DNA from: an uncultured Bacteroidota bacterium
GTDB taxonomy: Bacteria; Bacteroidota; Bacteroidia; Bacteroidales; P3
Reading direction: 5' to 3'
DNA: 64,000 nucleotides
Assembly: GCA_902776365.1 (NCBI GenBank)
Contig: CACYPU010000005.1
Coordinates: 1 to 64,000 of the forward strand
The notes beneath the pieces are model-generated. The model did not search any database. It saw nothing but the letters and a program-made list of their open reading frames with translations, and was not told the origin of the DNA. The first letter of the stretch is position 1. Every line of letters begins with the position of its first letter. A program made the translations under genes and the position numbers. Below, one piece after another: positions 1 to 64,000 of this stretch.

Positions 1-88
<88 letters not shown>

Positions 89-95
89 TTTTTAT

Positions 96-125
96 AAGGA
101 GTTCCAGTGAGGGACTCCTTTTTTT
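96..125 (+). terminator. Intrinsic terminator of the rRNA operon
   Basis: AAGGAGTTCC at 96-105 pairs with GGGACTCCTT at 111-120 (one G-U) around a 5-base loop, followed directly by a run of T. It sits about 8 bases after the 5S 3' end, the expected place for the rRNA operon terminator. Confidence 0.9.
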
Positions 126-208
126 GTTGCACCATGTTTGTCTCCTTTTCCCATGCCCCTTTTCGAGGCTTCCAAGAAATTTTTTTTCGCTATGTCGAGG
201 AAAAATTG

Positions 209-216
209 TATCTTTG
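209..216 (+). promoter_or_regulatory. Bacteroidetes -7 box (TATCTTTG) upstream of lepA
   Basis: TATCTTTG matches the Bacteroidetes sigma-ABfr -7 consensus TAnnTTTG. The -33 region around 186-189 (TTCG) is a weak match to TTTG at the right spacing. It implies a transcript start near 222, giving a leader of about 20 bases to the ATG at 244. Confidence 0.7.
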
Positions 217-243
217 CACTTTTAAATGTCGACATTTTATACG

Positions 244-2061
244 ATGAAAAATATACGCAACTTCTGCATTATTGCTCATATTGACCACGGTAAGAGTACC
301 TTGGCCGATCGTCTGCTGGAGGTGACGAATACCGTCAGCCAGCGCGAAATGCAGGATCAGGTGCTCGATGATATGGAGCTGGAGAAGGAACGCGGCATCA
401 CCATCAAGAGCCACGCTATCCAGATGAACTATAGAAGGAGTGCAAGGGAGTGCGAAGGAGTGCAGGGGAGTGCGGAGGAGTATGTGCTGAACCTTATCGA
501 CACCCCGGGTCATGTGGACTTTAGCTATGAGGTCTCTCGCGCCATCGCTGCCTGTGAGGGAGCGCTGCTGGTGGTCGACGCCACGCAGGGCATCCAGGCA
601 CAAACCATCTCGAATCTCTACCTTGCCCTTGAGAACGACCTTGAAATCATCCCCGTGATGAACAAGATAGACCTCGACAGCGCCATGCCTGAAGAGGTGG
701 CCGACGAGATTGTCGACCTGCTGGGTTGCAAGCCAGAGGAGATCCTCCGTTGCTCGGCCAAGACGGGCATGGGTGTGCCGGAGATTCTCGACGCCATCGT
801 CGACCGTATTCCTGCCCCCGAAGGCGACCCCGATGCACCGCTCCAGGCCCTCGTCTTCGACTCTGTTTTCAATCCTTTCCGAGGCATCATCAGCTATTTC
901 CGCATCATGAACGGCACGCTGAAGACCGGCGATCATGTGAAGTTCTTCTCCACAGGTCGCGAATATGACGCTGACGAGGTGGGTGTGCTGCGCTTGAACA
1001 TGGAACCTTGTAAGCAGCTCTCTGCCGGCAATGTGGGCTATATCATCTCCGGCATCAAGACCTCGAAGGAGGTGCGTGTGGGCGACACCATCACTCATGT
1101 CAATGTTCCTTGCGAGAAGCCTATCGAGGGTTTCGAGGCCGTGAAGCCTATGGTCTTCGCTGGCGTCTATCCTGTGGATACCGACGACTACGAGGAGTTG
1201 CGTGCCAGCATCGAGAAACTGCAGCTCAATGATGCCAGCCTCACCTTTGAACCTGAAAGTTCATTGGCTTTGGGCTTCGGTTTCCGCTGTGGATTCCTGG
1301 GCCTGCTGCACATGGAAATTGTGCAGGAACGCCTGACGCGCGAGTTCGATATGGATGTCATCACCACAGTGCCCAACGTGCAGTACAAGGTGAAGCTCAC
1401 CAACGGCAGCGAGATTGACGTCTACAACCCCTCGGGTATGCCCGAGCCGAACAATATCGCCGAGGTGTACGAGCCATACATTCACGCGCAGATTATCACC
1501 AAGGCCGACTTCATCGGTCCTGTGATAAAGCTTTGCATGGACAAGCGCGGCATCCTCAAAAACCAGAACTATCTCACCACCGACCGCATCGAGATAACCT
1601 TCGACCTGCCGCTGGGAGAGGTAGTCTTCGACTTCTATGACAAGCTCAAATCCATCTCGAAAGGCTACGCCTCTTTCGACTACTACATCAACGGCTACCA
1701 GCCCTCGAAGCTGGTGAAACTGGAGATACTCCTCAACGGCGACCCCGTTGATGCCCTCTCCACGCTCACCTACGTTGACAACGCCTATCCCATCGGAAGG
1801 AAGATGTGCGAAAAACTGAAAGACCTTATCCCGCGCCAGCAGTTCGACGTAGCCATTCAGGCCGCCATCGGCAGCAAGATTATCGCCCGCGAAACGGTGC
1901 GTCAGGTGCGCAAGGATGTGACGGCCAAGTGCTATGGTGGTGATATTACGCGTAAGCGTAAACTCCTTGAGAAACAGAAGGAGGGAAAGAAACGTATGCG
2001 TCAGGTCGGTAACGTCGAGGTGCCGCAGAGTGCCTTCCTCGCCGTACTGAAATTGGATTGA
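244..2061 (+). CDS. lepA: Elongation factor 4 (LepA), translational GTPase
   Basis: EF4 acts on stalled or mistranslocated ribosomes and in 30S assembly. The G domain shows G1 AHIDHGKS (residues 11-18), G2 RGITIKSH, G3 DTPGH and G4 NKID, and the LepA-specific C-terminus rich in Lys/Arg ([20 protein letters not shown]) is present. I chose the ATG at 244 because the family begins [12 protein letters not shown]. An in-frame ATG at 226 adds six residues and would be nearly leaderless. The protein is 605 residues, slightly longer than usual. The extra length lies in the loop just before DTPGH, where about a dozen residues (roughly 64-80) are encoded by a 10-bp tandem array (435-481). The gene appears monocistronic or co-transcribed with the small lipoprotein that follows 22 bases later. 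Confidence 0.97.
435..481. repeat. 10-bp tandem array (GGAGTGCA family) inside lepA
   Basis: Four full units and one partial of AAGGAGTGCA/AGGGAGTGCG/GGGGAGTGCG. The array is in frame and encodes a hydrophilic stretch ([16 protein letters not shown]) just before the G3 box, where other LepA proteins have a short hairpin. Units differ by A/G changes only. Confidence 0.9.
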
Positions 2062-2083
2062 AAACCTTAAAAAAAATCATAAA

Positions 2084-2593
2084 ATGAAAAAAACAGTGAA
2101 ACTTTTATTGGCGGCTTTCGTCATGATGGCTACCGTGAGTCTTACCAGCTGTGGAAAAGACGACGAGAAGGAAACAACCTATCCCGCTTCGACTTCTTAC
2201 GCCATCCACTTTGAGGGTCAGATGCTTACACCCGGCCAGACGGTGAAACATACCGTCACCGCTGCCGAGAAAGAGGCCGACGAGGCTATGGTCGACTTCT
2301 TCATCGAGAACATCACCCAGGAGGCTCTGCAAACCCGCTTCAAAGTGGAATTTGTTGAAGGTCCGGATTCAATGAGGGAATTGCCCGTCTGCTACGGTGA
2401 GTGCAAACCTGTCACCTGCCCCTACCAGTCGGAGATCTTCTCCCTCGCCCCCGGCGTCGACACAAGAGCCTTGCAGATTCACTGCTATCCCAGCTTCCAT
2501 GAGGCAGGTTCCAAAGGCACCTACAAAATCACCGTCGGCAAAACTGGCAGCATGGACGATCCGCAGGTCTTCTTCCTGCAGTTCATTCTCTAA
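2084..2593 (+). CDS. Small lipoprotein of unknown function
   Basis: The 169-residue protein starts with a lipoprotein signal (MKKTVKLLLAAFVMMATVSLTSC) whose lipobox Cys is at residue 23, followed by a charged linker GKDDEKE. The rest is a predicted beta-rich domain of about 140 residues with four Cys (around CYGECKPVTC and later). I do not recognise the family. It follows lepA by 22 bases on the same strand and its stop overlaps the convergent flippase gene by four bases. It is probably attached to the outer membrane, which is inferred from the signal only. Confidence 0.8.
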   Translation: MKKTVKLLLAAFVMMATVSLTSCGKDDEKETTYPASTSYAIHFEGQMLTPGQTVKHTVTAAEKEADEAMVDFFIENITQEALQTRFKVEFVEGPDSMRELPVCYGECKPVTCPYQSEIFSLAPGVDTRALQIHCYPSFHEAGSKGTYKITVGKTGSMDDPQVFFLQFIL

Positions 2594-3861
2594 AATGTGT
2601 GCTCATAACGGCGCACCTGCCACAGGTACCATATCAGCAGGGATGCTTTCACGAGCGTCCCTGCTGCTGCATACAGGACGATGGCTAGCATGAAGTCGTG
2701 GGTGCCGACGCCAATGGCGATGGCTGCCACTCGCAGCACCATCAGCACCAGATAGAATCCAAATTCGGTACGCTGGGTGGAGAAAACATTGGGGATGAAT
2801 GTCAGCGAACTGGAGAACAATGTGACGAGGGCCATCGGCAACAGCGCTTGGACAAAGGGTCCGCACCCCTGCCAGCGGTCGCCGAAGCAGAAGACAAACA
2901 CGGGCTCGGCGAAGAACCACGCCAGCACACCCACGGGCAGCGCCACAGCCAGCAGAGGCAGGAGGAAGCGTCGCAGCAGGCGCATGAAGGTTTTTCGGTC
3001 GCGCACGGCCTCTGCGGTGCGGGCGTAGAGCACCCGTTCAAAGGCAATGCTGAGGATGTTGACAGGTTGCATGGTGAATGTCAGTGCCAAGCCGAAGAGT
3101 CCTATCTCGGCACTTTTAAAATAGAGGGCGGCCCAGAGGAACGGCAGGTTCGAGGAAAAGGTGTTGATAAAGTCCTTCGTGGCCACGAAGAATGGGAAAT
3201 TGCGGTGCGTTCTGGCAACGGCCCGGAGTTCGGAATTTGGAATTTGGAATTTGGAATTCGGAAGACTCTTTAGCTTGAGGCGATAGTTGATGTTCGCCGC
3301 CGCCTGTCCCAGTACGGTGCCCAGAGGCAGGCCGCTAGGGGAGAGTCCCAGTAGCCCCAGCACGATTTTCGTGAGGGCGCCGCCGGCGGCATTCACTGTG
3401 TCGGACACAGCAATCATCGCGTAGCGGTGGAAGCGGTTGTAGAGGAAACTGTAGACGCGTGAGGTGCCGCAGAAGAAGACCATCGGGGGGATGAGCAGCA
3501 CCATCCATCCCAGCTGTGCCATGTTGCCTGGTAGCAGGCCTGTGAGCCATAGCACCAGTGCCACCGTGAGCAGAGCCACAGACACCAGCGTGTTCATCCG
3601 CAAGGCGAAGCGCGTCACCGCCGCCGCCTCACGCTCGTCGTCGGCCACGACGATGGCCAGCTCGTACTTGCAGGTGCTAAAGATGATGAACACCTCGATA
3701 TAGGAATAGAAGATGTTGAACAGGCCGTAATCCTCTGGAGGATAGATGCGTGTGAGCACGAAATAGGCCACCAGCGTGATGGCTTGTGCCAGCACGTTGC
3801 CGCTCACCAGCGTCGCCGCTTCGCGGATCAAACCTCCCCGTGGTATTTTCGGAGTACCCAT
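2590..3861 (-). CDS. Polysaccharide/lipid-linked oligosaccharide flippase (MATE/Wzx-like)
   Basis: A hydrophobic protein of about 423 residues with roughly 12 predicted membrane segments, opening with GGLIREAATLVSGNVLAQAI typical of Wzx-type polysaccharide exporters. Such proteins move undecaprenyl-linked glycans to the periplasm. The start at 3861 (ATG) overlaps the upstream VWA gene by 34 bases. A GTG at 3900 would add 13 residues that merely re-read that gene. A hydrophilic insertion (LPNSKFQIPNSEL) in a loop is encoded by the 7-bp array at 3225-3259. The O-antigen ligase-like gene in the same leftward run supports a role in surface glycan assembly. Confidence 0.88.
   Translation of the reverse strand: MGTPKIPRGGLIREAATLVSGNVLAQAITLVAYFVLTRIYPPEDYGLFNIFYSYIEVFIIFSTCKYELAIVVADDEREAAAVTRFALRMNTLVSVALLTVALVLWLTGLLPGNMAQLGWMVLLIPPMVFFCGTSRVYSFLYNRFHRYAMIAVSDTVNAAGGALTKIVLGLLGLSPSGLPLGTVLGQAAANINYRLKLKSLPNSKFQIPNSELRAVARTHRNFPFFVATKDFINTFSSNLPFLWAALYFKSAEIGLFGLALTFTMQPVNILSIAFERVLYARTAEAVRDRKTFMRLLRRFLLPLLAVALPVGVLAWFFAEPVFVFCFGDRWQGCGPFVQALLPMALVTLFSSSLTFIPNVFSTQRTEFGFYLVLMVLRVAAIAIGVGTHDFMLAIVLYAAAGTLVKASLLIWYLWQVRRYEHTF
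3225..3259. repeat. 7-bp tandem array (GGAATTC family) inside flippase gene
   Basis: Five units GGAGTTC/GGAATTT/GGAATTC, continuing weakly into GGAAGAC. It encodes a polar loop with repeated PNS motifs in an otherwise hydrophobic protein, so it looks like an insertion. Confidence 0.9.
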
Positions 3862-5834
3862 TCGAGACTTAATAGAAGGATTATCAGTATTAATACCCAC
3901 AGTAGATTCAGCATCTCGGAGAACCGCGTGTGAGTGTAGATGACAGGTTTGAGAGTTTGGAGTTCGGCGTTCAGAGAAGAGAGTTGGTCAGGATAGAACA
4001 TTTTGCCGCCGGTGATGCTGCTGATGGTTTTGAGCAGGGTGTGGTTAGCGGTGAGGTTGGCCTGCTCGAGGTGCAGCGCCTCCACAGCGAAGGCACCCTC
4101 GGCGGTGTAGGTGGTACCGTCGTAAGTCGTTGTGGCGGTATAGCGGTAGAGTCCTTCGGGTAGCGTCCCCAGCGAGAGGGTGTATCCGCTGCCTTGACGC
4201 GAGAAGTTGTAGTCACCCTGCACTCCCTTGTGATTCTCTACACTCCCCTGCACTCCTTGAAGTGTAAGCTTCGCCTCGGGGGTGTTGAAGGGCTCGTAGC
4301 TCTCATTGTAGAGCTGGGCGTGTACCATCACCTCGTCGTTGTCGGAATAGTGGCGCTCTGTCTCCACGATGAAGCGCTCGCGGTTGTCGGTGATGGCGGC
4401 GAAGTTGACCAACTGGCTCACGAGGCGGTCGAAGTGGTCGTGTGACTTGTTGTTCAGGAAATCCACCAGACGCCAGCGCCACAGTCCTTCGCCCCATACG
4501 AAGGCCCTGCGCTGTTGCCCCTGCACCAGGGCCGACACCAAAGGCTGTCCGGTGTTGATGCTGCCCAGGCGGGCGGTGAGGAGCGACTGGAGGTTTGGGG
4601 AGGTCTTCACCTCGCCGAAAGGCGCCGTCAGCGGCGGCAGCTCCTCGAGGGCGATGGCATCGGCGGCGTCGAGGGTGAAGAGCGAGAACGCGTTGTTGTA
4701 TAGCGCTGTTACCTCGTTTACCTTCTTCGTCCTCGCCACAATCTCAAGCCCCGTATGCAGGGCGTTGAAGCGAGCTAGGTCGGTTTGGGTGCCGATGATA
4801 TAGATTGCGTTATTGTTTGATTGTTTGATTGCTTGAGTGGTGGAGGGTAGGTTGTGAAAGATGAGAAGGGAGTAATCTTTCAATTCCTCGGTCTTCATTC
4901 TTAATTCCTCATTCATAAACACCTTTGCCTCGTAGTTGGGGTTGCTTTCCACTGCCTGTTTCAGTGCCGCGAGGTCGGGGTGGGGGGAATTGCCGATGAT
5001 GGCCACTTTGCGGCGGCTGTCGAGGACGTCGGTGTAGAACGTCAGCACGTTGTTTACTGTCTCCCGTTCGCCATCGACAACGGAGAGGCTGGCTGTATAT
5101 CGTTGCAAGCCAGGTTTCTCGGCCTTTAGTTCGAAGGTCAGGGTGGTGCTAAACAGGTCGTCGGAGTAATCCACCTGCTGCATCGCTAGCGCCTTGCCGT
5201 GGGCGTCGGTGAGGGTGAGTTGTGCCGAATGGTTTTTCAGGCGCCTGGCGTTGATTGTCAGTTCCACGGGGAAGGTGTTGCCTGTGAAGGCTATGCGGTT
5301 GTGGCGTATGGATGCCAGCGCGGCGTCGCGCTGCGGTGTGGTGTCGCCTAAGGCCACAGTGTAGACGGGAAAGGTGAGCCGTTCGGCGGTGCTGGCGGGG
5401 TTGTTTCCGCGGTTGTAGATGCCGTCGGTGGCCAGCACCACAGCCCCCAGGTTGCGCCCCTGATAGTGGTTGGCGATGTCGTCCAGCTCTGCCGAGATGT
5501 CGGTCGTGCTCCCGCCAAACTCCTCATATACCAACTCGCATTCGTCAATTTCGAATTTCGAATTAAGAATTGAGAATATCGAAGTGTCTATCGATTCGGA
5601 AATATCCTGCACCACTACCACCACGGGTTTCTGCTGTTCGTTGACGGTGCGTTTGGCCACGGGAGCCAGCAGCAGCAGGGCAATGGCGGAGACAGCCACG
5701 AAACGCACTGCCGCCAGCAGCAGGTTCATCCGCTTGCTGAAGCGTCGGCGTCCCACAAAATAGAGTCCCGCGGAGTAGGCCGCACCCGCCAGTAGGCAGA
5801 AGAGAACGTAGTACCAAGGATAGTCGATTATCAT
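3828..5834 (-). CDS. VWA-domain membrane protein
   Basis: 668 residues: two N-terminal membrane segments (about 8-27 and 37-60), a von Willebrand A-like domain beginning at VVVVVQDISES (MIDAS-like DxSxS, about residues 72-81) with ATDGIYNRG downstream, a long periplasmic beta-rich region, and a final membrane helix near 645-663. This architecture is common in Bacteroidetes, where such proteins resemble BatA/BatB relatives, but the function is unknown. Four separate tandem arrays (4217, 4804, 4882, 5547) give polar low-complexity inserts, which is exceptional. The start ATG at 5834 abuts another array (5835-5858). Confidence 0.85.
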   Translation of the reverse strand: MIIDYPWYYVLFCLLAGAAYSAGLYFVGRRRFSKRMNLLLAAVRFVAVSAIALLLLAPVAKRTVNEQQKPVVVVVQDISESIDTSIFSILNSKFEIDECELVYEEFGGSTTDISAELDDIANHYQGRNLGAVVLATDGIYNRGNNPASTAERLTFPVYTVALGDTTPQRDAALASIRHNRIAFTGNTFPVELTINARRLKNHSAQLTLTDAHGKALAMQQVDYSDDLFSTTLTFELKAEKPGLQRYTASLSVVDGERETVNNVLTFYTDVLDSRRKVAIIGNSPHPDLAALKQAVESNPNYEAKVFMNEELRMKTEELKDYSLLIFHNLPSTTQAIKQSNNNAIYIIGTQTDLARFNALHTGLEIVARTKKVNEVTALYNNAFSLFTLDAADAIALEELPPLTAPFGEVKTSPNLQSLLTARLGSINTGQPLVSALVQGQQRRAFVWGEGLWRWRLVDFLNNKSHDHFDRLVSQLVNFAAITDNRERFIVETERHYSDNDEVMVHAQLYNESYEPFNTPEAKLTLQGVQGSVENHKGVQGDYNFSRQGSGYTLSLGTLPEGLYRYTATTTYDGTTYTAEGAFAVEALHLEQANLTANHTLLKTISSITGGKMFYPDQLSSLNAELQTLKPVIYTHTRFSEMLNLLWVLILIILLLSLEWVLRKYHGEV
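4217..4256. repeat. 10-bp array (GGAGTGCA family) inside VWA gene
   Basis: Four 10-bp units on the + strand, CCTGCACTCC (first and last), with diverged CTTGTGATTC and TCTACACTCC between. It encodes LQGVQGSVENHKGVQG, a duplicated GVQG motif. It is the reverse complement of the family seen in lepA. Confidence 0.8.
4804..4835. repeat. 8-bp array (ATTGTTTG family) inside VWA gene
   Basis: Four units: ATTGCGTT, ATTGTTTG twice, ATTGCTTG. It encodes a Gln/Asn-rich stretch (QAIKQSNNNAIY) in the periplasmic region. Confidence 0.85.
4882..4916. repeat. 7-bp array (AATTCCT/CATTCTT) inside VWA gene
   Basis: Five diverged 7-bp units, AATTCCT appearing twice with CGGTCTT, CATTCTT and CATTCAT. It encodes the charged stretch NEELRMKTEELKD. 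More decayed than the other arrays. Confidence 0.7.
5547..5581. repeat. 7-bp array (AATTTCG family) inside VWA gene
   Basis: Units AATTTCG twice, then AATTAAG, AATTGAG, AATATCG. It encodes SIFSILNSKFEID shortly after the MIDAS-like motif of the VWA domain. Confidence 0.85.
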
Positions 5835-5858
5835 AATGCGTTAATGTGTTAATGCGTC
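5835..5858. repeat. 8-bp array (AATGCGTT family) filling an intergenic gap
   Basis: AATGCGTT, AATGTGTT, AATGCGTC. It occupies the whole space between the VWA start codon (5834) and the M16 protease end. The last unit supplies the TGA stop of the protease gene (5857-5859). Confidence 0.85.
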
Positions 5859-7083
5859 AGTTGCCATAGACGAGGGTGCTGAAGTGATCGGGGTTGAACC
5901 TCTCCTGCGCCACACGCAGCAGGTCGGTGGTGGTCACCGCCATCAGGTCGGCCTCCATTTCCTCGAGGGTGTTCACATGTTCGTAGCACAGGTAGGCCTT
6001 GCCGATGCTCTGCATTTCGTTCAGCCCATAGTCGTCGTTGACGGCCATCTGTCCTATCATCTGGCGCTGTGCCAGCCGCAGTTGACGTTCGCTGAGGGCG
6101 TGAGAGGCGATGTCCAGCAGTTCGTTGCATATGAGTTTGTGTGCCTTCTCCTGCGCCCCGGGGTCGACGCCGGCGTAGATATAGAACAGGCCGGTGTCGG
6201 AGAACGGCACATACTGCGACTCGATGTTGTAGCAGAAACCGTAGTGCTCGCGCACGGCCACATTGAGGCGTGAGTTCATGGCGGGGCCGCCCAGGATGTT
6301 GTTCAGCAGCGAGAAGGCTGTCTTGTCGGCATGGTAGATGTCAGGCGCCTCGCATCCAATCAGCATGTGTGCCTGATGCGTGTGGCGATTGATGTGGCGG
6401 TCGAAAAGGCGGAATTCCGGGCGCTCTCCCCTGCTCTCCTTTACCCTCCCCTGTCCTCTCTTGTACTCCCCGAAATGCCTCTCGCACAGCTTCACCAGCC
6501 GTTCCATTGTCACGTTGCCGCTCACAGTGATGACCATCCGCTCGGGCGTGTAGTGCTCACGCATGAAAGAACGCAAGCCCTCGGGCGTGAAGCGCTTCAC
6601 GTTGCGACGGCTGCCCAGGATGTTGTGCCCTAGGGGATGCCCCTCGTAGGCCAGCTCCTCGTACTCGTCGTAGATGAGCTCCGACGGCGTGTCCTTGTAG
6701 GAATCAATCTCCTCCAGCACCACCTCCTTCTCGTGCTCGATTTCGTTCTGCGGGAAGGTGCTGTGGAACAGGATGTCGGCGAAAAGCTCCAGGCAGCGCT
6801 CCAGGTGCTCGCTCAGCGACGAGGCGTAGACGCAGGTCTCCTCCTTGGTGGTGAAGGCGTTGAGCTCGCCGCCCACGCCGTCGATGCGGTTCAGGATGTG
6901 GTAGGCGCGTCGGTGTTCGGTGCCCTTGAAAAGCGAATGCTCGATGAAATGCGCCGTACCCTCCTCGGCCCCGTGCTCGTCGCGCGAGCCCACGTTGATA
7001 TACACCCCGCTGTAGGTCACCCTCGACGGCGTGTGGCTCAGGATTATCTTGATGCCGTTAGGCAAAGTGTGGTATTCGTACAT
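5857..7083 (-). CDS. M16 family zinc metalloprotease
   Basis: The inverted zinc motif HFIEH (residues 45-49) and the downstream acidic ligand region (EKEVVLEEIDSYKDTPSE, about 75 residues later) show an active M16-type peptidase. The second, non-catalytic M16 half follows (YHADKTAFSLLNNILGG). At 408 residues it matches the short mitochondrial-processing-peptidase-like bacterial form. I chose the ATG at 7083 (MYEYHTLPNG). An upstream start at 7101 lies in AACGCATT-type repeat sequence. The inter-domain linker (KRGQGRVKESRGERPEF) is encoded by a 10-bp array at 6423-6472. No signal peptide is seen, so it is probably cytoplasmic. Confidence 0.93.
   Translation of the reverse strand: MYEYHTLPNGIKIILSHTPSRVTYSGVYINVGSRDEHGAEEGTAHFIEHSLFKGTEHRRAYHILNRIDGVGGELNAFTTKEETCVYASSLSEHLERCLELFADILFHSTFPQNEIEHEKEVVLEEIDSYKDTPSELIYDEYEELAYEGHPLGHNILGSRRNVKRFTPEGLRSFMREHYTPERMVITVSGNVTMERLVKLCERHFGEYKRGQGRVKESRGERPEFRLFDRHINRHTHQAHMLIGCEAPDIYHADKTAFSLLNNILGGPAMNSRLNVAVREHYGFCYNIESQYVPFSDTGLFYIYAGVDPGAQEKAHKLICNELLDIASHALSERQLRLAQRQMIGQMAVNDDYGLNEMQSIGKAYLCYEHVNTLEEMEADLMAVTTTDLLRVAQERFNPDHFSTLVYGN
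6423..6472. repeat. 10-bp array inside M16 protease linker
   Basis: Five loosely conserved pyrimidine-rich units (GCTCTCCCCT, GCTCTCCTTT, ACCCTCCCCT, GTCCTCTCTT, GTACTCCCCG). It resembles a decayed GGAGTGCA-family array in reverse orientation and encodes the Arg/Gly/Glu-rich inter-domain linker. Confidence 0.65.
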
Positions 7084-7110
7084 TCTCTCCCTATAACGCA
7101 TTCATGCATT

Positions 7111-8715
7111 TTATATTGTGTCCCGTTTGTCCATATCAGAGAAAGTTCGGACAGACGGCTGGAAGAAGGCCAGGAACCAAGAGCAGAAGAGGATGCCGGG
7201 GAGGGAGTCGAGGGTGTTCTCGGTGAGGAAGGAGACGAGGATAGTGACGAGCCACAATGTTTTAATGAGGGAGTATGAGGGAGTGCAAAGGAGTGCAAGG
7301 GAGTGCGAGGATAAATGTTTGTTGGATTGCATGATTGCCTGATTGCGAGTGTGGTGCCAGGCGCGGAGGAAGAAGAAGACTATCAGGGCGAAGCCGAGGA
7401 AGCCGAAAAGGGCGATGAGGGTGAGGTATTCGTTGTGGGGATAGAGCGGATTTTCCTGCATGGGGGAATCGGAGGCGACGAATTCGTCGTGTAAGGCTTT
7501 GTGAAGGTCGCCGGTGCCGGTACCGATGAGGGGGTGCTTCGCGATGACGTTCCAGGTGCAGCGCCAGAGCTCGAGGCGCTGGAGCATGGAGAATCCCGTT
7601 ACCGCGCGGTAGCAACGGTAGTTCTCATATTCGAAGAGGGCCTTATGAAGCATTTTTCGGAACGGCGAGCCGTGTTCATAGACGGGGTTGGCGACGCCGC
7701 GGGCAATCTCGTCGACTTGGCTGTCGGTGAGGGCGGCTACGCCGGCGCTGTCCTTAGTGAGGCCGAGGGCGTTGAGGTAGCGGATGAGGGCCGACTCGAC
7801 GGAGTAGCCGGAGGCGGTGAGGCTGTCGAGGGGCATGGTGCTACGTTTGGGCCATTCGTTGATGAGTTCGGCGCGACAGATGTAGTTGTTGACGTAGTTG
7901 CCATTCTCAATGAATCCGTCCTGCCGGTGCTCGTAGGGATGTCCATTCACGGTTTTTTCCTGCAAGGTCTCGCTGGACAAGGGACCGAGCCGGTAGTAGG
8001 AGCGGTAGCCGAGGAAAATCATGAGGCCAACGAGGCCGGCGGACACCACCCAGCAAGCTGTCCAAAGCCACCGACGGCGGTGCAGGATGGCGACGAGGGA
8101 GGCGACGGCGAGGATGACGACGGCGGTATAGGACTGGAGCAGGAGGAGGAAGAAGAGGAACCAGAGGATGAGGATCCAGTGAAGGACTTTGAATTTTATG
8201 TTTCGGGTTCTAAGTGATTGGTAGCCGAGTAGGTAGATGACCATGCAAATGTTGAGAGCGAAGCGTGTGTGGTGGATATAGGTGACGATTTCGCGGTGCG
8301 GCAGGTCGGGGATGGTGAGCCAGCGGACGAAGCCTATAATGGTGACGACGAAGACAGTGCCACCGTATAGGTTGAGGATGAGACTTCTCGTGTTGCCTTC
8401 GGGTGCTGGGGTGGTGAGGACGACCAGTGACACGGCCAACAACGGCAGCATCTCCACGATGTCGGAGCATCCTTTGGCGATGTCGGAGGTCCAGAGGAGT
8501 CCGACGACATGCAAGAAGAAGAGGACGGCGAAAGCGTGCAGGAGGCGGTTTCCACGAGCCATACGCCACTTCTCGGCCCAGCGGCCTTCGAAGACCCAGT
8601 TGACCAGCAGGAGCACCCAAACGACGTTGGAGAGGCCCACAGTGGTGACCATGCATCCGCCCAAGAGGGTGAGCAGTACTAGATATATTGTTCTATGAAC
8701 CTTGGCTCCGAACAA
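7111..8715 (-). CDS. O-antigen ligase/polymerase-like membrane protein (Wzy_C)
   Basis: 534 residues with about 10-12 membrane helices and a large periplasmic loop (roughly 225-360), ending with KHPLIGTGTGDLHKA and PHNEYLTLIALFGFLGF, the usual Wzy_C-domain signature of WaaL/Wzy-type proteins. These attach or polymerise lipid-linked O-chains in the periplasm. A cytoplasmic linker before the last helix (NQAIMQSNKHLSSHSLALLCTPSYSLIK) is encoded by two adjacent arrays (7267-7306 and 7316-7347), unlike the compact loop expected. It lies between the M16 protease and S41 protease genes on the same strand, four bases from the latter. Confidence 0.88.
   Translation of the reverse strand: MFGAKVHRTIYLVLLTLLGGCMVTTVGLSNVVWVLLLVNWVFEGRWAEKWRMARGNRLLHAFAVLFFLHVVGLLWTSDIAKGCSDIVEMLPLLAVSLVVLTTPAPEGNTRSLILNLYGGTVFVVTIIGFVRWLTIPDLPHREIVTYIHHTRFALNICMVIYLLGYQSLRTRNIKFKVLHWILILWFLFFLLLLQSYTAVVILAVASLVAILHRRRWLWTACWVVSAGLVGLMIFLGYRSYYRLGPLSSETLQEKTVNGHPYEHRQDGFIENGNYVNNYICRAELINEWPKRSTMPLDSLTASGYSVESALIRYLNALGLTKDSAGVAALTDSQVDEIARGVANPVYEHGSPFRKMLHKALFEYENYRCYRAVTGFSMLQRLELWRCTWNVIAKHPLIGTGTGDLHKALHDEFVASDSPMQENPLYPHNEYLTLIALFGFLGFALIVFFFLRAWHHTRNQAIMQSNKHLSSHSLALLCTPSYSLIKTLWLVTILVSFLTENTLDSLPGILFCSWFLAFFQPSVRTFSDMDKRDTI
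7267..7306. repeat. 10-bp array (GGAGTGCA family) inside O-antigen ligase gene
   Basis: Four units GAGGGAGTAT, GAGGGAGTGC, AAAGGAGTGC, AAGGGAGTGC. Same family as the lepA array 7 kb away, differing by transitions. Confidence 0.9.
7316..7347. repeat. 8-bp array (TGATTGCC family) inside O-antigen ligase gene
   Basis: TGTTTGTT, GGATTGCA, TGATTGCC, TGATTGCG. Related to the ATTGTTTG array in the VWA gene. It lies next to the 10-bp array, so two families are stacked in one loop. Confidence 0.75.
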
Positions 8716-8718
8716 ATC

Positions 8719-10350
8719 TTAATTCTTGTTTTTTAGTTCTTCCACGGCGCGGCGGACCACGGGGTCGGTCTTGAGGGCTCCTTGGAGGCGGCCTTCGTCG
8801 TAGTAGTAGCGGGTGAGAATCTCGGCCTTGAGCATGTCGCAGACTTCTTCGCGGTGCTTGGTGAGGTCGTCTTCCTTCTCGGTGGCTAGACGCTGCTCCA
8901 TCTCCTTGAGTTGCTGCTCGATGGCGCCGTCGTACTTCTCTTGCTTGGCGATGTCGCGCAGTTGTTTGATGTAGTGTTCGGTGGTGGTGGAGTAGGTGAG
9001 GTTGTGCTCCTTGAGGAAGCGGCAGAAGTCGGCGTAGATGTCGTCGGTGATTTCGAACTGGCTGGCGGGCAGGATGCTCTCGTGGGAGCGGTAGAACTGA
9101 GTGGCGTAGTCGAAGATGAGGAGTTTCTGTGTGAGTGCGATGGCGATGTTGGACATGTACTCGGGCTCGATTTCGATGTCGGGCTCGATGCCAAAGCCGT
9201 CGTAGACGGTGCGTCCGCTCTTGGTCTTGAAGGCGGTCTTGAGTGAGTCGGGCACCTTGAGGGCGCGGCCGTTTTCGTCGCGGTGGCTGTAGTCGATGGC
9301 TTGGATGCAGCGGCCGGAGGGGATGTAGTATTTGGAGACGGTGACTTTCATCTGGCTGTTGTATGGCATGGGCAGGATATTCTGCACGAGTCCTTTGCCG
9401 AAACTGCGCTGGCCGATGATGACGGCGCGGTCGAGGTCCTGGAGCGAGCCGCTGACAATCTCGCTAGCCGAAGCCGAGGAGCCGTCGATGATGACGGCGA
9501 GGGGTATCTCGGTGTCCTCGGGCTGCATGCGAGTGAGGCTCTTCATGTTCTTGGAGGCCACCTTGCCTTTGGTCTCGACGACGAGGGTGCCACGGGGAAC
9601 CCAGATGTTAACGATGTCGACGGCCTCGTTCATGAGACCGCCGCCGTTGCCACGGAGGTCGAGGATGACGCCGCGCATCGCGGGATTGTCTTTCTTCAGC
9701 TTGACGAAGGCTTCGCGGACGTTCTTGGCGGCGTCGGTGGTGAACTCGTCGAGTTTGATGTAGCCGGTATTGCCGTCGCCTACATATCCGTAGTAGGGCA
9801 CGTTGGGCAGCTTGATGGCGCGGCGCGTGAGGGTGCGTTCGAACTCGTTTCCGGCGCGCTCGAGGCGGAGGGTGACCTGTGTGCCGGCTTGGCCGCGCAT
9901 GGCGCCGCTGACGTCGGAGGTATTCTTGCCCTTGGTGCTCTCGCCGTTGACGGCGAGGATGCGATCGCCGGCCTTGAGGCCCGCTTCGTCGGCAGGCAGG
10001 CCCTTGTAGGGTTCCGAGATGAGGATGCTGTCGCCGCGCTGCATAATCATGGCGCCCACGCCGCCGTATTCGCCGAGGAGCTGGAGCTTCACGTCTTCGA
10101 TGTCGCTCTCAGGGTAGTAGTTGGTGTAGGGGTCGAGGGAGGCCAGCATGGCGTCGATGGCCACCTTGATGGTCTTGCCGGGGTCGACGTCGTCGACATA
10201 GTTCAAGTTCAGGTTCTTGTAGATTGCCGAGAATATTTCGAGATTCTTGGCAATCTCGAAACCGCGGTCGGTGGTTTGTGCGTGGATGGGTCCGAATAAT
10301 CCGAATAACCCGAGTAGTCCGAATATTCCGACCATTATTTTCTTTCTCAT
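8719..10350 (-). CDS. S41 C-terminal processing peptidase (CtpA/Prc-like)
   Basis: 543 residues: signal peptide (1-25, ending PIHAQ), a PDZ domain (about 85-170), then the tail-specific protease core with GSSASASEI (Ser around 292-296) and SFGKGLVQ (Lys319), the Ser/Lys dyad of the family. It degrades or trims periplasmic proteins from the C-terminus. A helical C-terminal extension (430-543) is usual in Bacteroidetes. The hydrophobic core of the signal peptide, GLLGLFGLFG, is encoded by a 9-bp array (10292-10327). The start overlaps the stop of the upstream antiporter gene by four bases, indicating translational coupling. Confidence 0.95.
   Translation of the reverse strand: MRKKIMVGIFGLLGLFGLFGPIHAQTTDRGFEIAKNLEIFSAIYKNLNLNYVDDVDPGKTIKVAIDAMLASLDPYTNYYPESDIEDVKLQLLGEYGGVGAMIMQRGDSILISEPYKGLPADEAGLKAGDRILAVNGESTKGKNTSDVSGAMRGQAGTQVTLRLERAGNEFERTLTRRAIKLPNVPYYGYVGDGNTGYIKLDEFTTDAAKNVREAFVKLKKDNPAMRGVILDLRGNGGGLMNEAVDIVNIWVPRGTLVVETKGKVASKNMKSLTRMQPEDTEIPLAVIIDGSSASASEIVSGSLQDLDRAVIIGQRSFGKGLVQNILPMPYNSQMKVTVSKYYIPSGRCIQAIDYSHRDENGRALKVPDSLKTAFKTKSGRTVYDGFGIEPDIEIEPEYMSNIAIALTQKLLIFDYATQFYRSHESILPASQFEITDDIYADFCRFLKEHNLTYSTTTEHYIKQLRDIAKQEKYDGAIEQQLKEMEQRLATEKEDDLTKHREEVCDMLKAEILTRYYYDEGRLQGALKTDPVVRRAVEELKNKN
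10292..10327. repeat. 9-bp array (CCGAATAAT) in the S41 protease signal peptide
   Basis: CCGAATAAT, CCGAATAAC, CCGAGTAGT, CCGAATATT. Read on the minus strand it encodes the repeated Gly-Leu-Phe core of the signal peptide. Units differ mainly by transitions. Confidence 0.9.
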
Positions 10351-12605
10351 ATTTTGACTAGTTTGTTTTCAAATCCTTGGAGGGTGAGGTCGCCGTCGGG
10401 AGAGACGAACCAGAGGATGTCGCCGGCGCGGAAAATTTCGTCGCGGCTGGGGTTGACAATTTTCTGTCCGCCACGCTCGATGGCGATGACGATGGCGCGT
10501 TGCTTGGAGAGCGTGGAGTAGCGTATTTCGATGCCACAGAGGGGGCCGTGTGCTTCGACATGGTAGCGGTACATGTGGAGCTCGTGGTCGGAGTGGTCGT
10601 GGACGAGGATGTCGGGCTCCACTTCGATGACGGGTCTGATTTTGGACACTTCCTCTTCGGTGCCTATGACGGTAAGGATGTCGCAGGGCATGAGGATGTC
10701 GTTTTTGTCGGGGAGGTCGATGAGGTTGCCGGCGCGCTCAATGGTGACGATGTTGGCACCGTAGCGCTCGCGCAGCTGTCCTTCGGCGAGGGTCTTTCCC
10801 GCCAGGGGCGAGTATTGCGTCATCTGTAGACGCTCCATGGAAAATTCGTCCTCCATAGCCGTGGGGATGTGGAAGGAATTCTGCGCTTGACGCTGGTTGA
10901 AGTTGGAGAAGAAGCGGTCCTCGATTTGTGCATAGAAGCCGTTGGCGCGGCGCGAGTAGAGCACCGCCAGCATCACGATGACAGCGATGACCATGAGGAA
11001 TCCGACGGCGAGGTTGAAGTAGCTACCGACAACGAATCCGACGAAGAAGAGGGCAATGAAGTAGCGCAGAATCAGTATGGGAATGACAACAACCTGAGAG
11101 TGATGCCAGGTCTCGAACATTTTCTTGATACGCTCCTTGTTGACGTTTTTTACGGCCACGGCCCAGAGGAAGGGCGACATGAGGACGAGGGTGGCGCCCA
11201 TGCCTGTGAGGCGGCTCCAGATGGTGGGGATGCCGGCGGTGGCGAAGAGATCGTCGAGGAACGACAACAGCAGCGAGGAGGAGAGGAGGGCGATGACGGC
11301 GAGGATGACGCCGTGGATGCAGATATTGGTGAGTTGTTTGCGCAGGTACACCTTCATAGAGGCTTTGTTGCCGCTGTCGCGGTTGGCATGCTCGCTGTAC
11401 TGGTCCAGACGGTGTTTGACTCCCATGGGGATGCGAGGCTCTATCCAATTGTAGAAGGGTAACGCCCCCTTAATCATGTAGGGGGTGACGAAAGTGGTGA
11501 TGACGGAGACGGAGACAATGATGGGGTAGAGGCTCTCGTCAATGACGTTGAAACTCAAACCCAGTCCGGCGATGATGAAGGAGAATTCGCCTATCTGGCA
11601 GAAGCAGAAGCCGCTCTGCACGGCAATCTTCAGCGGCCGGCCGCTGAGGGTGACGCCGATGGTGGCCGAGAGGCTCTTGAAAATGATGACGGAGAGAGCG
11701 ATGACGAGGATGGTAAGCCACTCCTCCACGAGTACTGAGGGTTGGATGAGCATACCTACAGAGACGAAGAAGACGGCACTGAAAAGGTTCTTGAGCGGTG
11801 TCACGATGCGGTGGATGACGTCGGCCTCAATGGTTTCACAGAGGACGGCGCCCATCACGAAGGCGCCGAGGGCGGTGGAGAAGCCTGCCTTGGAAGCCAG
11901 CACCACCATGCCGAAGCAGAGACCTACGGCTAGGATGAGCAGCGTCTCCTCGCTCATGTATTTACGCATCCAGCGTAGGAAAGTGGGGATGAGGTAGATG
12001 CCGAAAATGAAGACAGCTACGAGGAAGAAGGCCAGTTTCGCCATCTGTCCCACTAGGGCGCCCCCGTCGAAGTTCTGGCTGACGCTCACTGTCGACAACA
12101 CAACCAAGAGCAACACCGCCACAAGGTCCTCCACCACCAGCACCGCTGTCACCGTAGAGGTGAACTTCTGTTGCTTGAGTTTCATGTCGTCAAAGCTCTT
12201 GATAATGATGCTTGTGGAGGAGATGGAGAGCATGCAGCCGAGGAAGGTACACTCCATGGAACCTAACCCCAGAATCCTACCTACGGAGTTGCCGACAACG
12301 AACATGATGGCCAGCTCGGTAAGGGCTGTGATGGCTCCCGTGGCACCCACCTTTTTCAGCTTCTTGATGCTGAATTCCAGACCCAGACCGAACATAAGGA
12401 AGACGATGCCGATGTCGCTCCAGACATGGATGTTCGCTGCGTCGGTGATGGCCGGGAACCAAGGGAAGTAGGGACCGATGAAGAAGCCTGCCAGAATATA
12501 TCCGAGCACCAACGGCTGTTTCAACCATTTGAATACTACCGTGATGACTCCCGCAGCGACCAAAATAATCGCCAAGTCCATAAATATCGCAGGCAAACTT
12601 TCCAT
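10347..12605 (-). CDS. Monovalent cation:proton antiporter, CPA2 family, with two TrkA-C domains
   Basis: 752 residues. The first 390 form the Na+/H+-exchanger domain (about 12 helices, GYILAGFFIGPY and SISSTSIIIKSFDD near the start). A second group of four helices (410-560) follows, then two cytosolic RCK_C/TrkA-C modules (about 590-660 and 670-750) that usually bind nucleotides or metabolites. KefB/C-like proteins exchange K+ or Na+ for H+. Here the full Rossmann RCK_N domain is absent. It is the first gene of the leftward run, 142 bases from divergent holB. Confidence 0.92.
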   Translation of the reverse strand: MESLPAIFMDLAIILVAAGVITVVFKWLKQPLVLGYILAGFFIGPYFPWFPAITDAANIHVWSDIGIVFLMFGLGLEFSIKKLKKVGATGAITALTELAIMFVVGNSVGRILGLGSMECTFLGCMLSISSTSIIIKSFDDMKLKQQKFTSTVTAVLVVEDLVAVLLLVVLSTVSVSQNFDGGALVGQMAKLAFFLVAVFIFGIYLIPTFLRWMRKYMSEETLLILAVGLCFGMVVLASKAGFSTALGAFVMGAVLCETIEADVIHRIVTPLKNLFSAVFFVSVGMLIQPSVLVEEWLTILVIALSVIIFKSLSATIGVTLSGRPLKIAVQSGFCFCQIGEFSFIIAGLGLSFNVIDESLYPIIVSVSVITTFVTPYMIKGALPFYNWIEPRIPMGVKHRLDQYSEHANRDSGNKASMKVYLRKQLTNICIHGVILAVIALLSSSLLLSFLDDLFATAGIPTIWSRLTGMGATLVLMSPFLWAVAVKNVNKERIKKMFETWHHSQVVVIPILILRYFIALFFVGFVVGSYFNLAVGFLMVIAVIVMLAVLYSRRANGFYAQIEDRFFSNFNQRQAQNSFHIPTAMEDEFSMERLQMTQYSPLAGKTLAEGQLRERYGANIVTIERAGNLIDLPDKNDILMPCDILTVIGTEEEVSKIRPVIEVEPDILVHDHSDHELHMYRYHVEAHGPLCGIEIRYSTLSKQRAIVIAIERGGQKIVNPSRDEIFRAGDILWFVSPDGDLTLQGFENKLVKI

Positions 12606-12719
12606 CCTGTAGTTTTTAGAAAATTATAACTGATAACGCAAGGAAGGCTTTTTTTATTGTGGATATCGAAAAAACATTTTTTTTACAAAGTTTTTTACGT
12701 GTATGTAAAATTTTTTACA
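12606..12719. promoter_or_regulatory. Divergent intergenic region between antiporter and holB
   Basis: AT-rich spacer with TTTTAC and GTAAAA in inverted order around a 6-base loop (near 12694-12711), followed by a second TTTTTTAC. It probably carries the promoters of both divergent operons and may include a regulator site. No known operator is recognised. Confidence 0.4.
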
Positions 12720-12727
12720 TATATTTG
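12720..12727 (+). promoter_or_regulatory. Bacteroidetes -7 box (TATATTTG) for holB operon
   Basis: TATATTTG fits TAnnTTTG, 20 bases before the holB ATG. No clear TTTG lies at the -33 position. Confidence 0.65.
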
Positions 12728-12747
12728 CAAATTTAATGTGAAGATAT

Positions 12748-13788
12748 ATGCAGTTTAAAGATATTGTAGGACAAAGAGATATCATCAATCGCCTCACTGC
12801 CGTGATCGACAGCGGGCGCGTGAGCCATGCCCAGCGCATCATCGGCGACGAGCGCGATGGTAGCCTGCAATTGGCTTGGGCCTACCTGCAATATCTGTGC
12901 TGCGAGCATAAACAGCACTTTGAAAACGGCGAATTGCGGGCCGATTCGTGCGGCGAATGTCCGAGTTGCAAAAAAATCAGCCAGCTGGTGCATCCCGACC
13001 TGCATTTCATCTTCCCCAACCCTCCCAATGGCTCCTCCAACGTGAGTGCGGAGGACTATATGAAGGAATTCCTCGACTTTATGCTCAACACCCACGCCCT
13101 CGGCACCCTTAACGACTTCAACGACACACTGTCGGGCGACGTGAAGACCTCGATGATCAGGGAGACCGATGCCGCTCATCTGGTGAAGGTGCTGAGCATG
13201 AAACCCTATGAGGGTGGATGGCGCATGGTGGTGATATGGAATGCTGACCGCATGAACGCCGCCGCTGCCAACGAGTTGCTGAAGACCCTCGAGGAGCCGT
13301 TGCCGATGACCATCATCCTGCTGGTGGACAACTACGACAAGAAATTGCTACCCACTATCGAGAGCCGTGTGCAGACAATCAAGTTGAAAGCGGGAAGTGA
13401 AAAGTCGAAAGTGGAGGACAACCCCGAGTTTGCGGGGATGCTGGTGGGATGGCTGAGGATGCTCTTCAAGTTGAAGATGAAGGAACTGTCGGCACAGGTG
13501 GACAAAATGGCCGCGCTGAACCGTGAGCAGTTGAAGCTCTTCCTGCAGTATGGTCTGGGAACGATGCGCGCCTGTTTCCTGGCCACCGCCGCTGGAGTGG
13601 AGTGCCACCTGGGGTCGGGCGACGAGAAGTTCGATAGCCAGTTCCCGAAGATGATAACGACAAATAATATTGAACTCATAGAGAGTGCCTTCGACGACGC
13701 CATCTTCGCCATCGAGCGCAACGCCTACGCGAAGATAGCGCTGATGGAACTGTCGTTCCGCATCAGCAAGGCACTGAAGAAACGATAA
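12748..13788 (+). CDS. holB: DNA polymerase III subunit delta' (clamp loader)
   Basis: 346 residues beginning FKDIVGQRDIINRLT, as in delta'/gamma clamp-loader ATPases. The Walker A site is degenerate (IGDERDGSLQLAW in place of GxxGxGKT), as expected for delta', which is a structural rather than ATP-hydrolysing subunit. A four-Cys zinc module is present (CC, then CGECPSCKK near 70-80). The SRC-like region is ESRVQTI (about 207-213) and the linker NELLKTLEEP is conserved. A short charged insertion (KAGSEKSKVEDN) after it is encoded by a 7-bp array (13386-13413). The next gene is ricT, as in many Bacteroidetes. Confidence 0.93.
   Translation: MQFKDIVGQRDIINRLTAVIDSGRVSHAQRIIGDERDGSLQLAWAYLQYLCCEHKQHFENGELRADSCGECPSCKKISQLVHPDLHFIFPNPPNGSSNVSAEDYMKEFLDFMLNTHALGTLNDFNDTLSGDVKTSMIRETDAAHLVKVLSMKPYEGGWRMVVIWNADRMNAAAANELLKTLEEPLPMTIILLVDNYDKKLLPTIESRVQTIKLKAGSEKSKVEDNPEFAGMLVGWLRMLFKLKMKELSAQVDKMAALNREQLKLFLQYGLGTMRACFLATAAGVECHLGSGDEKFDSQFPKMITTNNIELIESAFDDAIFAIERNAYAKIALMELSFRISKALKKR
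13386..13413. repeat. 7-bp array (GAAAGTG) inside holB
   Basis: GAAAGCG, GGAAGTG, AAAAGTC, GAAAGTG: four units, in frame, in a loop after the ESR motif. Confidence 0.8.
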
Positions 13789-13793
13789 AATTG

Positions 13794-13809
13794 AATGCGT
13801 TAATGTGTT
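13794..13809. repeat. 8-bp array (AATGCGTT family) between holB and ricT
   Basis: AATGCGTT and AATGTGTT, followed by a decayed AGTGGAAA. Same units as at 5835-5858 and elsewhere. Confidence 0.75.
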
Positions 13810-13829
13810 AGTGGAAAACGAAAATTGAC

Positions 13830-15452
13830 ATGGAAGAAAACAAAGATAAAGAGAAAGAATTGGAAAACATCCCCCAGGAGCCCGTACTCGACAGCGAGGA
13901 GACTGTGGCTTCGGCGGAAGACATAGCGGCATTTATGCGTGAACGCCGCAAGGCACGCGAGGAAAAGAAAACACGGGTGGAACGCGAGAACCCCGAGGTG
14001 GAGGAGTACCATGCCGAGGAGAGCCAGATAGATCCCTACCTCGACCCCGACCCCGACATCCCATGGGTGAAATACGAGGAGCCGGTGTTCCTCAGTCGCG
14101 GCTGTCGCCGTAAACCCGAGTGCTACAAGCCCATCTGCAGCTGTGAGCGTCAGAGCTGCTCGAAAGTGACGTCGACCAACTGGCTGGAGGGCATCCGCCA
14201 ACCCACGGAGCGCCCCTTCGACTGTGTGGAAGTGCGCTTCAAGAACAACCACAAGGACTTCTACCGTCTGCCCGACGGCTTGGAGGTTGTAGAAGGCGAC
14301 GTGGTGGCTGTCGAAGGCCAGCCCGGCCACGATGTGGGTATCGTGAGCCTCACCGGCGAACTCTGTCGCCTCCAGATGCGCAAGCGCAAAATCAACCCCG
14401 AGGCGGAGAACATGAAGAAGCTCTTCCGTCGCGCCAAGGATCCCGATATCGACCGTTGGGCCGAGACATTGAAAGAGGAGCGGCAAGCACTGCTGCGTAC
14501 CCGCCAGATTGTTGCTGAGCTGGGACTCGACATGAAGGTCAACGATGTGGAGTTCCAGGGCGACCATTCGAAGGCCATCTTCTACTACACCGCCGACGAG
14601 CGTGTGGACTTCCGTGTGCTCATCAAGGTGCTGGCTGAGGAGTTCCATGTGCGCATCGAGATGAAACAGATAGGTGTGCGTCAAGAAGCTGGCAAGGTGG
14701 GCGGCATAGGCACCTGTGGTCGAGAACTCTGCTGCTCGACATGGCTCACCACCTTCAAGAGCGTCACCACTTCGTCGGCCAAGACACAGCAGATACTGCC
14801 CAATCCGCAGAAACTCGCTGGCCAGTGCGGCAAACTGAAATGTTGCCTCAACTTCGAGTATGAGGTCTATGCCGACGCCCTGAAGCAGTTCCCGCCAGCC
14901 AACCAGGCCATCCGCTTCAAGAAGGGACTGGCATTGTACAAAAAGACCGATGTCTTCCGGGGCATCATGTGGTATGCCTATGAGGGCGAGAACGAACTTA
15001 TCGCCGTCAAGGCTGACGATGTAAAAGCCATCATCGAGATGAACCGCCGTCAGGAGTACCCCGAGAGTTTGGAAGACTATCAGGTGGAACTGATGTCTAC
15101 CTCGGCCCTCGCACAGGAGAGCACCAACGAGGAGGTGGAGCGCGAGATTCAGCGCTTGGCAGAAGGTGGCAACGGTGTGGTCGGTGAAGAGCAGAAGAAT
15201 GAGAGGGGAGAGAGGAGAAATGAGAAAGGCGACCGTCGCAGTCCCAAGGTCGACAAAGGCAACGGCGACCGTGGTGAGCGCCGCGAGCGCGACCGCAAGG
15301 CCCGCGAGGAACGTCACCAAACCAAACAACTCCGCCAGCAACAACAGGCCAAGGAGGCCGAACGTGAACGCAAAAACACAAACGAGGGTAAGCCTCGCCG
15401 CGAAAATGGCGACCATGCCCGTCGCAGCAGCAACCGCGACCGTAGGGGATAA
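13830..15452 (+). CDS. ricT: RicT-like PSP1-domain protein (YaaT homologue)
   Basis: 540 residues. The PSP1 C-terminal core (about residues 185-275; INPEAENMKKLFRRAKDPDI through GVRQEAGKVGGIGTCGRELCC) and clustered Cys (GTCGRELCCS, GQCGKLKCCLNF) match RicT/YaaT, which in Bacillus forms an Fe-S-containing complex that affects RNase Y-dependent RNA processing. An additional N-terminal Cys-rich segment (GCRRKPECYKPICSCERQSC, about 90-110) and a long basic, Arg/Glu/Lys-rich disordered tail (430-540) are seen. The tail includes a decayed purine-rich repeat near 15195-15230. The role in this lineage is inferred. The position between holB and gldH is a familiar Bacteroidetes order. Confidence 0.9.
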   Translation: MEENKDKEKELENIPQEPVLDSEETVASAEDIAAFMRERRKAREEKKTRVERENPEVEEYHAEESQIDPYLDPDPDIPWVKYEEPVFLSRGCRRKPECYKPICSCERQSCSKVTSTNWLEGIRQPTERPFDCVEVRFKNNHKDFYRLPDGLEVVEGDVVAVEGQPGHDVGIVSLTGELCRLQMRKRKINPEAENMKKLFRRAKDPDIDRWAETLKEERQALLRTRQIVAELGLDMKVNDVEFQGDHSKAIFYYTADERVDFRVLIKVLAEEFHVRIEMKQIGVRQEAGKVGGIGTCGRELCCSTWLTTFKSVTTSSAKTQQILPNPQKLAGQCGKLKCCLNFEYEVYADALKQFPPANQAIRFKKGLALYKKTDVFRGIMWYAYEGENELIAVKADDVKAIIEMNRRQEYPESLEDYQVELMSTSALAQESTNEEVEREIQRLAEGGNGVVGEEQKNERGERRNEKGDRRSPKVDKGNGDRGERRERDRKAREERHQTKQLRQQQQAKEAERERKNTNEGKPRRENGDHARRSSNRDRRG

Positions 15453-15466
15453 AACAAAAAAGAAAA

Positions 15467-15997
15467 ATGGAACAGAAAATGATAGAAATAAAAGAGAAAC
15501 ATGGCGGCGGCCGAGTGCTGCGCCAGCTATTTTTCATTTTTCATTTTTCATTTTTCGCTTTCCTGCTGGCTTCGTGCGACGGCACGGTATATTATTCCGA
15601 GTATGCCGATGTCAGCGAGGATGGCTGGAATGTGGCTGACAGCGCCTGTTTCGACCTGCCGGTCGACGACACCACCCATCTTTTCGACCTGCTCGTCGAG
15701 GTGCGAAACAATGTCGACTACGCCTACTCCAACCTCTTCCTCTTCGTCAATACCACGTTCCCCGACGGAAGCATCTCGTGCGACACCATGGAACTCCCCT
15801 TGGCCGACCCTTCAGGGGAATGGCTGGGGAAACATTCGGGCCGCTATGTCGACTCGCGCTATCGCCTGCGGGGTCAAGCCATGCGCTTCCCGATGGAAGG
15901 CAACTACCATTTCGCCATCACCCACGGCATGCGCGACGGTGCGCTGAAGGGTATCGCCCACATGGGCTTCCGTGTGGAATATTCTGAAACCAAGTAA
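15467..15997 (+). CDS. gldH: Gliding motility / T9SS lipoprotein GldH
   Basis: A lipoprotein with the lipobox FLLASC and the GldH pattern VYYSEYADVSEDGW, then a compact beta domain with NTTFPDGSISCDTMELPLAD and GIAHMGFRVE. GldH is required for gliding in Flavobacterium and accompanies type IX secretion. As listed the protein has a long n-region before the signal. A GTG at 15513 (codons for VLRQLF) would give a normal lipoprotein signal and may be the true start. The hydrophobic core IFHFSFF is encoded by four copies of ATTTTTC (15529-15556). A T9SS cargo lies at 52257-53765. Confidence 0.92.
   Translation: MEQKMIEIKEKHGGGRVLRQLFFIFHFSFFAFLLASCDGTVYYSEYADVSEDGWNVADSACFDLPVDDTTHLFDLLVEVRNNVDYAYSNLFLFVNTTFPDGSISCDTMELPLADPSGEWLGKHSGRYVDSRYRLRGQAMRFPMEGNYHFAITHGMRDGALKGIAHMGFRVEYSETK
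15529..15556. repeat. 7-bp array (ATTTTTC) in the gldH signal peptide
   Basis: Four perfect ATTTTTC units, encoding the Phe-rich hydrophobic core of the lipoprotein signal. Confidence 0.92.
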
Positions 15998-16021
15998 ACA
16001 ATGAAAAATGATTTCTGAAAC

Positions 16022-18283
16022 ATGAAAGGTACACGTAAATACAAACAAGACTCTCCGTGCTACATCAAATATATGTGGTGGACTTTCGGGGGATTGTGGG
16101 CGTTTGCTCTGCTCTTCATCTTTCTCTTTATGCCTCTCGGATGGGTGAGCGAGATTCCTTCCTTCGAGATGTTGGAGAATCCCAACAGCATCCAGGTGTC
16201 GGAGGTGATTTCCGACGACGGCGAGGTGATAGGCTATATCGGTCTCGAGAACCGATCCAATATTACCTACGACCAGCTCTCGCCTAACCTTGTCCATGCC
16301 CTCATCGCCACCGAGGACGCCCGTTTCTACAGCCATTCGGGTATCGACCTTCGCAGCCTTGGCCGCGTCTTTTTCAAGACCATCCTGGGACGCAACGAGT
16401 CGTCTGGCGGCGGCAGCACCATCACGCAACAGCTCGCCAAGAACCTCTTCAAGATGCGCGACCTCAACAAGAATCATGGCATGGTGGTCACCAAACTCAG
16501 CGAATGGGTCACCGCCGTCAGGTTGGAGCATACCTATTCCAAGCAGGAAATCCTGACCATGTATTTCAACACTGTGGACTTCGGAAGCAACTCCTTCGGC
16601 GTGAAGACGGCGGCGAAGACGTTCTTCAACAAAACTCCCCAAGAGCTCGATGTCGACGAGGCCGCCATACTGGTGGGTCTCCTCAAGGCCCCGACTACCT
16701 ACAGCCCTGTGCTGCATCCCGACAAGTGCAAGGAGCGCCGCGATGTGGTGCTCTCACAGATGAACCACTATGGATACCTCAGCGACGAGGACTTCGCCAA
16801 ATACAAGGAGAAGCCGATAGACATGTCGCACTATACGCCCCAGAGCCACAACGAGGGTCTGGCGCCCTACCTGCGCGAGTATGTGAGAAACTACATGAAG
16901 GAATGGTGCCGCCACCACCGCAAGTCCAACGGCGAATACTATGACGTCCATCGCGACGGCCTGCGCATCTACACCACCATCGACTCGCGCATGCAGCGCT
17001 ATGCCGAGGAGGCCGTCAAAGAACATTTTAGCAAGGAAATCCAGCCTGCCTTCGAGCGCGAGCTGAAGAACCGCAAGGGCAATCCTTTCTGCAACATCAG
17101 CAAGGAGCAGCAGGAGAGATACCTCGACCAGGCCATGCGTAATAGCGACCGCTACCGTGCGCTGAGATCCGAAGGCTTGAGCGAGAGCGAAATTCGCGCC
17201 GACTTTAACAAGAAGGTGAAGATGAGGGTGTTCTCATGGAAAGGTGCGAAAGACACCACGATGTCGCCACGCGACTCGCTGCTCTACTGCAAGAAATTCC
17301 TCAACGCCGGTCTCATGTCGGTCGAACCCGGAACGGGCTATGTCCGCGCTTACGTCGGTGGCATCAACTACCGCTTCTTCAAATACGACAACGTGCGCAC
17401 CCACCGTCAGGTGGGCTCCACCTTCAAGCCCTTTGTCTATACTATGGCCCTCCAGGACCTCGGCATGTATCCCTGCACCGAGGTGCCCAACAGCGAGGTC
17501 TGCTTCGAGGTGGCGGGACGCTCCGACTGGTGTCCGAGAAACTCGTCGCACGCCCGCGAAGGACAGATGGTGACGCTGAAATGGGCGCTGGCCAACTCCA
17601 TCAACTGGGTCTCCGCCTACCTCATGAAACAGGGCTCCCCCGAGCAGGTCATCGCCATCGCCCGCAAGATGGGTGTCACCAGCCCCATCGACCCGGTGCC
17701 TGCCATCTGCGTGGGAACGCCCGAAATTACTGTCTATGAGATGGCTGCCGCTATGGCCACCTTCGCCAACAAGGGCGAATATGTGGAACCCATCATCATC
17801 ACCCGCATAGAGGACAATAAAGGTCATGTACTCGAGAGCTTCACCCCCAGGCGCAGCGAAGCCCTCAGCGAAGTGACGGCCTACATGATGCTGGAACTAA
17901 TGAAGGGTGTGGTACATAGCGGCACAGGCTCCCGACTCAACTACAAGTATCACCTCAACCAGTATTCCACCGCCATCGCGGGCAAGACCGGCACCACGCA
18001 GAACAACTCCGACTGCTGGTTCGTCGGCATCACACCCAAGCTGGCTACAGCCATATGGACCGGCGGCGAACTCCGCTCCATCCACTTCCGCAACATGACC
18101 TACGGACAGGGTGCGGCGCAGGCGCTGCCCATCTTTGGCTACTACATGGAGAAAATCTACAAGGACCCCGATATCAAGTTCTATCGTGGCGATTTCGAGC
18201 GCCCGAGCGTACCCATCGAGATGGACTGCTCGAAGTTCCAGCAGGAGGTTGAAGAAGAGGAATCGTTCGAGTGGGACTTCTAG
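16022..18283 (+). CDS. mrcA: Bifunctional class A penicillin-binding protein (PBP1A type)
   Basis: 753 residues: cytoplasmic N-terminus, one membrane anchor (about 22-45), GT51 glycosyltransferase with the catalytic EDARFYSHSG and GGGSTITQQLAKN motifs (about 95-150), and a transpeptidase with STFK (Ser466, Lys469), SIN (526-528) and KTG (655-657). All catalytic residues are present, so it should both polymerise and cross-link peptidoglycan. It starts 24 bases after gldH and precedes rlmN by 16 bases. Confidence 0.96.
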   Translation: MKGTRKYKQDSPCYIKYMWWTFGGLWAFALLFIFLFMPLGWVSEIPSFEMLENPNSIQVSEVISDDGEVIGYIGLENRSNITYDQLSPNLVHALIATEDARFYSHSGIDLRSLGRVFFKTILGRNESSGGGSTITQQLAKNLFKMRDLNKNHGMVVTKLSEWVTAVRLEHTYSKQEILTMYFNTVDFGSNSFGVKTAAKTFFNKTPQELDVDEAAILVGLLKAPTTYSPVLHPDKCKERRDVVLSQMNHYGYLSDEDFAKYKEKPIDMSHYTPQSHNEGLAPYLREYVRNYMKEWCRHHRKSNGEYYDVHRDGLRIYTTIDSRMQRYAEEAVKEHFSKEIQPAFERELKNRKGNPFCNISKEQQERYLDQAMRNSDRYRALRSEGLSESEIRADFNKKVKMRVFSWKGAKDTTMSPRDSLLYCKKFLNAGLMSVEPGTGYVRAYVGGINYRFFKYDNVRTHRQVGSTFKPFVYTMALQDLGMYPCTEVPNSEVCFEVAGRSDWCPRNSSHAREGQMVTLKWALANSINWVSAYLMKQGSPEQVIAIARKMGVTSPIDPVPAICVGTPEITVYEMAAAMATFANKGEYVEPIIITRIEDNKGHVLESFTPRRSEALSEVTAYMMLELMKGVVHSGTGSRLNYKYHLNQYSTAIAGKTGTTQNNSDCWFVGITPKLATAIWTGGELRSIHFRNMTYGQGAAQALPIFGYYMEKIYKDPDIKFYRGDFERPSVPIEMDCSKFQQEVEEEESFEWDF

Positions 18284-18309
18284 AAATAAAAATTGAAAGT
18301 TGAAAATTA
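18282..18309. repeat. 7-bp array (AAAATTG) spanning the rlmN start codon
   Basis: AGAAATA, AAAATTG, AAAGTTG, AAAATTA. The second TTG of the array (18300-18302) is the only plausible start codon of rlmN. Confidence 0.85.
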
Positions 18310-19325
18310 ATCTCTTAGGACTGACGTTGGCGGAGCTGCAGGCACTCTGCGCCGAGGAGGGATTCCCTCGCTTCGCGGCCAAGCAGCTCTGCGACTGGCT
18401 CTACAAGAAACGAGTCGACAACATCGACGCGATGACCAACCTCTCCAAGGTGCAGCGTGCAAGTTTGGACGAGATAGCATGCATCGGCCGTGAATATCCC
18501 GTGCGCTGCCAGGTCTCCAAGGACGGCACCAAGAAATACCTCTTCCCCATTCGGAATTCAGAATTCGGAACTCAGAACTATGTTGAGGCTGTCTATATCC
18601 CTGAAGACGACCGCGCTACGCTGTGCGTCTCCTGTCAGGTGGGCTGCAAGATGAGCTGCCGTTTCTGTGTCACCGGTCAGCAGGGCTTTCACGGTAACCT
18701 CTCGGCTGGCGACATCCTCAACCAGCTCTTCTCCATTCCCGAATTCGAAAACCTCACCAACATCGTCTTCATGGGCATGGGCGAGCCGATGGACAATCTC
18801 GCTGCCGTCCTCGCCGCCACCCAGGTGCTCACCTCCGACTGGGGCCTCGGCTGGAGCCCCAAGCGCATCACCGTCAGCACCGTGGGCATCATCCCCGGCC
18901 TCAAGCGCTTTCTCGACGAGAGTCAGTGCCACTTAGCCGTGAGCCTCCACAACCCCGTGCCGCAGGAGCGACTCGCCATGATGCCCGTCCAGAAGGCTTT
19001 CCCCCTGAATGAGGTGCTGGCATTGCTGAGGAAATACGACTGGAGCGGCCAGCGCCGCCTCTCGTTCGAATACACCATGTTCCGTGGCGAGAACGACGAC
19101 CTCGCCCATGCACAGAAACTGGTGGAGGCTCTGAAAGGCCTCGACTGTCGCGTCAACCTCATTCGTTTCCACGAATCGCCCGAGGCACCCTTCAAGACCT
19201 CCATGCCTACTTCCATCGCCAATTTCCAGAATTATTTAAACAGAAACGGCGTCATCTGCACTCTCCGCGCTTCGCGCGGACAGGATATTGACGCCGCCTG
19301 CGGCCTCCTGGCTGGCAAGGAATAA
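18300..19325 (+). CDS. rlmN: Dual-specificity RNA methyltransferase RlmN (23S A2503 / tRNA A37)
   Basis: Radical SAM enzyme: CKMSCRFC gives Cys116, Cys120 and Cys123 for the 4Fe-4S cluster, followed by VTGQQGF. GMGEPMDN and the C-terminal DIDAACG (the methyl-carrying Cys) are present, so it is complete and likely active. There is no ATG near the conserved N-terminus. The reading frame requires a TTG at 18300, which lies inside a 7-bp repeat array. A second array (18548-18575) inserts RNSEFGTQN between two early strands. It ends 159 bases before the convergent flavodoxin gene. Confidence 0.95.
   Translation: MKINLLGLTLAELQALCAEEGFPRFAAKQLCDWLYKKRVDNIDAMTNLSKVQRASLDEIACIGREYPVRCQVSKDGTKKYLFPIRNSEFGTQNYVEAVYIPEDDRATLCVSCQVGCKMSCRFCVTGQQGFHGNLSAGDILNQLFSIPEFENLTNIVFMGMGEPMDNLAAVLAATQVLTSDWGLGWSPKRITVSTVGIIPGLKRFLDESQCHLAVSLHNPVPQERLAMMPVQKAFPLNEVLALLRKYDWSGQRRLSFEYTMFRGENDDLAHAQKLVEALKGLDCRVNLIRFHESPEAPFKTSMPTSIANFQNYLNRNGVICTLRASRGQDIDAACGLLAGKE
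18548..18575. repeat. 7-bp array (GGAATTC family) inside rlmN
   Basis: CATTCGG, AATTCAG, AATTCGG, AACTCAG: four units, related to the flippase array. It encodes PIRNSEFGTQN in a surface position before the radical SAM core. Confidence 0.88.
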
Positions 19326-19402
19326 CTTCTCTCTGGATACTCCTTTCTCTAATCTTTCTTCGCTTGTTCTCAGGTCGTTCTTCGGTATTTCTTTGTTATT
19401 GA

Positions 19403-19446
19403 ACAAAGAAGTAACAAAGAAATAACAAAGAAGTAACAAAGAAATG
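19403..19446. repeat. 11-bp array (ACAAAGAAGTA) in the rlmN 3' region
   Basis: Four units alternating ACAAAGAAGTA / ACAAAGAAATA, the last ending ATG. Only G/A differences are seen. The upstream ATTTCTTTGTTATT (19387-19400) is the inverse of part of the array. Confidence 0.92.
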
Positions 19447-19476
19447 CCCTAGAAAGTACTGACTTCTAGGGCATTT
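19442..19476. terminator. Perfect hairpin, bidirectional terminator between rlmN and the flavodoxin gene
   Basis: AAATGCCCTAGAA (19442-19454) is the exact complement of TTCTAGGGCATTT (19464-19476), a 13-bp stem with a 9-base loop. The A-rich and T-rich flanks allow use from both sides of this convergent pair. Confidence 0.85.
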
Positions 19477-19483
19477 AATAATC

Positions 19484-20332
19484 TTATCGGACCACCTTTG
19501 TGAAAACGGGTGTAGTGTCTTTAGCCACAGTGACATAGACCATCATCAGGTCGTCGGGTGACGGATTGCCTTCCACGCGGGGTTTGCTTGCAGCGAAGAA
19601 GAGGTACTCCGTACCTTCGGGGATGGTACGCATGGAGGCTTTGAAAGCTTTGGCTTTGATCATGGGATAGTCGCCGACGGCAGCATCGAAGATGGCTTTT
19701 TCCTCTTGGGTGGCCTCATGCGGTTCGGGGAAGTCGGGCAGCGGGGTGTATTCGCCCTCGATGAAGCCACCGGCTTTCAGGAACTGGTCAACCTCTTTGG
19801 GCATGGCTTCCATGCGGGCCTGACGGACACCATAGCCGGGCAGGAGTTCGGCTTTGGGCTGATGCTCTGCGAGGTTGCGGGTACTCGACTCCAGGCCGCC
19901 GCTGCCGAAGGTGCAGAAGGGGACGACTTTCTTGCCGCTGAGGTCCACTTGGTCGAGCCAGGTGAGCATCGGAGGGGCGAAGACGCCGAACCACACGGGG
20001 GCACCGACGAAGATGACGTCGTAGTCGGCGATGTTGGCTTTCACGGGATTGATTTCGCAGGGGGTACCGTCTTTAAATTCCTGCTTGCAGCGGGCGATGG
20101 TGGCGTCGAAGTCGCCATCGTAGGGGTTCACGGCCTCGACGGCCTCGATGTCGGCGCCGGTCTTCTTGGCGATTTCCTCGGCCAAGGCTTTGGTGTTGCC
20201 CAGCTGGGAGTAGTAGACGACCAGCATCTTGGGGGCTTTCTGTTCGACCGTATCGGCCTCTTGTTGGTTCGACCCGCAGGCGGCGGTCATCGCCACCACC
20301 GTCAGGGCCAGCATGAGTTTCATTGTTTTCAT
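19484..20332 (-). CDS. Flavodoxin-domain lipoprotein
   Basis: 282 residues with a lipoprotein signal (VVAMTAAC) followed by a flavodoxin fold: MLVVYYSQLGNTKALAEEIAKKTG (phosphate loop, about 36-58) and DVIFVGAPVWFG (about 110). A C-terminal extension of about 80 residues is predicted to form a second small domain (TIPEGTEYLFFAAS, DDLMMVYV). Flavodoxins are normally cytoplasmic electron carriers. Lipoprotein versions are found in Bacteroidetes and presumably act in the periplasm with FMN. The FMN-binding protein encoded at 22883-23422 is a possible partner. It overlaps the upstream peptidase/VanZ gene by four bases. Confidence 0.88.
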   Translation of the reverse strand: MKTMKLMLALTVVAMTAACGSNQQEADTVEQKAPKMLVVYYSQLGNTKALAEEIAKKTGADIEAVEAVNPYDGDFDATIARCKQEFKDGTPCEINPVKANIADYDVIFVGAPVWFGVFAPPMLTWLDQVDLSGKKVVPFCTFGSGGLESSTRNLAEHQPKAELLPGYGVRQARMEAMPKEVDQFLKAGGFIEGEYTPLPDFPEPHEATQEEKAIFDAAVGDYPMIKAKAFKASMRTIPEGTEYLFFAASKPRVEGNPSPDDLMMVYVTVAKDTTPVFTKVVR

Positions 20333-21030
20333 ATTGTTCTTTTTTGATGTTTATGTTTTACAATCAGTATCAGTATCCATCCGAGGCTGACGCCCAGGAA
20401 GTTGGCTATCATGTCGTTGATGTCGAAGCCTCGGTAGGGGAGGAGTGCCTGGACGCTTTCGGTCAGCACCCCTACGGCGACGGCTGTCAGCCACACCGCC
20501 CATTTTTTCCAGTAGGGGCTGTAGATGAACAGCGAGCAGGGGATGAACACCGAGGCGTGCAGCAGGTGGTCCATCCGCAAGCCTAGCACGAAGTTGTCCA
20601 GGGGAACGCCTCCCAGCGGTGCCCACATCAGGATGGCCAGTGCGACGAAATACCATGGGCGCAGCTTTTTGCGCCCTTTATGTCCGAGCCAGCGAACGAC
20701 CAGGTGTTTCATCGGGTGCTTTTTCTCCGCAACCACCATCTTCGCCACGATGTCCTCGCCCTTGGCTGTCTCGGTGCTGCTGCAGTTGTCGCCGCGCAGG
20801 GTGTAGCGGTCGCCGTCTATGGCGACGATGCGGTGCAGCAGATGTTTCCCTTTGTAGCGGAACAGCACCACATCGCCGACTGCAACATTCTTTGCCTTTT
20901 CCAGCACAATGACATCACCTGCCAGCAGTGTGGGTCGCATGCTGGTGCCCACCAGTGGGATTTTCACTTGTCCACCGGCCGCCAGCTGCTCTTCCACCAG
21001 CGCAAAGTATGTCTCGTTGTCTACAGTCAT
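20329..21030 (-). CDS. S24/S26 signal-peptidase-like domain fused to a VanZ-like membrane domain
   Basis: 233 residues. Residues 20-100 form an S26 fold with GTSMRPTL (Ser30), HRIV (His66) and GDN (80-82), the Ser/His pattern of SipW/ER-type rather than Ser/Lys signal peptidases. No membrane anchor precedes it. Residues 125-225 carry four hydrophobic segments with the VanZ-like pattern KKWAVWLTAVAVGVLTESVQALLPYRGFDINDMIANFLG. The fusion suggests a membrane-held protease acting on a specific substrate. The neighbours (HprK-like kinase, PqqD-like protein) suggest a modified peptide. The function is inferred. Confidence 0.83.
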   Translation of the reverse strand: MTVDNETYFALVEEQLAAGGQVKIPLVGTSMRPTLLAGDVIVLEKAKNVAVGDVVLFRYKGKHLLHRIVAIDGDRYTLRGDNCSSTETAKGEDIVAKMVVAEKKHPMKHLVVRWLGHKGRKKLRPWYFVALAILMWAPLGGVPLDNFVLGLRMDHLLHASVFIPCSLFIYSPYWKKWAVWLTAVAVGVLTESVQALLPYRGFDINDMIANFLGVSLGWILILIVKHKHQKRTI

Positions 21031-21037
21031 TTCACTT

Positions 21038-21069
21038 ACGCATTAACACATTCACGTATTAACACATTA
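21038..21069. repeat. 8-bp array (ACGCATTA family) between peptidase/VanZ and kinase genes
   Basis: ACGCATTA, ACACATTC, ACGTATTA, ACACATTA: four units. The kinase gene ends inside it: the TAA stop (21059-21061) and the last codons are repeat sequence. Confidence 0.92.
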
Positions 21070-21934
21070 TAATTGTTTTGTGGCTCAGACGTGCGGCGTC
21101 GGCATCGGGCAGGCAGCCCATGCGGTAGACGGGCACGTGTTCTATCACGTTGGAGATGAAGTCTGCAAGCAGGTCCATGCAGTGCTCGTCTTTGGCCAGC
21201 GAGGGAGGACAGGAGGGTTGCAGGGCGGCGAAGCTCTCCACCACACCCAGCTTGCGGATGGTGTTTTCTTTGCGTTGCTCGAGGCGCAGCAAGCCCGCGA
21301 TGGGGTAGCTCTCCTGCAGATAGCAGTCGGTCTTACCGCTCCAAGGCGACCCGTAGACGCGCACCTCGCCATCGACGAGGCTCACGATGGGACTGTCGTC
21401 GTTGAGGAGGTGGGTGCCCGCGATATGCTCCAGCCAGAGGTGCGTATGGGTGCTTTTTCCCGTGCCACTCTCGCCGAGGCACATCACCGCACGGCCGTCG
21501 CATACTACCACCGACGAATGTATCGGTACGGCGCCCAGCCTCACGCCCATCATGGTGTAGGCCGTCCACAAGGCGAAACGCAATGCCTCCACGTTGCCGT
21601 GCAGGTCGATGTCCACACCTTCGCCTTCTTTGTAGCGCAACATCCCGTAGCGATCGAAAGTGTAGTAATAGGTGCCTTCGGCATCCACGCCGAAGCGACA
21701 GATTTGGCGACCGTCGAGGATGTGGAACTCATGGAGCCAACGAGGTGAAAGGTGAGAGGTGAGAGGTGAAAGGTGGTTCCTCTCCAACCGAATCTCCATA
21801 TCACTGACCACTGACCACTGACCACTGGTTACTTCAAATTCCCTCATCCCGGGGATGGACATAGCCAACCCTACGGTGTCGCCACCGCTGAGATGCACTC
21901 TATGTCCTCCGATATGTAGCGTCGCTTCTGCCAT
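21059..21934 (-). CDS. HPr kinase-like (HprK-related) protein
   Basis: 291 residues. The C-terminal half has a P-loop GESGTGKSTH (about 152-161), then NDDSPIV and YGSPWSGKTDC, matching HprK C-terminal-domain relatives that accompany PqqD-like proteins in peptide-modification clusters. It could phosphorylate a peptide or protein; the substrate is unknown. The N-terminal half (beta-rich, WLHEFHILDGRQICRF) is typical of this subgroup. Two unrelated 7-bp arrays (21744-21776 and 21802-21829) encode a linker TSGQWSVVS...LSPLTSHLSP that is foreign to the fold. The start at 21934 (ATG) is preferred to a GTG at 21940. Confidence 0.82.
   Translation of the reverse strand: MAEATLHIGGHRVHLSGGDTVGLAMSIPGMREFEVTSGQWSVVSDMEIRLERNHLSPLTSHLSPRWLHEFHILDGRQICRFGVDAEGTYYYTFDRYGMLRYKEGEGVDIDLHGNVEALRFALWTAYTMMGVRLGAVPIHSSVVVCDGRAVMCLGESGTGKSTHTHLWLEHIAGTHLLNDDSPIVSLVDGEVRVYGSPWSGKTDCYLQESYPIAGLLRLEQRKENTIRKLGVVESFAALQPSCPPSLAKDEHCMDLLADFISNVIEHVPVYRMGCLPDADAARLSHKTIIMC
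21744..21776. repeat. 7-bp array (GGTGAAA family) inside HprK-like gene
   Basis: GGTGAAA, GGTGAGA, GGTGAGA, GGTGAAA plus a partial fifth. On the minus strand it encodes LSPLTSHLSP. Same family as the capA and birA arrays. Confidence 0.93.
21802..21829. repeat. 7-bp array (CACTGAC family) inside HprK-like gene
   Basis: Three CACTGAC and one CACTGGT, 25 bases from the GGTGAAA array. It encodes SGQWSVVS. Same family as the queA and anti-sigma arrays (there GTGGTCA). Confidence 0.93.
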
Positions 21935-21956
21935 AAGCACATTAAAGCACTAATGC
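21933..21956. repeat. 8-bp array (ATTAAAGC) between kinase and PqqD genes
   Basis: ATAAGCAC, ATTAAAGC, ACTAATGC, overlapping the kinase start codon and the PqqD-like stop (TAA, 21942-21944). A decayed member of the ACGCATTA family. Confidence 0.65.
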
Positions 21957-22208
21957 ATTCTTTTTCATTTCGGCCACCCAGGCTTCGGCGTCCTTGCGGG
22001 CGTCGGCCTCGTTGACCTCGTATTCGTCGGTGAGCACGCGTACCACGTCGTCCACCTCGAACTCGCGCCCCGACAGGCGGTTGAAGAGCAGCAGGGCGCT
22101 TTCGTTCAGCGCCACCACGCGAGTCATATCGGTGCCGTCGACGCCTTGCATCATGACGATGTTTTCGCCCGCTACCGTGCGCACTTTCAGATTGTCGTTG
22201 ATTTTCAT
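21942..22208 (-). CDS. PqqD family protein
   Basis: 88 residues with the PqqD fold pattern: a strand-rich N-terminal half (VVALNESALLLFNRLSGREF) and helical C-terminal half (VVRVLTDEYEVNEADARKDAEAWVAEM). PqqD-like domains bind leader peptides of ribosomally made, modified peptides and hand them to the modifying enzyme. Here it precedes the HprK-like kinase by seven bases. No precursor peptide gene is seen in the 42-base gap upstream, nor any radical SAM partner. Confidence 0.88.
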   Translation of the reverse strand: MKINDNLKVRTVAGENIVMMQGVDGTDMTRVVALNESALLLFNRLSGREFEVDDVVRVLTDEYEVNEADARKDAEAWVAEMKKNALVL

Positions 22209-22212
22209 AATA

Positions 22213-22248
22213 GGGTTAAAGGGGTTGAAAAGGTTTAAGGTTTTTTAA
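22213..22248. repeat. 9-bp array (GGTTTAAAG family) upstream of the PqqD gene
   Basis: GGGTTAAAG, GGGTTGAAA, AGGTTTAAG, GTTTTTTAA. It fills the gap between the PqqD-like start and the HAD phosphatase stop. Same family as the composite elements at 44.3, 45.6 and 47.2 kb. Confidence 0.8.
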
Positions 22249-22250
22249 TT

Positions 22251-22886
22251 TTAAAGGGTTAGGAGTTCTTGGAAGTTGTCGATGAGGTAGTCGGCACCGG
22301 CGTCGCGCAGCTGTGCTGCGGTTTGGTTGCCATAGGTCACGCCGCAGGTGTGGCAACCCGCCGCACGACCCATCAGGATGTCGTAGGAGGCGTCGCCCAC
22401 CATCAGCGCTTCTTCGGCTTTGCAGCCGGTGAGTTCCAGCACCCGCAATGCGGGGTCGGGATAGGGTTTGCCGTGAGGCACGTCGTCGGCACTCACCACA
22501 GCCTGTACCAGCTGTTCGAAGCCGAACGAGAGTACGAAGTGGTCGAGTGTGGCGCGAGCGCGACTGCTGCAGATGGCCAGTTGCAATCCCCGGCGGTGCA
22601 ATTCGAGGAGCGTCTCTTCCACATGGGGGAAGAGCGTCACGGTGCCGGGATGGTTGTACTCGTCGAAGAGGCGACGATAGACCTCGCAGCAACGCTCGGC
22701 CAGAGTGTCGTCGGCATCTAGCAGCTTCACGAAGCACTCCTTCAGCGGCAGCCCGATGATGGAGGCACATTCGGCATCTGTGCGCGACGGCAGCCCCAAC
22801 TCCGCAATGGTGCCTTGCAGCGAGCGGAGAATCAGCGGCTGCGTGTCGGCCAGCGTGCCGTCGAAGTCCAGGATGATGAGTTTCAT
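22251..22886 (-). CDS. HAD-family phosphatase (phosphoglycolate phosphatase-like)
   Basis: 211 residues starting KLIILDFDGTLADT (motif I, nucleophile Asp8, acid Asp10), motif II ICSSRAR, Lys of HGKPYPDP and motif IV MVGDASYD, with a four-helix cap (residues 15-85) as in Gph/PGMB-type enzymes. It should hydrolyse a small phosphorylated metabolite; the exact substrate cannot be read. The start is the ATG at 22886, which overlaps the TGA of the upstream FMN-binding gene (ATGA). Confidence 0.93.
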   Translation of the reverse strand: MKLIILDFDGTLADTQPLILRSLQGTIAELGLPSRTDAECASIIGLPLKECFVKLLDADDTLAERCCEVYRRLFDEYNHPGTVTLFPHVEETLLELHRRGLQLAICSSRARATLDHFVLSFGFEQLVQAVVSADDVPHGKPYPDPALRVLELTGCKAEEALMVGDASYDILMGRAAGCHTCGVTYGNQTAAQLRDAGADYLIDNFQELLTL

Positions 22887-23422
22887 AGTGCTTTCAGCGC
22901 CGCCTGGACGCTCTTGATGACGCCATTGCTGGTGTAGGTGGCGCCACTCACGGCGTCGACTTCTTTCTTCAGCGCCTGCTTCACGGTGAGGCCGTTCCAG
23001 TTGTTGTAGAAGCCGGCATCCTCCACCTTCTTGGCGAACTTGGGAGTCTCTTTGTTCTCCAGCAGCCATACGCCGAGAATCACCTGCTTGGGGTTGAGGG
23101 CGATGAGCACGGGGGTCTCGCCGTTGTAGCCCTTGATGCCGTCGCTGGCGGGTTTGCTGTAGACGGCATAGCCGAGGAGTTTCTTGTTGGCGTCGTATAC
23201 CTCTGTCCATTTCTTGGTTTTCTTCACACTCTTCACCGTGGGGAAGGCCTTGACGATGGCCATATCGATGCCGTTGGTTTGGGCTTGGGTTTGTGCCTGC
23301 TGGTTCTGGCAGCCTTGGTGCTGTGCGTGGTGCGGGCAGTTGCCGCAATTACCGTGATGTTGTGCCGAAGCGATGCCTCCGGCGAGGAAAGCCATAAGGG
23401 TCAGTGCAATGATTTTTTTCAT
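22883..23422 (-). CDS. Exported FMN-binding-domain protein with His/Cys-rich N-terminus
   Basis: 179 residues: signal peptide (1-21, GIASAQ), a His/Cys-rich segment (HHGNCGNCPHHAQHQGC, about 22-38) that could bind a metal or haem-like ligand, a Gln-rich linker, and an FMN_bind domain ending in SGATYTS (about 160-166). In NqrC/RnfG-type proteins the final Thr of SGAT is the site of covalent FMN attachment by ApbE. It may pair with the flavodoxin lipoprotein of the same operon. No ApbE is encoded in the window. Confidence 0.9.
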   Translation of the reverse strand: MKKIIALTLMAFLAGGIASAQHHGNCGNCPHHAQHQGCQNQQAQTQAQTNGIDMAIVKAFPTVKSVKKTKKWTEVYDANKKLLGYAVYSKPASDGIKGYNGETPVLIALNPKQVILGVWLLENKETPKFAKKVEDAGFYNNWNGLTVKQALKKEVDAVSGATYTSNGVIKSVQAALKAL

Positions 23423-23443
23423 CTTCGTTATACTTGTTTTCTG

Positions 23444-24679
23444 TTATTTTGTACTTGTTTTGGGTTTTTCTTGTATTTTTGACCTGAAGAAAGGATTGTT
23501 TCTCAACGGCGTCACACCCCAGGTTTTGGGATGGATGGGCAAGGTGTTGTAATAGAAGAAGTGCTCGCCGATATTCTGTCCACCTTTGAGGGCGCATGCC
23601 TCCAGCCGCTTCCGTGTGTTCTTGTCGAACACTTGCAGAGCTTTGAGCAACTCGCCGCTGATTTGGTAGCTGTCGGGATGGGCCACAGCGTCGGACGAGG
23701 GGACGATGTAGAACTGATACAATCCGTCCACCGTGCCCCGATGTACCCAATAGGGCAGGTATTGCCACTCTTGTTTCAATCCAGTGGGGGTCTTGGTGAG
23801 GGTCAGCTCCATCATGATGCCGCCGTCGCGATCCACCTGGCGCTGGTTGCTGACGAGGTTGCCCATCGAGTAAACCACCACCTCCGGGTAGCGGCTGTTG
23901 TTGGGATTGGCGTCGAGGGTGAAGTTCTGTACCACATGGGGATGGCCGCCGATGACGGCGTCGCAGCCGTGCGCCAGCAGCCACTGGGCCGTCTGCTCCT
24001 GCTCCTTGTTGGCTTTCACGGCATATTCGATACCCCAGTGGATATAGGTGATGACGAAGTCGGCACCGCGTTCGCGAGCCACGTGCAGGTCGTGCGCCAT
24101 CTCGATGGTGTCGATAAAATTGACACAATTAGGCTCCACCACAGGGATGCCGTTGGTGCCGTAGGTGTAGCACAGCAGGGCGATGCGGAAACCTTTGCAT
24201 TCCACCATCAGGGGGTGCTCGTCATCGCGCTGCGCCCAGTCGCGGTAAGTGCCGAGATGGGGAATCTCAAGGCTGTCCAAGACTTGAAGGGTGCGTTCCA
24301 ATCCTTTCTTTCCGCGGTCCATGCAGTGGTTGTTGGCGGTGGTCATGATGTCGAACCCGGCCTCTTTGGCATAGGCCGCCAGTACATCGGGCGACGAAAA
24401 TTGGGGATAGCCGCTGTAGGGAGGTCCGGCCAGCGTCACCTCGAGGTTGACAATGGCTAGGTCGGCACTCTGGATATAATCCTTCACGTAGCGGAAACAG
24501 GGTGCGTAGTTGTAGCTGCCGTCGGCTTGTCGGGCAGCGTCAACTTGGGGCATGTGACCCATGAGGTCGCCCGCGAAGATGAGCTTCACGCTCTGCGCCT
24601 GAAGTAAGGTGAAAGGTGAAAGGTGAAAGGTGAGAACCATCACCAATCCTATCATCAACTTATATTGTGTTTTATGCAT
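23444..24679 (-). CDS. CapA-family periplasmic metallophosphatase-like protein (PGA_cap)
   Basis: 411 residues with a signal peptide and the CapA fold: FAGDLMGH (about 35), LAIVNLEVTLAGPP, ANNHCMDRG, and GGHPHVVQN (about 241). The metal-binding His/Asp pattern is complete. CapA of Bacillus takes part in poly-gamma-glutamate capsule production; many Bacteroidetes members are uncharacterised. No capB/capC genes are present. The signal peptide core LTFHLSPFTLLQAQ is encoded by the 7-bp array at 24608-24635. Confidence 0.9.
   Translation of the reverse strand: MHKTQYKLMIGLVMVLTFHLSPFTLLQAQSVKLIFAGDLMGHMPQVDAARQADGSYNYAPCFRYVKDYIQSADLAIVNLEVTLAGPPYSGYPQFSSPDVLAAYAKEAGFDIMTTANNHCMDRGKKGLERTLQVLDSLEIPHLGTYRDWAQRDDEHPLMVECKGFRIALLCYTYGTNGIPVVEPNCVNFIDTIEMAHDLHVARERGADFVITYIHWGIEYAVKANKEQEQTAQWLLAHGCDAVIGGHPHVVQNFTLDANPNNSRYPEVVVYSMGNLVSNQRQVDRDGGIMMELTLTKTPTGLKQEWQYLPYWVHRGTVDGLYQFYIVPSSDAVAHPDSYQISGELLKALQVFDKNTRKRLEACALKGGQNIGEHFFYYNTLPIHPKTWGVTPLRNNPFFRSKIQEKPKTSTK
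24608..24635. repeat. 7-bp array (GGTGAAA family) in the capA signal peptide
   Basis: Three GGTGAAA and one GGTGAGA. Read on the minus strand it encodes the hydrophobic core LTFHLSPFT of the signal peptide. Confidence 0.93.
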
Positions 24680-24702
24680 ATTATTATTTTCTCAAAATAA
24701 TA

Positions 24703-24718
24703 CCTCTCACCTCTCACC
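24703..24718. repeat. Short GGTGAGA-family array at the PNGase stop codon
   Basis: CCTCTCA twice then CCTAG, the reverse complement of the GGTGAGA family. It abuts the TAG stop of the PNGase-like gene. Confidence 0.75.
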
Positions 24719-26457
24719 TAGTATTCAATGATTAATGCTCCGCTCACGGCCCAATGGCTGAACATGCCCTCGACGGGCTTGCCTTGCGGGATGGCCACGG
24801 TGAGGGTGTGCTCCTTGCCGTCGGCCCAAGGCGTAAGGTCGAAATAGACGGGTTGCGTGGCCGTGCCGGGACACCAGCCGCTGCGCGAGAAGTCAGAGCT
24901 GCTGAGGCCGTTCCAGAAGTTGCCGCTGACGGGGTTGAGGTCGCGGTAGCAGCCGCAGTCCTGCCGCCAGGGGGTGTGCGTGAAGGCAGGCTTGCCATCG
25001 ATAAGGATGGTGTTCTGCTTGGGCACGAACTCGTCGCCCTCGCCCCAGCCGCCGTGGCCGGTGGAGATATAGCGCAGTAGCACACGCTTGGCATTTTTGG
25101 GAATCCACACGCTGCCCCACGTGCTGAGTGAATCAGTGGCAAAAAGTTTGCCATAGTTCTGGCCCGCCATCTCCAGCACGTTGCAGGTGTTGAAGAGCGC
25201 GCGAATATAAGGTTTCTCGCCACAACTGTCGGGCACCAGATAGTCGTTGGGGTAGGACTTTAGGTCGAGGCTGACGATGTGTCCTCCGGCGTCGTAGTTA
25301 CCTATCCACACACCGATAAGCACATCGCCTTGCAGCAGCGGAACCAGGTCGCTGACTTCCTGTCGGTAGTAGGTCTCGTCTGCCCAGTCGATGCCGTAAT
25401 TCGCCATGCGCTCGTTGAAGTGACCTACGCCGAAGGGGGTGAAGAAACGCATCAACTCGACCGGCGGGTCGTAGACAAACGATGAAAAAAAGTATTTCTT
25501 TAGATGGCTGATACCAGAACGTATGCCTTGGTAACGTTCACCGTTGCGGTCGATAAAGACAGGCAGAGAGTCGGGGTGTCCGTTGATGCCGTCGAAGAAG
25601 GTCGGCTCGAGGCTGTTGTTGAATCCGGGAATGACGAACACGGAGCCCGTTCGGTCGTAGGCGTCGCCATTGCTGCGTTGGTGTAATTCGAGGAAATGCT
25701 GGTAGTGTTCTGGCAGTACAGGAAGGTGAAGCCTCTTGAGGGCCAGGGTGCCTCCGGCATAGTGCAACACCGTGTCGAAGGGGATGCTGTCACTCACATG
25801 TGCATTCTGCGCACCCCAATGCAGTTGTACGTGGTCGAAGATGCGGGTGGTGACGACGAGGCGTTCCTTCATGATGCGGTCGAGCTCACGGGGAGTGACG
25901 CGGCGCGATGGACGGTCGAAATCACCGTCAAGACGAAGAGAGGGCATGCAAGCCGAACGTTCGGCCTTAGCCAGCACCAGCCGCTTTTGTCCATTGCGGG
26001 TGAAACTCCGCAGCACACCTTTGTTCAGGCCGTAGTGGGGCAAAGGAGTGACGTTGACGGGGACCTTCTCGTCCATCTCAAATATTAACGTGTTGCTATT
26101 GACGGAGGTGGTCCAGCGGTTGCCGTCGCGTTTCCATTCGAGGTCGTTGCGCGAGAAACCTGTGCGATAGTAGTACACGCTGTCGTCGTAGGTGGCGATG
26201 ACGGTAATGCTGTCGGCCTCATAGTCCACCTCGGTGACGGTTTGGCAGTAGCCGGGTATCAGTTTGCCCTGGGGCGTCGGCGTGTGTATGTAGATGCTTT
26301 TGCCGTAGCGATAGACAGTAATCTCCGACGTGTCGTTCTTTTCGCCGTATTCAATTTGCCAGTAAGTAAACCTGTTGGCATCCTTCGGTATCTTCACATT
26401 CTGCGCTCCCACCATCATCGGCAGCAGCATAGCAACAACTAAAAGCACTCGTCTCAT
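24718..26457 (-). CDS. Peptide-N-glycosidase F-like protein
   Basis: 579 residues with a signal peptide (1-18). The C-terminal 350 residues match the PNGase F double beta-sandwich: RIFDHVQLHWGAQN, TGHGGWGEGDEF (about 478-489), WRQDCGCYRDLNPVSGNFWNGL and SRSGWCPGT. PNGase F-type enzymes release N-glycans from glycoproteins, which would suit life on host or plant glycoproteins. The N-terminal 190 residues are an extra domain of unknown role. I cannot confirm the catalytic Asp/Glu triad by eye, so activity is inferred. Confidence 0.85.
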   Translation of the reverse strand: MRRVLLVVAMLLPMMVGAQNVKIPKDANRFTYWQIEYGEKNDTSEITVYRYGKSIYIHTPTPQGKLIPGYCQTVTEVDYEADSITVIATYDDSVYYYRTGFSRNDLEWKRDGNRWTTSVNSNTLIFEMDEKVPVNVTPLPHYGLNKGVLRSFTRNGQKRLVLAKAERSACMPSLRLDGDFDRPSRRVTPRELDRIMKERLVVTTRIFDHVQLHWGAQNAHVSDSIPFDTVLHYAGGTLALKRLHLPVLPEHYQHFLELHQRSNGDAYDRTGSVFVIPGFNNSLEPTFFDGINGHPDSLPVFIDRNGERYQGIRSGISHLKKYFFSSFVYDPPVELMRFFTPFGVGHFNERMANYGIDWADETYYRQEVSDLVPLLQGDVLIGVWIGNYDAGGHIVSLDLKSYPNDYLVPDSCGEKPYIRALFNTCNVLEMAGQNYGKLFATDSLSTWGSVWIPKNAKRVLLRYISTGHGGWGEGDEFVPKQNTILIDGKPAFTHTPWRQDCGCYRDLNPVSGNFWNGLSSSDFSRSGWCPGTATQPVYFDLTPWADGKEHTLTVAIPQGKPVEGMFSHWAVSGALIIEY

Positions 26458-26485
26458 AACTCTTAACTTTTATCTCTTATCTTTT
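26458..26485. repeat. 7-bp array (AACTCTT, inverse of AAGAGTT) upstream of PNGase gene
   Basis: AACTCTT, AACTTTT, ATCTCTT, ATCTTTT: four units directly before the PNGase start codon. It is the inverse of the GAGTTAA family at 51189-51216. Confidence 0.9.
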
Positions 26486-26491
26486 AACTGC

Positions 26492-28096
26492 TCAGAATCC
26501 CATTCCGAACATCTGCCAGTAGTCGGCTTCGAGGTTCTTCCAGGCAGCGGTGGTGCTCTCGTAGATCTGCTTGGTGTAGGCGTTGAGGCGTTTGTAGGCT
26601 TTCTTGGGGCTGTCCTTGATTTCCTCTTCGAGGGCTTTGAGGCCGCTGAAGGCGCTGCCTTCCTGCTGGAGGACGGCGTTCATGTGCTGCTTCTTGGTGC
26701 GTTGCCAGGCGACGGTAGCCAGCTTGTTGGCACGGCGGAACTGCCACAGCCACGCTTCGGGGTCGTAGCTCTTCTGTCCGCAACGTTCGAAGGCCGCGGG
26801 CAGCTCGGTGGTGCCACAGAAGATGGGGATGCGGGGGCTCTGGCCGGGATTGTCGACGGCCATCCAGCAGATGCCGCCCACCTCGTCGGGCAGCCAGTCG
26901 CGCAGCTGTGCCACGAAGCTGTAGCTGCACCACGCCACGCTGACGGTGCGCTTGAAGTCGATGGTGCCGGGAGCCAGCATATTGAGCGTCTGCTGCATGG
27001 TGCCACCCAGCCAGGGGTTGGCGATGGGGCTAATGACGGTATCCTTGTAGGTGCTGCCGTCGTCGCGCTTGCGGTCGACGACGATTTTGAGGTTCTTGCA
27101 CATGTCCATATCGGTGCCCTCATAGGTGGAGCGCAGCAACTCCATCACGTCGGTGACGTCGACGGGATTGTCGGGCTTGACGCTGAAGGGCAGCTCGGGC
27201 ATGTCGTAGGTGAAGCCCTGCGAGGGAGCCAGAGCGTTGAAGATGAAGAACTCGCGCTCACGGAAGTTGCGCCCTTTGGCCCATGAGGTGTTGTAGGCTT
27301 TCCAGAAGACGAAGTCGCCCTCGCCGTCCCAGAGGCCGTATTTCTTGGCCACCGCCTCGACGTTGTCGGAGCAGAGGAAGTAGTCGGGGTTCGAGCGCTG
27401 CAGCTTGCCAATGCGCGGGATGTTGCAGCTCACGGCGATGTGGTCGTCGGGCACACGCTGTGCCACCCACACGGCGCCAATCTGGTCCTTGCCGCAGCCG
27501 ATAATTTCCATCTGCCACACCTCCTTGCGGTCGGCAATGGTGATGCACTCGCCGCCGTCGGCATAGCCGTATTTCGTCGCCAGCGAGCCGATGAGGCGGA
27601 TGGCTTCGCGCGCCGTGGTGCAGCGCTGCAGGGCGATGCGCTCAAGCTCTTCGATGAGGAACATGGCGTCGGGGTTCTCCAGCGTGTCGGGACCGCTGAA
27701 GGTGCTTTCGCCGATGGCCAGCTGGTGCTCGTTGAGGCAGGGGTAGGAGCTGTTGAGGTAGGCGTAGGTGTGCTGCACCTCGGGGATGGTGCCCACCACG
27801 CGCACGCCTGTGGTGTCGCTGGGGTTCACGGTGTGCATCGTGCCCTTGCGCACCTCGTGCTTGCTGCCCTTCTTGTGGTCGGCTGCCGGCTCCACGGTCA
27901 TCCAGGTGCGGTAGCGCCCGTCGCAGGTGTGCGACGTGATGACGCTGCCGTCGGTACTCGCCCGCTTGCCGACCATGATGGAGGTGCAGCTCTCCTTGGT
28001 GTTAACCTGCGCCCCGCAAATCATCGGCAGCGCAACCACTAACGCAATAGCGCATTTACGCAATAACGCATTCATAAAAAGTATTTTCTTCATCAT
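26492..28096 (-). CDS. C69 family dipeptidase (PepD/Ntn-hydrolase type)
   Basis: 534 residues. After the signal peptide the mature protein begins near Cys37 in SCTSIMVGKRASTDGS, the N-terminal nucleophile motif of C69 peptidases, with RTWMTVEPA downstream. It should cleave dipeptides in the periplasm. I start at the ATG at 28096; a TTG at 28117 would overlap the upstream reductase gene, and an ATG at 28093 is equally possible. The signal core MNALLRKCAIALVV is encoded by the 8-bp array at 28041-28072. Confidence 0.93.
   Translation of the reverse strand: MMKKILFMNALLRKCAIALVVALPMICGAQVNTKESCTSIMVGKRASTDGSVITSHTCDGRYRTWMTVEPAADHKKGSKHEVRKGTMHTVNPSDTTGVRVVGTIPEVQHTYAYLNSSYPCLNEHQLAIGESTFSGPDTLENPDAMFLIEELERIALQRCTTAREAIRLIGSLATKYGYADGGECITIADRKEVWQMEIIGCGKDQIGAVWVAQRVPDDHIAVSCNIPRIGKLQRSNPDYFLCSDNVEAVAKKYGLWDGEGDFVFWKAYNTSWAKGRNFREREFFIFNALAPSQGFTYDMPELPFSVKPDNPVDVTDVMELLRSTYEGTDMDMCKNLKIVVDRKRDDGSTYKDTVISPIANPWLGGTMQQTLNMLAPGTIDFKRTVSVAWCSYSFVAQLRDWLPDEVGGICWMAVDNPGQSPRIPIFCGTTELPAAFERCGQKSYDPEAWLWQFRRANKLATVAWQRTKKQHMNAVLQQEGSAFSGLKALEEEIKDSPKKAYKRLNAYTKQIYESTTAAWKNLEADYWQMFGMGF
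28041..28072. repeat. 8-bp array (AACGCAAT family) in the C69 peptidase signal peptide
   Basis: AACGCAAT, AGCGCATT, TACGCAAT, AACGCATT: four units. Same family as the intergenic arrays at 5835, 21038, 40911 and 41326. Confidence 0.92.
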
Positions 28097-28106
28097 TCTG
28101 TGGCAT

Positions 28107-29333
28107 TTATTTTTCAAACAGGGCTTTGGCGGCGTCCATACGGGCGGGGATGTCGACGCCGAAGGGGCAGCGACTCATGCAGGCGCCGCAGTGGGTACAC
28201 TCGGAGGCCTTGTGGTCGAGCAGGTTGTACTGGGCTTGAATCTCGTCGTCGAGACCATTCAATTCGGCCTTGTCGAGCAGTTCGTTGACCTTGGCGATGG
28301 GGATACCCTGAGTGCAGGGCGAGCAGTGGTTGCAGTAGGTGCAGTCGCCACCTTTTTGACCGTTGGATGTCGACCGTTCCCCGCTTTCCCAGTCCTTCTC
28401 CGCCTCGGTGGCGTGAACCCAGTGCAGGTCGCGTTTCAACTCGTCGAGGTTGTCGATGCCGAGGATGCAGGTGGCGATGCAGGGCTTGGCCAGACAGTAG
28501 GCGATACACTGTTCGGGGGTGTAGGCGCGACCCAGCTGCGAGGTCTTCTCGTCGAGCAGCTTGCCACCGCCGCCGAAGGTCTTCATCACCGTGATGGCGA
28601 TGTGGTGCGTGGCACAGTAGTCATACAGTTCCACACGCACCGGGTCGATGCCCTGCTGCAGGTTGTCGAAGGCGCCTTTGTCCCACGGGATGGTGCCGCC
28701 GCGCATGCGGTCGAAAGCGGGGTTGAGGCTGAACATCAGCACCTCCACCCAGCCGCTCTTCACGGCACGCAAGGCCACCTCGGCATTGTGGCTGCTGAGG
28801 CCTATATGCTTAATCTTGCCCTCTTTTTTCAGCTGGAAGACATACTCCAAGAAGGGCGAGTTCTGGATTTCCTCCCAGTCTTCATGGCTGTCGGTGATGT
28901 GTATCATGCCCACCTCGATGTGGTCGGTGTGCAGACGCGTCAGCAGGTCTTCGAAACCCGCCTTGCACTCCTCCACGTTGCGGGTGCGGGTATGCTGGCC
29001 ATCTTTGTAGATGGTGCCTATGTGACCCTGGATAATCATCTCGTCGCGGCGGCCCTGCAGGGCGTAGCCGATGTTGGAGCGCGTCTTGGGATTGGCGTCA
29101 TAAATGTCGATGTAGTTCATGCCGCTGTCCAGCGCCATGGTCATCAGCTCGAGCGATGCCGCGCTGTCAAGTTTTTCGAAACCACCGCAACCGATGCTGA
29201 TTTCACTCACCTCGAGGCCGGTGGCACCGAGGGGACGGTATTTCATGTCGGTCGCCTTTTCGGCGGCATTCTGCTTGCATCCCACAGCCGCGAGGCAGAG
29301 GGTTGTCATTAAAATAGTGTAGATTTTCTTCAT
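28107..29333 (-). CDS. Aldo/keto reductase lipoprotein with C-terminal 2x[4Fe-4S] domain
   Basis: 408 residues: lipoprotein signal (LAAVGC, Cys19), aldo/keto reductase barrel from KYRPLGATGLEVSEIS (about 31) with the catalytic-type Asp/Tyr region NYIDIYDANPKTR, and a ferredoxin-like tail with CTYCNHCSPC and CTHCGACMSRCP (two 4Fe-4S sites). Cytoplasmic relatives are NADPH-dependent oxidoreductases. A Sec-type lipoprotein signal on a cofactor-rich enzyme is unexpected; the AKR may bind a different cofactor or the signal may be inefficient. A -7 box precedes it at 29357-29364. Confidence 0.88.
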   Translation of the reverse strand: MKKIYTILMTTLCLAAVGCKQNAAEKATDMKYRPLGATGLEVSEISIGCGGFEKLDSAASLELMTMALDSGMNYIDIYDANPKTRSNIGYALQGRRDEMIIQGHIGTIYKDGQHTRTRNVEECKAGFEDLLTRLHTDHIEVGMIHITDSHEDWEEIQNSPFLEYVFQLKKEGKIKHIGLSSHNAEVALRAVKSGWVEVLMFSLNPAFDRMRGGTIPWDKGAFDNLQQGIDPVRVELYDYCATHHIAITVMKTFGGGGKLLDEKTSQLGRAYTPEQCIAYCLAKPCIATCILGIDNLDELKRDLHWVHATEAEKDWESGERSTSNGQKGGDCTYCNHCSPCTQGIPIAKVNELLDKAELNGLDDEIQAQYNLLDHKASECTHCGACMSRCPFGVDIPARMDAAKALFEK

Positions 29334-29356
29334 GTTTGAACATCTAAATTAAAATG

Positions 29357-29364
29357 CAAAAATA
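29357..29364 (-). promoter_or_regulatory. Bacteroidetes -7 box (TATTTTTG) for the reductase/C69 operon
   Basis: CAAAAATA on the + strand reads TATTTTTG on the minus strand (TAnnTTTG), 24 bases before the reductase ATG. No strong -33 TTTG was found. Confidence 0.55.
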
Positions 29365-29451
29365 CATAAAATAACGGATATACAGATAATAAATATTGGG
29401 GTTGTGCGTTTTTGATTGGTAATTAAACGATTGCACTATAGGGATATTGGA

Positions 29452-29760
29452 ATGCCGGCACAACCTACGATACAATCTCTCCGTATGGAGGTCTACGACA
29501 TCGTCCGCCAGATACCACATGGTCGGGTGCTCACTTATGGGCGCATCGCCGAACTATGTGGTTGGCCCAATCATTCGCGTCTGGTAGGTCGCATCATGCG
29601 TACCGCTCCCGACGCTGAGTTGCCCTGCCACCGTGTGGTCAACGCCTCCGGCCGTCTCGCCCCGCACTATCCCGAGCAGGTTTCGCTGCTGGAATCTGAA
29701 GGCGTCCACCTCACCCCTTCGAGCAAGGTGCCTTTGAAGAAATACCTGTGGAATCTTTAA
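29452..29760 (+). CDS. MGMT-family DNA-binding protein (alkyltransferase-like, PCHR retained)
   Basis: 102 residues with the DNA-binding wing (GRVLTYGRIAELCGWPNHSRLVGRIMRTAP) and the active-site motif PCHRVVN, so the alkyl-acceptor Cys is kept, unlike true ATL proteins where it is usually Trp. The N-terminal domain of full O6-methylguanine methyltransferases is absent. It probably repairs or flags O6-alkylguanine. I start at the ATG at 29452; a TTG at 29416 is possible. Its stop overlaps the convergent vsr gene by four bases. Confidence 0.88.
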   Translation: MPAQPTIQSLRMEVYDIVRQIPHGRVLTYGRIAELCGWPNHSRLVGRIMRTAPDAELPCHRVVNASGRLAPHYPEQVSLLESEGVHLTPSSKVPLKKYLWNL

Positions 29761-30386
29761 TCCTCGGCGGCCATGGGCAACTGGCCCTCTTCTTCTGTGG
29801 TGTAAGGAACCGGTTTGTGGCGGTAGAGTAACAGCATATTCTCTTCTAGTAGCACCGCCACCTCGCGCATCGTGTGCTCCAACTTCTTCGGCTTCAGCTG
29901 GCATTCCCACACCACAATCACCTGCCATCCGTTCTCCTGAAGCACACGGTAGTTCTCCCTGTCGCGCTCCTGGTTGCGCCTGATTTTGGCGACCCAGAAC
30001 TCGCGGTTTGTCGTCGGAATCTTGCAGCACTTTGAGTTCTGTATATCTCTTTCTTTGTACTCCTGCTCGAGTTCCACTCTCGCGAAATCCTGTAAATCTC
30101 GTAAATTATTTCCGCTTCGCGGTTCAAAAGACTCACACATTAACGCATTCCCACATTTACTCATTCTCACACCGTGTCCATGCCAAAAGCACCCATTGAC
30201 AAAAATCGCCGTCCGATACGTCCGAAGCACGATGTCCGGCTTCCCCGGCACGCTTTTGACATTCAACCGATACCGATACCCATGACTCCACAGCCACCGC
30301 CGTACCTTCAGCTCCGGCTTCGTCCCCGAACCCTTGATATGCGACATGCACCTATGCCGCTGCTCCGGTGTCATCGTGTCGGTCAT
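29757..30386 (-). CDS. vsr: Very short patch repair (Vsr) endonuclease with a 40-residue insertion
   Basis: Vsr nicks at T:G mismatches left by deamination of 5-methylcytosine made by C5 methyltransferases. The motifs MSHIKGSGTKPELKVRRWLW, GKPDIVL (metal-binding Asp), FVNGCFWHGHG and REFWVAKIRRNQERD are present. The Cys-x-x-Pro zinc/structural strand is displaced: after WHGHG come about 40 extra residues (CGNALMCESFEPRSGNNL through ERDIQNSKCC) before KIPTTNREFW. These are encoded by repeat arrays at 30085-30111 and 30135-30166. At 209 residues it is longer than the usual 130-155. It overlaps the upstream DUF2357 gene by four bases, as the last gene of the defence operon. Confidence 0.92.
   Translation of the reverse strand: MTDTMTPEQRHRCMSHIKGSGTKPELKVRRWLWSHGYRYRLNVKSVPGKPDIVLRTYRTAIFVNGCFWHGHGVRMSKCGNALMCESFEPRSGNNLRDLQDFARVELEQEYKERDIQNSKCCKIPTTNREFWVAKIRRNQERDRENYRVLQENGWQVIVVWECQLKPKKLEHTMREVAVLLEENMLLLYRHKPVPYTTEEEGQLPMAAED
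30085..30111. repeat. 9-bp array (AAATCCTGT) inside vsr
   Basis: AAATCCTGT, AAATCTCGT, AAATTATTT, encoding NNLRDLQDF on the minus strand. It is followed by CGCTTCGCGG, a sequence resembling the GCGAAGCGA unit of the 9-bp composite elements. Confidence 0.7.
30135..30166. repeat. 8-bp array (ACGCATTC family) inside vsr
   Basis: ACACATTA, ACGCATTC, CCACATTT, ACTCATTC: four units, in the insertion after the WHGHG motif. Confidence 0.88.
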
Positions 30387-32509
30387 TCCGAGGTCAATTT
30401 GTCCAAAGTGGTGTCGTTGAATGTATGTTGTATCGGGAGTGGAACTAACCTATAGTCAGCAAATAACTGACGGGCAAACTTAAGGTCGAAAGTGATGCGC
30501 AGTTTGTCGTCATCTGCACCTTTGGCCTTTGTAGATGTATGGATGCCCTTTACAAGATACAGGTCACGTAGTCCCTTGTCGGGTATATATGGTGCGAAGT
30601 AGTCAATTCCGTCCAATGGTATGGTGGTCGGGAAGGTGTCACCGGAGTAATAGCTTGTGGCTGTTCCATTTAGAAAGTTGGCATACTGCAGATTATCAGG
30701 CTTGACGACGCCAATCAAGACGCGGTTCTTGACTTCCAAAGTGGTGCCCTTTTGTGGGATGACCTGTTCTACAATCTCCACAGCGTGCTTGTTCAGCAGT
30801 TCCCTGATGAAGTTGGTCAACAGTTCGTGTTGGTTATCGCCGGGACGCATGGGGAAGGCGCCGATATTTACCTCGTTGATGCTGCGACGGAAGCGCGATG
30901 TGTCGTCCATCTGGCCGGGGAAGAGGATATAGCCGCCGATGACCTCTTTCTTTATCTTCTCGTCCTGGTGTTTGCTGTTATAGTAGATGGCATCGCGGTA
31001 GCGGTGCATCTGGTTGATGGCATCGTCGGGGGGCACATCGTTCGCACCCTCTTTCTCTAAACGGTATTTGGCATCGAAGAGGTAGGTGAGTTTCATGCCC
31101 TCTTGCAGGTCGTCCTTGGTGAGCTGCAACACGATGTCGGGTTTCTGCGGCACAGTCTTCGACTCCAACTCACCAATACCTTTCACGTCGTCTTTGTCAC
31201 TGTGTCGCGGGTTATATACAAGTTCAGCCAGCGTCACATCATCTTTCTTGAAGATAATCTTCGAGTGTTCTCCTTTGCCGAGACTGTAGGTGAAGAGGCC
31301 GCTCATCTCCGTGCGGCTATGCTGCTCGGCTTCTGCGCCAGTCTGCTCTTTGACCACCTTCTCCACCTGGATGAAGCACCATATCTCGTACAGGGTGGCG
31401 ATGTCCTTGGTCTCCATGCGGTAGAGACCGTCGTTGAGGCTGAAGGACTTCTGCAGAATGGTGTAGATGCGGAACACTTTCGAGTAGTTCACATCTTTTT
31501 GTAGGATGAGTGACTCTTGCTTGATGCCGTCGAAGGGGCCCACGGTGCGGAAAAAGGGATGTCGCGACAGGCGGTTCAGCTCGTCGCGGGTGCGGGCTAT
31601 CCTATCCCGATGGGTGTCGGCCATGCGGGTGTCCTGCAGGAGAACTCTCTCGGCGAGGGCAGAATAGCGTTTTTGAACCGTCAGCAGGGCATGCTTCAGG
31701 AAACGATTCTCCGGGGTGTTATAGGTGTTCTGCTGCTCCTCCACGCGGTACAGGCGGGTCTCTTCCGTGCGATGCTCGGCCAGTTGCTGCTCCAGCTGCG
31801 GTGTGAGGCGGCGTATCTGGTCGGCCCGTTTGTAGGTCTCGATGGATTTCAGCCGGTGACGTGGCCGGTCGATGATGTTATGGACGGTACGCAGGAACTG
31901 CTCTTGCAGCCCGCCGAAGATGTTCCACCAGATGATGTCGTAACTCTCGCCCTGCTCTTCCTTGATGCCGTGATAGGTGCGCTTCAGATAGTCGAGCGAG
32001 AGCATACGGTATTCCGCCTCAATGTCCTGAAGGATAATCTTCCAGTCGTGGTGATAGTCGAGCTTGGCCGAGATGACGTCGTAGGAGAAGGCGAAGCGTT
32101 TCTGCTTGCCGTCCTTTGTGTAACATATCGGCATGTCGGCACGTCCAATCTCGTTGCCATAGTTCAGAAATCCCGCCAGCAGCTGCTTGCTCTCTTTCCA
32201 CGAAAAGCGGTCGTTGACATCTTTGCGAGGACTGTCGAACCAAGCCTTTGTCACCTTTTTCTTGAAATCCACCCACACGCTGTAATCCGTCTGCTCGAAG
32301 AACACTGCCTCATCGGCAATGTCCTTTGCAATCTCCCGTTCTACATCGTCATGCACCAGCACCACATGCTCTACACCTTCGCTCCATCGGTAGGAGGAAA
32401 TCAACTTCTCGCCACCGAGCACACTCACCCCCTTGTCCCACATCCGTTGGAACTGGGTACTCTCCACCGTCAGTGTGAAGTCTTCGTGTTCGATACGCAG
32501 GAGGTCCAT
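30383..32509 (-). CDS. DUF2357-type McrC-like restriction nuclease subunit
   Basis: 708 residues. The N-terminal 330 are a DUF2357-like helical/strand region; at about 370-385 comes TLYEIWCFIQVEKVV, the YExW signature of McrC and relatives; a PD-(D/E)XK core follows (KPDIVLQL, Asp458; FDAKYRL, Asp479 and Lys481; MHRYRDAIYY, 501-510). Such proteins pair with an McrB-like AAA motor, here the product of 33595-35616, to cut modified or foreign DNA, as R2 of LlaJI does with R1. It is coupled to vsr by a four-base overlap and follows the DUF1016 gene by nine bases. Confidence 0.88.
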   Translation of the reverse strand: MDLLRIEHEDFTLTVESTQFQRMWDKGVSVLGGEKLISSYRWSEGVEHVVLVHDDVEREIAKDIADEAVFFEQTDYSVWVDFKKKVTKAWFDSPRKDVNDRFSWKESKQLLAGFLNYGNEIGRADMPICYTKDGKQKRFAFSYDVISAKLDYHHDWKIILQDIEAEYRMLSLDYLKRTYHGIKEEQGESYDIIWWNIFGGLQEQFLRTVHNIIDRPRHRLKSIETYKRADQIRRLTPQLEQQLAEHRTEETRLYRVEEQQNTYNTPENRFLKHALLTVQKRYSALAERVLLQDTRMADTHRDRIARTRDELNRLSRHPFFRTVGPFDGIKQESLILQKDVNYSKVFRIYTILQKSFSLNDGLYRMETKDIATLYEIWCFIQVEKVVKEQTGAEAEQHSRTEMSGLFTYSLGKGEHSKIIFKKDDVTLAELVYNPRHSDKDDVKGIGELESKTVPQKPDIVLQLTKDDLQEGMKLTYLFDAKYRLEKEGANDVPPDDAINQMHRYRDAIYYNSKHQDEKIKKEVIGGYILFPGQMDDTSRFRRSINEVNIGAFPMRPGDNQHELLTNFIRELLNKHAVEIVEQVIPQKGTTLEVKNRVLIGVVKPDNLQYANFLNGTATSYYSGDTFPTTIPLDGIDYFAPYIPDKGLRDLYLVKGIHTSTKAKGADDDKLRITFDLKFARQLFADYRLVPLPIQHTFNDTTLDKLTSE

Positions 32510-32518
32510 TGCTTATAG

Positions 32519-33580
32519 TTAATCTCTGGTATTATCAAGCAATAGATTCAGTTGTGACTGCAGTTCTTCACGATTAGGCAGATACAGCTGGTAGCGTGCC
32601 GCAAAAAGTTGGTTGTCTATACCCTGAAGGGCATACTCCATGAGCAGCTCATCTTTCCTTGCGCCTAACACTATGCCGACCGGCGGATTGTCGTCCGGTT
32701 GGCATATCTCATTTTTGAAGTAATTCAAGTAAAGATTCATCTGCCCTATGTCGCCATGCTTTATCTCGGCACGTTTCAGGTCAATCAACACATAACATTT
32801 CAAGATGGTGTGGTAAAACACCAGGTCAACCTTGAATCGTCTTGCTCCAATAGGTATGATATATTGGCGACCGATGAAAGCAAATCCTCTGCCAAGTTCC
32901 AGCAGGAATTTCTCCATATTGGCCTTCAGCGCATCTTCCAATTCCTTTTCTTTGTATTGTTTTTGCCGGGGAAGTCCAGCAAATTCCAGCACGAATGGGT
33001 CTCGAATAATGTCTGCAGGTTTCATCACCTGATGTCCCTCGTTGGCAAGCATCAATACACCCTCCTTGTCTGTACTCAATGCAAGCCGCTGAAACAAGGA
33101 AGAACTGATTTGACGTTTCAACTCCCGAACCTTCCATCCTTCGTTGATGCACTCCTTCATATAGAATTGCATCTCCAACGGGTCGTCACACTTGAGAAGT
33201 TCCAAATAATGGCTCCACGTCAATTGTCCAGACACTGTTTGGATTTTTGGGAACCGCACATAGAACAGCCTCATGTTGAACAAATTGGACCGAGAATAGC
33301 CTTTCCCCTTAAGTCTGGTAAGATCTTTGGATAAGTTTGTCAGTAGCTGTTTCCCATATTCAGCCTTGACATTACCATGCTGTTCGAATTCCACGATATA
33401 CCTGCCTGTTTGCCAGTTGGCATTAAGCAATTCCTTGTTTACCGTTATTGCAGCATTCCTCCTCGCATTCTCCCACACATCAGAGATGAGAGAAACAAGT
33501 CGTGCATATTCCGAGTCGTCGGCTTGCAGAGAAACTGGTGAAATCTTAGTCAAATCATTCTTCATGGCATTTCCCTCCAT
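32519..33580 (-). CDS. DUF1016 / YhcG-type PD-(D/E)XK nuclease
   Basis: 353 residues: the DUF1016 N-terminal winged-helix domain (INTERNAL motif VNKELLNANWQTGRYIVEFE near 40-60, LTWSHYLELLKCDD near 115) and a C-terminal PDDEXK nuclease domain with VDLVFYHTILKCYVLIDLKRAEIKH (Asp, Asp, Lys). These nucleases occur beside R-M and other defence genes. I start at ATG 33580 (MEGNAMKND), 14 bases after the McrB-like stop; ATG 33565 is the alternative. It lies between the two McrBC-like genes. Confidence 0.9.
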   Translation of the reverse strand: MEGNAMKNDLTKISPVSLQADDSEYARLVSLISDVWENARRNAAITVNKELLNANWQTGRYIVEFEQHGNVKAEYGKQLLTNLSKDLTRLKGKGYSRSNLFNMRLFYVRFPKIQTVSGQLTWSHYLELLKCDDPLEMQFYMKECINEGWKVRELKRQISSSLFQRLALSTDKEGVLMLANEGHQVMKPADIIRDPFVLEFAGLPRQKQYKEKELEDALKANMEKFLLELGRGFAFIGRQYIIPIGARRFKVDLVFYHTILKCYVLIDLKRAEIKHGDIGQMNLYLNYFKNEICQPDDNPPVGIVLGARKDELLMEYALQGIDNQLFAARYQLYLPNREELQSQLNLLLDNTRD

Positions 33581-33594
33581 TGTCAATACGGTTC

Positions 33595-35616
33595 TTATGC
33601 CCAGTAGCTGGTGAAGCCGGTGGCTTTCAGTTTGGCGAGCATCTCGTCTATCTTGGTGGCGGAGATGCTTTTCTGCACAGGCTTGTCTTCTTCGGCGGGC
33701 GTGATGGAGGAAGCAATCTGTTCTTCTACCAGGGTTTTGAGGCCGTCGAGGACTTTCTTGGTGCGCTCTTCGTCGCCTTCGATGCGGGAGAGGATTTTCA
33801 TACTGGTCATCTCGTCGAGCGTCTGCCACAGCTGGCTGTCGGGGGCCAGAGCCTTGCGATTGACGGCGTACATCAGGAACTCGTTGCGGGTGCGGTAGGC
33901 TATCTTGAAAGGAGTGCCCTCCAGGATGGCGTTCACCTTCACCAAATAGGCCAGCACTTGGTCGCATAGGTCGCGGTTGTCTTCATAGATGTCGCAGCCT
34001 TCGGCGGCATCGCCGATGATGCTGTTGCCGATATATCCTATCTCGTCGCCGGAATCTTTCAGTCCCGCCGAGAGGTCCACTTCGTTCATCTCGATGGTCA
34101 TGGCACGGTCAAGCACCTTGCGGCTGAACGAGAAGGTGGTCTCGTCCATATTCACCGTACCCACCACGAAGAGGTTCTGTGGGATGGAGATTCCTTCTTC
34201 AAGAAGTTGCTTCCTGACAGCAAATAGTTTTTCATTGGGACATTCAACAAGCAGATTGTCAACAAGCCGTACATACCACTCGTCGGGTTCCACTGTTCCA
34301 TCTTCTTTTCTATGGTATGCAGCTTTCAGAATTGGATCTGTCGATATTATTCCATCCGAATTCATCTTTCTGCTTTCTATGACCGACAGGTATTCGGCGA
34401 AGTACTGCTCCACGGGTGCGAGGTTCATCTCGTCAAGGCAAAGGAAGTAGGGGGTGTCTTCATTGTACCATGCTTTGACTACAAATTTGATAAAATCTCC
34501 AGCGACATATTCAGGCTTACCGCTAATGCGTGTGACATAGCCTATCAGCTCCGTAGAGTCGTGCCAGTTAGGCTTCACCTGCACCATGCAGAAGTTCCTC
34601 GGGTGGTTATTTCGTATTCCTTTTTCCTTGTCTTTCCAATATTCTTCATCGTCAGGTGTCCAGCATGCCTTCGCCATCTCCCTCACAATACGGCTTTTTC
34701 CCGTTCCCGAGATTCCCGCCAGCAACATAAAGGGCTTCGTCCGCAGGGCGGTGAGGTATGGGAGGTGAGCTTTGCTTTGAGGTAAAGTTATACTTTCTTT
34801 TTTTATAGGGGAAGTGGTCAAAACCCTTGAAAAGTATTTCCTTGCTCGAAGAAACAACACATACAGATTTAAAGCACCAGCACGCCAATTATTGTTGTTC
34901 TCGAAATTTCGTGAAACAAACTCACTATCTTGTAAAAGTTGGTTGTATATTTCTTCTGCTTGAGTGGGATTGGTTATTTGGTATACATCTTGAATGTGCT
35001 TCCATTTTTCTGGATTATAATCAAATAACAAGATTGTGCCATCCTCTCTCTTGTCCAACATTGAGAGGTATGAGCCGACCGCAGAACTACCATATGTTCC
35101 TAACGAATTATTGGTCGTTCTGCTACTTTTAACACATGAAGAAAGGAAATATGAAAATTCCTCTCGAATATTCCTTGTATTGTTTGTTTCTCCAGATTCA
35201 GAAACGGGTATTTCTGCGAATGTCATTTCTTCCACTATGCCAGCATGACCTTTTTTCGTTGGCACCCATACAAGGTTTTTATTTCTTTGAACCATGCATT
35301 TGTAGAATTCTGATGTATTGGCAAGAATTGATTCCCATACCGACCTCGTGTTTCCACCATTGTTAAAGATTTTGTCGATTACAAAAGGTTTGTTCTCGAA
35401 AACAGAATCTGCTATTGTCTGTAGATTGTCTTCTGTAAAAAAACAAGGGGATTGTTCATTGGTTTCCGAAGTAACCCTTGCCATTTCTACTCGACATTTT
35501 TCTTTGTCAACATTCAATAGCATTGCCTTATTTTTCCCAGGTTTTACATATTCAAATGGAATTCCTTTTGGAAGTTCATCGATTAATTCTAAAAGATGTG
35601 CGACTGTCAATTTCAT
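33595..35616 (-). CDS. McrB-like AAA+ ATPase (restriction motor)
   Basis: 673 residues. The C-terminal half is an AAA+ module: Walker A GISGTGKS (about 305-312), Walker B FLCLDEMNLAPVEQYFAEYLS (about 390-410, the MNLA signature of the McrB clade), and VVGTVNMDETT (about 490), followed by FSRKVLDRAMTIEM with the arginine-finger-type RA. The N-terminal 290 residues probably read DNA or modification state and are not recognised. It should power the DUF2357 nuclease. It starts five bases after the C5 methyltransferase stop. Confidence 0.9.
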   Translation of the reverse strand: MKLTVAHLLELIDELPKGIPFEYVKPGKNKAMLLNVDKEKCRVEMARVTSETNEQSPCFFTEDNLQTIADSVFENKPFVIDKIFNNGGNTRSVWESILANTSEFYKCMVQRNKNLVWVPTKKGHAGIVEEMTFAEIPVSESGETNNTRNIREEFSYFLSSCVKSSRTTNNSLGTYGSSAVGSYLSMLDKREDGTILLFDYNPEKWKHIQDVYQITNPTQAEEIYNQLLQDSEFVSRNFENNNNWRAGALNLYVLFLRARKYFSRVLTTSPIKKESITLPQSKAHLPYLTALRTKPFMLLAGISGTGKSRIVREMAKACWTPDDEEYWKDKEKGIRNNHPRNFCMVQVKPNWHDSTELIGYVTRISGKPEYVAGDFIKFVVKAWYNEDTPYFLCLDEMNLAPVEQYFAEYLSVIESRKMNSDGIISTDPILKAAYHRKEDGTVEPDEWYVRLVDNLLVECPNEKLFAVRKQLLEEGISIPQNLFVVGTVNMDETTFSFSRKVLDRAMTIEMNEVDLSAGLKDSGDEIGYIGNSIIGDAAEGCDIYEDNRDLCDQVLAYLVKVNAILEGTPFKIAYRTRNEFLMYAVNRKALAPDSQLWQTLDEMTSMKILSRIEGDEERTKKVLDGLKTLVEEQIASSITPAEEDKPVQKSISATKIDEMLAKLKATGFTSYWA

Positions 35617-35621
35617 ATTCT

Positions 35622-36749
35622 CTAATTATTTTGTTTCAAGTAATCGGCAATACTTTTAGCTATGCTATTGGCCAGTAAGAAGGGCACCCCATTCCCTATT
35701 GTTTTAAATGCATCAGATAATGATGTGCTTGGAGGTAGTTCATATTCTTTTGGCAAAGATTGGATTGCCAGAGCCTCCGCGACAGAAATTCTACGTGGTT
35801 TGTATGGATGTATATGTACCTCGTTGTTTCCATAAGCGGCAGTTGGAGAGTAACGCCACCTGTGTAGTCTTTTAAAACACTTTTTTTTGTCGTCGCCCTC
35901 ATCTTTGCTGTTAAATCGAACTATTCCAGCACGTGGCTTAAAAAACATTTTGGCATTGGGATGATGCTCAACATCATTTTTTTCCCACCAATATTCTACT
36001 GTTAGTTCTTTAATTATTCCATTGGGGGCAGGCAAAATACTATTTTCATTATAGGGGGATACGGCAGGCCATGGACGAGACTTGATATCATCTAATTTGT
36101 ATGACTTATATTTATCCCAAGGAAAATCCAATAGTTCTGTTCCCAATACAGGAATATTCAGTTGTTTAACAGTACTTTTGTGTATTCCTATTAAAATAAT
36201 TCTTTCTCTATCTTGAGGGGTACCATATTCAATGGCATTAACCAGTCTCTCGGTTAAACAATATCCAGCTTTTTTGAATCTATCTTTTAACTGCTCGAAG
36301 AATTCGCGATGTTTGGCCGTCCTATACAACCCTTTTACATTTTCGAACAAAAAGAAATGAGGTTTCGTGCTACATATAATTTTTGTGTAAGTGCCAGACA
36401 GTTTACCATTTTCTCCATCTTTCCCTTTATTTTTTCCCGCAACTGAAAAATCTGGGCAAGGTGGCCCACCAATGATTCCTGTAAGTAGATTGGATTTTGA
36501 CTGATTGATAAGTTGTTTCAACTCGATCAATTTATCCTTTTGCAATAACTCTGTAATATCTTCTACATGATGACCATACTCTGGTTCAGGTATATTCATT
36601 TTCTCACGGGAGTACTTATATATGTCGTTAAATGCCCTGTGGAATTCATTGATATAAACAATGTTGTAATAGGGTTCTATTTCAAACCCCAAATCTAGGA
36701 AACCGGCCCCAGAGAAAAATGAGAATATGTTTATTTGATCTCTTTTCAT
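35622..36749 (-). CDS. C5 cytosine DNA methyltransferase (Dcm family), second of two
   Basis: 375 residues with motif I IFSFFSGAGFLDLGFE, motif IV GGPPCPDFS (catalytic Cys), motif VI ENVKG, motif VIII QDRERIILIG, motif IX RRISVAEALAIQSLP and motif X IGNGVP. All catalytic motifs are present, so it should make 5-methylcytosine. The target-recognition region (about 200-290, PWDKYKSYKL to CFKRLHRWRY) differs from that of the companion enzyme, suggesting another sequence or strand of an asymmetric site. Its start overlaps the GHKL ATPase stop by four bases. Confidence 0.95.
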   Translation of the reverse strand: MKRDQINIFSFFSGAGFLDLGFEIEPYYNIVYINEFHRAFNDIYKYSREKMNIPEPEYGHHVEDITELLQKDKLIELKQLINQSKSNLLTGIIGGPPCPDFSVAGKNKGKDGENGKLSGTYTKIICSTKPHFFLFENVKGLYRTAKHREFFEQLKDRFKKAGYCLTERLVNAIEYGTPQDRERIILIGIHKSTVKQLNIPVLGTELLDFPWDKYKSYKLDDIKSRPWPAVSPYNENSILPAPNGIIKELTVEYWWEKNDVEHHPNAKMFFKPRAGIVRFNSKDEGDDKKKCFKRLHRWRYSPTAAYGNNEVHIHPYKPRRISVAEALAIQSLPKEYELPPSTSLSDAFKTIGNGVPFLLANSIAKSIADYLKQNN

Positions 36750-38401
36750 TTTTTTTTCGCAACATCAAGCCTCCTGAAAAGATGGCTTAAAAGACTTAGC
36801 ATATCCAGACAATCATTTTCCGTAAATAAGCCACTCGCTTTCAATTCTTTTACCTCTTCATGTGCTATTGGATTTCTCACTCCAGACATCATGCCTGCAG
36901 ACATAAATTTCTGACCGTCTTCAATGTTTTCTATTGTACTCTGTGTAAAATTGCTTCCATCGCTTTTTAGATATGGCGATGTAACAGTTAATACCGCATT
37001 GGTTTTCCCGAAAACACTAAGCATTAACTTTTGTCCATCTTCACTAACACCAGACTTGCTCTGGACTATTGTTTGATATCTTTTTAAAGCCTCTTCAACA
37101 GCTCTGTAAAAGTCTTCATTCTTGTAATCAGGGTAAGATGCATCTTGAACTATTTGATGCAACCGCCTCCAATGGTATTGTGCATATTCAGGAACTAGAG
37201 TATGCAAGGTACCTATAACTTCACTCTGTTTTTCATCTTCTAATTCAGAATTATCCACCACTGAACTTACAATTTTTTCAACGCCTTTTTGAATATCAGG
37301 AGTTAAGGTTGGGTACCATTGGGCAATATTCACCTTTGTTTTTTCTGTGATTTTTTTCTCTCTTTCTATTTTCCTTTTTTCACGCCAATCTCGCTCTACA
37401 GAAGAGAGTAATTGTTTTAAATTATCTCTCAGCTCCAAAGTTATAGGCAGGTCCCAACTTAATGACTGTCTGTCCGTGGAAATTATATCTTCTTCTTGTT
37501 CATCAACAAAATCCACGTCTAGCCATCCTGTAAGATACGAGTAAAAGTGACTTGATTCACCGACACCAAAAAACTCTGATGCATTCACCATTCGCCCATG
37601 AGCATACAAGGTAATTCCACGAAGCCCTGGTTTTAATGGTTTTTCTGTTGCCATAAGTTCACCATTGATAAGTTTACGGTGAATATAATGTTCTTGATCC
37701 TTAATAAAATCAGGAATCACCCACTTAAATTGTGAATCAACGTCCCTGTATCTTAATGACTTATTAATTGATATGGGCTCTCCATCATTTAATGTTATGT
37801 CTGCAATAAAGTTATCATCAAAAAAATCAAATAATCGTGCAAGACTGTTCGCCAACCCTTCGATATCAAAAGCGGTTTTTCGTTTTAAATTCGTAAGAAT
37901 AATGGTTGTCCCTCGTTCTTGTGCACTACAAGTCCCAAGAGTGTATTTAGGCTCATAGTCTTTCGTTTTGGAGTGAACAATATCATCCCACTTCATAGTA
38001 AAGTTTACACACTCGCCATTCTTCTTTGTAATGATCTGTATCGTGTCACCAATGCCAAAAAAAGCCAACTTTCCTAAGCCTTTGCGACCCGTTACCTTTC
38101 TTAATCCATTCGGGCTAAGACCATTGTCAGAATCTCTCCTTTTACGTCCGATACGCAAAAAATTGTCATTTATTTCATTAAATGTCATTCCTACGCCTTT
38201 GTCTACAACAGCAATACTTTTTCCAGCCTCATTGTCTGTAAGGAAGATGTGCACCTCGGGGGATTCTGCATCATAACTATTCGCTATCAATTCAGCAATC
38301 GCATTAGGCAGTTGTGAATACATTTTGACTCCCAAATGTTCTATTGTTTGGGGATCAAAACTCATTATAAGTTTCGGCTCATCAGTCATATTCTCTGCCA
38401 T
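36746..38401 (-). CDS. MORC-type GHKL ATPase (HATPase_c_3)
   Basis: 551 residues with the Bergerat ATP-binding fold: N box IAELIANSYDA (about 37-47), G1 VVDKGVGM, G2 GRKGLGKLAFFG, and an S5-like second domain. The remainder is helical (EREKKITEKTKVN coiled segment near 350). Prokaryotic MORC/MutL-like ATPases are known as accessory subunits of C5-methyltransferase R-M systems and may clamp DNA in an ATP-dependent way. It lies between the two methyltransferase genes. The start at 38401 (ATG, MAENMTDE) is preferred to a TTG at 38410. Confidence 0.88.
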   Translation of the reverse strand: MAENMTDEPKLIMSFDPQTIEHLGVKMYSQLPNAIAELIANSYDAESPEVHIFLTDNEAGKSIAVVDKGVGMTFNEINDNFLRIGRKRRDSDNGLSPNGLRKVTGRKGLGKLAFFGIGDTIQIITKKNGECVNFTMKWDDIVHSKTKDYEPKYTLGTCSAQERGTTIILTNLKRKTAFDIEGLANSLARLFDFFDDNFIADITLNDGEPISINKSLRYRDVDSQFKWVIPDFIKDQEHYIHRKLINGELMATEKPLKPGLRGITLYAHGRMVNASEFFGVGESSHFYSYLTGWLDVDFVDEQEEDIISTDRQSLSWDLPITLELRDNLKQLLSSVERDWREKRKIEREKKITEKTKVNIAQWYPTLTPDIQKGVEKIVSSVVDNSELEDEKQSEVIGTLHTLVPEYAQYHWRRLHQIVQDASYPDYKNEDFYRAVEEALKRYQTIVQSKSGVSEDGQKLMLSVFGKTNAVLTVTSPYLKSDGSNFTQSTIENIEDGQKFMSAGMMSGVRNPIAHEEVKELKASGLFTENDCLDMLSLLSHLFRRLDVAKKK

Positions 38402-38406
38402 AATAA

Positions 38407-39468
38407 TCAATAATTAGTGGTTATTGTTTCACCTAATCTTCTGGCATATTCGCAAGGCACTGCATTACCAATAATACGTGCTGCCCCTGCAATGCTGTTT
38501 GTTTTGAAAACATAGTTTTGGGGGAAGGATTGTAATGTGGCTCCTTCGCGAATGGATATTGCTCGGTCCTCCTCTGGATGAGCGAAACGTCCATTGGAAA
38601 TGCTGAAAAATTTAGTGGTAATAGTCGGAGAAGGTTTATCCCACCACATACGACCATAGTTATCTTTGAAAATGTCATCTTTCCCAACATAGCAAGCCAA
38701 CTGCAATTCCTTTTGATCGGCCCAACTTAAACGGTTCCCACCATTATGAGGTGTTAATGCCATACGTCTCAAACTCACCTCATTTAATCCTGCTGCTGTA
38801 TGTTGAAAATCGGTAGTGTCTTTATGTCCTGCTTTTATTGGGGTAAAGCCATTCCGTTCCCCTAATACATCTGCTACCGTTAGGACTTTCTCTGCCTTCT
38901 TGGGGAAAGACACTTCTACTCCACTCAGCCGTGTGGCTATAAGCGAAAATCTGCGACGGCTTTGCGGAACCCCGTATTGGCTCATGTCAATAATCTCTTC
39001 CTTGTGGGTATAGCCGAGTTTTTCTAATTTCTTCAAGAATTTTGGCAAAACAGTTTCTTTATTTGTGACAATTCCTGGGACATTCTCAACTAAGACATAT
39101 CCTGGCTTGTAATATTCAATGAACCTTGCGAAATTCATCAACAACCCTTTTGATAACTCGGCTTTTGAATGGTCAGTATTGATAATGCTGTAATACTGGC
39201 AAGGACTACATCCCACAAGAATTAGATTATTATCATTTCTTTGGACACCATAGTTCTTCTCGAAATAGTTACTACGAAGTTTTTTCACATCCTTATGAAT
39301 GAAAACACTCCCTGGATTGTTGAACTCGTATGTCTCTTTGGCGTTCCCGTCAAAGTCCACACCGGCAATCACATCAATGCCAGCTTGGCGAAGGCCACAA
39401 GTCATGCCGCCTCCTCCGCAGAAGAAGTCGATTGCTTTAAACCTATTATTATCCCTTTGTTCAGGCAT
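38407..39468 (-). CDS. C5 cytosine DNA methyltransferase (Dcm family), first of two
   Basis: 353 residues: motif I IDFFCGGGGMTCGLRQAG, motif IV GCSPCQYYS (catalytic Cys), motif VI ENVPG, motif VIII QSRRRFSLIA, motif IX ISIREGATLQSFP, motif X IIGNAVP. It is complete and predicted active. It is clearly a different subfamily from the enzyme at 35622-36749, so the pair probably covers two sequences or the two strands of one asymmetric site, as in LlaJI. Five bases separate its start from the stop of the upstream ATPase fragment. Confidence 0.95.
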   Translation of the reverse strand: MPEQRDNNRFKAIDFFCGGGGMTCGLRQAGIDVIAGVDFDGNAKETYEFNNPGSVFIHKDVKKLRSNYFEKNYGVQRNDNNLILVGCSPCQYYSIINTDHSKAELSKGLLMNFARFIEYYKPGYVLVENVPGIVTNKETVLPKFLKKLEKLGYTHKEEIIDMSQYGVPQSRRRFSLIATRLSGVEVSFPKKAEKVLTVADVLGERNGFTPIKAGHKDTTDFQHTAAGLNEVSLRRMALTPHNGGNRLSWADQKELQLACYVGKDDIFKDNYGRMWWDKPSPTITTKFFSISNGRFAHPEEDRAISIREGATLQSFPQNYVFKTNSIAGAARIIGNAVPCEYARRLGETITTNY

Positions 39469-39472
39469 TTTA

Positions 39473-39739
39473 TTATAGCTGTATGATGTTTTTCTTTATA
39501 AAACCTTTCAACGGCTCAAGAAAATCTGCATCCAAATTCCAGTGCTGGGGATTCTCGTAGTTGCGGTTTGCTTCTTTTATCAACTCTTTTTGACTCTTCG
39601 TTTCTCCCAACAAGGCTTCAAGGTAACCATATATCTTGGTTTTCTTGGACAGAAAAAGATTAACACTCGAAAGTTCATCAATCCAAAGGTGGCTAATACC
39701 TCTGAAATTGTTGATTTCAATATTCTTAAATCCGTCCAT
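39473..39739 (-). pseudogene. Fragment of an AAA15/OLD-like ATPase lacking Walker A
   Basis: 88 residues opening FKNIEINNFRGISHLWIDELSSVNLFLSKK, the N-terminal strand pattern of AAA15/DUF2813-like ATPases (normally continuing VNLFxGKNNxGKSS). The P-loop is replaced by SKKTKIYGYLEALLG and the protein stops at 88 residues instead of 350-450. I interpret it as a decayed or internally deleted ATPase; a short regulatory remnant is possible. It is the first gene of the defence operon, directly after the promoter-like box at 39772-39779. Confidence 0.65.
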
Positions 39740-39771
39740 GGCGGTTGCTTTTTTTATATTATATGCAATTG

Positions 39772-39779
39772 CAAAAATA
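39772..39779 (-). promoter_or_regulatory. Bacteroidetes -7 box (TATTTTTG) for the defence operon
   Basis: CAAAAATA on the + strand reads TATTTTTG on the minus strand, 33 bases before the first start codon of the operon. The -33 region is weak. All genes from 39739 down to 29757 are spaced by at most 14 bases or overlap, so one promoter could serve all eight. Confidence 0.6.
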
Positions 39780-39832
39780 CGAAAAATATTTTAAACACGG
39801 AAATATTTTTTTGTAGCTCTTATATGTTATTG

Positions 39833-40579
39833 TTATTCAGTCAGTCCGCCGTAGGAAGCGGCGGCGGCGAGGAGGGCTTCTTCGGTGGTGAAGGGGAGGT
39901 AGTAGGTGCAGCGGGTGACGACGGTTTGGCTGCTGCAGCGGTATTCGGGCTGGCGGCCGCGTTTCCTCTTGGGGCGGACATGGACGAGCGCCCAGCCAGT
40001 CATCTCATCGGCGAAGTCATCGCTCACCAGCGCCAGTCGGCCTTCGACCTCCCGGAAGTCGCTGATGTTCAGGTCGCCGGATTTTATCCGCACCAGCGGG
40101 CAGAAACTGTCGGTGCATTGCTTGAGGGTGTAGAACCGCAGGAGGTCGCCACGCTGGAGGTCGGCGGCGGAGAGCGAGGTGAGGAGGGCAGGGGTGCCGT
40201 CGACCTCGCCGAGCCACTGCTTCACGACGGGCAGCACGCCGTCGCTCACCGGCATGCCGGGCAGCAGGAAGGTGGCGCCGGACATCGGACTGCTCTTCGG
40301 GGTGAAAACCACCGGTGTGCGGTGCATCAGCGAACGGAAACGGGCATAGGCGGTGGGAGCCTTGTCGAACAAGGGTTCTCCGGCCCATTTGAGGGGCGTC
40401 CACAGGCGGCTGCTGTGCTTCTGCTGCTGTTGGGCGATGAACACCGCACGGTAACGCCGCTTGGGCTGATGGCTTTTCGATGGGCGTAACACTATCCTTC
40501 CTCCGCGTTCATAGAGGGTTATCCCGGCTTTGGGTATCCGGCCGGTGAGTTGTAACCCTGTCATTTTTGGCTGTTTCAT
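39833..40579 (-). CDS. Uncharacterised protein
   Basis: 248 residues, basic, without signal peptide or membrane segment. It begins PKMTGLQLTGRIPKAGITLYERGGRIVLRPSKSHQPKRRYRAVF, which resembles the N-terminus of small Bacteroidales proteins of unknown function, and continues with a mixed alpha/beta region. It is GC-rich like the host genes and unlike the AT-rich defence block ending 94 bases to its left, so it marks the right-hand border of that block. No function is proposed. Confidence 0.65.
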   Translation of the reverse strand: MKQPKMTGLQLTGRIPKAGITLYERGGRIVLRPSKSHQPKRRYRAVFIAQQQQKHSSRLWTPLKWAGEPLFDKAPTAYARFRSLMHRTPVVFTPKSSPMSGATFLLPGMPVSDGVLPVVKQWLGEVDGTPALLTSLSAADLQRGDLLRFYTLKQCTDSFCPLVRIKSGDLNISDFREVEGRLALVSDDFADEMTGWALVHVRPKRKRGRQPEYRCSSQTVVTRCTYYLPFTTEEALLAAAASYGGLTE

Positions 40580-40830
40580 ATTGAGGTTGTTCTTGGTTAA
40601 TTAATAGCTTGTTTCTTAATCATTTCAACGATAGTTTCACGATACATCCACGATACATTCACGATATTTCATCATGAATCTATCGTGTGACTATTGTTAT
40701 TATATCGTTGTAATACTCTGTTTCATAGGGCGTAAGGGGCAGGGGCCCCTTGCTGCTCTTTTTGCAAATATACGATTTTTTCGAAATCTGGAAAGAAAAA
40801 GCACCGCAAGGGAGGCGGTGCTGGTGATTT
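40580..40830. other. 251-base gap between the uncharacterised gene and tRNA-Arg
   Basis: AT-rich and without a convincing gene. It contains the 11-bp array at 40627-40670 and GGGGCAGGGGCCCC (40738-40751), a short GC-rich palindromic stretch. Then comes A/T-rich sequence and GCACCGC/GCGGTGC (40801-40807 with 40815-40821), a hairpin just after the 3' end of the leftward tRNA that may end its transcript. Confidence 0.5.
40627..40670. repeat. 11-bp array (CACGATACATC), intergenic
   Basis: AACGATAGTTT, CACGATACATC, CACGATACATT, CACGATATTTC: four units, the last two differing from the second by C/T changes at the 3' end. Confidence 0.9.
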
Positions 40831-40905
40831 TGGTACTCCCGCAGGGAATCGAACCCTGATCAAAGGTTTAGGAAACCTCTATTCTATCCATTGAACTACA
40901 GGAGC
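40831..40905 (-). tRNA. tRNA-Arg (anticodon CCU), CCA encoded
   Basis: On the minus strand a full cloverleaf is seen: acceptor GCTCCTG/CGGGAGT, D-arm GTTCAATGGATAGAAT, anticodon arm with loop TTCCTAA (anticodon CCT), T-arm GGGTTCGATTCCC, discriminator A and CCA. The first acceptor pair is G-U. It is followed (upstream of its 5' end) by an 8-bp array. Confidence 0.93.
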
Positions 40906-40910
40906 GGCGC

Positions 40911-40965
40911 TATTGCGTTATTGTGTTAATGCGTTATTGCGTAAGTGATTGTGTTATTGTGTTAG
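40911..40965. repeat. 8-bp array (TATTGCGT family) between the four-helix gene and tRNA-Arg
   Basis: About seven units: TATTGCGT, TATTGTGT, TAATGCGT, TATTGCGT, AAGTGATT, GTGTTATT, then a partial. It supplies the TAA stop and last codons (LTQ) of the four-helix protein. The opposite-strand version of the family flanks the other end of that gene (41326-41357). Confidence 0.9.
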
Positions 40966-41322
40966 TATGTTGTTACGTTTTTTGACTGTGATTGAGGCGG
41001 AGTTCATCATTTTGTATATCTCCTCAAGCTGGGCTTTTATAGTGTCAAACCTATCGGTGTCAATATACCCACTCGTGTGGAGTATGTCAAGCCAAAAGTA
41101 TGTCTCGTTAGCTTCCTTCAGTGAGATGGAGAGCTTATGGACAAAATCCTGAGGACTTTCGGATCCCAGAGCCTCACAATAATTAGCACCGATGCTTGTT
41201 CCTGCTTTCAGGATTTGTTTCGACATGACATACTCGCCCTTGTCTCGGAGTTCATTGCATAACGCAATCACTTCGATGGCAAATGCCTTAGTTTTTTCGT
41301 ATGTTATGCCTTGGGTTCTCAT
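40954..41322 (-). CDS. Four-helix bundle protein (23S rRNA IVS / Avd-like, PF05635)
   Basis: 122 residues, the full length of the family: KTKAFAIEVIALCNELRDKGEYVMSKQILKAGTSIGANYCEALGSESPQDFVHKLSISLKEANETYFWLDIL. The fold is shared by proteins encoded in 23S rRNA intervening sequences and by Avd of diversity-generating retroelements, but most chromosomal copies have no known role. It is bounded on both sides by 8-bp arrays of one family in inverted orientation. The left one encodes its C-terminus. It is a single gene with no reverse transcriptase nearby. Confidence 0.9.
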   Translation of the reverse strand: MRTQGITYEKTKAFAIEVIALCNELRDKGEYVMSKQILKAGTSIGANYCEALGSESPQDFVHKLSISLKEANETYFWLDILHTSGYIDTDRFDTIKAQLEEIYKMMNSASITVKKRNNILTQ

Positions 41323-41325
41323 TTC

Positions 41326-41357
41326 ACTAACGCATTAACGCAATAACACATTAACGC
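41326..41357. repeat. 8-bp array (ATTAACGC family) between infB and the four-helix gene
   Basis: ACTAACGC, ATTAACGC, AATAACAC, ATTAACGC: four units, inverse orientation to the array at 40911-40965. It fills the gap between the infB stop and the four-helix start. Confidence 0.92.
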
Positions 41358-41360
41358 ATT

Positions 41361-44225
41361 TTATAACTTTCTCTTAATTTCGATGACTTCGTAGGCTTCG
41401 ACGATGTCGCCGACCTTGATGTCGTTGTAGTTTTCGATGTTCAGGCCGCAGTCTTGGCCGGAGACGACCTCTTTGACGTCGTCCTTGAATCGCTTGAGGG
41501 AGGCGAGCTTGCCGGTGTAGACGACGATGCCGTCGCGGATGATGCGGATGTTGCTCTGGCGGTTGATTTTGCCGTCGAGGCACATACAGCCGGCGATGGT
41601 GCCCACCTTGCTGATCTTGAAGGTCTCGCGAATCTCGAGGTTGGCCACGATCTTCTCCTGCGTCTCGGGGGCAAGCATGCCCTCGATGGCGTCCTTGAGC
41701 TCGTTGATGGCGTCGTAGATGATGCTGTAGAGGCGGATGTCGATGTGCTCGGTCTCGGCCATCTTGCGGGCGCCCACAGAGGGACGCACCTGGAAGCCGA
41801 TGATGATGGCGTCGGAGGCCATAGCCAGCGTGACGTCGTTCTCGGAGATTTGGCCCACGCCCTTGTGGATGACGTTGACCTGGACCTCGTCGGTGCCGAG
41901 CTTGATGAGGGAGTCGCTGAGGGCTTCGACGGAGCCGTCGACGTCGCCCTTGACGATGATGTTGAGCTCCTTGAAGTTGCCGAGTGCGCGGCGGCGGCCG
42001 ATTTCCTCGAGGGTGAGGTGGGTCTGTGTGCGGATGCCCTGCTCGCGCTGGAGCTGGGTGCGCTTGGCGGCGATGTCCTTGGCTTCCTTCTCGTTCTCCA
42101 TAATGTTGAAGGTGTCGCCCGCCTGGCAGGCGCCGGTGAGGCCGAGGAGCAGCACGGGCTGCGAGGGGCCTGCGGACATGACCTCCTGGTTGCGCTCGTT
42201 GTACATGGCGCGGACGCGTCCGGCCACAGCGCCGGCGACGATGGGGTCGCCCTTGCGCATGGTGCCTTCCTGCACCAGTAGCTTGGCTACATAGCCGCGA
42301 CCCTTGTCGAGGGCGCTCTCGATGACGACGCCCTTGGCGCGCTTGTTGGGGTTGCCCTTGAGCTCCATGATGTCGGCCTGAAGGATGACCTTCTCGAGGA
42401 GTTCCTCGACGCCGATACCCTTCTTGGCGCTGATGTCCTGGCTCTGGTACTTGCCGCCCCATTCCTCGACGAGGAGGTTCATGTTGGCCAGCTCGGTCTT
42501 GATGCGGTCGGGGTCGGCGCCGGGTTTATCGATTTTGTTGATGGCGAAGACGATGGGCACACCGGCCGACTGGGCGTGGTTGATGGCCTCGACCGTCTGC
42601 GGCATGATTTTGTCGTCGGCAGCGATGACGATGATGGCGATATCGGTCATCTTGGCACCGCGGGCACGCATGGCGGTGAAGGCCTCGTGGCCGGGGGTGT
42701 CGAGGAAGGTAATCTTGCGGCCGTCGGCCGTCTGCACCTCGTAGGCACCGATGTGCTGGGTGATGCCGCCGGCCTCGCCAGCGATGACGTTGGTCTTGCG
42801 AATATAGTCGAGCAGCGAGGTCTTACCGTGGTCGACGTGACCCATGACGGTGATGATGGGGTTGCGAGGCACGAGGTCCTCGGGACGGTCCTCTTCCTCG
42901 ATCTTGTGGATGGTGTTGACGACGTCCTCGTCGGCGAAGTGGACCTCGAAGCCGAACTCGTCGGTGATGAGTTTGATGGTCTCGGCGTCGAGGCGCTGGT
43001 TGATGCTGACGAAGATGCCGACGGACATGCAGGTGGCGATGATTTTGGTCACGGGGACGTTCATCATGGTGGCCAGCTCGTTGGCGGTGACGAACTCGGT
43101 GACCTGGAGCACCTTCTGGTTCTCCATTTCGTGGAGCATCTCCTCCTCCATCTGAGCGTGGACCTTCTGGCGTTTCTCGCGGTTGTGCTTGGAGGTCTTG
43201 GACTTGCCCATGGGCGAGAGGCGTGCGAGGGTGTCGCGGATCTGCTTCTCGATTTCGTTGTCGTCGATTTCGATGGGTTTCTTCTCCTCTTTCTTTTTCT
43301 TCTTCTTGCCACCGGCGGCCTGCTGCTGCATGGCGGCGTTCTTCTGGCTGTCCTTCTTGGTTTTCTCCTTCTCCTTGTTCTCCTTCTTGGCCACTTCGGC
43401 GCCAATCTTCTTCACCTCGGAGGCGCTGACGGCTTCCTTCTTGGTGTGTTTGCGCTTGCGCTTGCTGCCGGGGGTGTCGGCGCCGTCTTTGGAGAACTGG
43501 CTGAGGTCTATCTTGTCGAGCACTTTCGGTCCTTCAAGTTTCTGGTATTGGGTCTCGATGAATTCGGGTTCGGGCTTGGGCTCGGGTTTGGGGGCTTCGA
43601 CGACGGGTTCGGGCTCGGGTTTGATTTCTGCTTTAGGCTCGGCTTTGGCTTTGGACTCGGCTTTGGGTTTGGCGGCAGCGGCGGGCGACACAGCGGGTTC
43701 TTTCTTCTCGCCTTTCTTGCGTTTCTTCTTGTCGGGACGCATGCGCTGGTTGAGGGCGCTGAGGTCGATTTTGCCCACTACGTTGAAAGGACTGTTGGGG
43801 TCCTGCTGGACGGCGGGTTCGTCGGCGAGTTCTTCGGCGAGTTCTTCGGCGAGTTCTTCGGTCTCCGCTTCCTGAGCTTCCGGAGTTTCGGGCGTTTCGT
43901 CGGGCTCGGCTTCGGGCTCGGCTTGGGTCTTCCCGTGGGTGTAGTTCTTGATAATCACCTCTTCGTTCTCGGGCTCCGCATCCTTCTTGGGCTCCAGTTC
44001 CACGATGCGGTTGCTGCCGCTGGTCATGAGCTCGATTTTATCGGCTTCTTCCTTCACTTTGCGTTCGCTCTGGAAAGCCGTGGCCAGCAGTTCATACTGC
44101 TCCTCACTAATCTTCGTATTGGGGGTGGCGTCTATCTGGTGCCCCTTCTTGGCAAGGTAGTCAGCGAGGGTCTGGATGCCCACGTTGAAGTCCTTAGCCA
44201 CTTTATTCAGTCTGAAACTTGCCAT
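41361..44225 (-). CDS. infB: Translation initiation factor IF-2
   Basis: 954 residues: an N-terminal helical subdomain ([29 protein letters not shown]), a long Lys/Glu-rich disordered region (60-390), then IF2_N and the G domain with [12 protein letters not shown] (G1), DTPGH (G3) and NKIDK (G4), domain II, and the C-terminal fMet-tRNA-binding domain ending with [22 protein letters not shown]-2 places initiator tRNA on the 30S subunit. The [12 protein letters not shown] run near 135 comes from a 12-base repeat and is ordinary acidic linker. It forms an operon with nusA and rimP, with a 9-bp composite repeat in the 128-base gap. Confidence 0.97.
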
Positions 44226-44258
44226 ATTGTCGAGTCCTCCTTTTCTTTTTGTTTTAAG

Positions 44259-44345
44259 GGTTTTAAAGGTTTGAGAGGTTTAAGAGGTTTAAAGGGTCTG
44301 ACCTTTTTAACCTTTCAAGCGAAGCGAACCTTTTTAACGCTTCAA
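44259..44345. repeat. 9-bp composite inverted array between infB and nusA
   Basis: Left arm: four units GGTTTTAAA, GGTTTGAGA, GGTTTAAGA, GGTTTAAAG (44259-44294). Right arm (44301-44345): ACCTTTTTA, ACCTTTCAA, GCGAAGCGA, ACCTTTTTA, ACGCTTCAA, the inverse family. The arms can pair into a long imperfect stem in the transcript. The GCGAAGCGA unit recurs in the element at 45628-45704. Confidence 0.9.
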
Positions 44346-44353
44346 CCTTCTTT

Positions 44354-45589
44354 TTATTCAAACTCTGATTTGAGCACCTCGATGACGTGGTCGATGGTCT
44401 CTTCTTCGAGGTCGGTGCGGGTCAAGAGTTCTTCCTTGGGCAGGGCGAGCACGCTCTTGGCGGTGTCGCAGCCAATCTTGATGAGCTCGTCGATAATCCA
44501 CTGGTCGATTTCGTCGTTGAATTCCACCAGTGCCACATCGTCGTAGTCCTCGTCGCTGTCGCGGTAGACCTCGATTTCGTAACCCACGAGTTTGGATGCG
44601 AGCTTGATGTTGTAGCCGCCCTTGCCGATGGCCAGGCTCACCTGGTCGGGCTGCATGAAGACCTCGGCCTTCTTCTCTTCCTCGTTGATTTTGATGGTGG
44701 AGACCTTGGCGGGTGAGAGGGCGCGCTGGATCATGACGTCGACACGGGGAGTGTAGTTGATGACGTCGATGTTCTCGTTGCGGAGTTCGCGGACGATGCC
44801 GTGGATGCGGCCGCCCTTGACGCCGACGCAGGAGCCCACGGGGTCGATGCGGTCGTCGTAGCTCTCAACGGCCACCTTGGCGCGCTCGCCGGGCTGGCGG
44901 ACGATGTTCTTGATGGTGATGAGGCCGTCGTAGATTTCGGGCACTTCGGCTTCGAGCAGTCGCTCGAGGAAGATGGGGCTGGTGCGGCTGAGGATGATGA
45001 TGGGGTTGTTGTTCTTCATCTCGACCTTCAGCACCACAGCGCGGACGGTGTCGCCCTTGCGGAAGTGGTCGGCAGGAATCTGCTCGCTCTTGGGCAGGAC
45101 GAGCTCGATTTTCTCGTCGTCGAGGATGAGCACCTCCTTGTTCCAAGGCTGGTAGACTTCGCCAACGATGACCTCGCCGACTTTCTCCTTGTATTTCTGG
45201 AAGATGAGGCTCTTCTCGTAGTCTTGGATTTTGCTCACGAGGTTCTGACGGATGGAGAGGATCTCGCGGCGGCCGAAGTCGCTCATGAGGATGGGTTCGG
45301 AGCACTCCTCGCCGACCTCGAAGTCGGCCTCGATTTTCTGTGCGTCGGAGAGTGCAATCTCGCGGCTGTCGTCCTCCACCGCGCCGTCTTCGACGATGGT
45401 GCGGTTGCGGAAGATTTCGAGGTCGCCCTTGTCGATATTGACGATGATGTCGAAGTTGTCCTCGGAGCCGTAGCGTTTGGCCAATGCGGTGCGGAACACC
45501 TCTTCGAGGATGCGCATCAGGGTCTCGCGGTCGATGTTCTTAAATTCCTTGAATTCCTGAAAGGAACCACTCAAGTCTAAGGTTTTCAT
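44354..45589 (-). CDS. nusA: Transcription termination/antitermination factor NusA
   Basis: 411 residues, the normal Bacteroidetes length. The N-terminal RNA-polymerase-binding domain starts FKEFKNIDRETLMRILEEVFR; then S1 (about 135-200), KH1 and KH2 (DPVGSCVGVKGGRIHGIVREL and VSLAIGKGGYNIKLASKL). The C-terminal region is short with no full acidic repeats. NusA modulates pausing, termination and antitermination. Its own operon (rimP-nusA-infB) has a hairpin/U-tract in the leader (46146-46171) that could be a control point. Confidence 0.97.
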   Translation of the reverse strand: MKTLDLSGSFQEFKEFKNIDRETLMRILEEVFRTALAKRYGSEDNFDIIVNIDKGDLEIFRNRTIVEDGAVEDDSREIALSDAQKIEADFEVGEECSEPILMSDFGRREILSIRQNLVSKIQDYEKSLIFQKYKEKVGEVIVGEVYQPWNKEVLILDDEKIELVLPKSEQIPADHFRKGDTVRAVVLKVEMKNNNPIIILSRTSPIFLERLLEAEVPEIYDGLITIKNIVRQPGERAKVAVESYDDRIDPVGSCVGVKGGRIHGIVRELRNENIDVINYTPRVDVMIQRALSPAKVSTIKINEEEKKAEVFMQPDQVSLAIGKGGYNIKLASKLVGYEIEVYRDSDEDYDDVALVEFNDEIDQWIIDELIKIGCDTAKSVLALPKEELLTRTDLEEETIDHVIEVLKSEFE

Positions 45590-45627
45590 TGTTAATATTG
45601 TTTGTTTTTTTTGTTTCTTGTTTAAAA

Positions 45628-45704
45628 GGTTTTAAAGGTTTAAAGGGTTTGAAAGGTCTAAGGCTTTAACCTTTTTAACCTTTTCAGCGAAGCGACCCCT
45701 TAAA
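45628..45704. repeat. 9-bp composite inverted array between nusA and rimP
   Basis: Left arm: GGTTTTAAA, GGTTTAAAG, GGTTTGAAA, GGTCTAAGG (45628-45663). Right arm: ACCTTTTTA, ACCTTTTCA, GCGAAGCGA, CCCCTTAAA (45669-45704). The final unit holds the rimP stop codon. Confidence 0.9.
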
Positions 45705-46140
45705 ACTTGATTGCCACGCGGGCGCTCTTGATGTCGCGGTAGGCGAAGCGGAGGGTCTCGGGGGCCTGTTTCTTGGTGCCGGGAGTGCGGAGGACGATAC
45801 CCTCGTCGGAGGCATCTTCGAGTGTGCCTTCGGCGCGCTCGCCGTCGAGGGTGACGACCTCGAGGTCGCGTCCCACGTTCTTGCGGTACTGGCGCGTGAG
45901 TTTCAGCGGCTGGTCGGCGCCGGCGGAGGAGACGTTGAGCTCGAAGTCCTCGGCGTCGCGGTCGAGGTTGCCCTCGATGGCGCGGGAGAGCTCGATGCAG
46001 TCGTCGATGGTGACGCCGTTGTCGCCGTCGATGTCGACAAAAATGCGGTTGTCGGGGGAGATTTTGAGGTTCACGAGGAACTTATCGCTCCCTTCCAGCG
46101 CATTGTTTACTAGTTCTAATATCTTGATTTTCTCTATCAT
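45700..46140 (-). CDS. rimP: Ribosome maturation factor RimP
   Basis: 146 residues: KISPDNRIFVDIDGDNGVTIDDCIELSRAIEGNLDRDAEDFELNVSSAGADQPLKLTRQYRKNVGRDLEV is the typical RimP core, with the SSAG(A)DxPL motif, followed by the small SH3-like C-terminal domain. It assists 30S maturation. It is the first gene of the rimP-nusA-infB operon, the order found in most bacteria, and follows a strong promoter match (46182-46212). Confidence 0.96.
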   Translation of the reverse strand: MIEKIKILELVNNALEGSDKFLVNLKISPDNRIFVDIDGDNGVTIDDCIELSRAIEGNLDRDAEDFELNVSSAGADQPLKLTRQYRKNVGRDLEVVTLDGERAEGTLEDASDEGIVLRTPGTKKQAPETLRFAYRDIKSARVAIKF

Positions 46141-46145
46141 ACCAA

Positions 46146-46171
46146 TAAAAAGAGAGGTTCTCGACCTCTCT
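46146..46171 (-). promoter_or_regulatory. Hairpin plus U-tract in the rimP-nusA-infB leader (attenuator-like)
   Basis: On the minus strand AGAGAGGT pairs with ACCTCTCT across a 5-base loop (46151-46171) and is followed by four to five T, ending six bases before the rimP ATG. The promoter lies directly upstream, so almost the whole leader is this structure. It could act as an attenuator or translation block. That NusA is downstream makes feedback plausible, but this is inferred. Confidence 0.55.
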
Positions 46172-46181
46172 CATTCCGCTG

Positions 46182-46212
46182 CAAAGATACGAAGATTTTT
46201 GGAACTGGCAAA
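46182..46212 (-). promoter_or_regulatory. Promoter of the rimP operon (TTTG / N19 / TATCTTTG)
   Basis: Minus strand: TTTG at 46212-46209, 19 bases, TATCTTTG at 46189-46182. A textbook Bacteroidetes housekeeping promoter. The expected transcript start is near 46176. Confidence 0.85.
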
Positions 46213-46236
46213 TTTTTTTTATATTTTTCATTATTA

Positions 46237-46268
46237 TTTGGTAGTTTCCATAGAATGTTGTATATTTG
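46237..46268 (+). promoter_or_regulatory. Promoter of phosphate butyryltransferase (TTTG / N20 / TATATTTG)
   Basis: TTTG at 46237-46240, 20 bases, TATATTTG at 46261-46268. Divergent from the rimP promoter with 24 bases between them. Confidence 0.85.
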
Positions 46269-46314
46269 CAGTTTCAAATATTGATTTATTAACAATTAAA
46301 AAATTAACAATAAG

Positions 46315-47223
46315 ATGATTACAAAACTTGACGACCTGCTGGAGCTGGTCAAATCGAAAGGTAAGAAAAGAATGGTGGCAGCCTATGCCAACGATAGCCA
46401 CACCATCGCCGCTGTGAGCGCCGCCATCGACCGTGGTATCGTCGAGGCCACCCTCGTGGGCGACATCGAGACCATGAAGAAAGTCTGCGCCGAAGAGGGT
46501 ATCGATCCCAACAAGTTTGAGATGATCCAGGAGGCCAACGATAACAAGGCTGGTGCTCTCGCCGTGAAGCTCATCAACGAAGGCAAGGGCGACTTCCTGA
46601 TGAAGGGCCTGCTCTCGACCGACAAGTATATGCGCGCTATCCTCAACAAGGAAAGCGGCCTCATGCCCGGCAAGAAGAACGATATGCTGACCCACATGGC
46701 TGTGATGGAGGTTCCTGCCTACCACAAACTGCTTATCTGCAGCGATATGGCCATCATTCCCGCTCCCGACTTCAAGCAGAAACAGGCCATCATGAACTTC
46801 GAGATCAGCGTGGCCAAGAGCCTCGAGAACCCGAAACCCAAAGTGGCCGTCCTCGCTGCTACCGAGCAGGTGTCGGTCGGCATGCTCGCTTGCGCCGAAG
46901 GTGCCTGGTTAGGCATGATGAGCCAGCGTGGCCAGATTCCCGGTGCCATCGTCGACGGTCCTCTGAGTCTCGACTGCGCCATCGATAAGGAGAGCGCCCA
47001 GACCAAGAAGCTCACCAGCGAGGTCGCCGGTGACGCCGACTGCCTGCTGTTCCCCAACATCGAGGCCGGCAACATCTTCTACAAGGCTTGCACCAAGTTC
47101 GCCCACGCCGAATTGGCCTGCATGGTGATGGGTGCCCGCGTCCCCTGCGTCCTCACCAGCCGCGGCGACAGCGCCAAGACCAAGCTCTACAGCATCGCCT
47201 TGGCTGCCCTGCAGTGCAAATAA
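46315..47223 (+). CDS. ptb: Phosphate butyryltransferase (Ptb/Pta-like)
   Basis: 302 residues of the PTA_PTB fold without the extra domains of large Pta: RMVAAYANDSHTIAAVSAAIDRGIVEATLVGD, GKGDFLMKGLLSTDKYMRAIL, ICSDMAIIPAPDFKQK, VDGPLSLDCAIDKESA. It converts butyryl-CoA (or another short acyl-CoA) and phosphate to acyl phosphate. A butyrate kinase is usually adjacent, but the next gene here is a PAS protein. It is preceded by a strong promoter and followed by a 9-bp composite repeat that may end its transcript. Confidence 0.92.
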   Translation: MITKLDDLLELVKSKGKKRMVAAYANDSHTIAAVSAAIDRGIVEATLVGDIETMKKVCAEEGIDPNKFEMIQEANDNKAGALAVKLINEGKGDFLMKGLLSTDKYMRAILNKESGLMPGKKNDMLTHMAVMEVPAYHKLLICSDMAIIPAPDFKQKQAIMNFEISVAKSLENPKPKVAVLAATEQVSVGMLACAEGAWLGMMSQRGQIPGAIVDGPLSLDCAIDKESAQTKKLTSEVAGDADCLLFPNIEAGNIFYKACTKFAHAELACMVMGARVPCVLTSRGDSAKTKLYSIALAALQCK

Positions 47224-47231
47224 TAATTTGA

Positions 47232-47319
47232 GGTTGAAAAGGTTTTAAAGGTTAGAAAGGTTTAAGAGGTCCTCGTCCCCGATACCTTTTTAACCTTTAA
47301 AACTTTTTTAACCCTTTAA
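47232..47319. repeat. 9-bp composite inverted array after ptb
   Basis: Left arm: GGTTGAAAA, GGTTTTAAA, GGTTAGAAA, GGTTTAAGA (47232-47267). Right arm: ACCTTTTTA, ACCTTTAAA, ACTTTTTTA, ACCCTTTAA (47284-47319). Four units each way around a 16-base centre. It can fold into a long stem and occupies the whole ptb-PAS gap. Confidence 0.93.
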
Positions 47320-47328
47320 ACAACTATT

Positions 47329-47688
47329 ATGGACCAATATTTTGAAGGATTGACGAATATTGCCATCACCGTGTGTGACGCCGAGGGCAATATTCTCGAC
47401 ATGAACCAGCATAGCGCCGACGTGAATAGTCACGGGAAGAAAATCGTCGGCTACAACCTGATGAACTGCCACCCTGAGCCGGCGAAGACGAAGCTCAAGG
47501 GGCTGCTGGAGCATCAGCAACTCAACGCCTACACCATCGAGAAGACTCTCGCCGACGGCAGCAAGGTGAAGAAACTTATCTACCAGACCCCTTGGTGGAA
47601 GGAGGATGGCAGCTTTGGCGGCCTCATCGAGTACTCGATAGAGATACCCTTCGAGATGCCGCATTTCGTGCGCCAACCGAAACAATGA
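47329..47688 (+). CDS. Single PAS-domain protein
   Basis: 119 residues comprising one PAS fold: GLTNIAITVCDAEGNILDMNQHSADVNSHGKKIVGYNLMNCHPEPAKTKLKGLL, then KTLADGSKVKKLIYQTPWWKEDGSFGGLIEYSIE. There is no output domain, so it may bind a small ligand or haem and act on a partner. Its TGA overlaps an ATG (47685) that is in frame with the TonB receptor gene, suggesting coupling. Confidence 0.8.
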   Translation: MDQYFEGLTNIAITVCDAEGNILDMNQHSADVNSHGKKIVGYNLMNCHPEPAKTKLKGLLEHQQLNAYTIEKTLADGSKVKKLIYQTPWWKEDGSFGGLIEYSIEIPFEMPHFVRQPKQ

Positions 47689-47689
47689 A

Positions 47690-47707
47690 AAGGAGTTCAA
47701 GGAGTTC
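47690..47707. repeat. 9-bp array (AAGGAGTTC) before the TonB receptor start
   Basis: Two perfect AAGGAGTTC units followed by AAGAGAAAT, between two candidate start codons (47685 and 47715) of the receptor gene. Confidence 0.75.
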
Positions 47708-47714
47708 AAGAGAA

Positions 47715-50279
47715 ATGAAACGTTTTTCGAAAATACTGTTTTGCGTCGGCATAATTTTGAGTTTTGAGTTTTCAGTTTGCAATTCCGCGCAGGCGCAGGG
47801 AGGCGTGCGAGGCCGTGTGGTGGACAAGCGTACGGGTGATAACATCGAATATGCCAATATTGCCTTGTTGAGGGCCAGCGACTCGACGCTGGTGAACGGC
47901 ACCGTGAGCGAAAGCAACGGCAGTTTCTCGCTGACAGTGCCCTATGGACGCTATATCCTTCGTGTCACCTTCATCGGCTACGACACCTGGTACTATGCTG
48001 AGCCTGTGACCTTCAACGACCGCCACCGCGATGTGAATGTCGGCAAGGTGGAACTGAAGATGACAGGCACCATGATGGATGCTGTGGAAATCAGTGCCGA
48101 GCGCTCGATGGTGGAGTATCAGCTCGACAAGCGCGTGGTGAACGTGGACAAGAATATCGTGTCCAGTGGCGGCACCGCCACCGATGTGCTGGAGCAGGTG
48201 CCCAGCGTGGCTGTGGACAACGACGGCAACGTGACATTGCGCGGCTCTTCCAATGTCAAGGTGCTCGTCAACGGACGCCCTAGCGAGTTGCTATCCAGTG
48301 ACCTGGCATCGCTGTTGGAGCAGATTCCCGCCACCACGGTGGAGAGCGTGGAGGTCATCACCAACCCCTCGGCCAAGTACGACCCCGAGGGCATGAGCGG
48401 CATTATCAACATCAAACTCAAGGACAAGACCGCCGGTGCCTTGGGACTCAACGGCGTGGTGAATGTCAACGTCGGAGCTCCGCTGCCTTTCGCGGTGCCC
48501 GACTCGCTGCCGAGCCTCATCCCCACGGCAATGACCAATATCAGCCTCAACTACACCACAGAGAAATACAGTCTCTTCTTCAATGCCGACGGAGGCCTGC
48601 GCCAGCGGGGCAATCACTCGAATTCCGACATTGAGTATTTGAACCTCGGCGGCGGCACACGCTCGCACTACGACATCGACCAGTACAGCCTCAACCCTAA
48701 TTACATGGGTAGTGTCAAGATTGGTGGCGAGTACTACTTTGACGAGCACAACAGCCTCCTGCTCAGCTATCAGCTGCGTGGCGGCAACCGCAAACGCAAC
48801 AGCGACATCTACGCTACCGATGTGTTTAATCCCAACGACTCGCTGCACTATGACCAGACCTCGAAGAGCGACAATGTCAACCTCAACCACTCGTTCAACC
48901 TCCTTTACACCAAGAAGTTCGACCGCAAGGACGAAGAGTTGACCTTCGACGCTACCTTCAGCACCCGCAAGGTGACAGGCGACGGCGAGCAGGAGCAGGT
49001 CTATCGCGACGCTTTGGCGCATGCCGACCACTACTACCTGCGCGAGAGCGAGACCGAGAACCACCATCAGGCGCTGAACCTCAAGCTCAACTGGCTGCGT
49101 CCGCTCGACACTTTCTTTGGCAAGGAAGGCTGGCGTTTGGAGACGGGCTACGAAGGGCGCATGGATTGGCCCAACCAGAAAGCTGACTATTACCGCAGCA
49201 CTACCACCACCACACATGTCTATGACGCCACCTCGTCGACGCATTTCGACTACAATCAGCATGTGCATGCCATCTATGGCACTTTGGGAGGCAACCTCAC
49301 GGAGGCTTTCTCGTTGCAGGCAGGCCTGCGTGGCGAATATTCCTCCATCTACGGCAAGGACCTCAACCATCCCGCCACCGCACCCATCGACAAGACCTAC
49401 TGGCAGCTCTATCCCACGCTGCATCTGTCGTATAAATTCAACGACTTGCAGAGTATGCAGGTGAGCTACAGCCGCCGTGTGCACCGTCCCCACTTCTGGG
49501 ACCTCAACCCCTACATGGATGTCCGCGAAGGCGACCAAATCAGCTTCGGCAACCCCAACCTCGATCCCGAATACACCAATGCTTTCGAGATTTCCTATAA
49601 CCTGGGTATCGACAAGGTGAATATTTTCACCTCGCTCTACTACCGGCAGACCGACAATATGATTACCCGCTATGGCTTCATGTGGTGTGCCGACAGCGCT
49701 GCCCACTATGCCTGGTGGGAGCCCTATAACGCCCAGTATGACGGCTTCCGTGCCTCCACGGCCTTCAACCTCAGCACCGGCTACAACTACGGTCTCGAGT
49801 TCATCGTCGACTATCAGATATTCCAGTGGTGGAAAATCAACGTCAGCGTGAACCTCTATGAGAGCACCATTGAAGGTACCGCCCTGCTGGGAAACAAGGA
49901 CAAGTCGTCGTTCCAAGCCAGCGGCAAGTTCTCCTCGTTCATGACGCTGCCCGATGACTGGACCATCCAGCTCAGCGGCCAGTACTGGGCTCCTTGGCTC
50001 GACCTGCAGACCGAGATGGACGCCGGCTATTGGGTCGACTTGGCGGTGAAGAAAGATGTCTTCCAGCGTCGCGGCACCATTAACCTGCGTGTCAGCGACG
50101 TATTCTGCACCGGAGGCTGGGGCCACACCACCCACGATGCGCAGATGAACCGTGTGGTGAAGGCCAAGCGCCTCTCGCCCACCGTTACCATCGGCTTCTC
50201 ATGGAAAATCAACAACGGACTGAAACAGAAGCCCCAACAACAGGAGGAAGAAGGTGGTGACGAAAGTACGATATACTGA
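47715..50279 (+). CDS. TonB-dependent outer membrane receptor (OMP_b-brl_3 type)
   Basis: 854 residues: signal peptide (1-25), carboxypeptidase-like regulatory domain (VRGRVVDKRTGDNIEYANIALL, about 27-110), plug domain (DVLEQVPSVAVDNDGNVTLRGSSNVKVLVNGRPS and SVEVITNPSAKYDPEGMSGIINIKL), then a beta-barrel of about 620 residues. No SusD partner follows, so it is not a standard Sus pair. Substrate unknown. Start choice: ATG 47715 gives a normal signal; ATG 47685 adds a repeat-encoded RSSRSSRE stretch. The signal core ILSFEFSV is repeat-encoded (47755-47782). Confidence 0.92.
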   Translation: MKRFSKILFCVGIILSFEFSVCNSAQAQGGVRGRVVDKRTGDNIEYANIALLRASDSTLVNGTVSESNGSFSLTVPYGRYILRVTFIGYDTWYYAEPVTFNDRHRDVNVGKVELKMTGTMMDAVEISAERSMVEYQLDKRVVNVDKNIVSSGGTATDVLEQVPSVAVDNDGNVTLRGSSNVKVLVNGRPSELLSSDLASLLEQIPATTVESVEVITNPSAKYDPEGMSGIINIKLKDKTAGALGLNGVVNVNVGAPLPFAVPDSLPSLIPTAMTNISLNYTTEKYSLFFNADGGLRQRGNHSNSDIEYLNLGGGTRSHYDIDQYSLNPNYMGSVKIGGEYYFDEHNSLLLSYQLRGGNRKRNSDIYATDVFNPNDSLHYDQTSKSDNVNLNHSFNLLYTKKFDRKDEELTFDATFSTRKVTGDGEQEQVYRDALAHADHYYLRESETENHHQALNLKLNWLRPLDTFFGKEGWRLETGYEGRMDWPNQKADYYRSTTTTTHVYDATSSTHFDYNQHVHAIYGTLGGNLTEAFSLQAGLRGEYSSIYGKDLNHPATAPIDKTYWQLYPTLHLSYKFNDLQSMQVSYSRRVHRPHFWDLNPYMDVREGDQISFGNPNLDPEYTNAFEISYNLGIDKVNIFTSLYYRQTDNMITRYGFMWCADSAAHYAWWEPYNAQYDGFRASTAFNLSTGYNYGLEFIVDYQIFQWWKINVSVNLYESTIEGTALLGNKDKSSFQASGKFSSFMTLPDDWTIQLSGQYWAPWLDLQTEMDAGYWVDLAVKKDVFQRRGTINLRVSDVFCTGGWGHTTHDAQMNRVVKAKRLSPTVTIGFSWKINNGLKQKPQQQEEEGGDESTIY
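47755..47782. repeat. 7-bp array (TTTTGAG/TTTTCAG) in the TonB receptor signal peptide
   Basis: TTTTGAG twice, TTTTCAG, and a decayed TTTGCAA, encoding ILSFEFSVC. Confidence 0.85.
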
Positions 50280-50688
50280 ACCTGTTGTGCGCGAGGGAGA
50301 GGTGTTCGACCCTGTGCGGCGGCGGTGGGTGGCGCTGACGCCCGAGGAGTGGGTGCGGCAGCATACCATCGTAAGGCTGCATGAAGGATACGGATATCCA
50401 TTGGAGGTGATGCAGGTGGAGGGCGCCATCACGCTGAACGGCATGACGCGGAGGTGCGACATCGTGGTCTATCAGGACGGTCAACCTTGGATGATCGTGG
50501 AGTGCAAGAAATGTGAAATTCCACTCACCCAGAAGGTCTGTGACCAGGCCTGCCGATACAACACCGTTTTGAGGGTGCCATACCTGATGTTAACCAATGG
50601 TAACCAGGAGATTATCATAGATGTGGACTACTCAAAAAACTGCCTCCGACAGCTGCCGGAGGTGCCGCCATATAAAAAAAAATGTTAA
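50254..50688 (+). CDS. HsdR N-terminal-domain (HSDR_N_2) protein
   Basis: 144 residues: RRWVALTPEEWVRQHTIVRLHEGYGYP and CDIVVYQDGQPWMIVECKKCEIPL form the PD-(D/E)XK-like core (Asp, Glu-Cys-Lys) seen at the N-terminus of type I restriction R subunits and in free-standing Bacteroidetes proteins. No motor or methylase is linked. It overlaps the TonB receptor by 26 bases with a GTG start (50254 or 50257). It is probably a small nuclease-fold protein; activity is unproven. Confidence 0.87.
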   Translation: MVTKVRYTEPVVREGEVFDPVRRRWVALTPEEWVRQHTIVRLHEGYGYPLEVMQVEGAITLNGMTRRCDIVVYQDGQPWMIVECKKCEIPLTQKVCDQACRYNTVLRVPYLMLTNGNQEIIIDVDYSKNCLRQLPEVPPYKKKC

Positions 50689-50690
50689 AA

Positions 50691-50720
50691 GTGTGACCCA
50701 AAAACGGCACCTCGCCGTCT
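50691..50720 (+). promoter_or_regulatory. ECF-type promoter (GTGTGACCC / CGTCT) of the sigma factor gene
   Basis: GTGACC (50693-50698), 17 bases, then CGTCT (50716-50720). The CGTC -10 element is typical of ECF-dependent promoters. It lies eight bases before the sigma gene ATG, which suggests autoregulation and an almost leaderless transcript. Confidence 0.65.
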
Positions 50721-50727
50721 TTATAGT

Positions 50728-51186
50728 ATGGGAAGATCTGACATACGCCGACAACTGCAGGAACATTACCTGGATTTCTTCAGTGTCGCAATGGCTATGC
50801 TCAGAGACGAACAGGACGCCCGCGACGCCGTGCAGGAGTCGCTGACGAGAACAATGATGAGGCTCAGGCTCAAGGACCCATGCAGTTTCTGCATGCGGAC
50901 ACTCAAGCACCTGTGTCTCGATATGTTGCACCACCGCAACCGTATGGTGAGCATCGAGGACGATATGCTGACCGTTGACCCCGAGCGAGAGGAGTTGCTG
51001 CGTATCGTCAGAGAGAAGAAAGAGGAGTTGAGCGAGATGGCGAGGATGGTGCTCGAGCTGCACGACGAGGAGGACTACACCATGAGTGAGATAGCGGGCA
51101 TGCTGCATGTCAGCCCTTCCACCGTTAAGCGTATCCTCCACGATGCGCGCGAAGAGATGAGAAGAAAACTGATGAATGAGATATGA
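50728..51186 (+). CDS. ECF-type RNA polymerase sigma factor
   Basis: 152 residues: sigma-2 region (YLDFFSVAMAMLRDEQDARDAVQESLTRTMM) and sigma-4 helix-turn-helix (YTMSEIAGMLHVSPSTVKRILHDAREEMRRKL). Small ECF factors of this kind redirect polymerase in response to envelope or nutrient signals. The next two genes encode a one-TM protein that may be its anti-sigma factor and an exported protein. The ECF-like promoter upstream suggests it activates its own gene. Confidence 0.92.
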   Translation: MGRSDIRRQLQEHYLDFFSVAMAMLRDEQDARDAVQESLTRTMMRLRLKDPCSFCMRTLKHLCLDMLHHRNRMVSIEDDMLTVDPEREELLRIVREKKEELSEMARMVLELHDEEDYTMSEIAGMLHVSPSTVKRILHDAREEMRRKLMNEI

Positions 51187-51188
51187 GT

Positions 51189-51216
51189 GAGTTAAGAGTT
51201 AAGAATTAAGAGTTAT
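51189..51216. repeat. 7-bp array (GAGTTAA) ending in the anti-sigma start codon
   Basis: GAGTTAA twice, GAATTAA, GAGTTAT. The last AT plus the following G form the ATG start codon of the next gene (51215). Confidence 0.93.
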
Positions 51217-51724
51217 GATACAGAACGATTTACAAACCCTGCTGGACAAGTTCCGCGAAGGCACCCTCACCGACAGCGAACGTTCCGAGTTGGAACGCCT
51301 CAGCCATAAGGACGAGGTCTTTTCTGCCGCTCGAGGGCAGGCGACCGGTATCATGCGTCGCAGGGTGGCATTGGCAGTGTCGGCCCTGTTGATTTGCGGC
51401 GCGGGCATCTGGGCAGTTCTGCCCGGCCACACGCAAGGTCCCCTGATGGCCGAAAACACGGTGACTATTCCTGAGGCTCCAGAGGAAGTGCGCGAGGTGG
51501 TGGCGCCGGAAGCTATTGTCGAGCCCGCACCGATGGTGGCAGAAGCCCATGAGAGTGGTCAGCGGTCAGTAGTCAGTAACCAGAAGGTGCGTCCCGACGA
51601 GGTGCGTCCTGCTGCGAAGCCTGTCGACGAACCTGTGGTGGTGTGCAACAACCAGTGTGATGCCGACTCGGTGATTAGCGACATCCGTAAATTCTTGGCG
51701 TATGATGAGGGCGTTAATTTCTAA
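51215..51724 (+). CDS. Putative anti-sigma factor, one membrane segment
   Basis: 169 residues: a cytoplasmic N-terminus (DLQTLLDKFREGTLTDSERSELERL, about 1-45) like the short anti-sigma domains of Bacteroidetes, one membrane helix (VALAVSALLICGAGIWAVL, 51-69) and a Pro/Glu/Val-rich periplasmic part with CNNQC near the end. The assignment rests on position and topology. A 7-bp array (51555-51582) encodes ESGQRSVVSNQ in the periplasmic part. Confidence 0.75.
   Translation: MIQNDLQTLLDKFREGTLTDSERSELERLSHKDEVFSAARGQATGIMRRRVALAVSALLICGAGIWAVLPGHTQGPLMAENTVTIPEAPEEVREVVAPEAIVEPAPMVAEAHESGQRSVVSNQKVRPDEVRPAAKPVDEPVVVCNNQCDADSVISDIRKFLAYDEGVNF
51555..51582. repeat. 7-bp array (GTGGTCA family) inside anti-sigma gene
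   Basis: GTGGTCA, GCGGTCA, GTAGTCA, GTAACCA: four units separated only by T/C and G/A changes. Confidence 0.93.
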
Positions 51725-52229
51725 GTGGCCAGTGATTAGTGGCCAGTGGCCGAAGGTCGGTAGAAGGATGCTTTGCCTCCTCCTGCTTTTCGGTTTTTCA
51801 ATTTTCAATTCTGCCCAGGCGCAGACGGAGCTCTACAAACGCTATGCCTCGCAGCCGGGTGTCAAGGTGGCGTCGGTGAGTGGTTTCGCCATCGACAGCA
51901 CCGCTCGTGTCGATGTCACCGTCCTCGAGGCCCAGGACGATGAGGGGTGGGAGTGGATGAAGAAGGAGTTCTACATCGGTGACCTCTCTCCTGAGCAGCG
52001 AGCCGGTCTCGACGAAGGCTATGACGCCGTCCTCTTTGCCCGCCGCAGTCGTGCCAACCCGCGCGACAATGCGCCAATCCTAAACGAGGAGATTGATGTT
52101 GCCGGCAGTTGCTACCTCGGCATCTCCTACCTCAATCGCGCCGTCTATATTTTCTGTGCCGACAGCGAGGAGCAGTACGACGCTGTCGTGTCCCTGCTGG
52201 TGAAGAAAATCATGCACAGCGGTCGGTGA
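51702..52229 (+). CDS. Exported protein of the ECF operon, DUF4252-like
   Basis: 175 residues: after the signal (FGFSIFNSAQAQ) a domain ELYKRYASQPGVKVASVSGFAIDSTARVDVTVLEAQDDEGWEWMKKE that weakly resembles DUF4252-type proteins often found beside Bacteroidetes ECF genes. The ATG at 51702 overlaps the previous gene by 23 bases and gives an n-region encoded by repeats (SKWPVISGQWPKVGRR). An ATG at 51768 would give a short signal. The hydrophobic core is also repeat-encoded (51787-51814). Confidence 0.72.
   Translation: MMRALISKWPVISGQWPKVGRRMLCLLLLFGFSIFNSAQAQTELYKRYASQPGVKVASVSGFAIDSTARVDVTVLEAQDDEGWEWMKKEFYIGDLSPEQRAGLDEGYDAVLFARRSRANPRDNAPILNEEIDVAGSCYLGISYLNRAVYIFCADSEEQYDAVVSLLVKKIMHSGR
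51725..51752. repeat. 7-bp array (GTGGCCA family) at the start of the DUF4252-like gene
   Basis: GTGGCCA, GTGATTA, GTGGCCA, GTGGCCG, immediately after the stop of the anti-sigma gene. Same superfamily (G-Y-R-R-N-Y-A) as the array 170 bases upstream. Confidence 0.9.
51787..51814. repeat. 7-bp array (TTTTTCA) in the DUF4252-like signal peptide
   Basis: TTTTCGG, TTTTTCA, ATTTTCA, ATTCTGC, encoding FGFSIFNSA, the end of the signal peptide. Confidence 0.8.
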
Positions 52230-52244
52230 ACCAGAAAAAAGTTG

Positions 52245-52252
52245 TATCTTTG
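52245..52252 (+). promoter_or_regulatory. -7 box (TATCTTTG) four bases before the T9SS cargo ATG
   Basis: TATCTTTG, then four bases, then ATG at 52257. The expected start of transcription falls on or next to the ATG, so the mRNA would be leaderless or nearly so. No TTTG is evident at -33. Confidence 0.65.
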
Positions 52253-52256
52253 CACC

Positions 52257-53765
52257 ATGAAAAGCTCGGGGATGATAAAAGTTATTGTCTTCTTTTTGTT
52301 GCTGTTTCCAGCCGCAGCATGGAGTCAGTCGTGCGAGTACAATATCCCCTATTACCAAAATTTCAACCAGGATTTCGCCCTCGACAACGGTTGGGTGCAT
52401 ACCGACCTTGACACCACTCTCGTCTATCAGGAAAACTGTTGGACGCAATACATCTATCGCACTATGGAGAGGTGGCCGTTTGTGGCTTACCTTCCGCATG
52501 AGACAAGCTATGTCCGTGCACTCCGGCTGTGTGCCAGCAAACCGACTAGTGACCCGAACCGTGTGGAAACCACCTATATGATTTCGCCCTCATTTCGTGA
52601 GACCCCCTACATTGTCACGTTCGACTACTGCAATATGATTGTCAGTCCGGAGAAAGATGCCCAGGGGAATTGGATTGATATCACTTCCCAACATGATGGA
52701 ATCCTGCAACTGGGTTACATAGCCGACACCTCACAGCCGGAAACCAGTTATCAGTCTATCATCAATATCCTCATGAATCCGGAAAATGGCGCCACTGACA
52801 TCATGCACCATTTCCGTCTTGACCTTCGCTCCATGTTTGATGTTTTACCCCCAATCAAACAGCTTGGCTTTAAAATATTGACGGACATGACGGGGGTGAG
52901 GTTCACCAATATCTATATTGATAATTTCCGTGTCTCGCAAGAGATGGATACTGTCAACTATCGCGATACCATTTGTCCCGGCGAGACTTACAGCAAACAC
53001 GGGTTCACTGTTGACAGCACCGAGACAACTATCCCCGGCCTCTATACTTTCAATTTCGAATCGATGGAAAGTTACGGTATGGTACACTTCCGACTAAAGC
53101 TCTGGGTGCAGCCTCCGGACACCTCCTATGTCGATGCTTCGCTTGCCTTGGGTGGTACGCTGCGGTTCTGTGACAGCCTCATTGTCGATACAGGCGTATA
53201 TGTTTTTAACTTACAATCAGCACGGGGCTGTGACTCCATAGTGGTGCTTCATGTGACCCCCGAAGAGGTGAGTCTCTCCTCCTCGTCACAAAAGGTATGT
53301 GCCGGAGCGGAGGTGATACTGACAGCCTCTGGTACGGCAATCTTCCATTGGGCATCCGTCCCTGCCGACCCAGCGCTGGTTTCCCTTCAAGGCCGCAACC
53401 CTATTGCTGTTCATCCAGTGATGAACACAGAATATCAGTTGCTCGATGCCGACGGGCAGGTCCTTTGTTCTGTCAGTGTGGAAACTGAGTCATGTGAAGG
53501 ACTGTGGTTTCCCAATGCTTTCACACCCGATGCTGAAAGCAACAACCGTTTCGTTATCCAGACCACATTACCCATCGAGGAGTTCGAGATGACGGTCTAC
53601 ACTCGTACCGGCCTGCTGGTGTGGCATTGCGAAGATATCAACCAGCCGTGGGATGGCACTCGCAACGGCGTTCCCATGCCACAGGGCGCCTATGTCTACC
53701 ATTGGCGTCTGAAGTCCAACAACCGTGTCCGTTCTGGACTCGGCACAATCACGCTCTTGCGTTAA
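52257..53765 (+). CDS. Secreted protein with type IX (type B, CHU_C) sorting domain
   Basis: 502 residues: signal peptide (1-24, AAAWSQS), a carbohydrate-binding-like beta-sandwich N-terminal region (CEYNIPYYQNFNQDF to about 210), a middle beta domain with CPGETYSKHGF repeats, and a C-terminal CHU_C/T9SS type B domain (LWFPNAFTPDAESNNRFVIQ, VYTRTGLLVWHCEDINQPWDGTRNGVPMPQGAYVYHWRLK, GTITLLR). It should be exported by the type IX system and bound to or released from the cell surface. Function unknown; the N-terminal fold may bind glycans or proteins. Confidence 0.88.
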   Translation: MKSSGMIKVIVFFLLLFPAAAWSQSCEYNIPYYQNFNQDFALDNGWVHTDLDTTLVYQENCWTQYIYRTMERWPFVAYLPHETSYVRALRLCASKPTSDPNRVETTYMISPSFRETPYIVTFDYCNMIVSPEKDAQGNWIDITSQHDGILQLGYIADTSQPETSYQSIINILMNPENGATDIMHHFRLDLRSMFDVLPPIKQLGFKILTDMTGVRFTNIYIDNFRVSQEMDTVNYRDTICPGETYSKHGFTVDSTETTIPGLYTFNFESMESYGMVHFRLKLWVQPPDTSYVDASLALGGTLRFCDSLIVDTGVYVFNLQSARGCDSIVVLHVTPEEVSLSSSSQKVCAGAEVILTASGTAIFHWASVPADPALVSLQGRNPIAVHPVMNTEYQLLDADGQVLCSVSVETESCEGLWFPNAFTPDAESNNRFVIQTTLPIEEFEMTVYTRTGLLVWHCEDINQPWDGTRNGVPMPQGAYVYHWRLKSNNRVRSGLGTITLLR

Positions 53766-54487
53766 AGAATAAATGAGATTTCCTTCATGCCGCAACAGAG
53801 ATGACGGCCGTCGGAGGTGGTCAGCAGCAAGCGACCATGAGGGTCTATGCCTGTGATGGTGGCGGTGAGTTCCTCTTCATTATATAAATAGCGCGCGGGA
53901 ATGTTGAGGTTCAGCAGGTGCGACAGATACTCCGGTTCAGGGTCGAGACCGGACTTTAGGTCGTTGTATCGCTTCTCGATGCAGGTAAGAAGTTTTTTCA
54001 AGAGAGGCTCCAACTCGAATTCCATGCCTGTGAGCAGGGAGAGTGAGGTGGGGTTGGGGACCCAATTGTGGAAGATTGTTTGGTTGACATTGAGACCGAT
54101 GCCGCAGACGGCAGAGGAAAGATGAGAGGTGGTATAATGAGCAGAAACAAGGGTGCCACAGATTTTGTTGGTGGCAATATAGATGTCATTGGGCCACTTG
54201 ATGGAAGGTGAAAGGAGAAAGGTGAGAGGTGAAAGGAAATCGACGAGGGCCAAGGAGAGGGCTTCTGTAAGTTTGAACTGGCGTTCGGCGGGGAGGAATG
54301 TGGGATGGAGCACGAGGCTGAAGGTGAGGTTCTTTCCAGGCGCCGACTCCCAGTGATTGCCACGTTGCCCGATGCCGGCGGTCTGCTCCAGTGCCCAATA
54401 GCAAGTGAAGTCCTCTACCTCAGCGAGGTCGAGGGCTTCACAATACTTGTTTGTCGACTCTAGCGAATTGAATTTTTCAATTTTCAA
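53762..54487 (-). CDS. birA: Biotin-[acetyl-CoA-carboxylase] ligase
   Basis: 241 residues, catalytic and C-terminal domains only (no DNA-binding domain): QTAGIGQRGNHWESAPGKNLTFSLVLHP (biotin-binding GRGRxG-like), KWPNDIY, and GIGLNVNQT. The GxGxxG motif reads GIGQRG. It attaches biotin to carboxylase carriers. There is no ATG at the N-terminus: the frame starts with TTG at 54487 inside a TTTTCAA array. A 7-bp array (54207-54234) encodes LSPLTFLLSP directly before KWPND, a site that is compact in other BirA proteins. Confidence 0.92.
   Translation of the reverse strand: MKIEKFNSLESTNKYCEALDLAEVEDFTCYWALEQTAGIGQRGNHWESAPGKNLTFSLVLHPTFLPAERQFKLTEALSLALVDFLSPLTFLLSPSIKWPNDIYIATNKICGTLVSAHYTTSHLSSAVCGIGLNVNQTIFHNWVPNPTSLSLLTGMEFELEPLLKKLLTCIEKRYNDLKSGLDPEPEYLSHLLNLNIPARYLYNEEELTATITGIDPHGRLLLTTSDGRHLCCGMKEISFIL
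54207..54234. repeat. 7-bp array (GGTGAAA family) inside birA
   Basis: GGTGAAA, GGAGAAA, GGTGAGA, GGTGAAA: four units. It encodes a hydrophobic LSPLTFLLSP just before the catalytic KWPND. Confidence 0.92.
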
Positions 54488-54501
54488 TTTTCAATTTTCA
54501 A
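54474..54501. repeat. 7-bp array (TTTTCAA) spanning the birA start, ending at the frr stop
   Basis: Four perfect TTTTCAA units. The inverse TTGAAAA supplies the birA TTG start codon, and the frr stop codon begins at the next base. Confidence 0.93.
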
Positions 54502-55065
54502 TTAAATCGACATGATTTCTTTCTCCTTGGCGGCGTAAATTTTGTCGCACTCGGCGATGTTCTTGTCGGTGATGTCCTGGAGTTCTTTCTCTACCTGCTT
54601 CACCTCGTCTTCGGGTACCGATTTGTCCTTGAGTTTCTTGACTTCGTCCATCACCTTGCGACGCACGTTGCGGACGTTGACCTTGGCGTTTTCGATTTCG
54701 GTCTTGGCGGCCTTGCAGAGTTCTTTGCGGCGTTCCTCGGTCAGCGGTGGGATGATGATGCGCAGGATGTCGCCTTCATGGCGCGGCGTAAAGCCGAGGT
54801 TGGCATCGAGGATGGCCTTGTTGATGGCGCCCACGAGGGTCTTCTCCCAGGGCTGGATGACGATGCTGCGGGCATCGGGGGTGTTGATGTTGGCCACCTG
54901 GCTGATTTCGGTCATGGTGCCGTAGTAGTCCACCTTCACGCCGTCGAGCATGCCGGGGTTGGCTTTGCCGGCGCGGATTTTGGTGAGTTCCTTTTCGAGG
55001 AAGCTAAGGGAACTCTTCATGCTGGTTTTCGCCTCTTCGAGGCAGGCTTTCGATAGGTCGTTCAT
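54502..55065 (-). CDS. frr: Ribosome recycling factor
   Basis: 187 residues in the normal range: MKSSLSFLEKELTKIRAGKANPGMLDGVKVDYYGTMTEISQVANINTPDARSIVIQPWEK and IIIPPLTEERRKELCK are the RRF signatures of the three-helix domain and the hinge. With EF-G it splits post-termination ribosomes. It is preceded by pyrH (13 bases), the usual pyrH-frr pair. Confidence 0.97.
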   Translation of the reverse strand: MNDLSKACLEEAKTSMKSSLSFLEKELTKIRAGKANPGMLDGVKVDYYGTMTEISQVANINTPDARSIVIQPWEKTLVGAINKAILDANLGFTPRHEGDILRIIIPPLTEERRKELCKAAKTEIENAKVNVRNVRRKVMDEVKKLKDKSVPEDEVKQVEKELQDITDKNIAECDKIYAAKEKEIMSI

Positions 55066-55078
55066 ATTGTTGATGTTT

Positions 55079-55789
55079 TTAGTTTTTGCTAATCAATGTG
55101 CCAATCTCTTCGCCTTCCACCACCTTGAGCAGGTTGCCGGGCTGGTTCATGTCGAAGACGTAGATGGGCAGGTTGTTGTCCTCGGCGAGGGCGAAGGCGG
55201 TGAGGTCCATAATCTTCAGCTTCTTCTCGAGGGCTTCACTGTAGCTGAGGGTGTGATATTTCTTCGCCGTGGGGTCCTTCTCGGGGTCGGCGGTGTAGAC
55301 GCCGTCGACGCGGGTGCCCTTGAGGATGACGTCGGCCTTAATCTCGATGGCGCGGAGCGTGGAGGCGGTGTCGGTGGTGAAGTAGGGGTTGCCGGTGCCG
55401 CCGCCGATGATGACGACACGCCCCTGTTCCATGGCCTCGATGGCACGACGACGGCTCATCTCCTTACAGATGGGTTCGATGGCGAGGCCGCTGAGGAGCT
55501 CGGTCTTCAGGCCCTGACGCTCGAGTTCGGCCTGAAGGGCCATGCTGTTGATGAGCGTGGCCATCATGCCCATGTAGTCGCCTTGCACGCGATCCATGCC
55601 TTTGGCGGCACCGCTGAGACCGCGGAAGATGTTGCCGCCACCGATGACGATGGCCACCTCGCAGCCTTTTTCCACAGCACCTTTGATGTCAAGGGCGTAC
55701 TGCGTCAGCATCTCGGGACTGATGCCGTAGCTCTGGCTTCCCATGAGCGACTCTCCACTCAGTTTGAGCAATATTCTATTGTATTTCAT
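55079..55789 (-). CDS. pyrH: UMP kinase
   Basis: 236 residues: [13 protein letters not shown] (nucleotide-binding Lys), [43 protein letters not shown] and [16 protein letters not shown] are the bacterial UMPK motifs. It phosphorylates UMP to UDP. A perfect 9-bp hairpin lies in its upstream region (55821-55841). Confidence 0.97.
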
Positions 55790-55820
55790 ATTGTTATTTT
55801 ATTGTCTGTTAATAAATTGC

Positions 55821-55841
55821 AAACAATGCGGAGCATTGTTT
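55821..55841. repeat. Perfect 9-bp palindrome upstream of pyrH
   Basis: AAACAATGC (55821-55829), loop GGA, GCATTGTTT (55833-55841), 32 bases before the pyrH start codon. It could be an operator or an mRNA hairpin in the pyrH leader. No known pyrimidine regulator motif is recognised. Confidence 0.6.
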
Positions 55842-55887
55842 CAAACAACGAAGATAGGATTTTTTTTTGAACCGTACAAATTTTTTT

Positions 55888-56592
55888 TCAGCCGGCAATG
55901 CTGAGGGTGGCGATGCTGATGCGGATATCCTTCACTTTCCCGAGGGCGTCGCAGCAGCTGACGAGGGTGGCGCCAGTGGTGAGCACGTCGTCGACGAGGA
56001 GGATGTGGCGACCTTCGAGTTGCTCGGGATGACGGATGCTGAAGGCACCCTCAACATTGCTCTCGCGGTCGGCGGCGCTGGTGCGGCTCTGCTGGCTGGT
56101 GTAGCGGTGACGGACAAGGGCTTTGGTGTTTACCTCACGCTTCATCACCTCGGCGATACCGCGACAGAGCAGCTCGCTCTGGTTGTAACCGCGCTGGAGG
56201 CGCCGCCGCCAGTGGAGGGGTACGGGCACCAATAGGTCGATGTCGTCGAAGCGCGCCGAGTGCAGCAATTCTTGGCCCATCTGGCGACCCATGAAGAGAC
56301 ACAGGTCGCTGTTCTTGTGGAACTTCATGGCATGGACAAGATTCTGCACAGTGTTGCCGTGATGGAAAGCATACACAGAAGCGGCGTTCACAAATGCAGG
56401 GACGCGTCCGGTGAGGAGCCTCTCGGTATGGTTGTCTTCGTGGCCGCTGTAGAGGGTACGCGTGAGCGAGGTGAGGCAGTTCAGACATATCTGTCGTTCT
56501 CCCTGTACCAACACTTCGCCGCAGCAGGCGCAAGTGCTCGGGAAAAGAACCTGGAGCAAGGGAAAATTCAAAATTGAAAATTGAAATTTCAC
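55888..56592 (-). CDS. ComF-family phosphoribosyltransferase-domain protein
   Basis: 234 residues: four-Cys zinc finger near the N-terminus (CACCG and CLNC), then VPVPLHWRRRLQRGYNQSELL, HRYTSQQSRTSAADRESNVEGAF and the PRPP-binding loop LLVDDVLTTGATL (about 190-202). ComF proteins are linked to DNA uptake in naturally competent bacteria and are widely conserved elsewhere. The apparent start is GTG at 56592, and the first residues (KFQFSILNF) are encoded by a 7-bp array. Confidence 0.92.
   Translation of the reverse strand: MKFQFSILNFPLLQVLFPSTCACCGEVLVQGERQICLNCLTSLTRTLYSGHEDNHTERLLTGRVPAFVNAASVYAFHHGNTVQNLVHAMKFHKNSDLCLFMGRQMGQELLHSARFDDIDLLVPVPLHWRRRLQRGYNQSELLCRGIAEVMKREVNTKALVRHRYTSQQSRTSAADRESNVEGAFSIRHPEQLEGRHILLVDDVLTTGATLVSCCDALGKVKDIRISIATLSIAG
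56563..56590. repeat. 7-bp array (AAAATTG) at the comF-like start
   Basis: AAAATTC, AAAATTG, AAAATTG, AAATTTC. Inverse of the TTTTCAA family. It encodes residues 2-10 of the ComF-like protein. Confidence 0.9.
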
Positions 56593-56614
56593 AAAAACTC
56601 CTTTTCTTTAAACT

Positions 56615-57835
56615 TTACCCAAAAAAGAGGCAGCTGTCGCCGTAGCTGAGGAAACGGAAGCCGTGGTCGAGGGCGAAGCGGTAGCAATCATGCCAGCGGT
56701 CGCCGATGAGGGCGGAGACCAGCAGCAGCAGGGTGCTCTTGGGCTGGTGGAAGTTGGTGACGAGGCCATCGATGACGCGATATTGGTAGCCGGGGGCTAT
56801 CATCAGCTGCGTCTCGCCGTCGAGGTGGTCGCTATCGTGACGCTCCATCCAAGTGAGGATATTCTCAAATGCTTGAATAGTGGGCAGCGAATAGTGGGCA
56901 GTGGATAGCGTGTAGGGGTCCCACTGGTTGACGTGCATGTGGTCGAGGTCGGGGTTCTGCTGCAGCTGGACACCGAACCAGTAGAGGCTCTCGAGGGTGC
57001 GCACCGAGGTGGTGCCGACGGCTATCAGCGGCTTGCCCTGGTGGGCGATGATATGGCGCAGGTTGTCGGCGGTGACGTGGACGGGCTCCACATGCATCTC
57101 GTGCTCCCCGATGGTGTCGGTGCTCACGGGCTTGAAGGTGCCGGCGCCGACATGCAGGGTGATGTATTCGGTGAGGATACCTTTCTCTTTCAGGTGGGCA
57201 AACACCTCGGGGGTGAAGTGCAGACCGGCGGTTGGGGCGGCCACGGAGCCGTCGTGGTGGGCATAGACGGTCTGGTAGCGGGTGGCGTCGGAGACTTCGG
57301 CCTGGCGGTTGAGGTAGGGGGGCAGGGGGATGACGCCGGCGGCCTCGATGACCTCGGCGAAGGAGAATCCTCCCGTCCAGCTAAAATCCACCACCCAGGC
57401 ATTACCCACCGCTTCGCGCCGCGTGGCTGTGAGCGTGAACTGACCACTAGCCACTGACCACTGACCACTTAAGCTCCCCTCTTTCCACTTCTTGTTGTTG
57501 CCAATGAAGCAGGTCCAGGTGCAACGTTCTCGCTGCTCGAAGGCCTGTGCCACAGGCATCTGGTGAGGTTCGAGGCAGAAGACCTCTATCACCGCGCCGG
57601 TCTCTTTGCGGAAGAAGAGGCGGGCATGGATGACCTTGGTGTCGTTGAAAACCAAAAGGGTGTCTTTCGGCAGCAGGTCAGGGAGGTCGTAGAAATGGTG
57701 CTCGGAGATGTTGTCGCCCTTGAGGCATAGCAGCTTGGAATGGTCGCGCTGCTCCATGGGGAACTTGGCGATGCGCTCCTCAGGCAGGGGGTAGTCGTAG
57801 TCGGCGATGGGGATGTTTTTCAGCTCACTCAGCAT
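56615..57835 (-). CDS. queA: tRNA preQ1(34) S-adenosylmethionine ribosyltransferase-isomerase QueA
   Basis: 406 residues: PIADYDYPLPEERIAKFPMEQRDHSKLL at the start, FNDTKVIHARL, PLPPYLNR, APTAGLHFTPEV, TLHVGAGTFKPV and TNFHQPKSTLLLLVSALIG at the end, all typical of QueA, which makes epoxyqueuosine in tRNA. The ATG at 57835 is chosen; it overlaps pssA by 11 bases. Two arrays add SLSGQWSVASGQF (57441-57468) and STAHYSLPT (56881-56915) to loops. At 406 residues it is longer than the usual 340-350, partly because of these inserts. Confidence 0.95.
   Translation of the reverse strand: MLSELKNIPIADYDYPLPEERIAKFPMEQRDHSKLLCLKGDNISEHHFYDLPDLLPKDTLLVFNDTKVIHARLFFRKETGAVIEVFCLEPHQMPVAQAFEQRERCTWTCFIGNNKKWKEGSLSGQWSVASGQFTLTATRREAVGNAWVVDFSWTGGFSFAEVIEAAGVIPLPPYLNRQAEVSDATRYQTVYAHHDGSVAAPTAGLHFTPEVFAHLKEKGILTEYITLHVGAGTFKPVSTDTIGEHEMHVEPVHVTADNLRHIIAHQGKPLIAVGTTSVRTLESLYWFGVQLQQNPDLDHMHVNQWDPYTLSTAHYSLPTIQAFENILTWMERHDSDHLDGETQLMIAPGYQYRVIDGLVTNFHQPKSTLLLLVSALIGDRWHDCYRFALDHGFRFLSYGDSCLFFG
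56881..56915. repeat. 7-bp array (TGGGCAG family) inside queA
   Basis: TGGGCAG, CGAATAG, TGGGCAG, TGGATAG, CGTGTAG, in frame. In rotated form GTGGGCA/GCGAATA/GTGGATA, it fits the G-Y-R-R-N-Y-A superfamily. Confidence 0.88.
57441..57468. repeat. 7-bp array (TGACCAC family) inside queA
   Basis: TGACCAC, TAGCCAC, TGACCAC, TGACCAC: the same unit as in the HprK-like gene at 21802-21829, 36 kb away. It encodes GQWSVASGQ; the other copy encodes GQWSVVS. Confidence 0.93.
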
Positions 57836-58553
57836 GTTTTCTCTGTGTGATTGCGGAGAGGATGATATACCAAAGGATGATGAGCGAGATGGCGTACCAC
57901 TGGCGTGTGATGGCGACGAGGATGGCACAGCCGATAAGGAAGAGGTACTGCACGCTGTTACTCCTCCAACTCATATCTTTGAAATTAACTTTCAGCGAGA
58001 ACATCGGCATCTCGGTGACCATCAACACATCGGTGATGAGGGAGATGACAATGAGCGAGACAAGGAATGCCGCGTTATTGAGAATGGGCTCCCATTCGAG
58101 TTCGCAGCAGAAATCAAATGGGACGGTGTATAGTGCCACGCCCACCCAGATGAGAGCGTTGGCGGGGACGGGCAATCCAAGGAAGGAGTGGTTCTGGCGA
58201 GTGTCGAGATTGAACTTGGCCAGGCGGTAGGCGGCGAAGAGTGGCATGAGAATAGCCAGGTAACTGGAGGCTGCCACCCATGGATTGAAGTGACCGCTGA
58301 CGAGGAACCACAGGATGATACCCGGAGCTACACCACTGGTTACCACGTCAGCCAGCGAATCAAGTTCTTTTCCCAAAGGTGATGCCACTCCTAGCAGTCG
58401 TGCCGCTAGGCCGTCGAAGAAATCAAAGAAGATTCCTCCGCAAATGAACACAGCAGCCCATGAGAGAGCCCCGTTGGCGGCGCAGTAACAAGCTATCACC
58501 CCGCACAACAAGTTGCCCAGGGTGATGAGGTTGGGAATCTGGCGACGGATCAT
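57825..58553 (-). CDS. pssA: CDP-diacylglycerol-serine O-phosphatidyltransferase
   Basis: 242 residues, about eight membrane helices. The CDP-alcohol phosphotransferase motif DGLAARLLGVASPLGKELDSLAD (D-G-x2-A-R-x8-G-x3-D-x3-D) is complete at about 45-68. It makes phosphatidylserine, the precursor of phosphatidylethanolamine. It follows the TPR lipoprotein gene with no gap. Confidence 0.95.
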   Translation of the reverse strand: MIRRQIPNLITLGNLLCGVIACYCAANGALSWAAVFICGGIFFDFFDGLAARLLGVASPLGKELDSLADVVTSGVAPGIILWFLVSGHFNPWVAASSYLAILMPLFAAYRLAKFNLDTRQNHSFLGLPVPANALIWVGVALYTVPFDFCCELEWEPILNNAAFLVSLIVISLITDVLMVTEMPMFSLKVNFKDMSWRSNSVQYLFLIGCAILVAITRQWYAISLIILWYIILSAITQRKHAE

Positions 58554-60392
58554 TTACCAGAGCTTGATGATGAGTTTGAACTCCTCGTCGTTCCAGTACT
58601 CTTTGAATTCGGTGTCGACGGCGGCTTTGCGCTTGTAGTCGTAGTTGTCGTCGATGGAGGCTTTCAGCGCCTTGAGGCACTCGTTGCGGTCGCCGCGACG
58701 GGCGTAGCAGACGGCGCGGAGGTACTTCACGTCGGCGTTTTGGTCGAGGCAGCAGTTGAGGGTCTGCAGGGCAGCGCCCACCTCGTCGTTCATCAGCTGG
58801 GTGAAGGCGAGGTTATAGGTGCAGTTGCTGTTCTTCAGGGCTTTCTTGGCTTCGGTGTAGTTACCTTGCTTGAGGTTGAGGATGGGAATGTTGGAAGCGG
58901 CGTCGGTGCTGCCCTGACGGATGGCCTCGTTGAAGTAGTGCTTGGCCAGCGCATAGTCTTTCTTGGCCAGGTAGAGCAGGCCGGTGTTGTTGAGCACATC
59001 GGGGTTGTGGGGGTTGAGGTCGCGGGCCACATTGAGGTAGCGCTCGGCCTCCTCGATGGAGTCGAGGTAGAAGGCCACGGCGCCGGCATTGTTCCAGGCA
59101 GCCCATTCCTGCGAGTGGTTCTCGGTGGCCCACTTGTAGTATTTCAGCTTGGTGTCGTAGTTGTAGTTGATATAGGCGGCATACATCAGCTCGTCGAATG
59201 AGAGCTTGGCGGGGGTCAGGGAGGCGAGCTTAGCCAGCTCGGGGTCGGTGCGGCGGGCCTCACTGTAGTAGAGGGCAATCTGTGCACGGCGCAGGTTGGG
59301 GAAAATCTCGTCTTTCAGCTCGTCGTAGGTCTCGGCCATGTTGCGAATCATCTGCTCGCGCTTCAGCACGTTCTGCTGGGTCTCCACGATGTTGATGATG
59401 GCGTGCTTGTCTTGAATGTCGCTACCCTCGACCATCACCACGAAATGCACCCAGTCTTCGCCGGCGGCGCGGGTGGTAATGATGAGTTTCTTGAGCTGCT
59501 GGTACTTGTAGTATTCCACATCCTGGGGTTTCACTTTGGCGCGTTTGGCCATGATGGTGAGCACCTCGTCGAGGATTTTGTTGAGTTGTGCGGTGGCGAC
59601 GTCAGCGCGGTTCTTTGAGACACCCACATTGGCGGTCTCCTCGCCTTCGGGCGAGGCCCAGCCGGTGATGGCAATCTGCTTGGGCAATCCTTGCTCGAGC
59701 ATGATGCGCTTGAGGTTGAGGAGGCTATTGTAGGAGTCAAACTTGCGGTTCATCTCGAAGTCCCAGTCGAGGTCCGAAGTGCCGTTGAGGAAGTAGATAT
59801 CGGCGGTCTCCACGGTGCCTTGGGTTTTGTTGTAGTTGATGGGGGCAATGGAGATATTGCCCTTGATGTCGACCCATGATGAGGTGTTGTTCACGCCATC
59901 GGAGAGGAGGATGGTGTTGAACTCCACGCCCTCGTTGGTGTGGATGATGTCCTCCATGAAGCGTGCATCCTCGTTGGTGCGGTCGGCCTTGTAGCCGATG
60001 GGTGTAAGGGTCAGGCGGCCGGTCTCCATGCCGGGTTTGAAGTCGAACATGTCAGTGTAGGTGAAGCGGCCACCCTTGTCCTGGTTGATGACAAGGCCGT
60101 CGCCTTCCACCTTCTCGCCTTTGAGGGTCATGGGCTCCAGGGGAATGACGCCACCGTCCCACGAGAAGACGGGCTGGAGGAACACCGCGCAGTTCTTGTT
60201 GAAGTATCCTTCGGGAATCTGACCCGTGAATTTCACCACGACTTTTTCATCCATGGTTTCCACCGGGCTGGGGTTGGCTTGGTAGCGCACTTTGTTGCTG
60301 CCGGATTTCATTTTCGACAGTCCATTGCATCCTGTAAACAGCACCGCAAACAGCACTGCGGAGAGTGTCATGACAGAAAGTGACTTTCTCAT
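58554..60392 (-). CDS. Lipoprotein with OmpA-like and TPR regions
   Basis: 612 residues: lipobox FTGC (Cys22), a beta-rich N-terminal domain (30-200), an OmpA-family-like peptidoglycan-binding stretch (ADIYFLNGTSDLDWDF, about 195, through IAITGWASPEGEETANVGVSKNRADVATAQL, about 250-280), and tetratricopeptide-like helices (about 420-600; AAWNNAGAVAFYLDSIEEAERYLNVARDLNPHNPDVLNNTGLLYLAKKDYALAKHYF). It is probably an outer-membrane structural protein; similar Bacteroidetes proteins are uncharacterised. A -7 box lies at 60478-60485. Confidence 0.85.
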   Translation of the reverse strand: MRKSLSVMTLSAVLFAVLFTGCNGLSKMKSGSNKVRYQANPSPVETMDEKVVVKFTGQIPEGYFNKNCAVFLQPVFSWDGGVIPLEPMTLKGEKVEGDGLVINQDKGGRFTYTDMFDFKPGMETGRLTLTPIGYKADRTNEDARFMEDIIHTNEGVEFNTILLSDGVNNTSSWVDIKGNISIAPINYNKTQGTVETADIYFLNGTSDLDWDFEMNRKFDSYNSLLNLKRIMLEQGLPKQIAITGWASPEGEETANVGVSKNRADVATAQLNKILDEVLTIMAKRAKVKPQDVEYYKYQQLKKLIITTRAAGEDWVHFVVMVEGSDIQDKHAIINIVETQQNVLKREQMIRNMAETYDELKDEIFPNLRRAQIALYYSEARRTDPELAKLASLTPAKLSFDELMYAAYINYNYDTKLKYYKWATENHSQEWAAWNNAGAVAFYLDSIEEAERYLNVARDLNPHNPDVLNNTGLLYLAKKDYALAKHYFNEAIRQGSTDAASNIPILNLKQGNYTEAKKALKNSNCTYNLAFTQLMNDEVGAALQTLNCCLDQNADVKYLRAVCYARRGDRNECLKALKASIDDNYDYKRKAAVDTEFKEYWNDEEFKLIIKLW

Positions 60393-60477
60393 TTTATATT
60401 TTATATTTTATTTATATACGTGTCAATCAATTGAATACGCCAATTTTAACGGAGTATTACAACTGCCTTTTAACTTG

Positions 60478-60485
60478 CAAATATA
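60478..60485 (-). promoter_or_regulatory. -7 box (TATATTTG) upstream of the OmpA/TPR lipoprotein
   Basis: CAAATATA on the + strand, TATATTTG on the minus strand, about 86 bases before the start codon. The -33 position is not conserved. It overlaps the A/T hairpin at 60483-60519. Confidence 0.55.
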
Positions 60486-60519
60486 GGATTTTTTTTTGGA
60501 TTGGAGAAAAAAATCCTAT
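60483..60519. repeat. 13-bp A/T-rich inverted repeat over the addB-like stop
   Basis: ATAGGATTTTTTT (60483-60495) is the exact complement of AAAAAAATCCTAT (60507-60519), loop 11 bases. It contains the TAG stop of the nuclease gene and part of the downstream promoter box. It may serve as terminator and insulate the two units. ATAGGATTTTTTTTT recurs at 55854. Confidence 0.65.
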
Positions 60520-63335
60520 TTGGCACAAAAATTGCAATAGTTTTTTACCGGGCAGAAGGCGCAGGCCGTAGTCGACGGGGTGGCAGTGAAGGCGATGGCC
60601 GGATTCATCAGTTCCTCAGCTTTTTCACGCAGCAGGCTCTCGAAATTGTCCAGTTGCTCGCCTTTGATTTCCTCGCTGTCGTTCCAGGTGGCCAGCTTGA
60701 CGTCGGAACGCAGGTTGCGCAGAGGGTAGATGCCGACCCTGAGGGTGGGTAGTGGAGAGTGGGTAGCGGGTAGTTTTCGGGCATAGAGCAGGGCGTACCA
60801 CATGAGTTGCAGCCATTTGCCGGGCATCTGCTCGTCGCCGTCGTGATAGGTGATGTCCTTCTTCTCGAGCTTGCCGGTCTTATAGTCGATGATGCGCAGG
60901 CTTCCGTCGAGGGTGTCCACGCGGTCTATTTTGCCTTTGAGATTCACACCCTCCAGCAGGGGATAGTCGTGGATGGTTTCTTCCACAGCGTTGATAGTCA
61001 GCCGCTCGCCACCTTCGAGATGCGCTATCTCGTTCTTGAGGATATGGCTTAGCTGCGCTTCGGCCACCGAATAGAGGAACCGGTTGCGACCCTCGGTGTT
61101 GCGGCCACCCGAATAGAGTTCTTTGAAAGCTTGTTCCATATAGGTAGGCAACTGGTCGAGAGTCTCTTTCAGCACCTCGGCCTTTAAAGGCACGCCACAG
61201 TGGGGCTTCAGTATGTTTTCCAGCACCTTGTGCACACAGTCGCCCAGCTGCGAGGCGTCGAGGTCTTCGTCAATCTCTTTCTGCTCGTCGATGGCTAGCA
61301 CCCGCGAATAGTAGTATTTCAACGGGCATTCCATGTAGTCGACGAAGCCGGTGGGCGAGAGACCGCTCTGTCCCATCTCGCGGAGACGCTGCATCACGGC
61401 CTCGCTTTTCACGGCTTCCGACTGTGGACGTCCGGCGGTGAGGGTGGCGTCTGATTTGACGGCCACATGCGTGACCTTGATACCGAAGCGTGGGGCCAAC
61501 TCGCTCTCCACCTGGAGGATGAAGCGGCTCGCCTCGCCTTTCCCCATGCCGTCACTTTCCGAACTGTAGAGTAGGTACACCTTCTCGGCACGTTGCAGCA
61601 GCCGGTAGAAATGGTGCGAGTAAACACTGTCTTTCTCCACATAGGTGGGCAGGCCGAAATATACCTTCAGCTCGTTGGGGATGAGGGTGTTGTCGCCACG
61701 CCCCGAAGGCAGTACGCCCTCGTTGGCCGATAGCAGGATGACACGCTTGAAGTCCAGGTTGCGGGTCTCCAGCATGCCCAGTATCTGCAGCCCCTGCAGC
61801 GGCTCGCCGCGCAGCGAGATGGCGTGGCGCTGGGCAATGCGGGTGTAGATTTTTTCTAAGGTCTCGGTGCTGTCGACGAAGGGGTAGGTGTCCATGAGCA
61901 GCGTGAGGTTCTCCAGCACCTCCGCCAGGCTCCCCACGGCCTGTTTTTCCTTGGGGTTCTTCTCCAGCAGGTCGCTGCCCACGAGGTCGGCGGCCAGGTG
62001 CTTGAAGAGCTCGAGGCATTCGCCGGGCAGAGGCTTGTGGTCGGGGAAGAGATAGGACAGTTTTGTAGGCTCTTCCGCGCCAGCATTGCGCAGCAGCGTC
62101 TCGATGTCGGTGGCGGAGCAGCGGATGAGGTTGCCGTCGCGCATAAGCTGCTCGACGCTGTGGCGCAGGCTTCCCGCCTTCAGCAGGTTCCCGACGAAGC
62201 GGTCGGAGAAGAGTTCCGTGAGGGTGCTGTGGTAGTAGCCACGCGAGTCGTGCTGGTGGTAGAGGGCAAAGAGCCTCTCTATCAGCGCATGAACCATGCT
62301 GTTGCTATAGGCGTAGCCCATGGTGATGTTCACCGTGTAATCCACCTCGTCGGTGGTGTCGGGCAAGGCGTTGAGGGTGGGCACGAGCAGGCTCTCGTCG
62401 GCCAGCACGATGGCGGTGCTCTCGGCCTCCTTGGGGTCGAGCCACTCGGGGTGGGCCGACAACAGCTGTCCCGTGTATTTGCACTGCATGATGTTCTCCG
62501 GACAATCGACGATGAAAATTTCCTTCTCGTCGGCACCGATGCCGAAGCGCGAAGGCCCTGTGGGGCGAATCTCCGGGAAGTCGCCCATGTGCTTGTTCAG
62601 GAAGTAGCCGGCCTCCTGGTGTGGCTCGAGGAAATAGACGTCGTTGTCGCAAAGTAGGTGCCCCACACCGCGCCGCACATACTCGCCGATGATGGTTTCC
62701 TCACACTTCGACAGCGCGTTGAAGCCCACGAAATAGATAGCAGCACATTTGTCTTGCACTCCTTGCACTCCCTGCACTCCTATATGTTCCGCTACATACC
62801 GATACGCCATTCCGCTATAGGCTTTCCCTTGCGACAGCAGCCGCTCGCGGAGCCGCACGTAGTAGTCGTACAGCGAATGGTAGAATTCGAGGTATCTCCT
62901 TTGGAAATCCGTCTCGCCGCCACCCTCGATATCCCACTCGCCGATGGCCTTCAGCGAGTGCAGGTTGTCGAAGATTTGGCGGGCATCGACGAGGTACTGG
63001 TCAATCTCCGAGAAGTCGCGCAGCATCAGGTCGCCGAACGAGATGAAATCCTCGAAACTCTTGTACTTGCGCTCCTCACCGCCCAGCTGCACATGGATGT
63101 TGTAGAGCTCGAAGAGCAGGAATTCGTTGGGCACAATCTCGAGGCCGCTGAGTTGCGCGATGAAGTCGTCGATGGCCATCACCTGCGGCAGGAAACTGGC
63201 GCGCCCCAGGGTGGTGAACTGCTTGGCGAAGAAGCGCTTAGAACGGTTGTTGTTGAACACCACCAGCACCCGGTCGGTGTCCTTCGGGTGCTCGTCGACG
63301 ATACGCTGTGCTATCTGTTTCAGGAAAGTGTCCAT
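60516..63335 (-). CDS. AddB-like PD-(D/E)XK nuclease/helicase-fold protein
   Basis: 939 residues with the AddB/RexB layout: N-terminal inactivated helicase region (VLVVFNNNRSKRFF, HADDFI-like AIDDFIAQLSG), middle part with ILLSANEGVLPSGR and SESDGMGKGEASRFILQ, and a C-terminal nuclease (LEGVNLKGKIDRVDTLDGSLRIIDYKTGKLEK) flanked by Cys for a 4Fe-4S cluster (CPLKYYY and CAFCPVKNYC). With an AddA helicase-nuclease it would process DNA ends for recombination; addA is not in the window. Two arrays insert THSPLPTL (60745) and GVQGVQGVQ (62754). Confidence 0.9.
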   Translation of the reverse strand: MDTFLKQIAQRIVDEHPKDTDRVLVVFNNNRSKRFFAKQFTTLGRASFLPQVMAIDDFIAQLSGLEIVPNEFLLFELYNIHVQLGGEERKYKSFEDFISFGDLMLRDFSEIDQYLVDARQIFDNLHSLKAIGEWDIEGGGETDFQRRYLEFYHSLYDYYVRLRERLLSQGKAYSGMAYRYVAEHIGVQGVQGVQDKCAAIYFVGFNALSKCEETIIGEYVRRGVGHLLCDNDVYFLEPHQEAGYFLNKHMGDFPEIRPTGPSRFGIGADEKEIFIVDCPENIMQCKYTGQLLSAHPEWLDPKEAESTAIVLADESLLVPTLNALPDTTDEVDYTVNITMGYAYSNSMVHALIERLFALYHQHDSRGYYHSTLTELFSDRFVGNLLKAGSLRHSVEQLMRDGNLIRCSATDIETLLRNAGAEEPTKLSYLFPDHKPLPGECLELFKHLAADLVGSDLLEKNPKEKQAVGSLAEVLENLTLLMDTYPFVDSTETLEKIYTRIAQRHAISLRGEPLQGLQILGMLETRNLDFKRVILLSANEGVLPSGRGDNTLIPNELKVYFGLPTYVEKDSVYSHHFYRLLQRAEKVYLLYSSESDGMGKGEASRFILQVESELAPRFGIKVTHVAVKSDATLTAGRPQSEAVKSEAVMQRLREMGQSGLSPTGFVDYMECPLKYYYSRVLAIDEQKEIDEDLDASQLGDCVHKVLENILKPHCGVPLKAEVLKETLDQLPTYMEQAFKELYSGGRNTEGRNRFLYSVAEAQLSHILKNEIAHLEGGERLTINAVEETIHDYPLLEGVNLKGKIDRVDTLDGSLRIIDYKTGKLEKKDITYHDGDEQMPGKWLQLMWYALLYARKLPATHSPLPTLRVGIYPLRNLRSDVKLATWNDSEEIKGEQLDNFESLLREKAEELMNPAIAFTATPSTTACAFCPVKNYCNFCAK
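60745..60772. repeat. 7-bp array (GTGGGTA family) inside the addB-like gene
   Basis: GTGGGTA, GTGGAGA, GTGGGTA, GCGGGTA: four units. It encodes PATHSPLPTL on the minus strand, inside the nuclease domain between two strands. Confidence 0.9.
62754..62780. repeat. 9-bp array (TTGCACTCC; GGAGTGCAA family) inside the addB-like gene
   Basis: TTGCACTCC twice and CTGCACTCC. On the minus strand it encodes GVQGVQGVQ. A nine-base form of the 10-bp family in lepA and the O-antigen ligase gene. Confidence 0.9.
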
Positions 63336-63997
63336 CTCTTTGCTATTTCAAGGGTTTCGGGTTTGCCGACATCGAGCCAGCGGTCGGGGGAATGCACAAA
63401 GGAGCCGATACGGTATCCCTCACGGCTCAGCCTGATATATTCGTCGATGACGGGGTAGGGGTGGTCCGCAGCCGGCAGCAGCGCAAACAGTTCCGGCGAA
63501 ACGACGGAGATTCCGCTGAAGGCCCATCCTTCATCCGCACGACCCACCAGGCGTCCTTCGGCATCGAATGCCAGCAGCCGTTTTGTCTGGCGCTTGCTCA
63601 CGCACAGCGTCACCAGGTTGCCCTGCTCGCGGTGCACCCGTTCCACCTCCCGCAGGTCGATATACGAGAGGATGTCCACATTGTGCACCAGGATGTTCTC
63701 GCGGCCGGAGAAGAGCGTCGCCGCCTTCTTCAAGCCGCCGCCGGTATCCAGCAGCAAGTCGCGCTCGTCGCTGACGTCGATAGAGGCTTCCCACGTGCGG
63801 CTGCCGATGAAGTCGACCATTTTGTCGGCGAAATGGTGGATGTTGACCACCAGGTGCCGGATTCCGGCCCTTTCAAGCTTATGTATGGTATGCTCGAGCA
63901 GCGTCGCGCCGCCCACCTCCACCAGCGCCTTCGGCCGGTCGTCGGTCAACGGCCGCAGCCGCGTGCCCAATCCCGCCGCAAGAATGAATCCTTCCAT
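63320..63997 (-). CDS. Sugar-1-phosphate nucleotidyltransferase (MurU/NTP_transferase-like)
   Basis: 225 residues: ILAAGLGTRLRPLTDDRPKALVEVGG is the pyrophosphorylase signature, followed by HNVDILSYIDL (metal-binding Asp of the NVD motif) and FSGISVVSP. The size and pattern fit the MurNAc-1-phosphate uridylyltransferase/mannose-1-phosphate guanylyltransferase-like small enzymes. The substrate cannot be fixed by eye. The next gene upstream may be an aminoglycoside-phosphotransferase-like sugar kinase (the usual partner) but lies outside the window. It overlaps the AddB-like gene by 16 bases. Confidence 0.9.
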   Translation of the reverse strand: MEGFILAAGLGTRLRPLTDDRPKALVEVGGATLLEHTIHKLERAGIRHLVVNIHHFADKMVDFIGSRTWEASIDVSDERDLLLDTGGGLKKAATLFSGRENILVHNVDILSYIDLREVERVHREQGNLVTLCVSKRQTKRLLAFDAEGRLVGRADEGWAFSGISVVSPELFALLPAADHPYPVIDEYIRLSREGYRIGSFVHSPDRWLDVGKPETLEIAKRWTLS

Positions 63998-64000
63998 AAT

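What the first reader, a model, noticed from the sequence alone, without database searches (positions are those of the whole stretch)
435..62780. Genome-wide system of short tandem arrays, usually of four units, inside and between genes
Seen: about 45 arrays of 7, 8, 9, 10 or 11 bp units across the window. Counting by eye, the commonest copy number is four (for example 15529, 19403, 21038, 28041, 40627, 51189, 51555, 54207, 54474, 57441, 60745), independent of unit length and of whether the site is coding. Unrelated loci share unit families in both orientations. Inference: one founder plus three added units inserts a multiple of three bases for any unit length, so genes keep their frame. The constant number in intergenic DNA suggests it reflects the generating mechanism rather than selection for frame. 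I know of no described bacterial element with this behaviour.
Basis: partly seen in the sequence, partly recalled or inferred. Interest (0 to 1): 0.92.

Follow-up and report, generated by a model that had tools for sequence, protein, structure and literature searches.

The report
Genome-wide four-unit short tandem arrays
A rumen Bacteroidales genome carries short tandem arrays, mostly of about four 7- to 11-base units, scattered inside and between genes, and related species often carry different units at the same places; the general kind is already known from other bacteria, but here it is dense, changes fast and is not generally explained by G-quadruplexes.

Summary
The arrays are real. In 464 kb of this genome (window plus sample) I found 85 arrays of period 7-12, against 0, 0 and 1 in three shuffles. 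The commonest copy number is four; for heptamers this holds inside genes and between them. Beyond five copies numbers drop sharply here, though relatives have longer arrays.

The frame argument (founder plus three units) fails: at nine coding-array records outside one shared loop the commonest net length change against array-free orthologs was 0, 6, 15, 18, 21, 24 or 27 nt, never three of the record's own units. In QueA the loop length does not change.

Unit families are dispersed and species-specific. AAGGTGAx3 scores 31 here and 3 in G126, the closest genome found; its reversal scores 5 and 77. ACTCATCx3 scores 85 in one relative and occurs in 9 of 120 genomes. Of 12 sites with heptamers in both W and G126, 2 keep the unit.

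Known kind: dispersed heptamers preferring four units in Xanthomonas and Nostoc (PMC4692102); TAACTGA repeats (PMC4679880). Four also predominates for units without GG/CC, so G-quadruplexes are not the general cause. New variant of a known kind.

The parts
435..481 (+). 10-mer array (GGAGTGC core, about 4.7 units) in lepA, at a length-variable loop; net +45 nt against G126
3225..3263 (-). GGAATTT 7-mer array, 4.6 copies, in a polysaccharide-biosynthesis (Polysacc_synt_3) gene
4812..4836 (-). ATTGTTTG 8-mer array, 3.1 copies, inside ORF 3828-5834
5834..5857 (.). TTAATGCG 8-mer array at the junction of two ORFs
7265..7306 (-). GGAGTGC-family array inside ORF 7111-8715, near its 3' end
10291..10331 (-). 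TCCGAATAA 9-mer array near the N-terminus of an S41 peptidase gene
15529..15556 (+). ATTTTTC x4, N-terminal part of gldH
18549..18577 (+). 14-bp unit (7-mer doublet) array in rlmN
19402..19445 (.). AACAAAGAAGT 11-mer x4, intergenic, next to a shorter inverted run
21038..21068 (.). ACGCATTA/ACACATTC 8-mer x4 at the junction of two ORFs
21743..21775 (+). AAGGTGA-family 7-mer array, 4.7 copies
21802..21827 (+). CACTGAC 7-mer array, 3.7 copies
24606..24633 (-). AAGGTGA x4, perfect, inside a PGA_cap gene
26460..26486 (.). 7-mer doublet array at the junction of two ORFs
28042..28072 (-). ACGCAATA-type 8-mer x4 near the start of a C69 peptidase gene
30136..30171 (.). CACATTAA-type 8-mer array
40623..40671 (-). 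11-mer x4 (TATCGTGAATG), beside tRNA-Arg; resembles TATCGTACAAG
40911..40964 (.). TATTGTGT 8-mer array, degenerate, about 7 copies
41328..41360 (.). TAACGCAT 8-mer x4, just downstream of the IF-2 gene
44251..44297 (.). GGTTTAAAA 9-mer array, 4.7-5.2 copies
45620..45684 (.). GGTTTAAAA 9-mer array with inverted partner
47230..47321 (.). two 9-mer arrays in inverted orientation
47755..47778 (+). TTTTGAG 7-mer array near the N-terminus of ORF 47592-50279 (outer-membrane beta-barrel protein)
51189..51215 (+). GAGTTAA 7-mer x4 ending at the ATG of ORF 51215-51724; G126 has TAGTTAA-type units here
54205..54236 (-). TTTCACC 7-mer array in the LplA-like gene's loop; relatives carry other 7- or 9-mer units here
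54474..54503 (-). TTGAAAA x4 at the RRF/LplA gene junction; other repeats here in several relatives
56875..56901 (-). CTGCCCACTATTCG array in queA; L045 carries TCAAGCAA-type 8-mers at the same place and length
57439..57469 (-). TGGTCAG 7-mer array in queA; loop length unchanged in nine orthologs
60391..60411 (.). ATTTTAT x3, identical in G126
60744..60776 (-). TACCCAC-type 7-mer array in a PDDEXK_1 (AddB-like) gene; L045 has TTTCCAC and L034 TCTCACC here
62753..62781 (-). GGAGTGCAA 9-mer array in the same gene; L045/G126 has GGAGTTCAA

Best explanation
These are dispersed short tandem arrays of the STRR / long-simple-sequence-repeat kind. Shown here: large excess over chance; commonest copy number four at several unit lengths, and for heptamers both in and between genes; dispersed species-specific unit families; mostly different units at shared sites in a related species; zero or non-unit-multiple net length change in genes. 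Inferred mechanism: (1) polymerase slippage at a short native direct repeat starts a run; (2) units are then copied between arrays of the same period elsewhere in the genome by microhomology-primed template switching, which spreads a few families through each genome and can overwrite a stretch without changing its length; (3) purifying selection removes arrays that break frame, create stops or hit structured protein, so survivors lie in intergenic DNA, loops and N-terminal leader regions; (4) four units is the steady-state length of copying and loss, because new arrays copy donors that already have about four.
For: 85 arrays against 0/0/1 in shuffles and a drop after five copies. Genome-specific heptamer families: sharing probability 0.073 within W, 0.101 within G126, 0.032 between them, 0 of 2000 permutations as large. 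Counts of AAGGTGAx3, its reversal and ACTCATCx3 over 120 genomes. Shared sites: 17 of 61 have arrays in both W and G126; of 12 with heptamers in both, 2 keep the unit. Zero or non-unit-multiple net change. Native seed: the QueA ortholog L051 carries AGTGGCGAGTGG where W has AGTGGTC-type units. Units change stepwise along long arrays in G036. 51 of 55 and 113 of 121 heptamer units lack G on one strand, against 25% and 27% of random genomic heptamers, which would favour annealing over self-folding (inference). None of six 4-kb bins under 45% GC holds an array, against 150 arrays in the other 110 bins.
Against: No copying event was seen: G126, the closest genome found, is only about 81-89% identical in syntenic stretches, so slippage plus later deletion under length selection could give the same end state. 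Heptamers at shared sites are more alike than random W x G126 pairs (1.75 vs 2.43 differences, about 1% of resamples), which suits gradual drift in place. In the LplA loop the unit is the most abundant of three tested families in its genome in only 5 of 8 genomes, one a tie; the other 7 of the 15 genomes searched have other units. One site has arrays in opposite orientation in W and G126 (L018:913), which in-register copying does not explain. No machinery was found.
Confidence: 0.45

Rival explanations
1. Purely local slippage with a mutational bias: each array grows at its own site from a chance microrepeat; shared families reflect a species-specific bias in which heptamers slip best; nothing moves between loci.
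For: A seed visible in one ortholog; unit drift along long arrays; units at shared sites closer than random; three-letter bias. A slippage explanation for heptamers is credited to Mrazek et al. 2007 in PMC4679880 (passage).
Against: W and G126 differ 31:3 and 5:77 in exact triplets of two very similar heptamer types, and ACTCATCx3 scores 85 in one genome and occurs in 9 of 120; a bias would have to switch between related species for single heptamers. Commonest net changes are not three units.
Confidence: 0.3
2. Binding sites: arrays are kept because a protein (for example an S1-, Csp- or CsrA-like RNA binder) recognises about four tandem units, mainly near starts and stops.
For: Of 55 non-coding arrays, 18 lie within 25 nt upstream of a start and 25 within 25 nt downstream of a stop, slight overlaps included (no random-position control was run). 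MacGregor 2015 suggests translational regulation for TAACTGA repeats (abstract). The 11-mer class has a fixed 4+4 inverted layout.
Against: 30 of 85 arrays in W lie inside called genes, some in housekeeping-gene loops with no conserved unit across species; many unit lengths coexist.
Confidence: 0.12
3. Mobile elements moved by a transposase (REP/RAYT-like or cyanobacterial small dispersed repeats), with arrays as their bodies or arms.
For: The 11-mer arrays are arms of an inverted element: 16 distinct copies read, 14 of 89 bp and 2 of 78 bp. Some families have preferred ends, for example AAAGGTG in W starts at one phase in 6 of 11 and AAAGGTT in G126 ends in two phases in 10 of 10 (no formal test).
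Against: Heptamer arrays mostly stand alone (inverted partner in 9 of 55 in W and 16 of 119 in G126). Y1 transposase: 13 of 18 genomes match, G000 once and weakly (31.6 bits), G064 and G140 not at all although they hold many arrays (assemblies are incomplete). Target duplications were not looked for.
Confidence: 0.1
4. Reverse-transcriptase or telomerase-like addition of units from an RNA template.
For: Species-specific unit families and some preferred array ends; G000 itself has one RVT_1 match.
Against: RVT_1 has no match in 14 of 28 genomes, including those of array-rich L037 and L057; assemblies are incomplete, so this is not absolute.
Confidence: 0.02
5. Assembly artefact.
For: The named relatives are uncultured or metagenome assemblies; two long arrays in G036 reach contig ends. 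In G000 two of 23 contig ends checked (13 of 36 were not) hold a short array within the last 200 bases.
Against: None of those 23 ends terminates in an array. Arrays of about 30 nt are shorter than usual reads (general knowledge). Orthologous genes with arrays stay open in independent assemblies.
Confidence: 0.01

Closest known systems
GGGAATC / GGGGA(C/T)T heptamer repeats of Xanthomonas and Nostoc (Rehm et al. 2015, PMC4692102; abstract, passages and section 10 seen)
   Same: Heptamers dispersed genome-wide on both strands, most often four units, 70-75 inverted pairs per Xanthomonas genome, prominent ones not at the same genes in two species.
   Different: One G-rich family studied, 89-93% intergenic in Xanthomonas, four related to G-quadruplexes. 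Here many families of 7-11 nt, about a third inside genes, and four also for units without GG or CC.
TAACTGA direct repeats of Beggiatoaceae, Cyanobacteria and five Bacteroidetes (MacGregor 2015, PMC4679880; abstract, outline and passages seen)
   Different: One sequence, mostly just upstream of start codons; related heptamers rarely repeated there. Here many related heptamers; TAACTGA is not among the 55 heptamer arrays of the sample.
Long simple sequence repeats (Mrazek et al. 2007, as described in PMC4679880) and cyanobacterial STRR (name recalled; a Calothrix heptanucleotide report is mentioned in PMC4692102)
   Same: Repeat units of up to 11 nt with heptamers most abundant.
   Different: According to PMC4679880, units of a multiple of three are the likeliest inside genes; here 23 of 30 coding arrays in W and 44 of 68 in G126 are heptamers.
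REPINs (PMC3116915, search listing only)
   Same: The 11-mer class is a dispersed inverted element.
   Different: Arms are four tandem units; no clear Y1 transposase link.

Membership tests
Dispersed heptamer tandem repeats / LSSR | Tandem arrays longer than chance, heptamers most frequent | tested here: met
   55 of 85 arrays are heptamers; shuffles 0, 0, 1
Dispersed heptamer tandem repeats / LSSR | Same unit at many unrelated loci, both strands | tested here: met
   AAGGTGAx3 forward 15, reverse 16 in G000
Rehm-type G-quadruplex heptamers | Preference for four units | tested here: met
Rehm-type G-quadruplex heptamers | Units with G-tracts (GGG) able to form a quadruplex | tested here: not met
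   Only 4 of 55 heptamer arrays in W have GGG/CCC; 32 of 55 have no GG/CC and still peak at 4 (20 of 32)
TAACTGA repeats | Unit sequence TAACTGA | tested here: not met
   not among the 55 heptamer arrays listed
TAACTGA repeats | Mostly just upstream of start codons | tested here: not met
   18 of 55 non-coding arrays lie within 25 nt upstream of a start, and 30 of 85 arrays are inside called genes
Phase-variation (contingency) repeats | Copy number varies within a species and switches genes | not testable with these tools
   the genome collections hold one genome per species
REP/RAYT (REPIN) elements | Dispersed palindromic element | tested here: met
   11-mer class only: 16 distinct copies with inverted arms
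REP/RAYT (REPIN) elements | Cognate Y1 transposase in the genome | tested here: inconclusive
   one Y1_Tnp match of 31.6 bits in G000; none in G064, G140

The most novel reading that the evidence does not exclude
The arrays are self-spreading sequences of about 30 nt: a unit family copies itself into other arrays and microrepeats by templated overwriting without necessarily changing length, so a genome's favoured unit can sweep many sites, housekeeping-gene loops included, between related species. Four units would then be the inherited size of the copied tract.
Probability: 0.22. Interest if true: 0.85.

Novelty: new variant of a known kind. Interest (0 to 1): 0.6.

Why it matters
A preference for four heptamer units has been published with a G-quadruplex explanation. 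Here the same preference appears in a distant phylum for units with no G-tracts, and four is also the commonest number for units of 8 to 11 bases, so the cause must be more general. A genus with 120 held genomes and unit turnover that can be traced site by site makes the old question of how dispersed short repeats arise, and why they stop near four, testable. It also shows that conserved proteins (LepA, QueA, an LplA-like ligase) tolerate repeated rewriting of loops by DNA-level processes.

Tried and rejected
Founder-plus-three insertion as a frame-keeping rule: rejected by net length changes. G-quadruplex need for four: rejected as the general cause. Reverse transcriptase as a requirement: weakened. 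Y1 transposase as a requirement: inconclusive. Assembly artefact: unlikely. Phage spread: only 7 and 15 viral stretches hold exact triplets of two families; the fetched stretches were not read. Link between the loop unit in LplA and the genome's favourite family: 5 of 8 with one tie, weak. Literature: the two searches aimed at Bacteroidales arrays gave 1 unrelated paper and none; the library is open-access papers only, so absence there proves little. Searches gave nothing new that was used.

Full report
WHAT WAS CHECKED. The window lies in a 2.23 Mb, 18-contig assembly (G000) of an uncultured Bacteroidales. Its RRF protein is up to 97% identical to rumen-derived assemblies (RUG, RGIG), and 120 genomes of its genus are held. 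Tandem Repeats Finder lists 49 rows in the window, 40 distinct places. A stricter detector on the window plus 20 stretches of 20 kb chosen by position only (464,000 bases) finds 85 arrays, none at periods 5, 6 or 13-20; shuffles give 0, 0 and 1. With mismatches allowed, period-7 runs number 61, 38, 43, 4 and 1 at 2, 3, 4, 5 and 7 copies, while codon-shuffled controls average 19 two-copy runs and nothing longer. Of the 61 doublets, 28 belong to longer strict or degenerate arrays. Counting perfect runs only, numbers fall from 113 to 13 to 11, so the mode at four rests on counting imperfect arrays. In G126 (836 kb, 170 arrays) four is also the commonest heptamer number, but arrays up to 28 copies occur; G036 reaches 23.

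CODING VERSUS INTERGENIC. A home-made codon-usage gene caller puts 30 of 85 arrays inside genes, 12 across gene edges and 43 between genes in W; 68, 29 and 73 of 170 in G126. Period-7 arrays with 4.0-4.99 copies: 19 of 23 coding and 12 of 22 intergenic in W; 31 of 44 and 27 of 53 in G126. Eleven-mers were only found outside genes (10 of 10 and 8 of 8), and 8- to 10-mers are few, so the comparison rests on heptamers.

NET LENGTH. In the neighbourhood of RRF (42 loci plus the window) 24 coding arrays were found, 18 of which had array-free orthologs to compare. Nine of the 18 are the same LplA loop, where the commonest net change is 0. The other nine records (seven distinct sites) have commonest changes of +24 (7 of 11 orthologs), +15 (5 of 6), +6 (12 of 13), +18 (9 of 10), +15 (5 of 7), +6 (12 of 13), +27 (29 of 31), 0 (12 of 12) and +21 (11 of 11); none equals three of the record's own units. 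Codon alignment forces multiples of three. In QueA the array of W lies in a loop whose length is identical in all nine orthologs aligned, some of which carry weak repeats of their own. In LepA the window array adds 45 nt compared with G126, and G002 and G036 carry other repeats at that point; among the 29 relatives aligned, others have longer loops without repeats, so the site tolerates length change.

UNIT FAMILIES. Among W heptamers the commonest are AAAGGTG 11, AAAATTG 8 and AAGAATT 5 of 55; in G126 AAAGTGG is 34 of 121. Sharing within genomes exceeded sharing between them in all 2000 permutations. Exact triplets over 120 genomes: AAGGTGAx3 in 17 genomes (G000 31, G126 3, G002 17, G036 65, G064 25); its reversed control is 5 in G000 and 77 in G126. 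ACTCATCx3 in 9 genomes, 85 of the hits in G002, none in G000 or G126. These are match positions, so long arrays count more than once.

SHARED SITES. Of 155 relaxed arrays in W, 37 had a findable orthologous site in the G126 stretches; both directions merged give 61 sites, 17 with arrays in both genomes. Of 12 with heptamers in both, 2 have the same unit and 5 have zero net change. Zero net change is commoner when both have arrays than when one has (Fisher p = 0.022), but selection on protein length confounds this. Units at shared sites are closer than random pairs (1.75 vs 2.43; about 1% of resamples), so part of the turnover looks like drift in place. One site has opposite orientations (L018:913). 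In the LplA loop, of 15 genomes searched, 8 carry one of three tested units there, and in 5 of these 8 (one a tie) that unit is the most abundant of the three genome-wide: weak.

COMPOSITION AND PLACEMENT. Heptamer arrays whose unit lacks G on one strand: 51 of 55 (W) and 113 of 121 (G126), against 25% and 27% of random genomic heptamers. This is not so for 11-mers (2 of 10, 1 of 8). Inside genes the sense strand lacks G in 18 of 23 and C in 3 of 23 heptamer arrays of W, and 28 and 15 of 44 in G126; removal of stop-containing orientations such as TGA could explain this. Heptamer units without GG or CC still peak at four (20 of 32 in W, 30 of 56 in G126), which excludes quadruplexes as the general reason. 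Six 4-kb bins below 45% GC hold no array, against 150 relaxed arrays in the other 110 bins; one explanation is recent arrival of that DNA.

THE 11-MER CLASS. Sixteen distinct copies read in full consist of four TTGTACGATAC-like units, a short centre and four inverted units: 14 are 89 bp and 2 are 78 bp, with an outer unit sometimes degenerate or missing. A pattern search gives 82 matches at up to two mismatches at 22 places. Some other species have their own 11-mer with inverted arms (for example L036, L038, L048, L063). Inverted partners are frequent for 11-mers (7 of 10 in W, 5 of 8 in G126) and rarer for heptamers (9 of 55, 16 of 119); shuffled flanks gave one partner in all. The 11-mers may be a separate kind of element.

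MECHANISM. Shown: excess, mode, family dispersal, unit change at shared sites, length behaviour. Inferred: slippage, inter-array templating, steady-state length. Candidate machinery was not found: RVT_1 is missing in 14 of 28 genomes including array-rich ones, though G000 has one match, and the Y1 transposase is missing in two genomes with many arrays. I put about 0.45 on slippage plus inter-array copying and 0.3 on local slippage with a shifting bias.

PRIOR ART. Rehm et al. 2015 (PMC4692102; abstract and passages, and section 10) describe heptamer families in Xanthomonas and Nostoc, with most sets in Xanthomonas of four units and 70-75 inverted pairs per genome. MacGregor 2015 (PMC4679880; abstract and outline, passages) describes TAACTGA sets and summarises Mrazek 2007, where heptamers were the most abundant long repeats. 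The phenomenon is therefore of a known kind. The many coexisting units, the share inside genes, the genus-wide turnover and the independence from G-tracts are what I did not see in the passages read.

Noticed in passing
window 30383-39468: Genes for a DUF2357/PDDEXK_7 protein, a YhcG-type nuclease, two C5 cytosine methylases and restriction-like proteins, with GC 0.45 and 0.39 in 32001-40000; no array between 30172 and 40622.
   Followed up: partly
L278-L297 and 22 places of G000: Dispersed 89-bp inverted element of 4+4 eleven-base units, with analogous but different 11-mers in some sister species.
   Followed up: partly
window 54474-54503 and L029-L070: RRF/LplA gene junction: several species carry their own runs of spaced palindromic hexamers (CTATAG, CCTAGG, ACTAGT) or heptamers between the same two genes.
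   Followed up: no
L146, L147, L151 (G036): Long arrays, in L147 with a unit that changes stepwise along the array; arrays in L146 and L151 reach contig ends.
   Followed up: no
window 15529, 47755; L214:6822: Arrays lie in N-terminal, apparently signal-peptide, regions and seem to encode their hydrophobic part; W and G126 use different repeats in one such gene. Read by eye.
   Followed up: no
L103, L087: Two distant Bacteroidales assemblies also carry arrays: L103 has 11 in 16.5 kb (7 8-mers, 4 7-mers, 3.6-5.7 copies), L087 has 4 in 12.4 kb (3.0-6.2 copies).
   Followed up: no
window 43351-43924: Repeats of period 12, 15, 18 and 24 in the IF-2 gene; probably ordinary coding repeats.
   Followed up: no
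L010:4184-4276, L014:1432, L020:12611, L015:17052: Several GGAGTGC- or GGAGTGA-type arrays are followed by a (G)GACAA(A)TG-like sequence and some have an inverted partner nearby.
   Followed up: no
G000 contigs C6, C10, C13 (L173, L174, L180): The last bases of C10 and the first of C13 and C6 share sequence next to an 8-mer CATTCACA-type array, so a repeated gene region with an array may break the assembly there.
   Followed up: no
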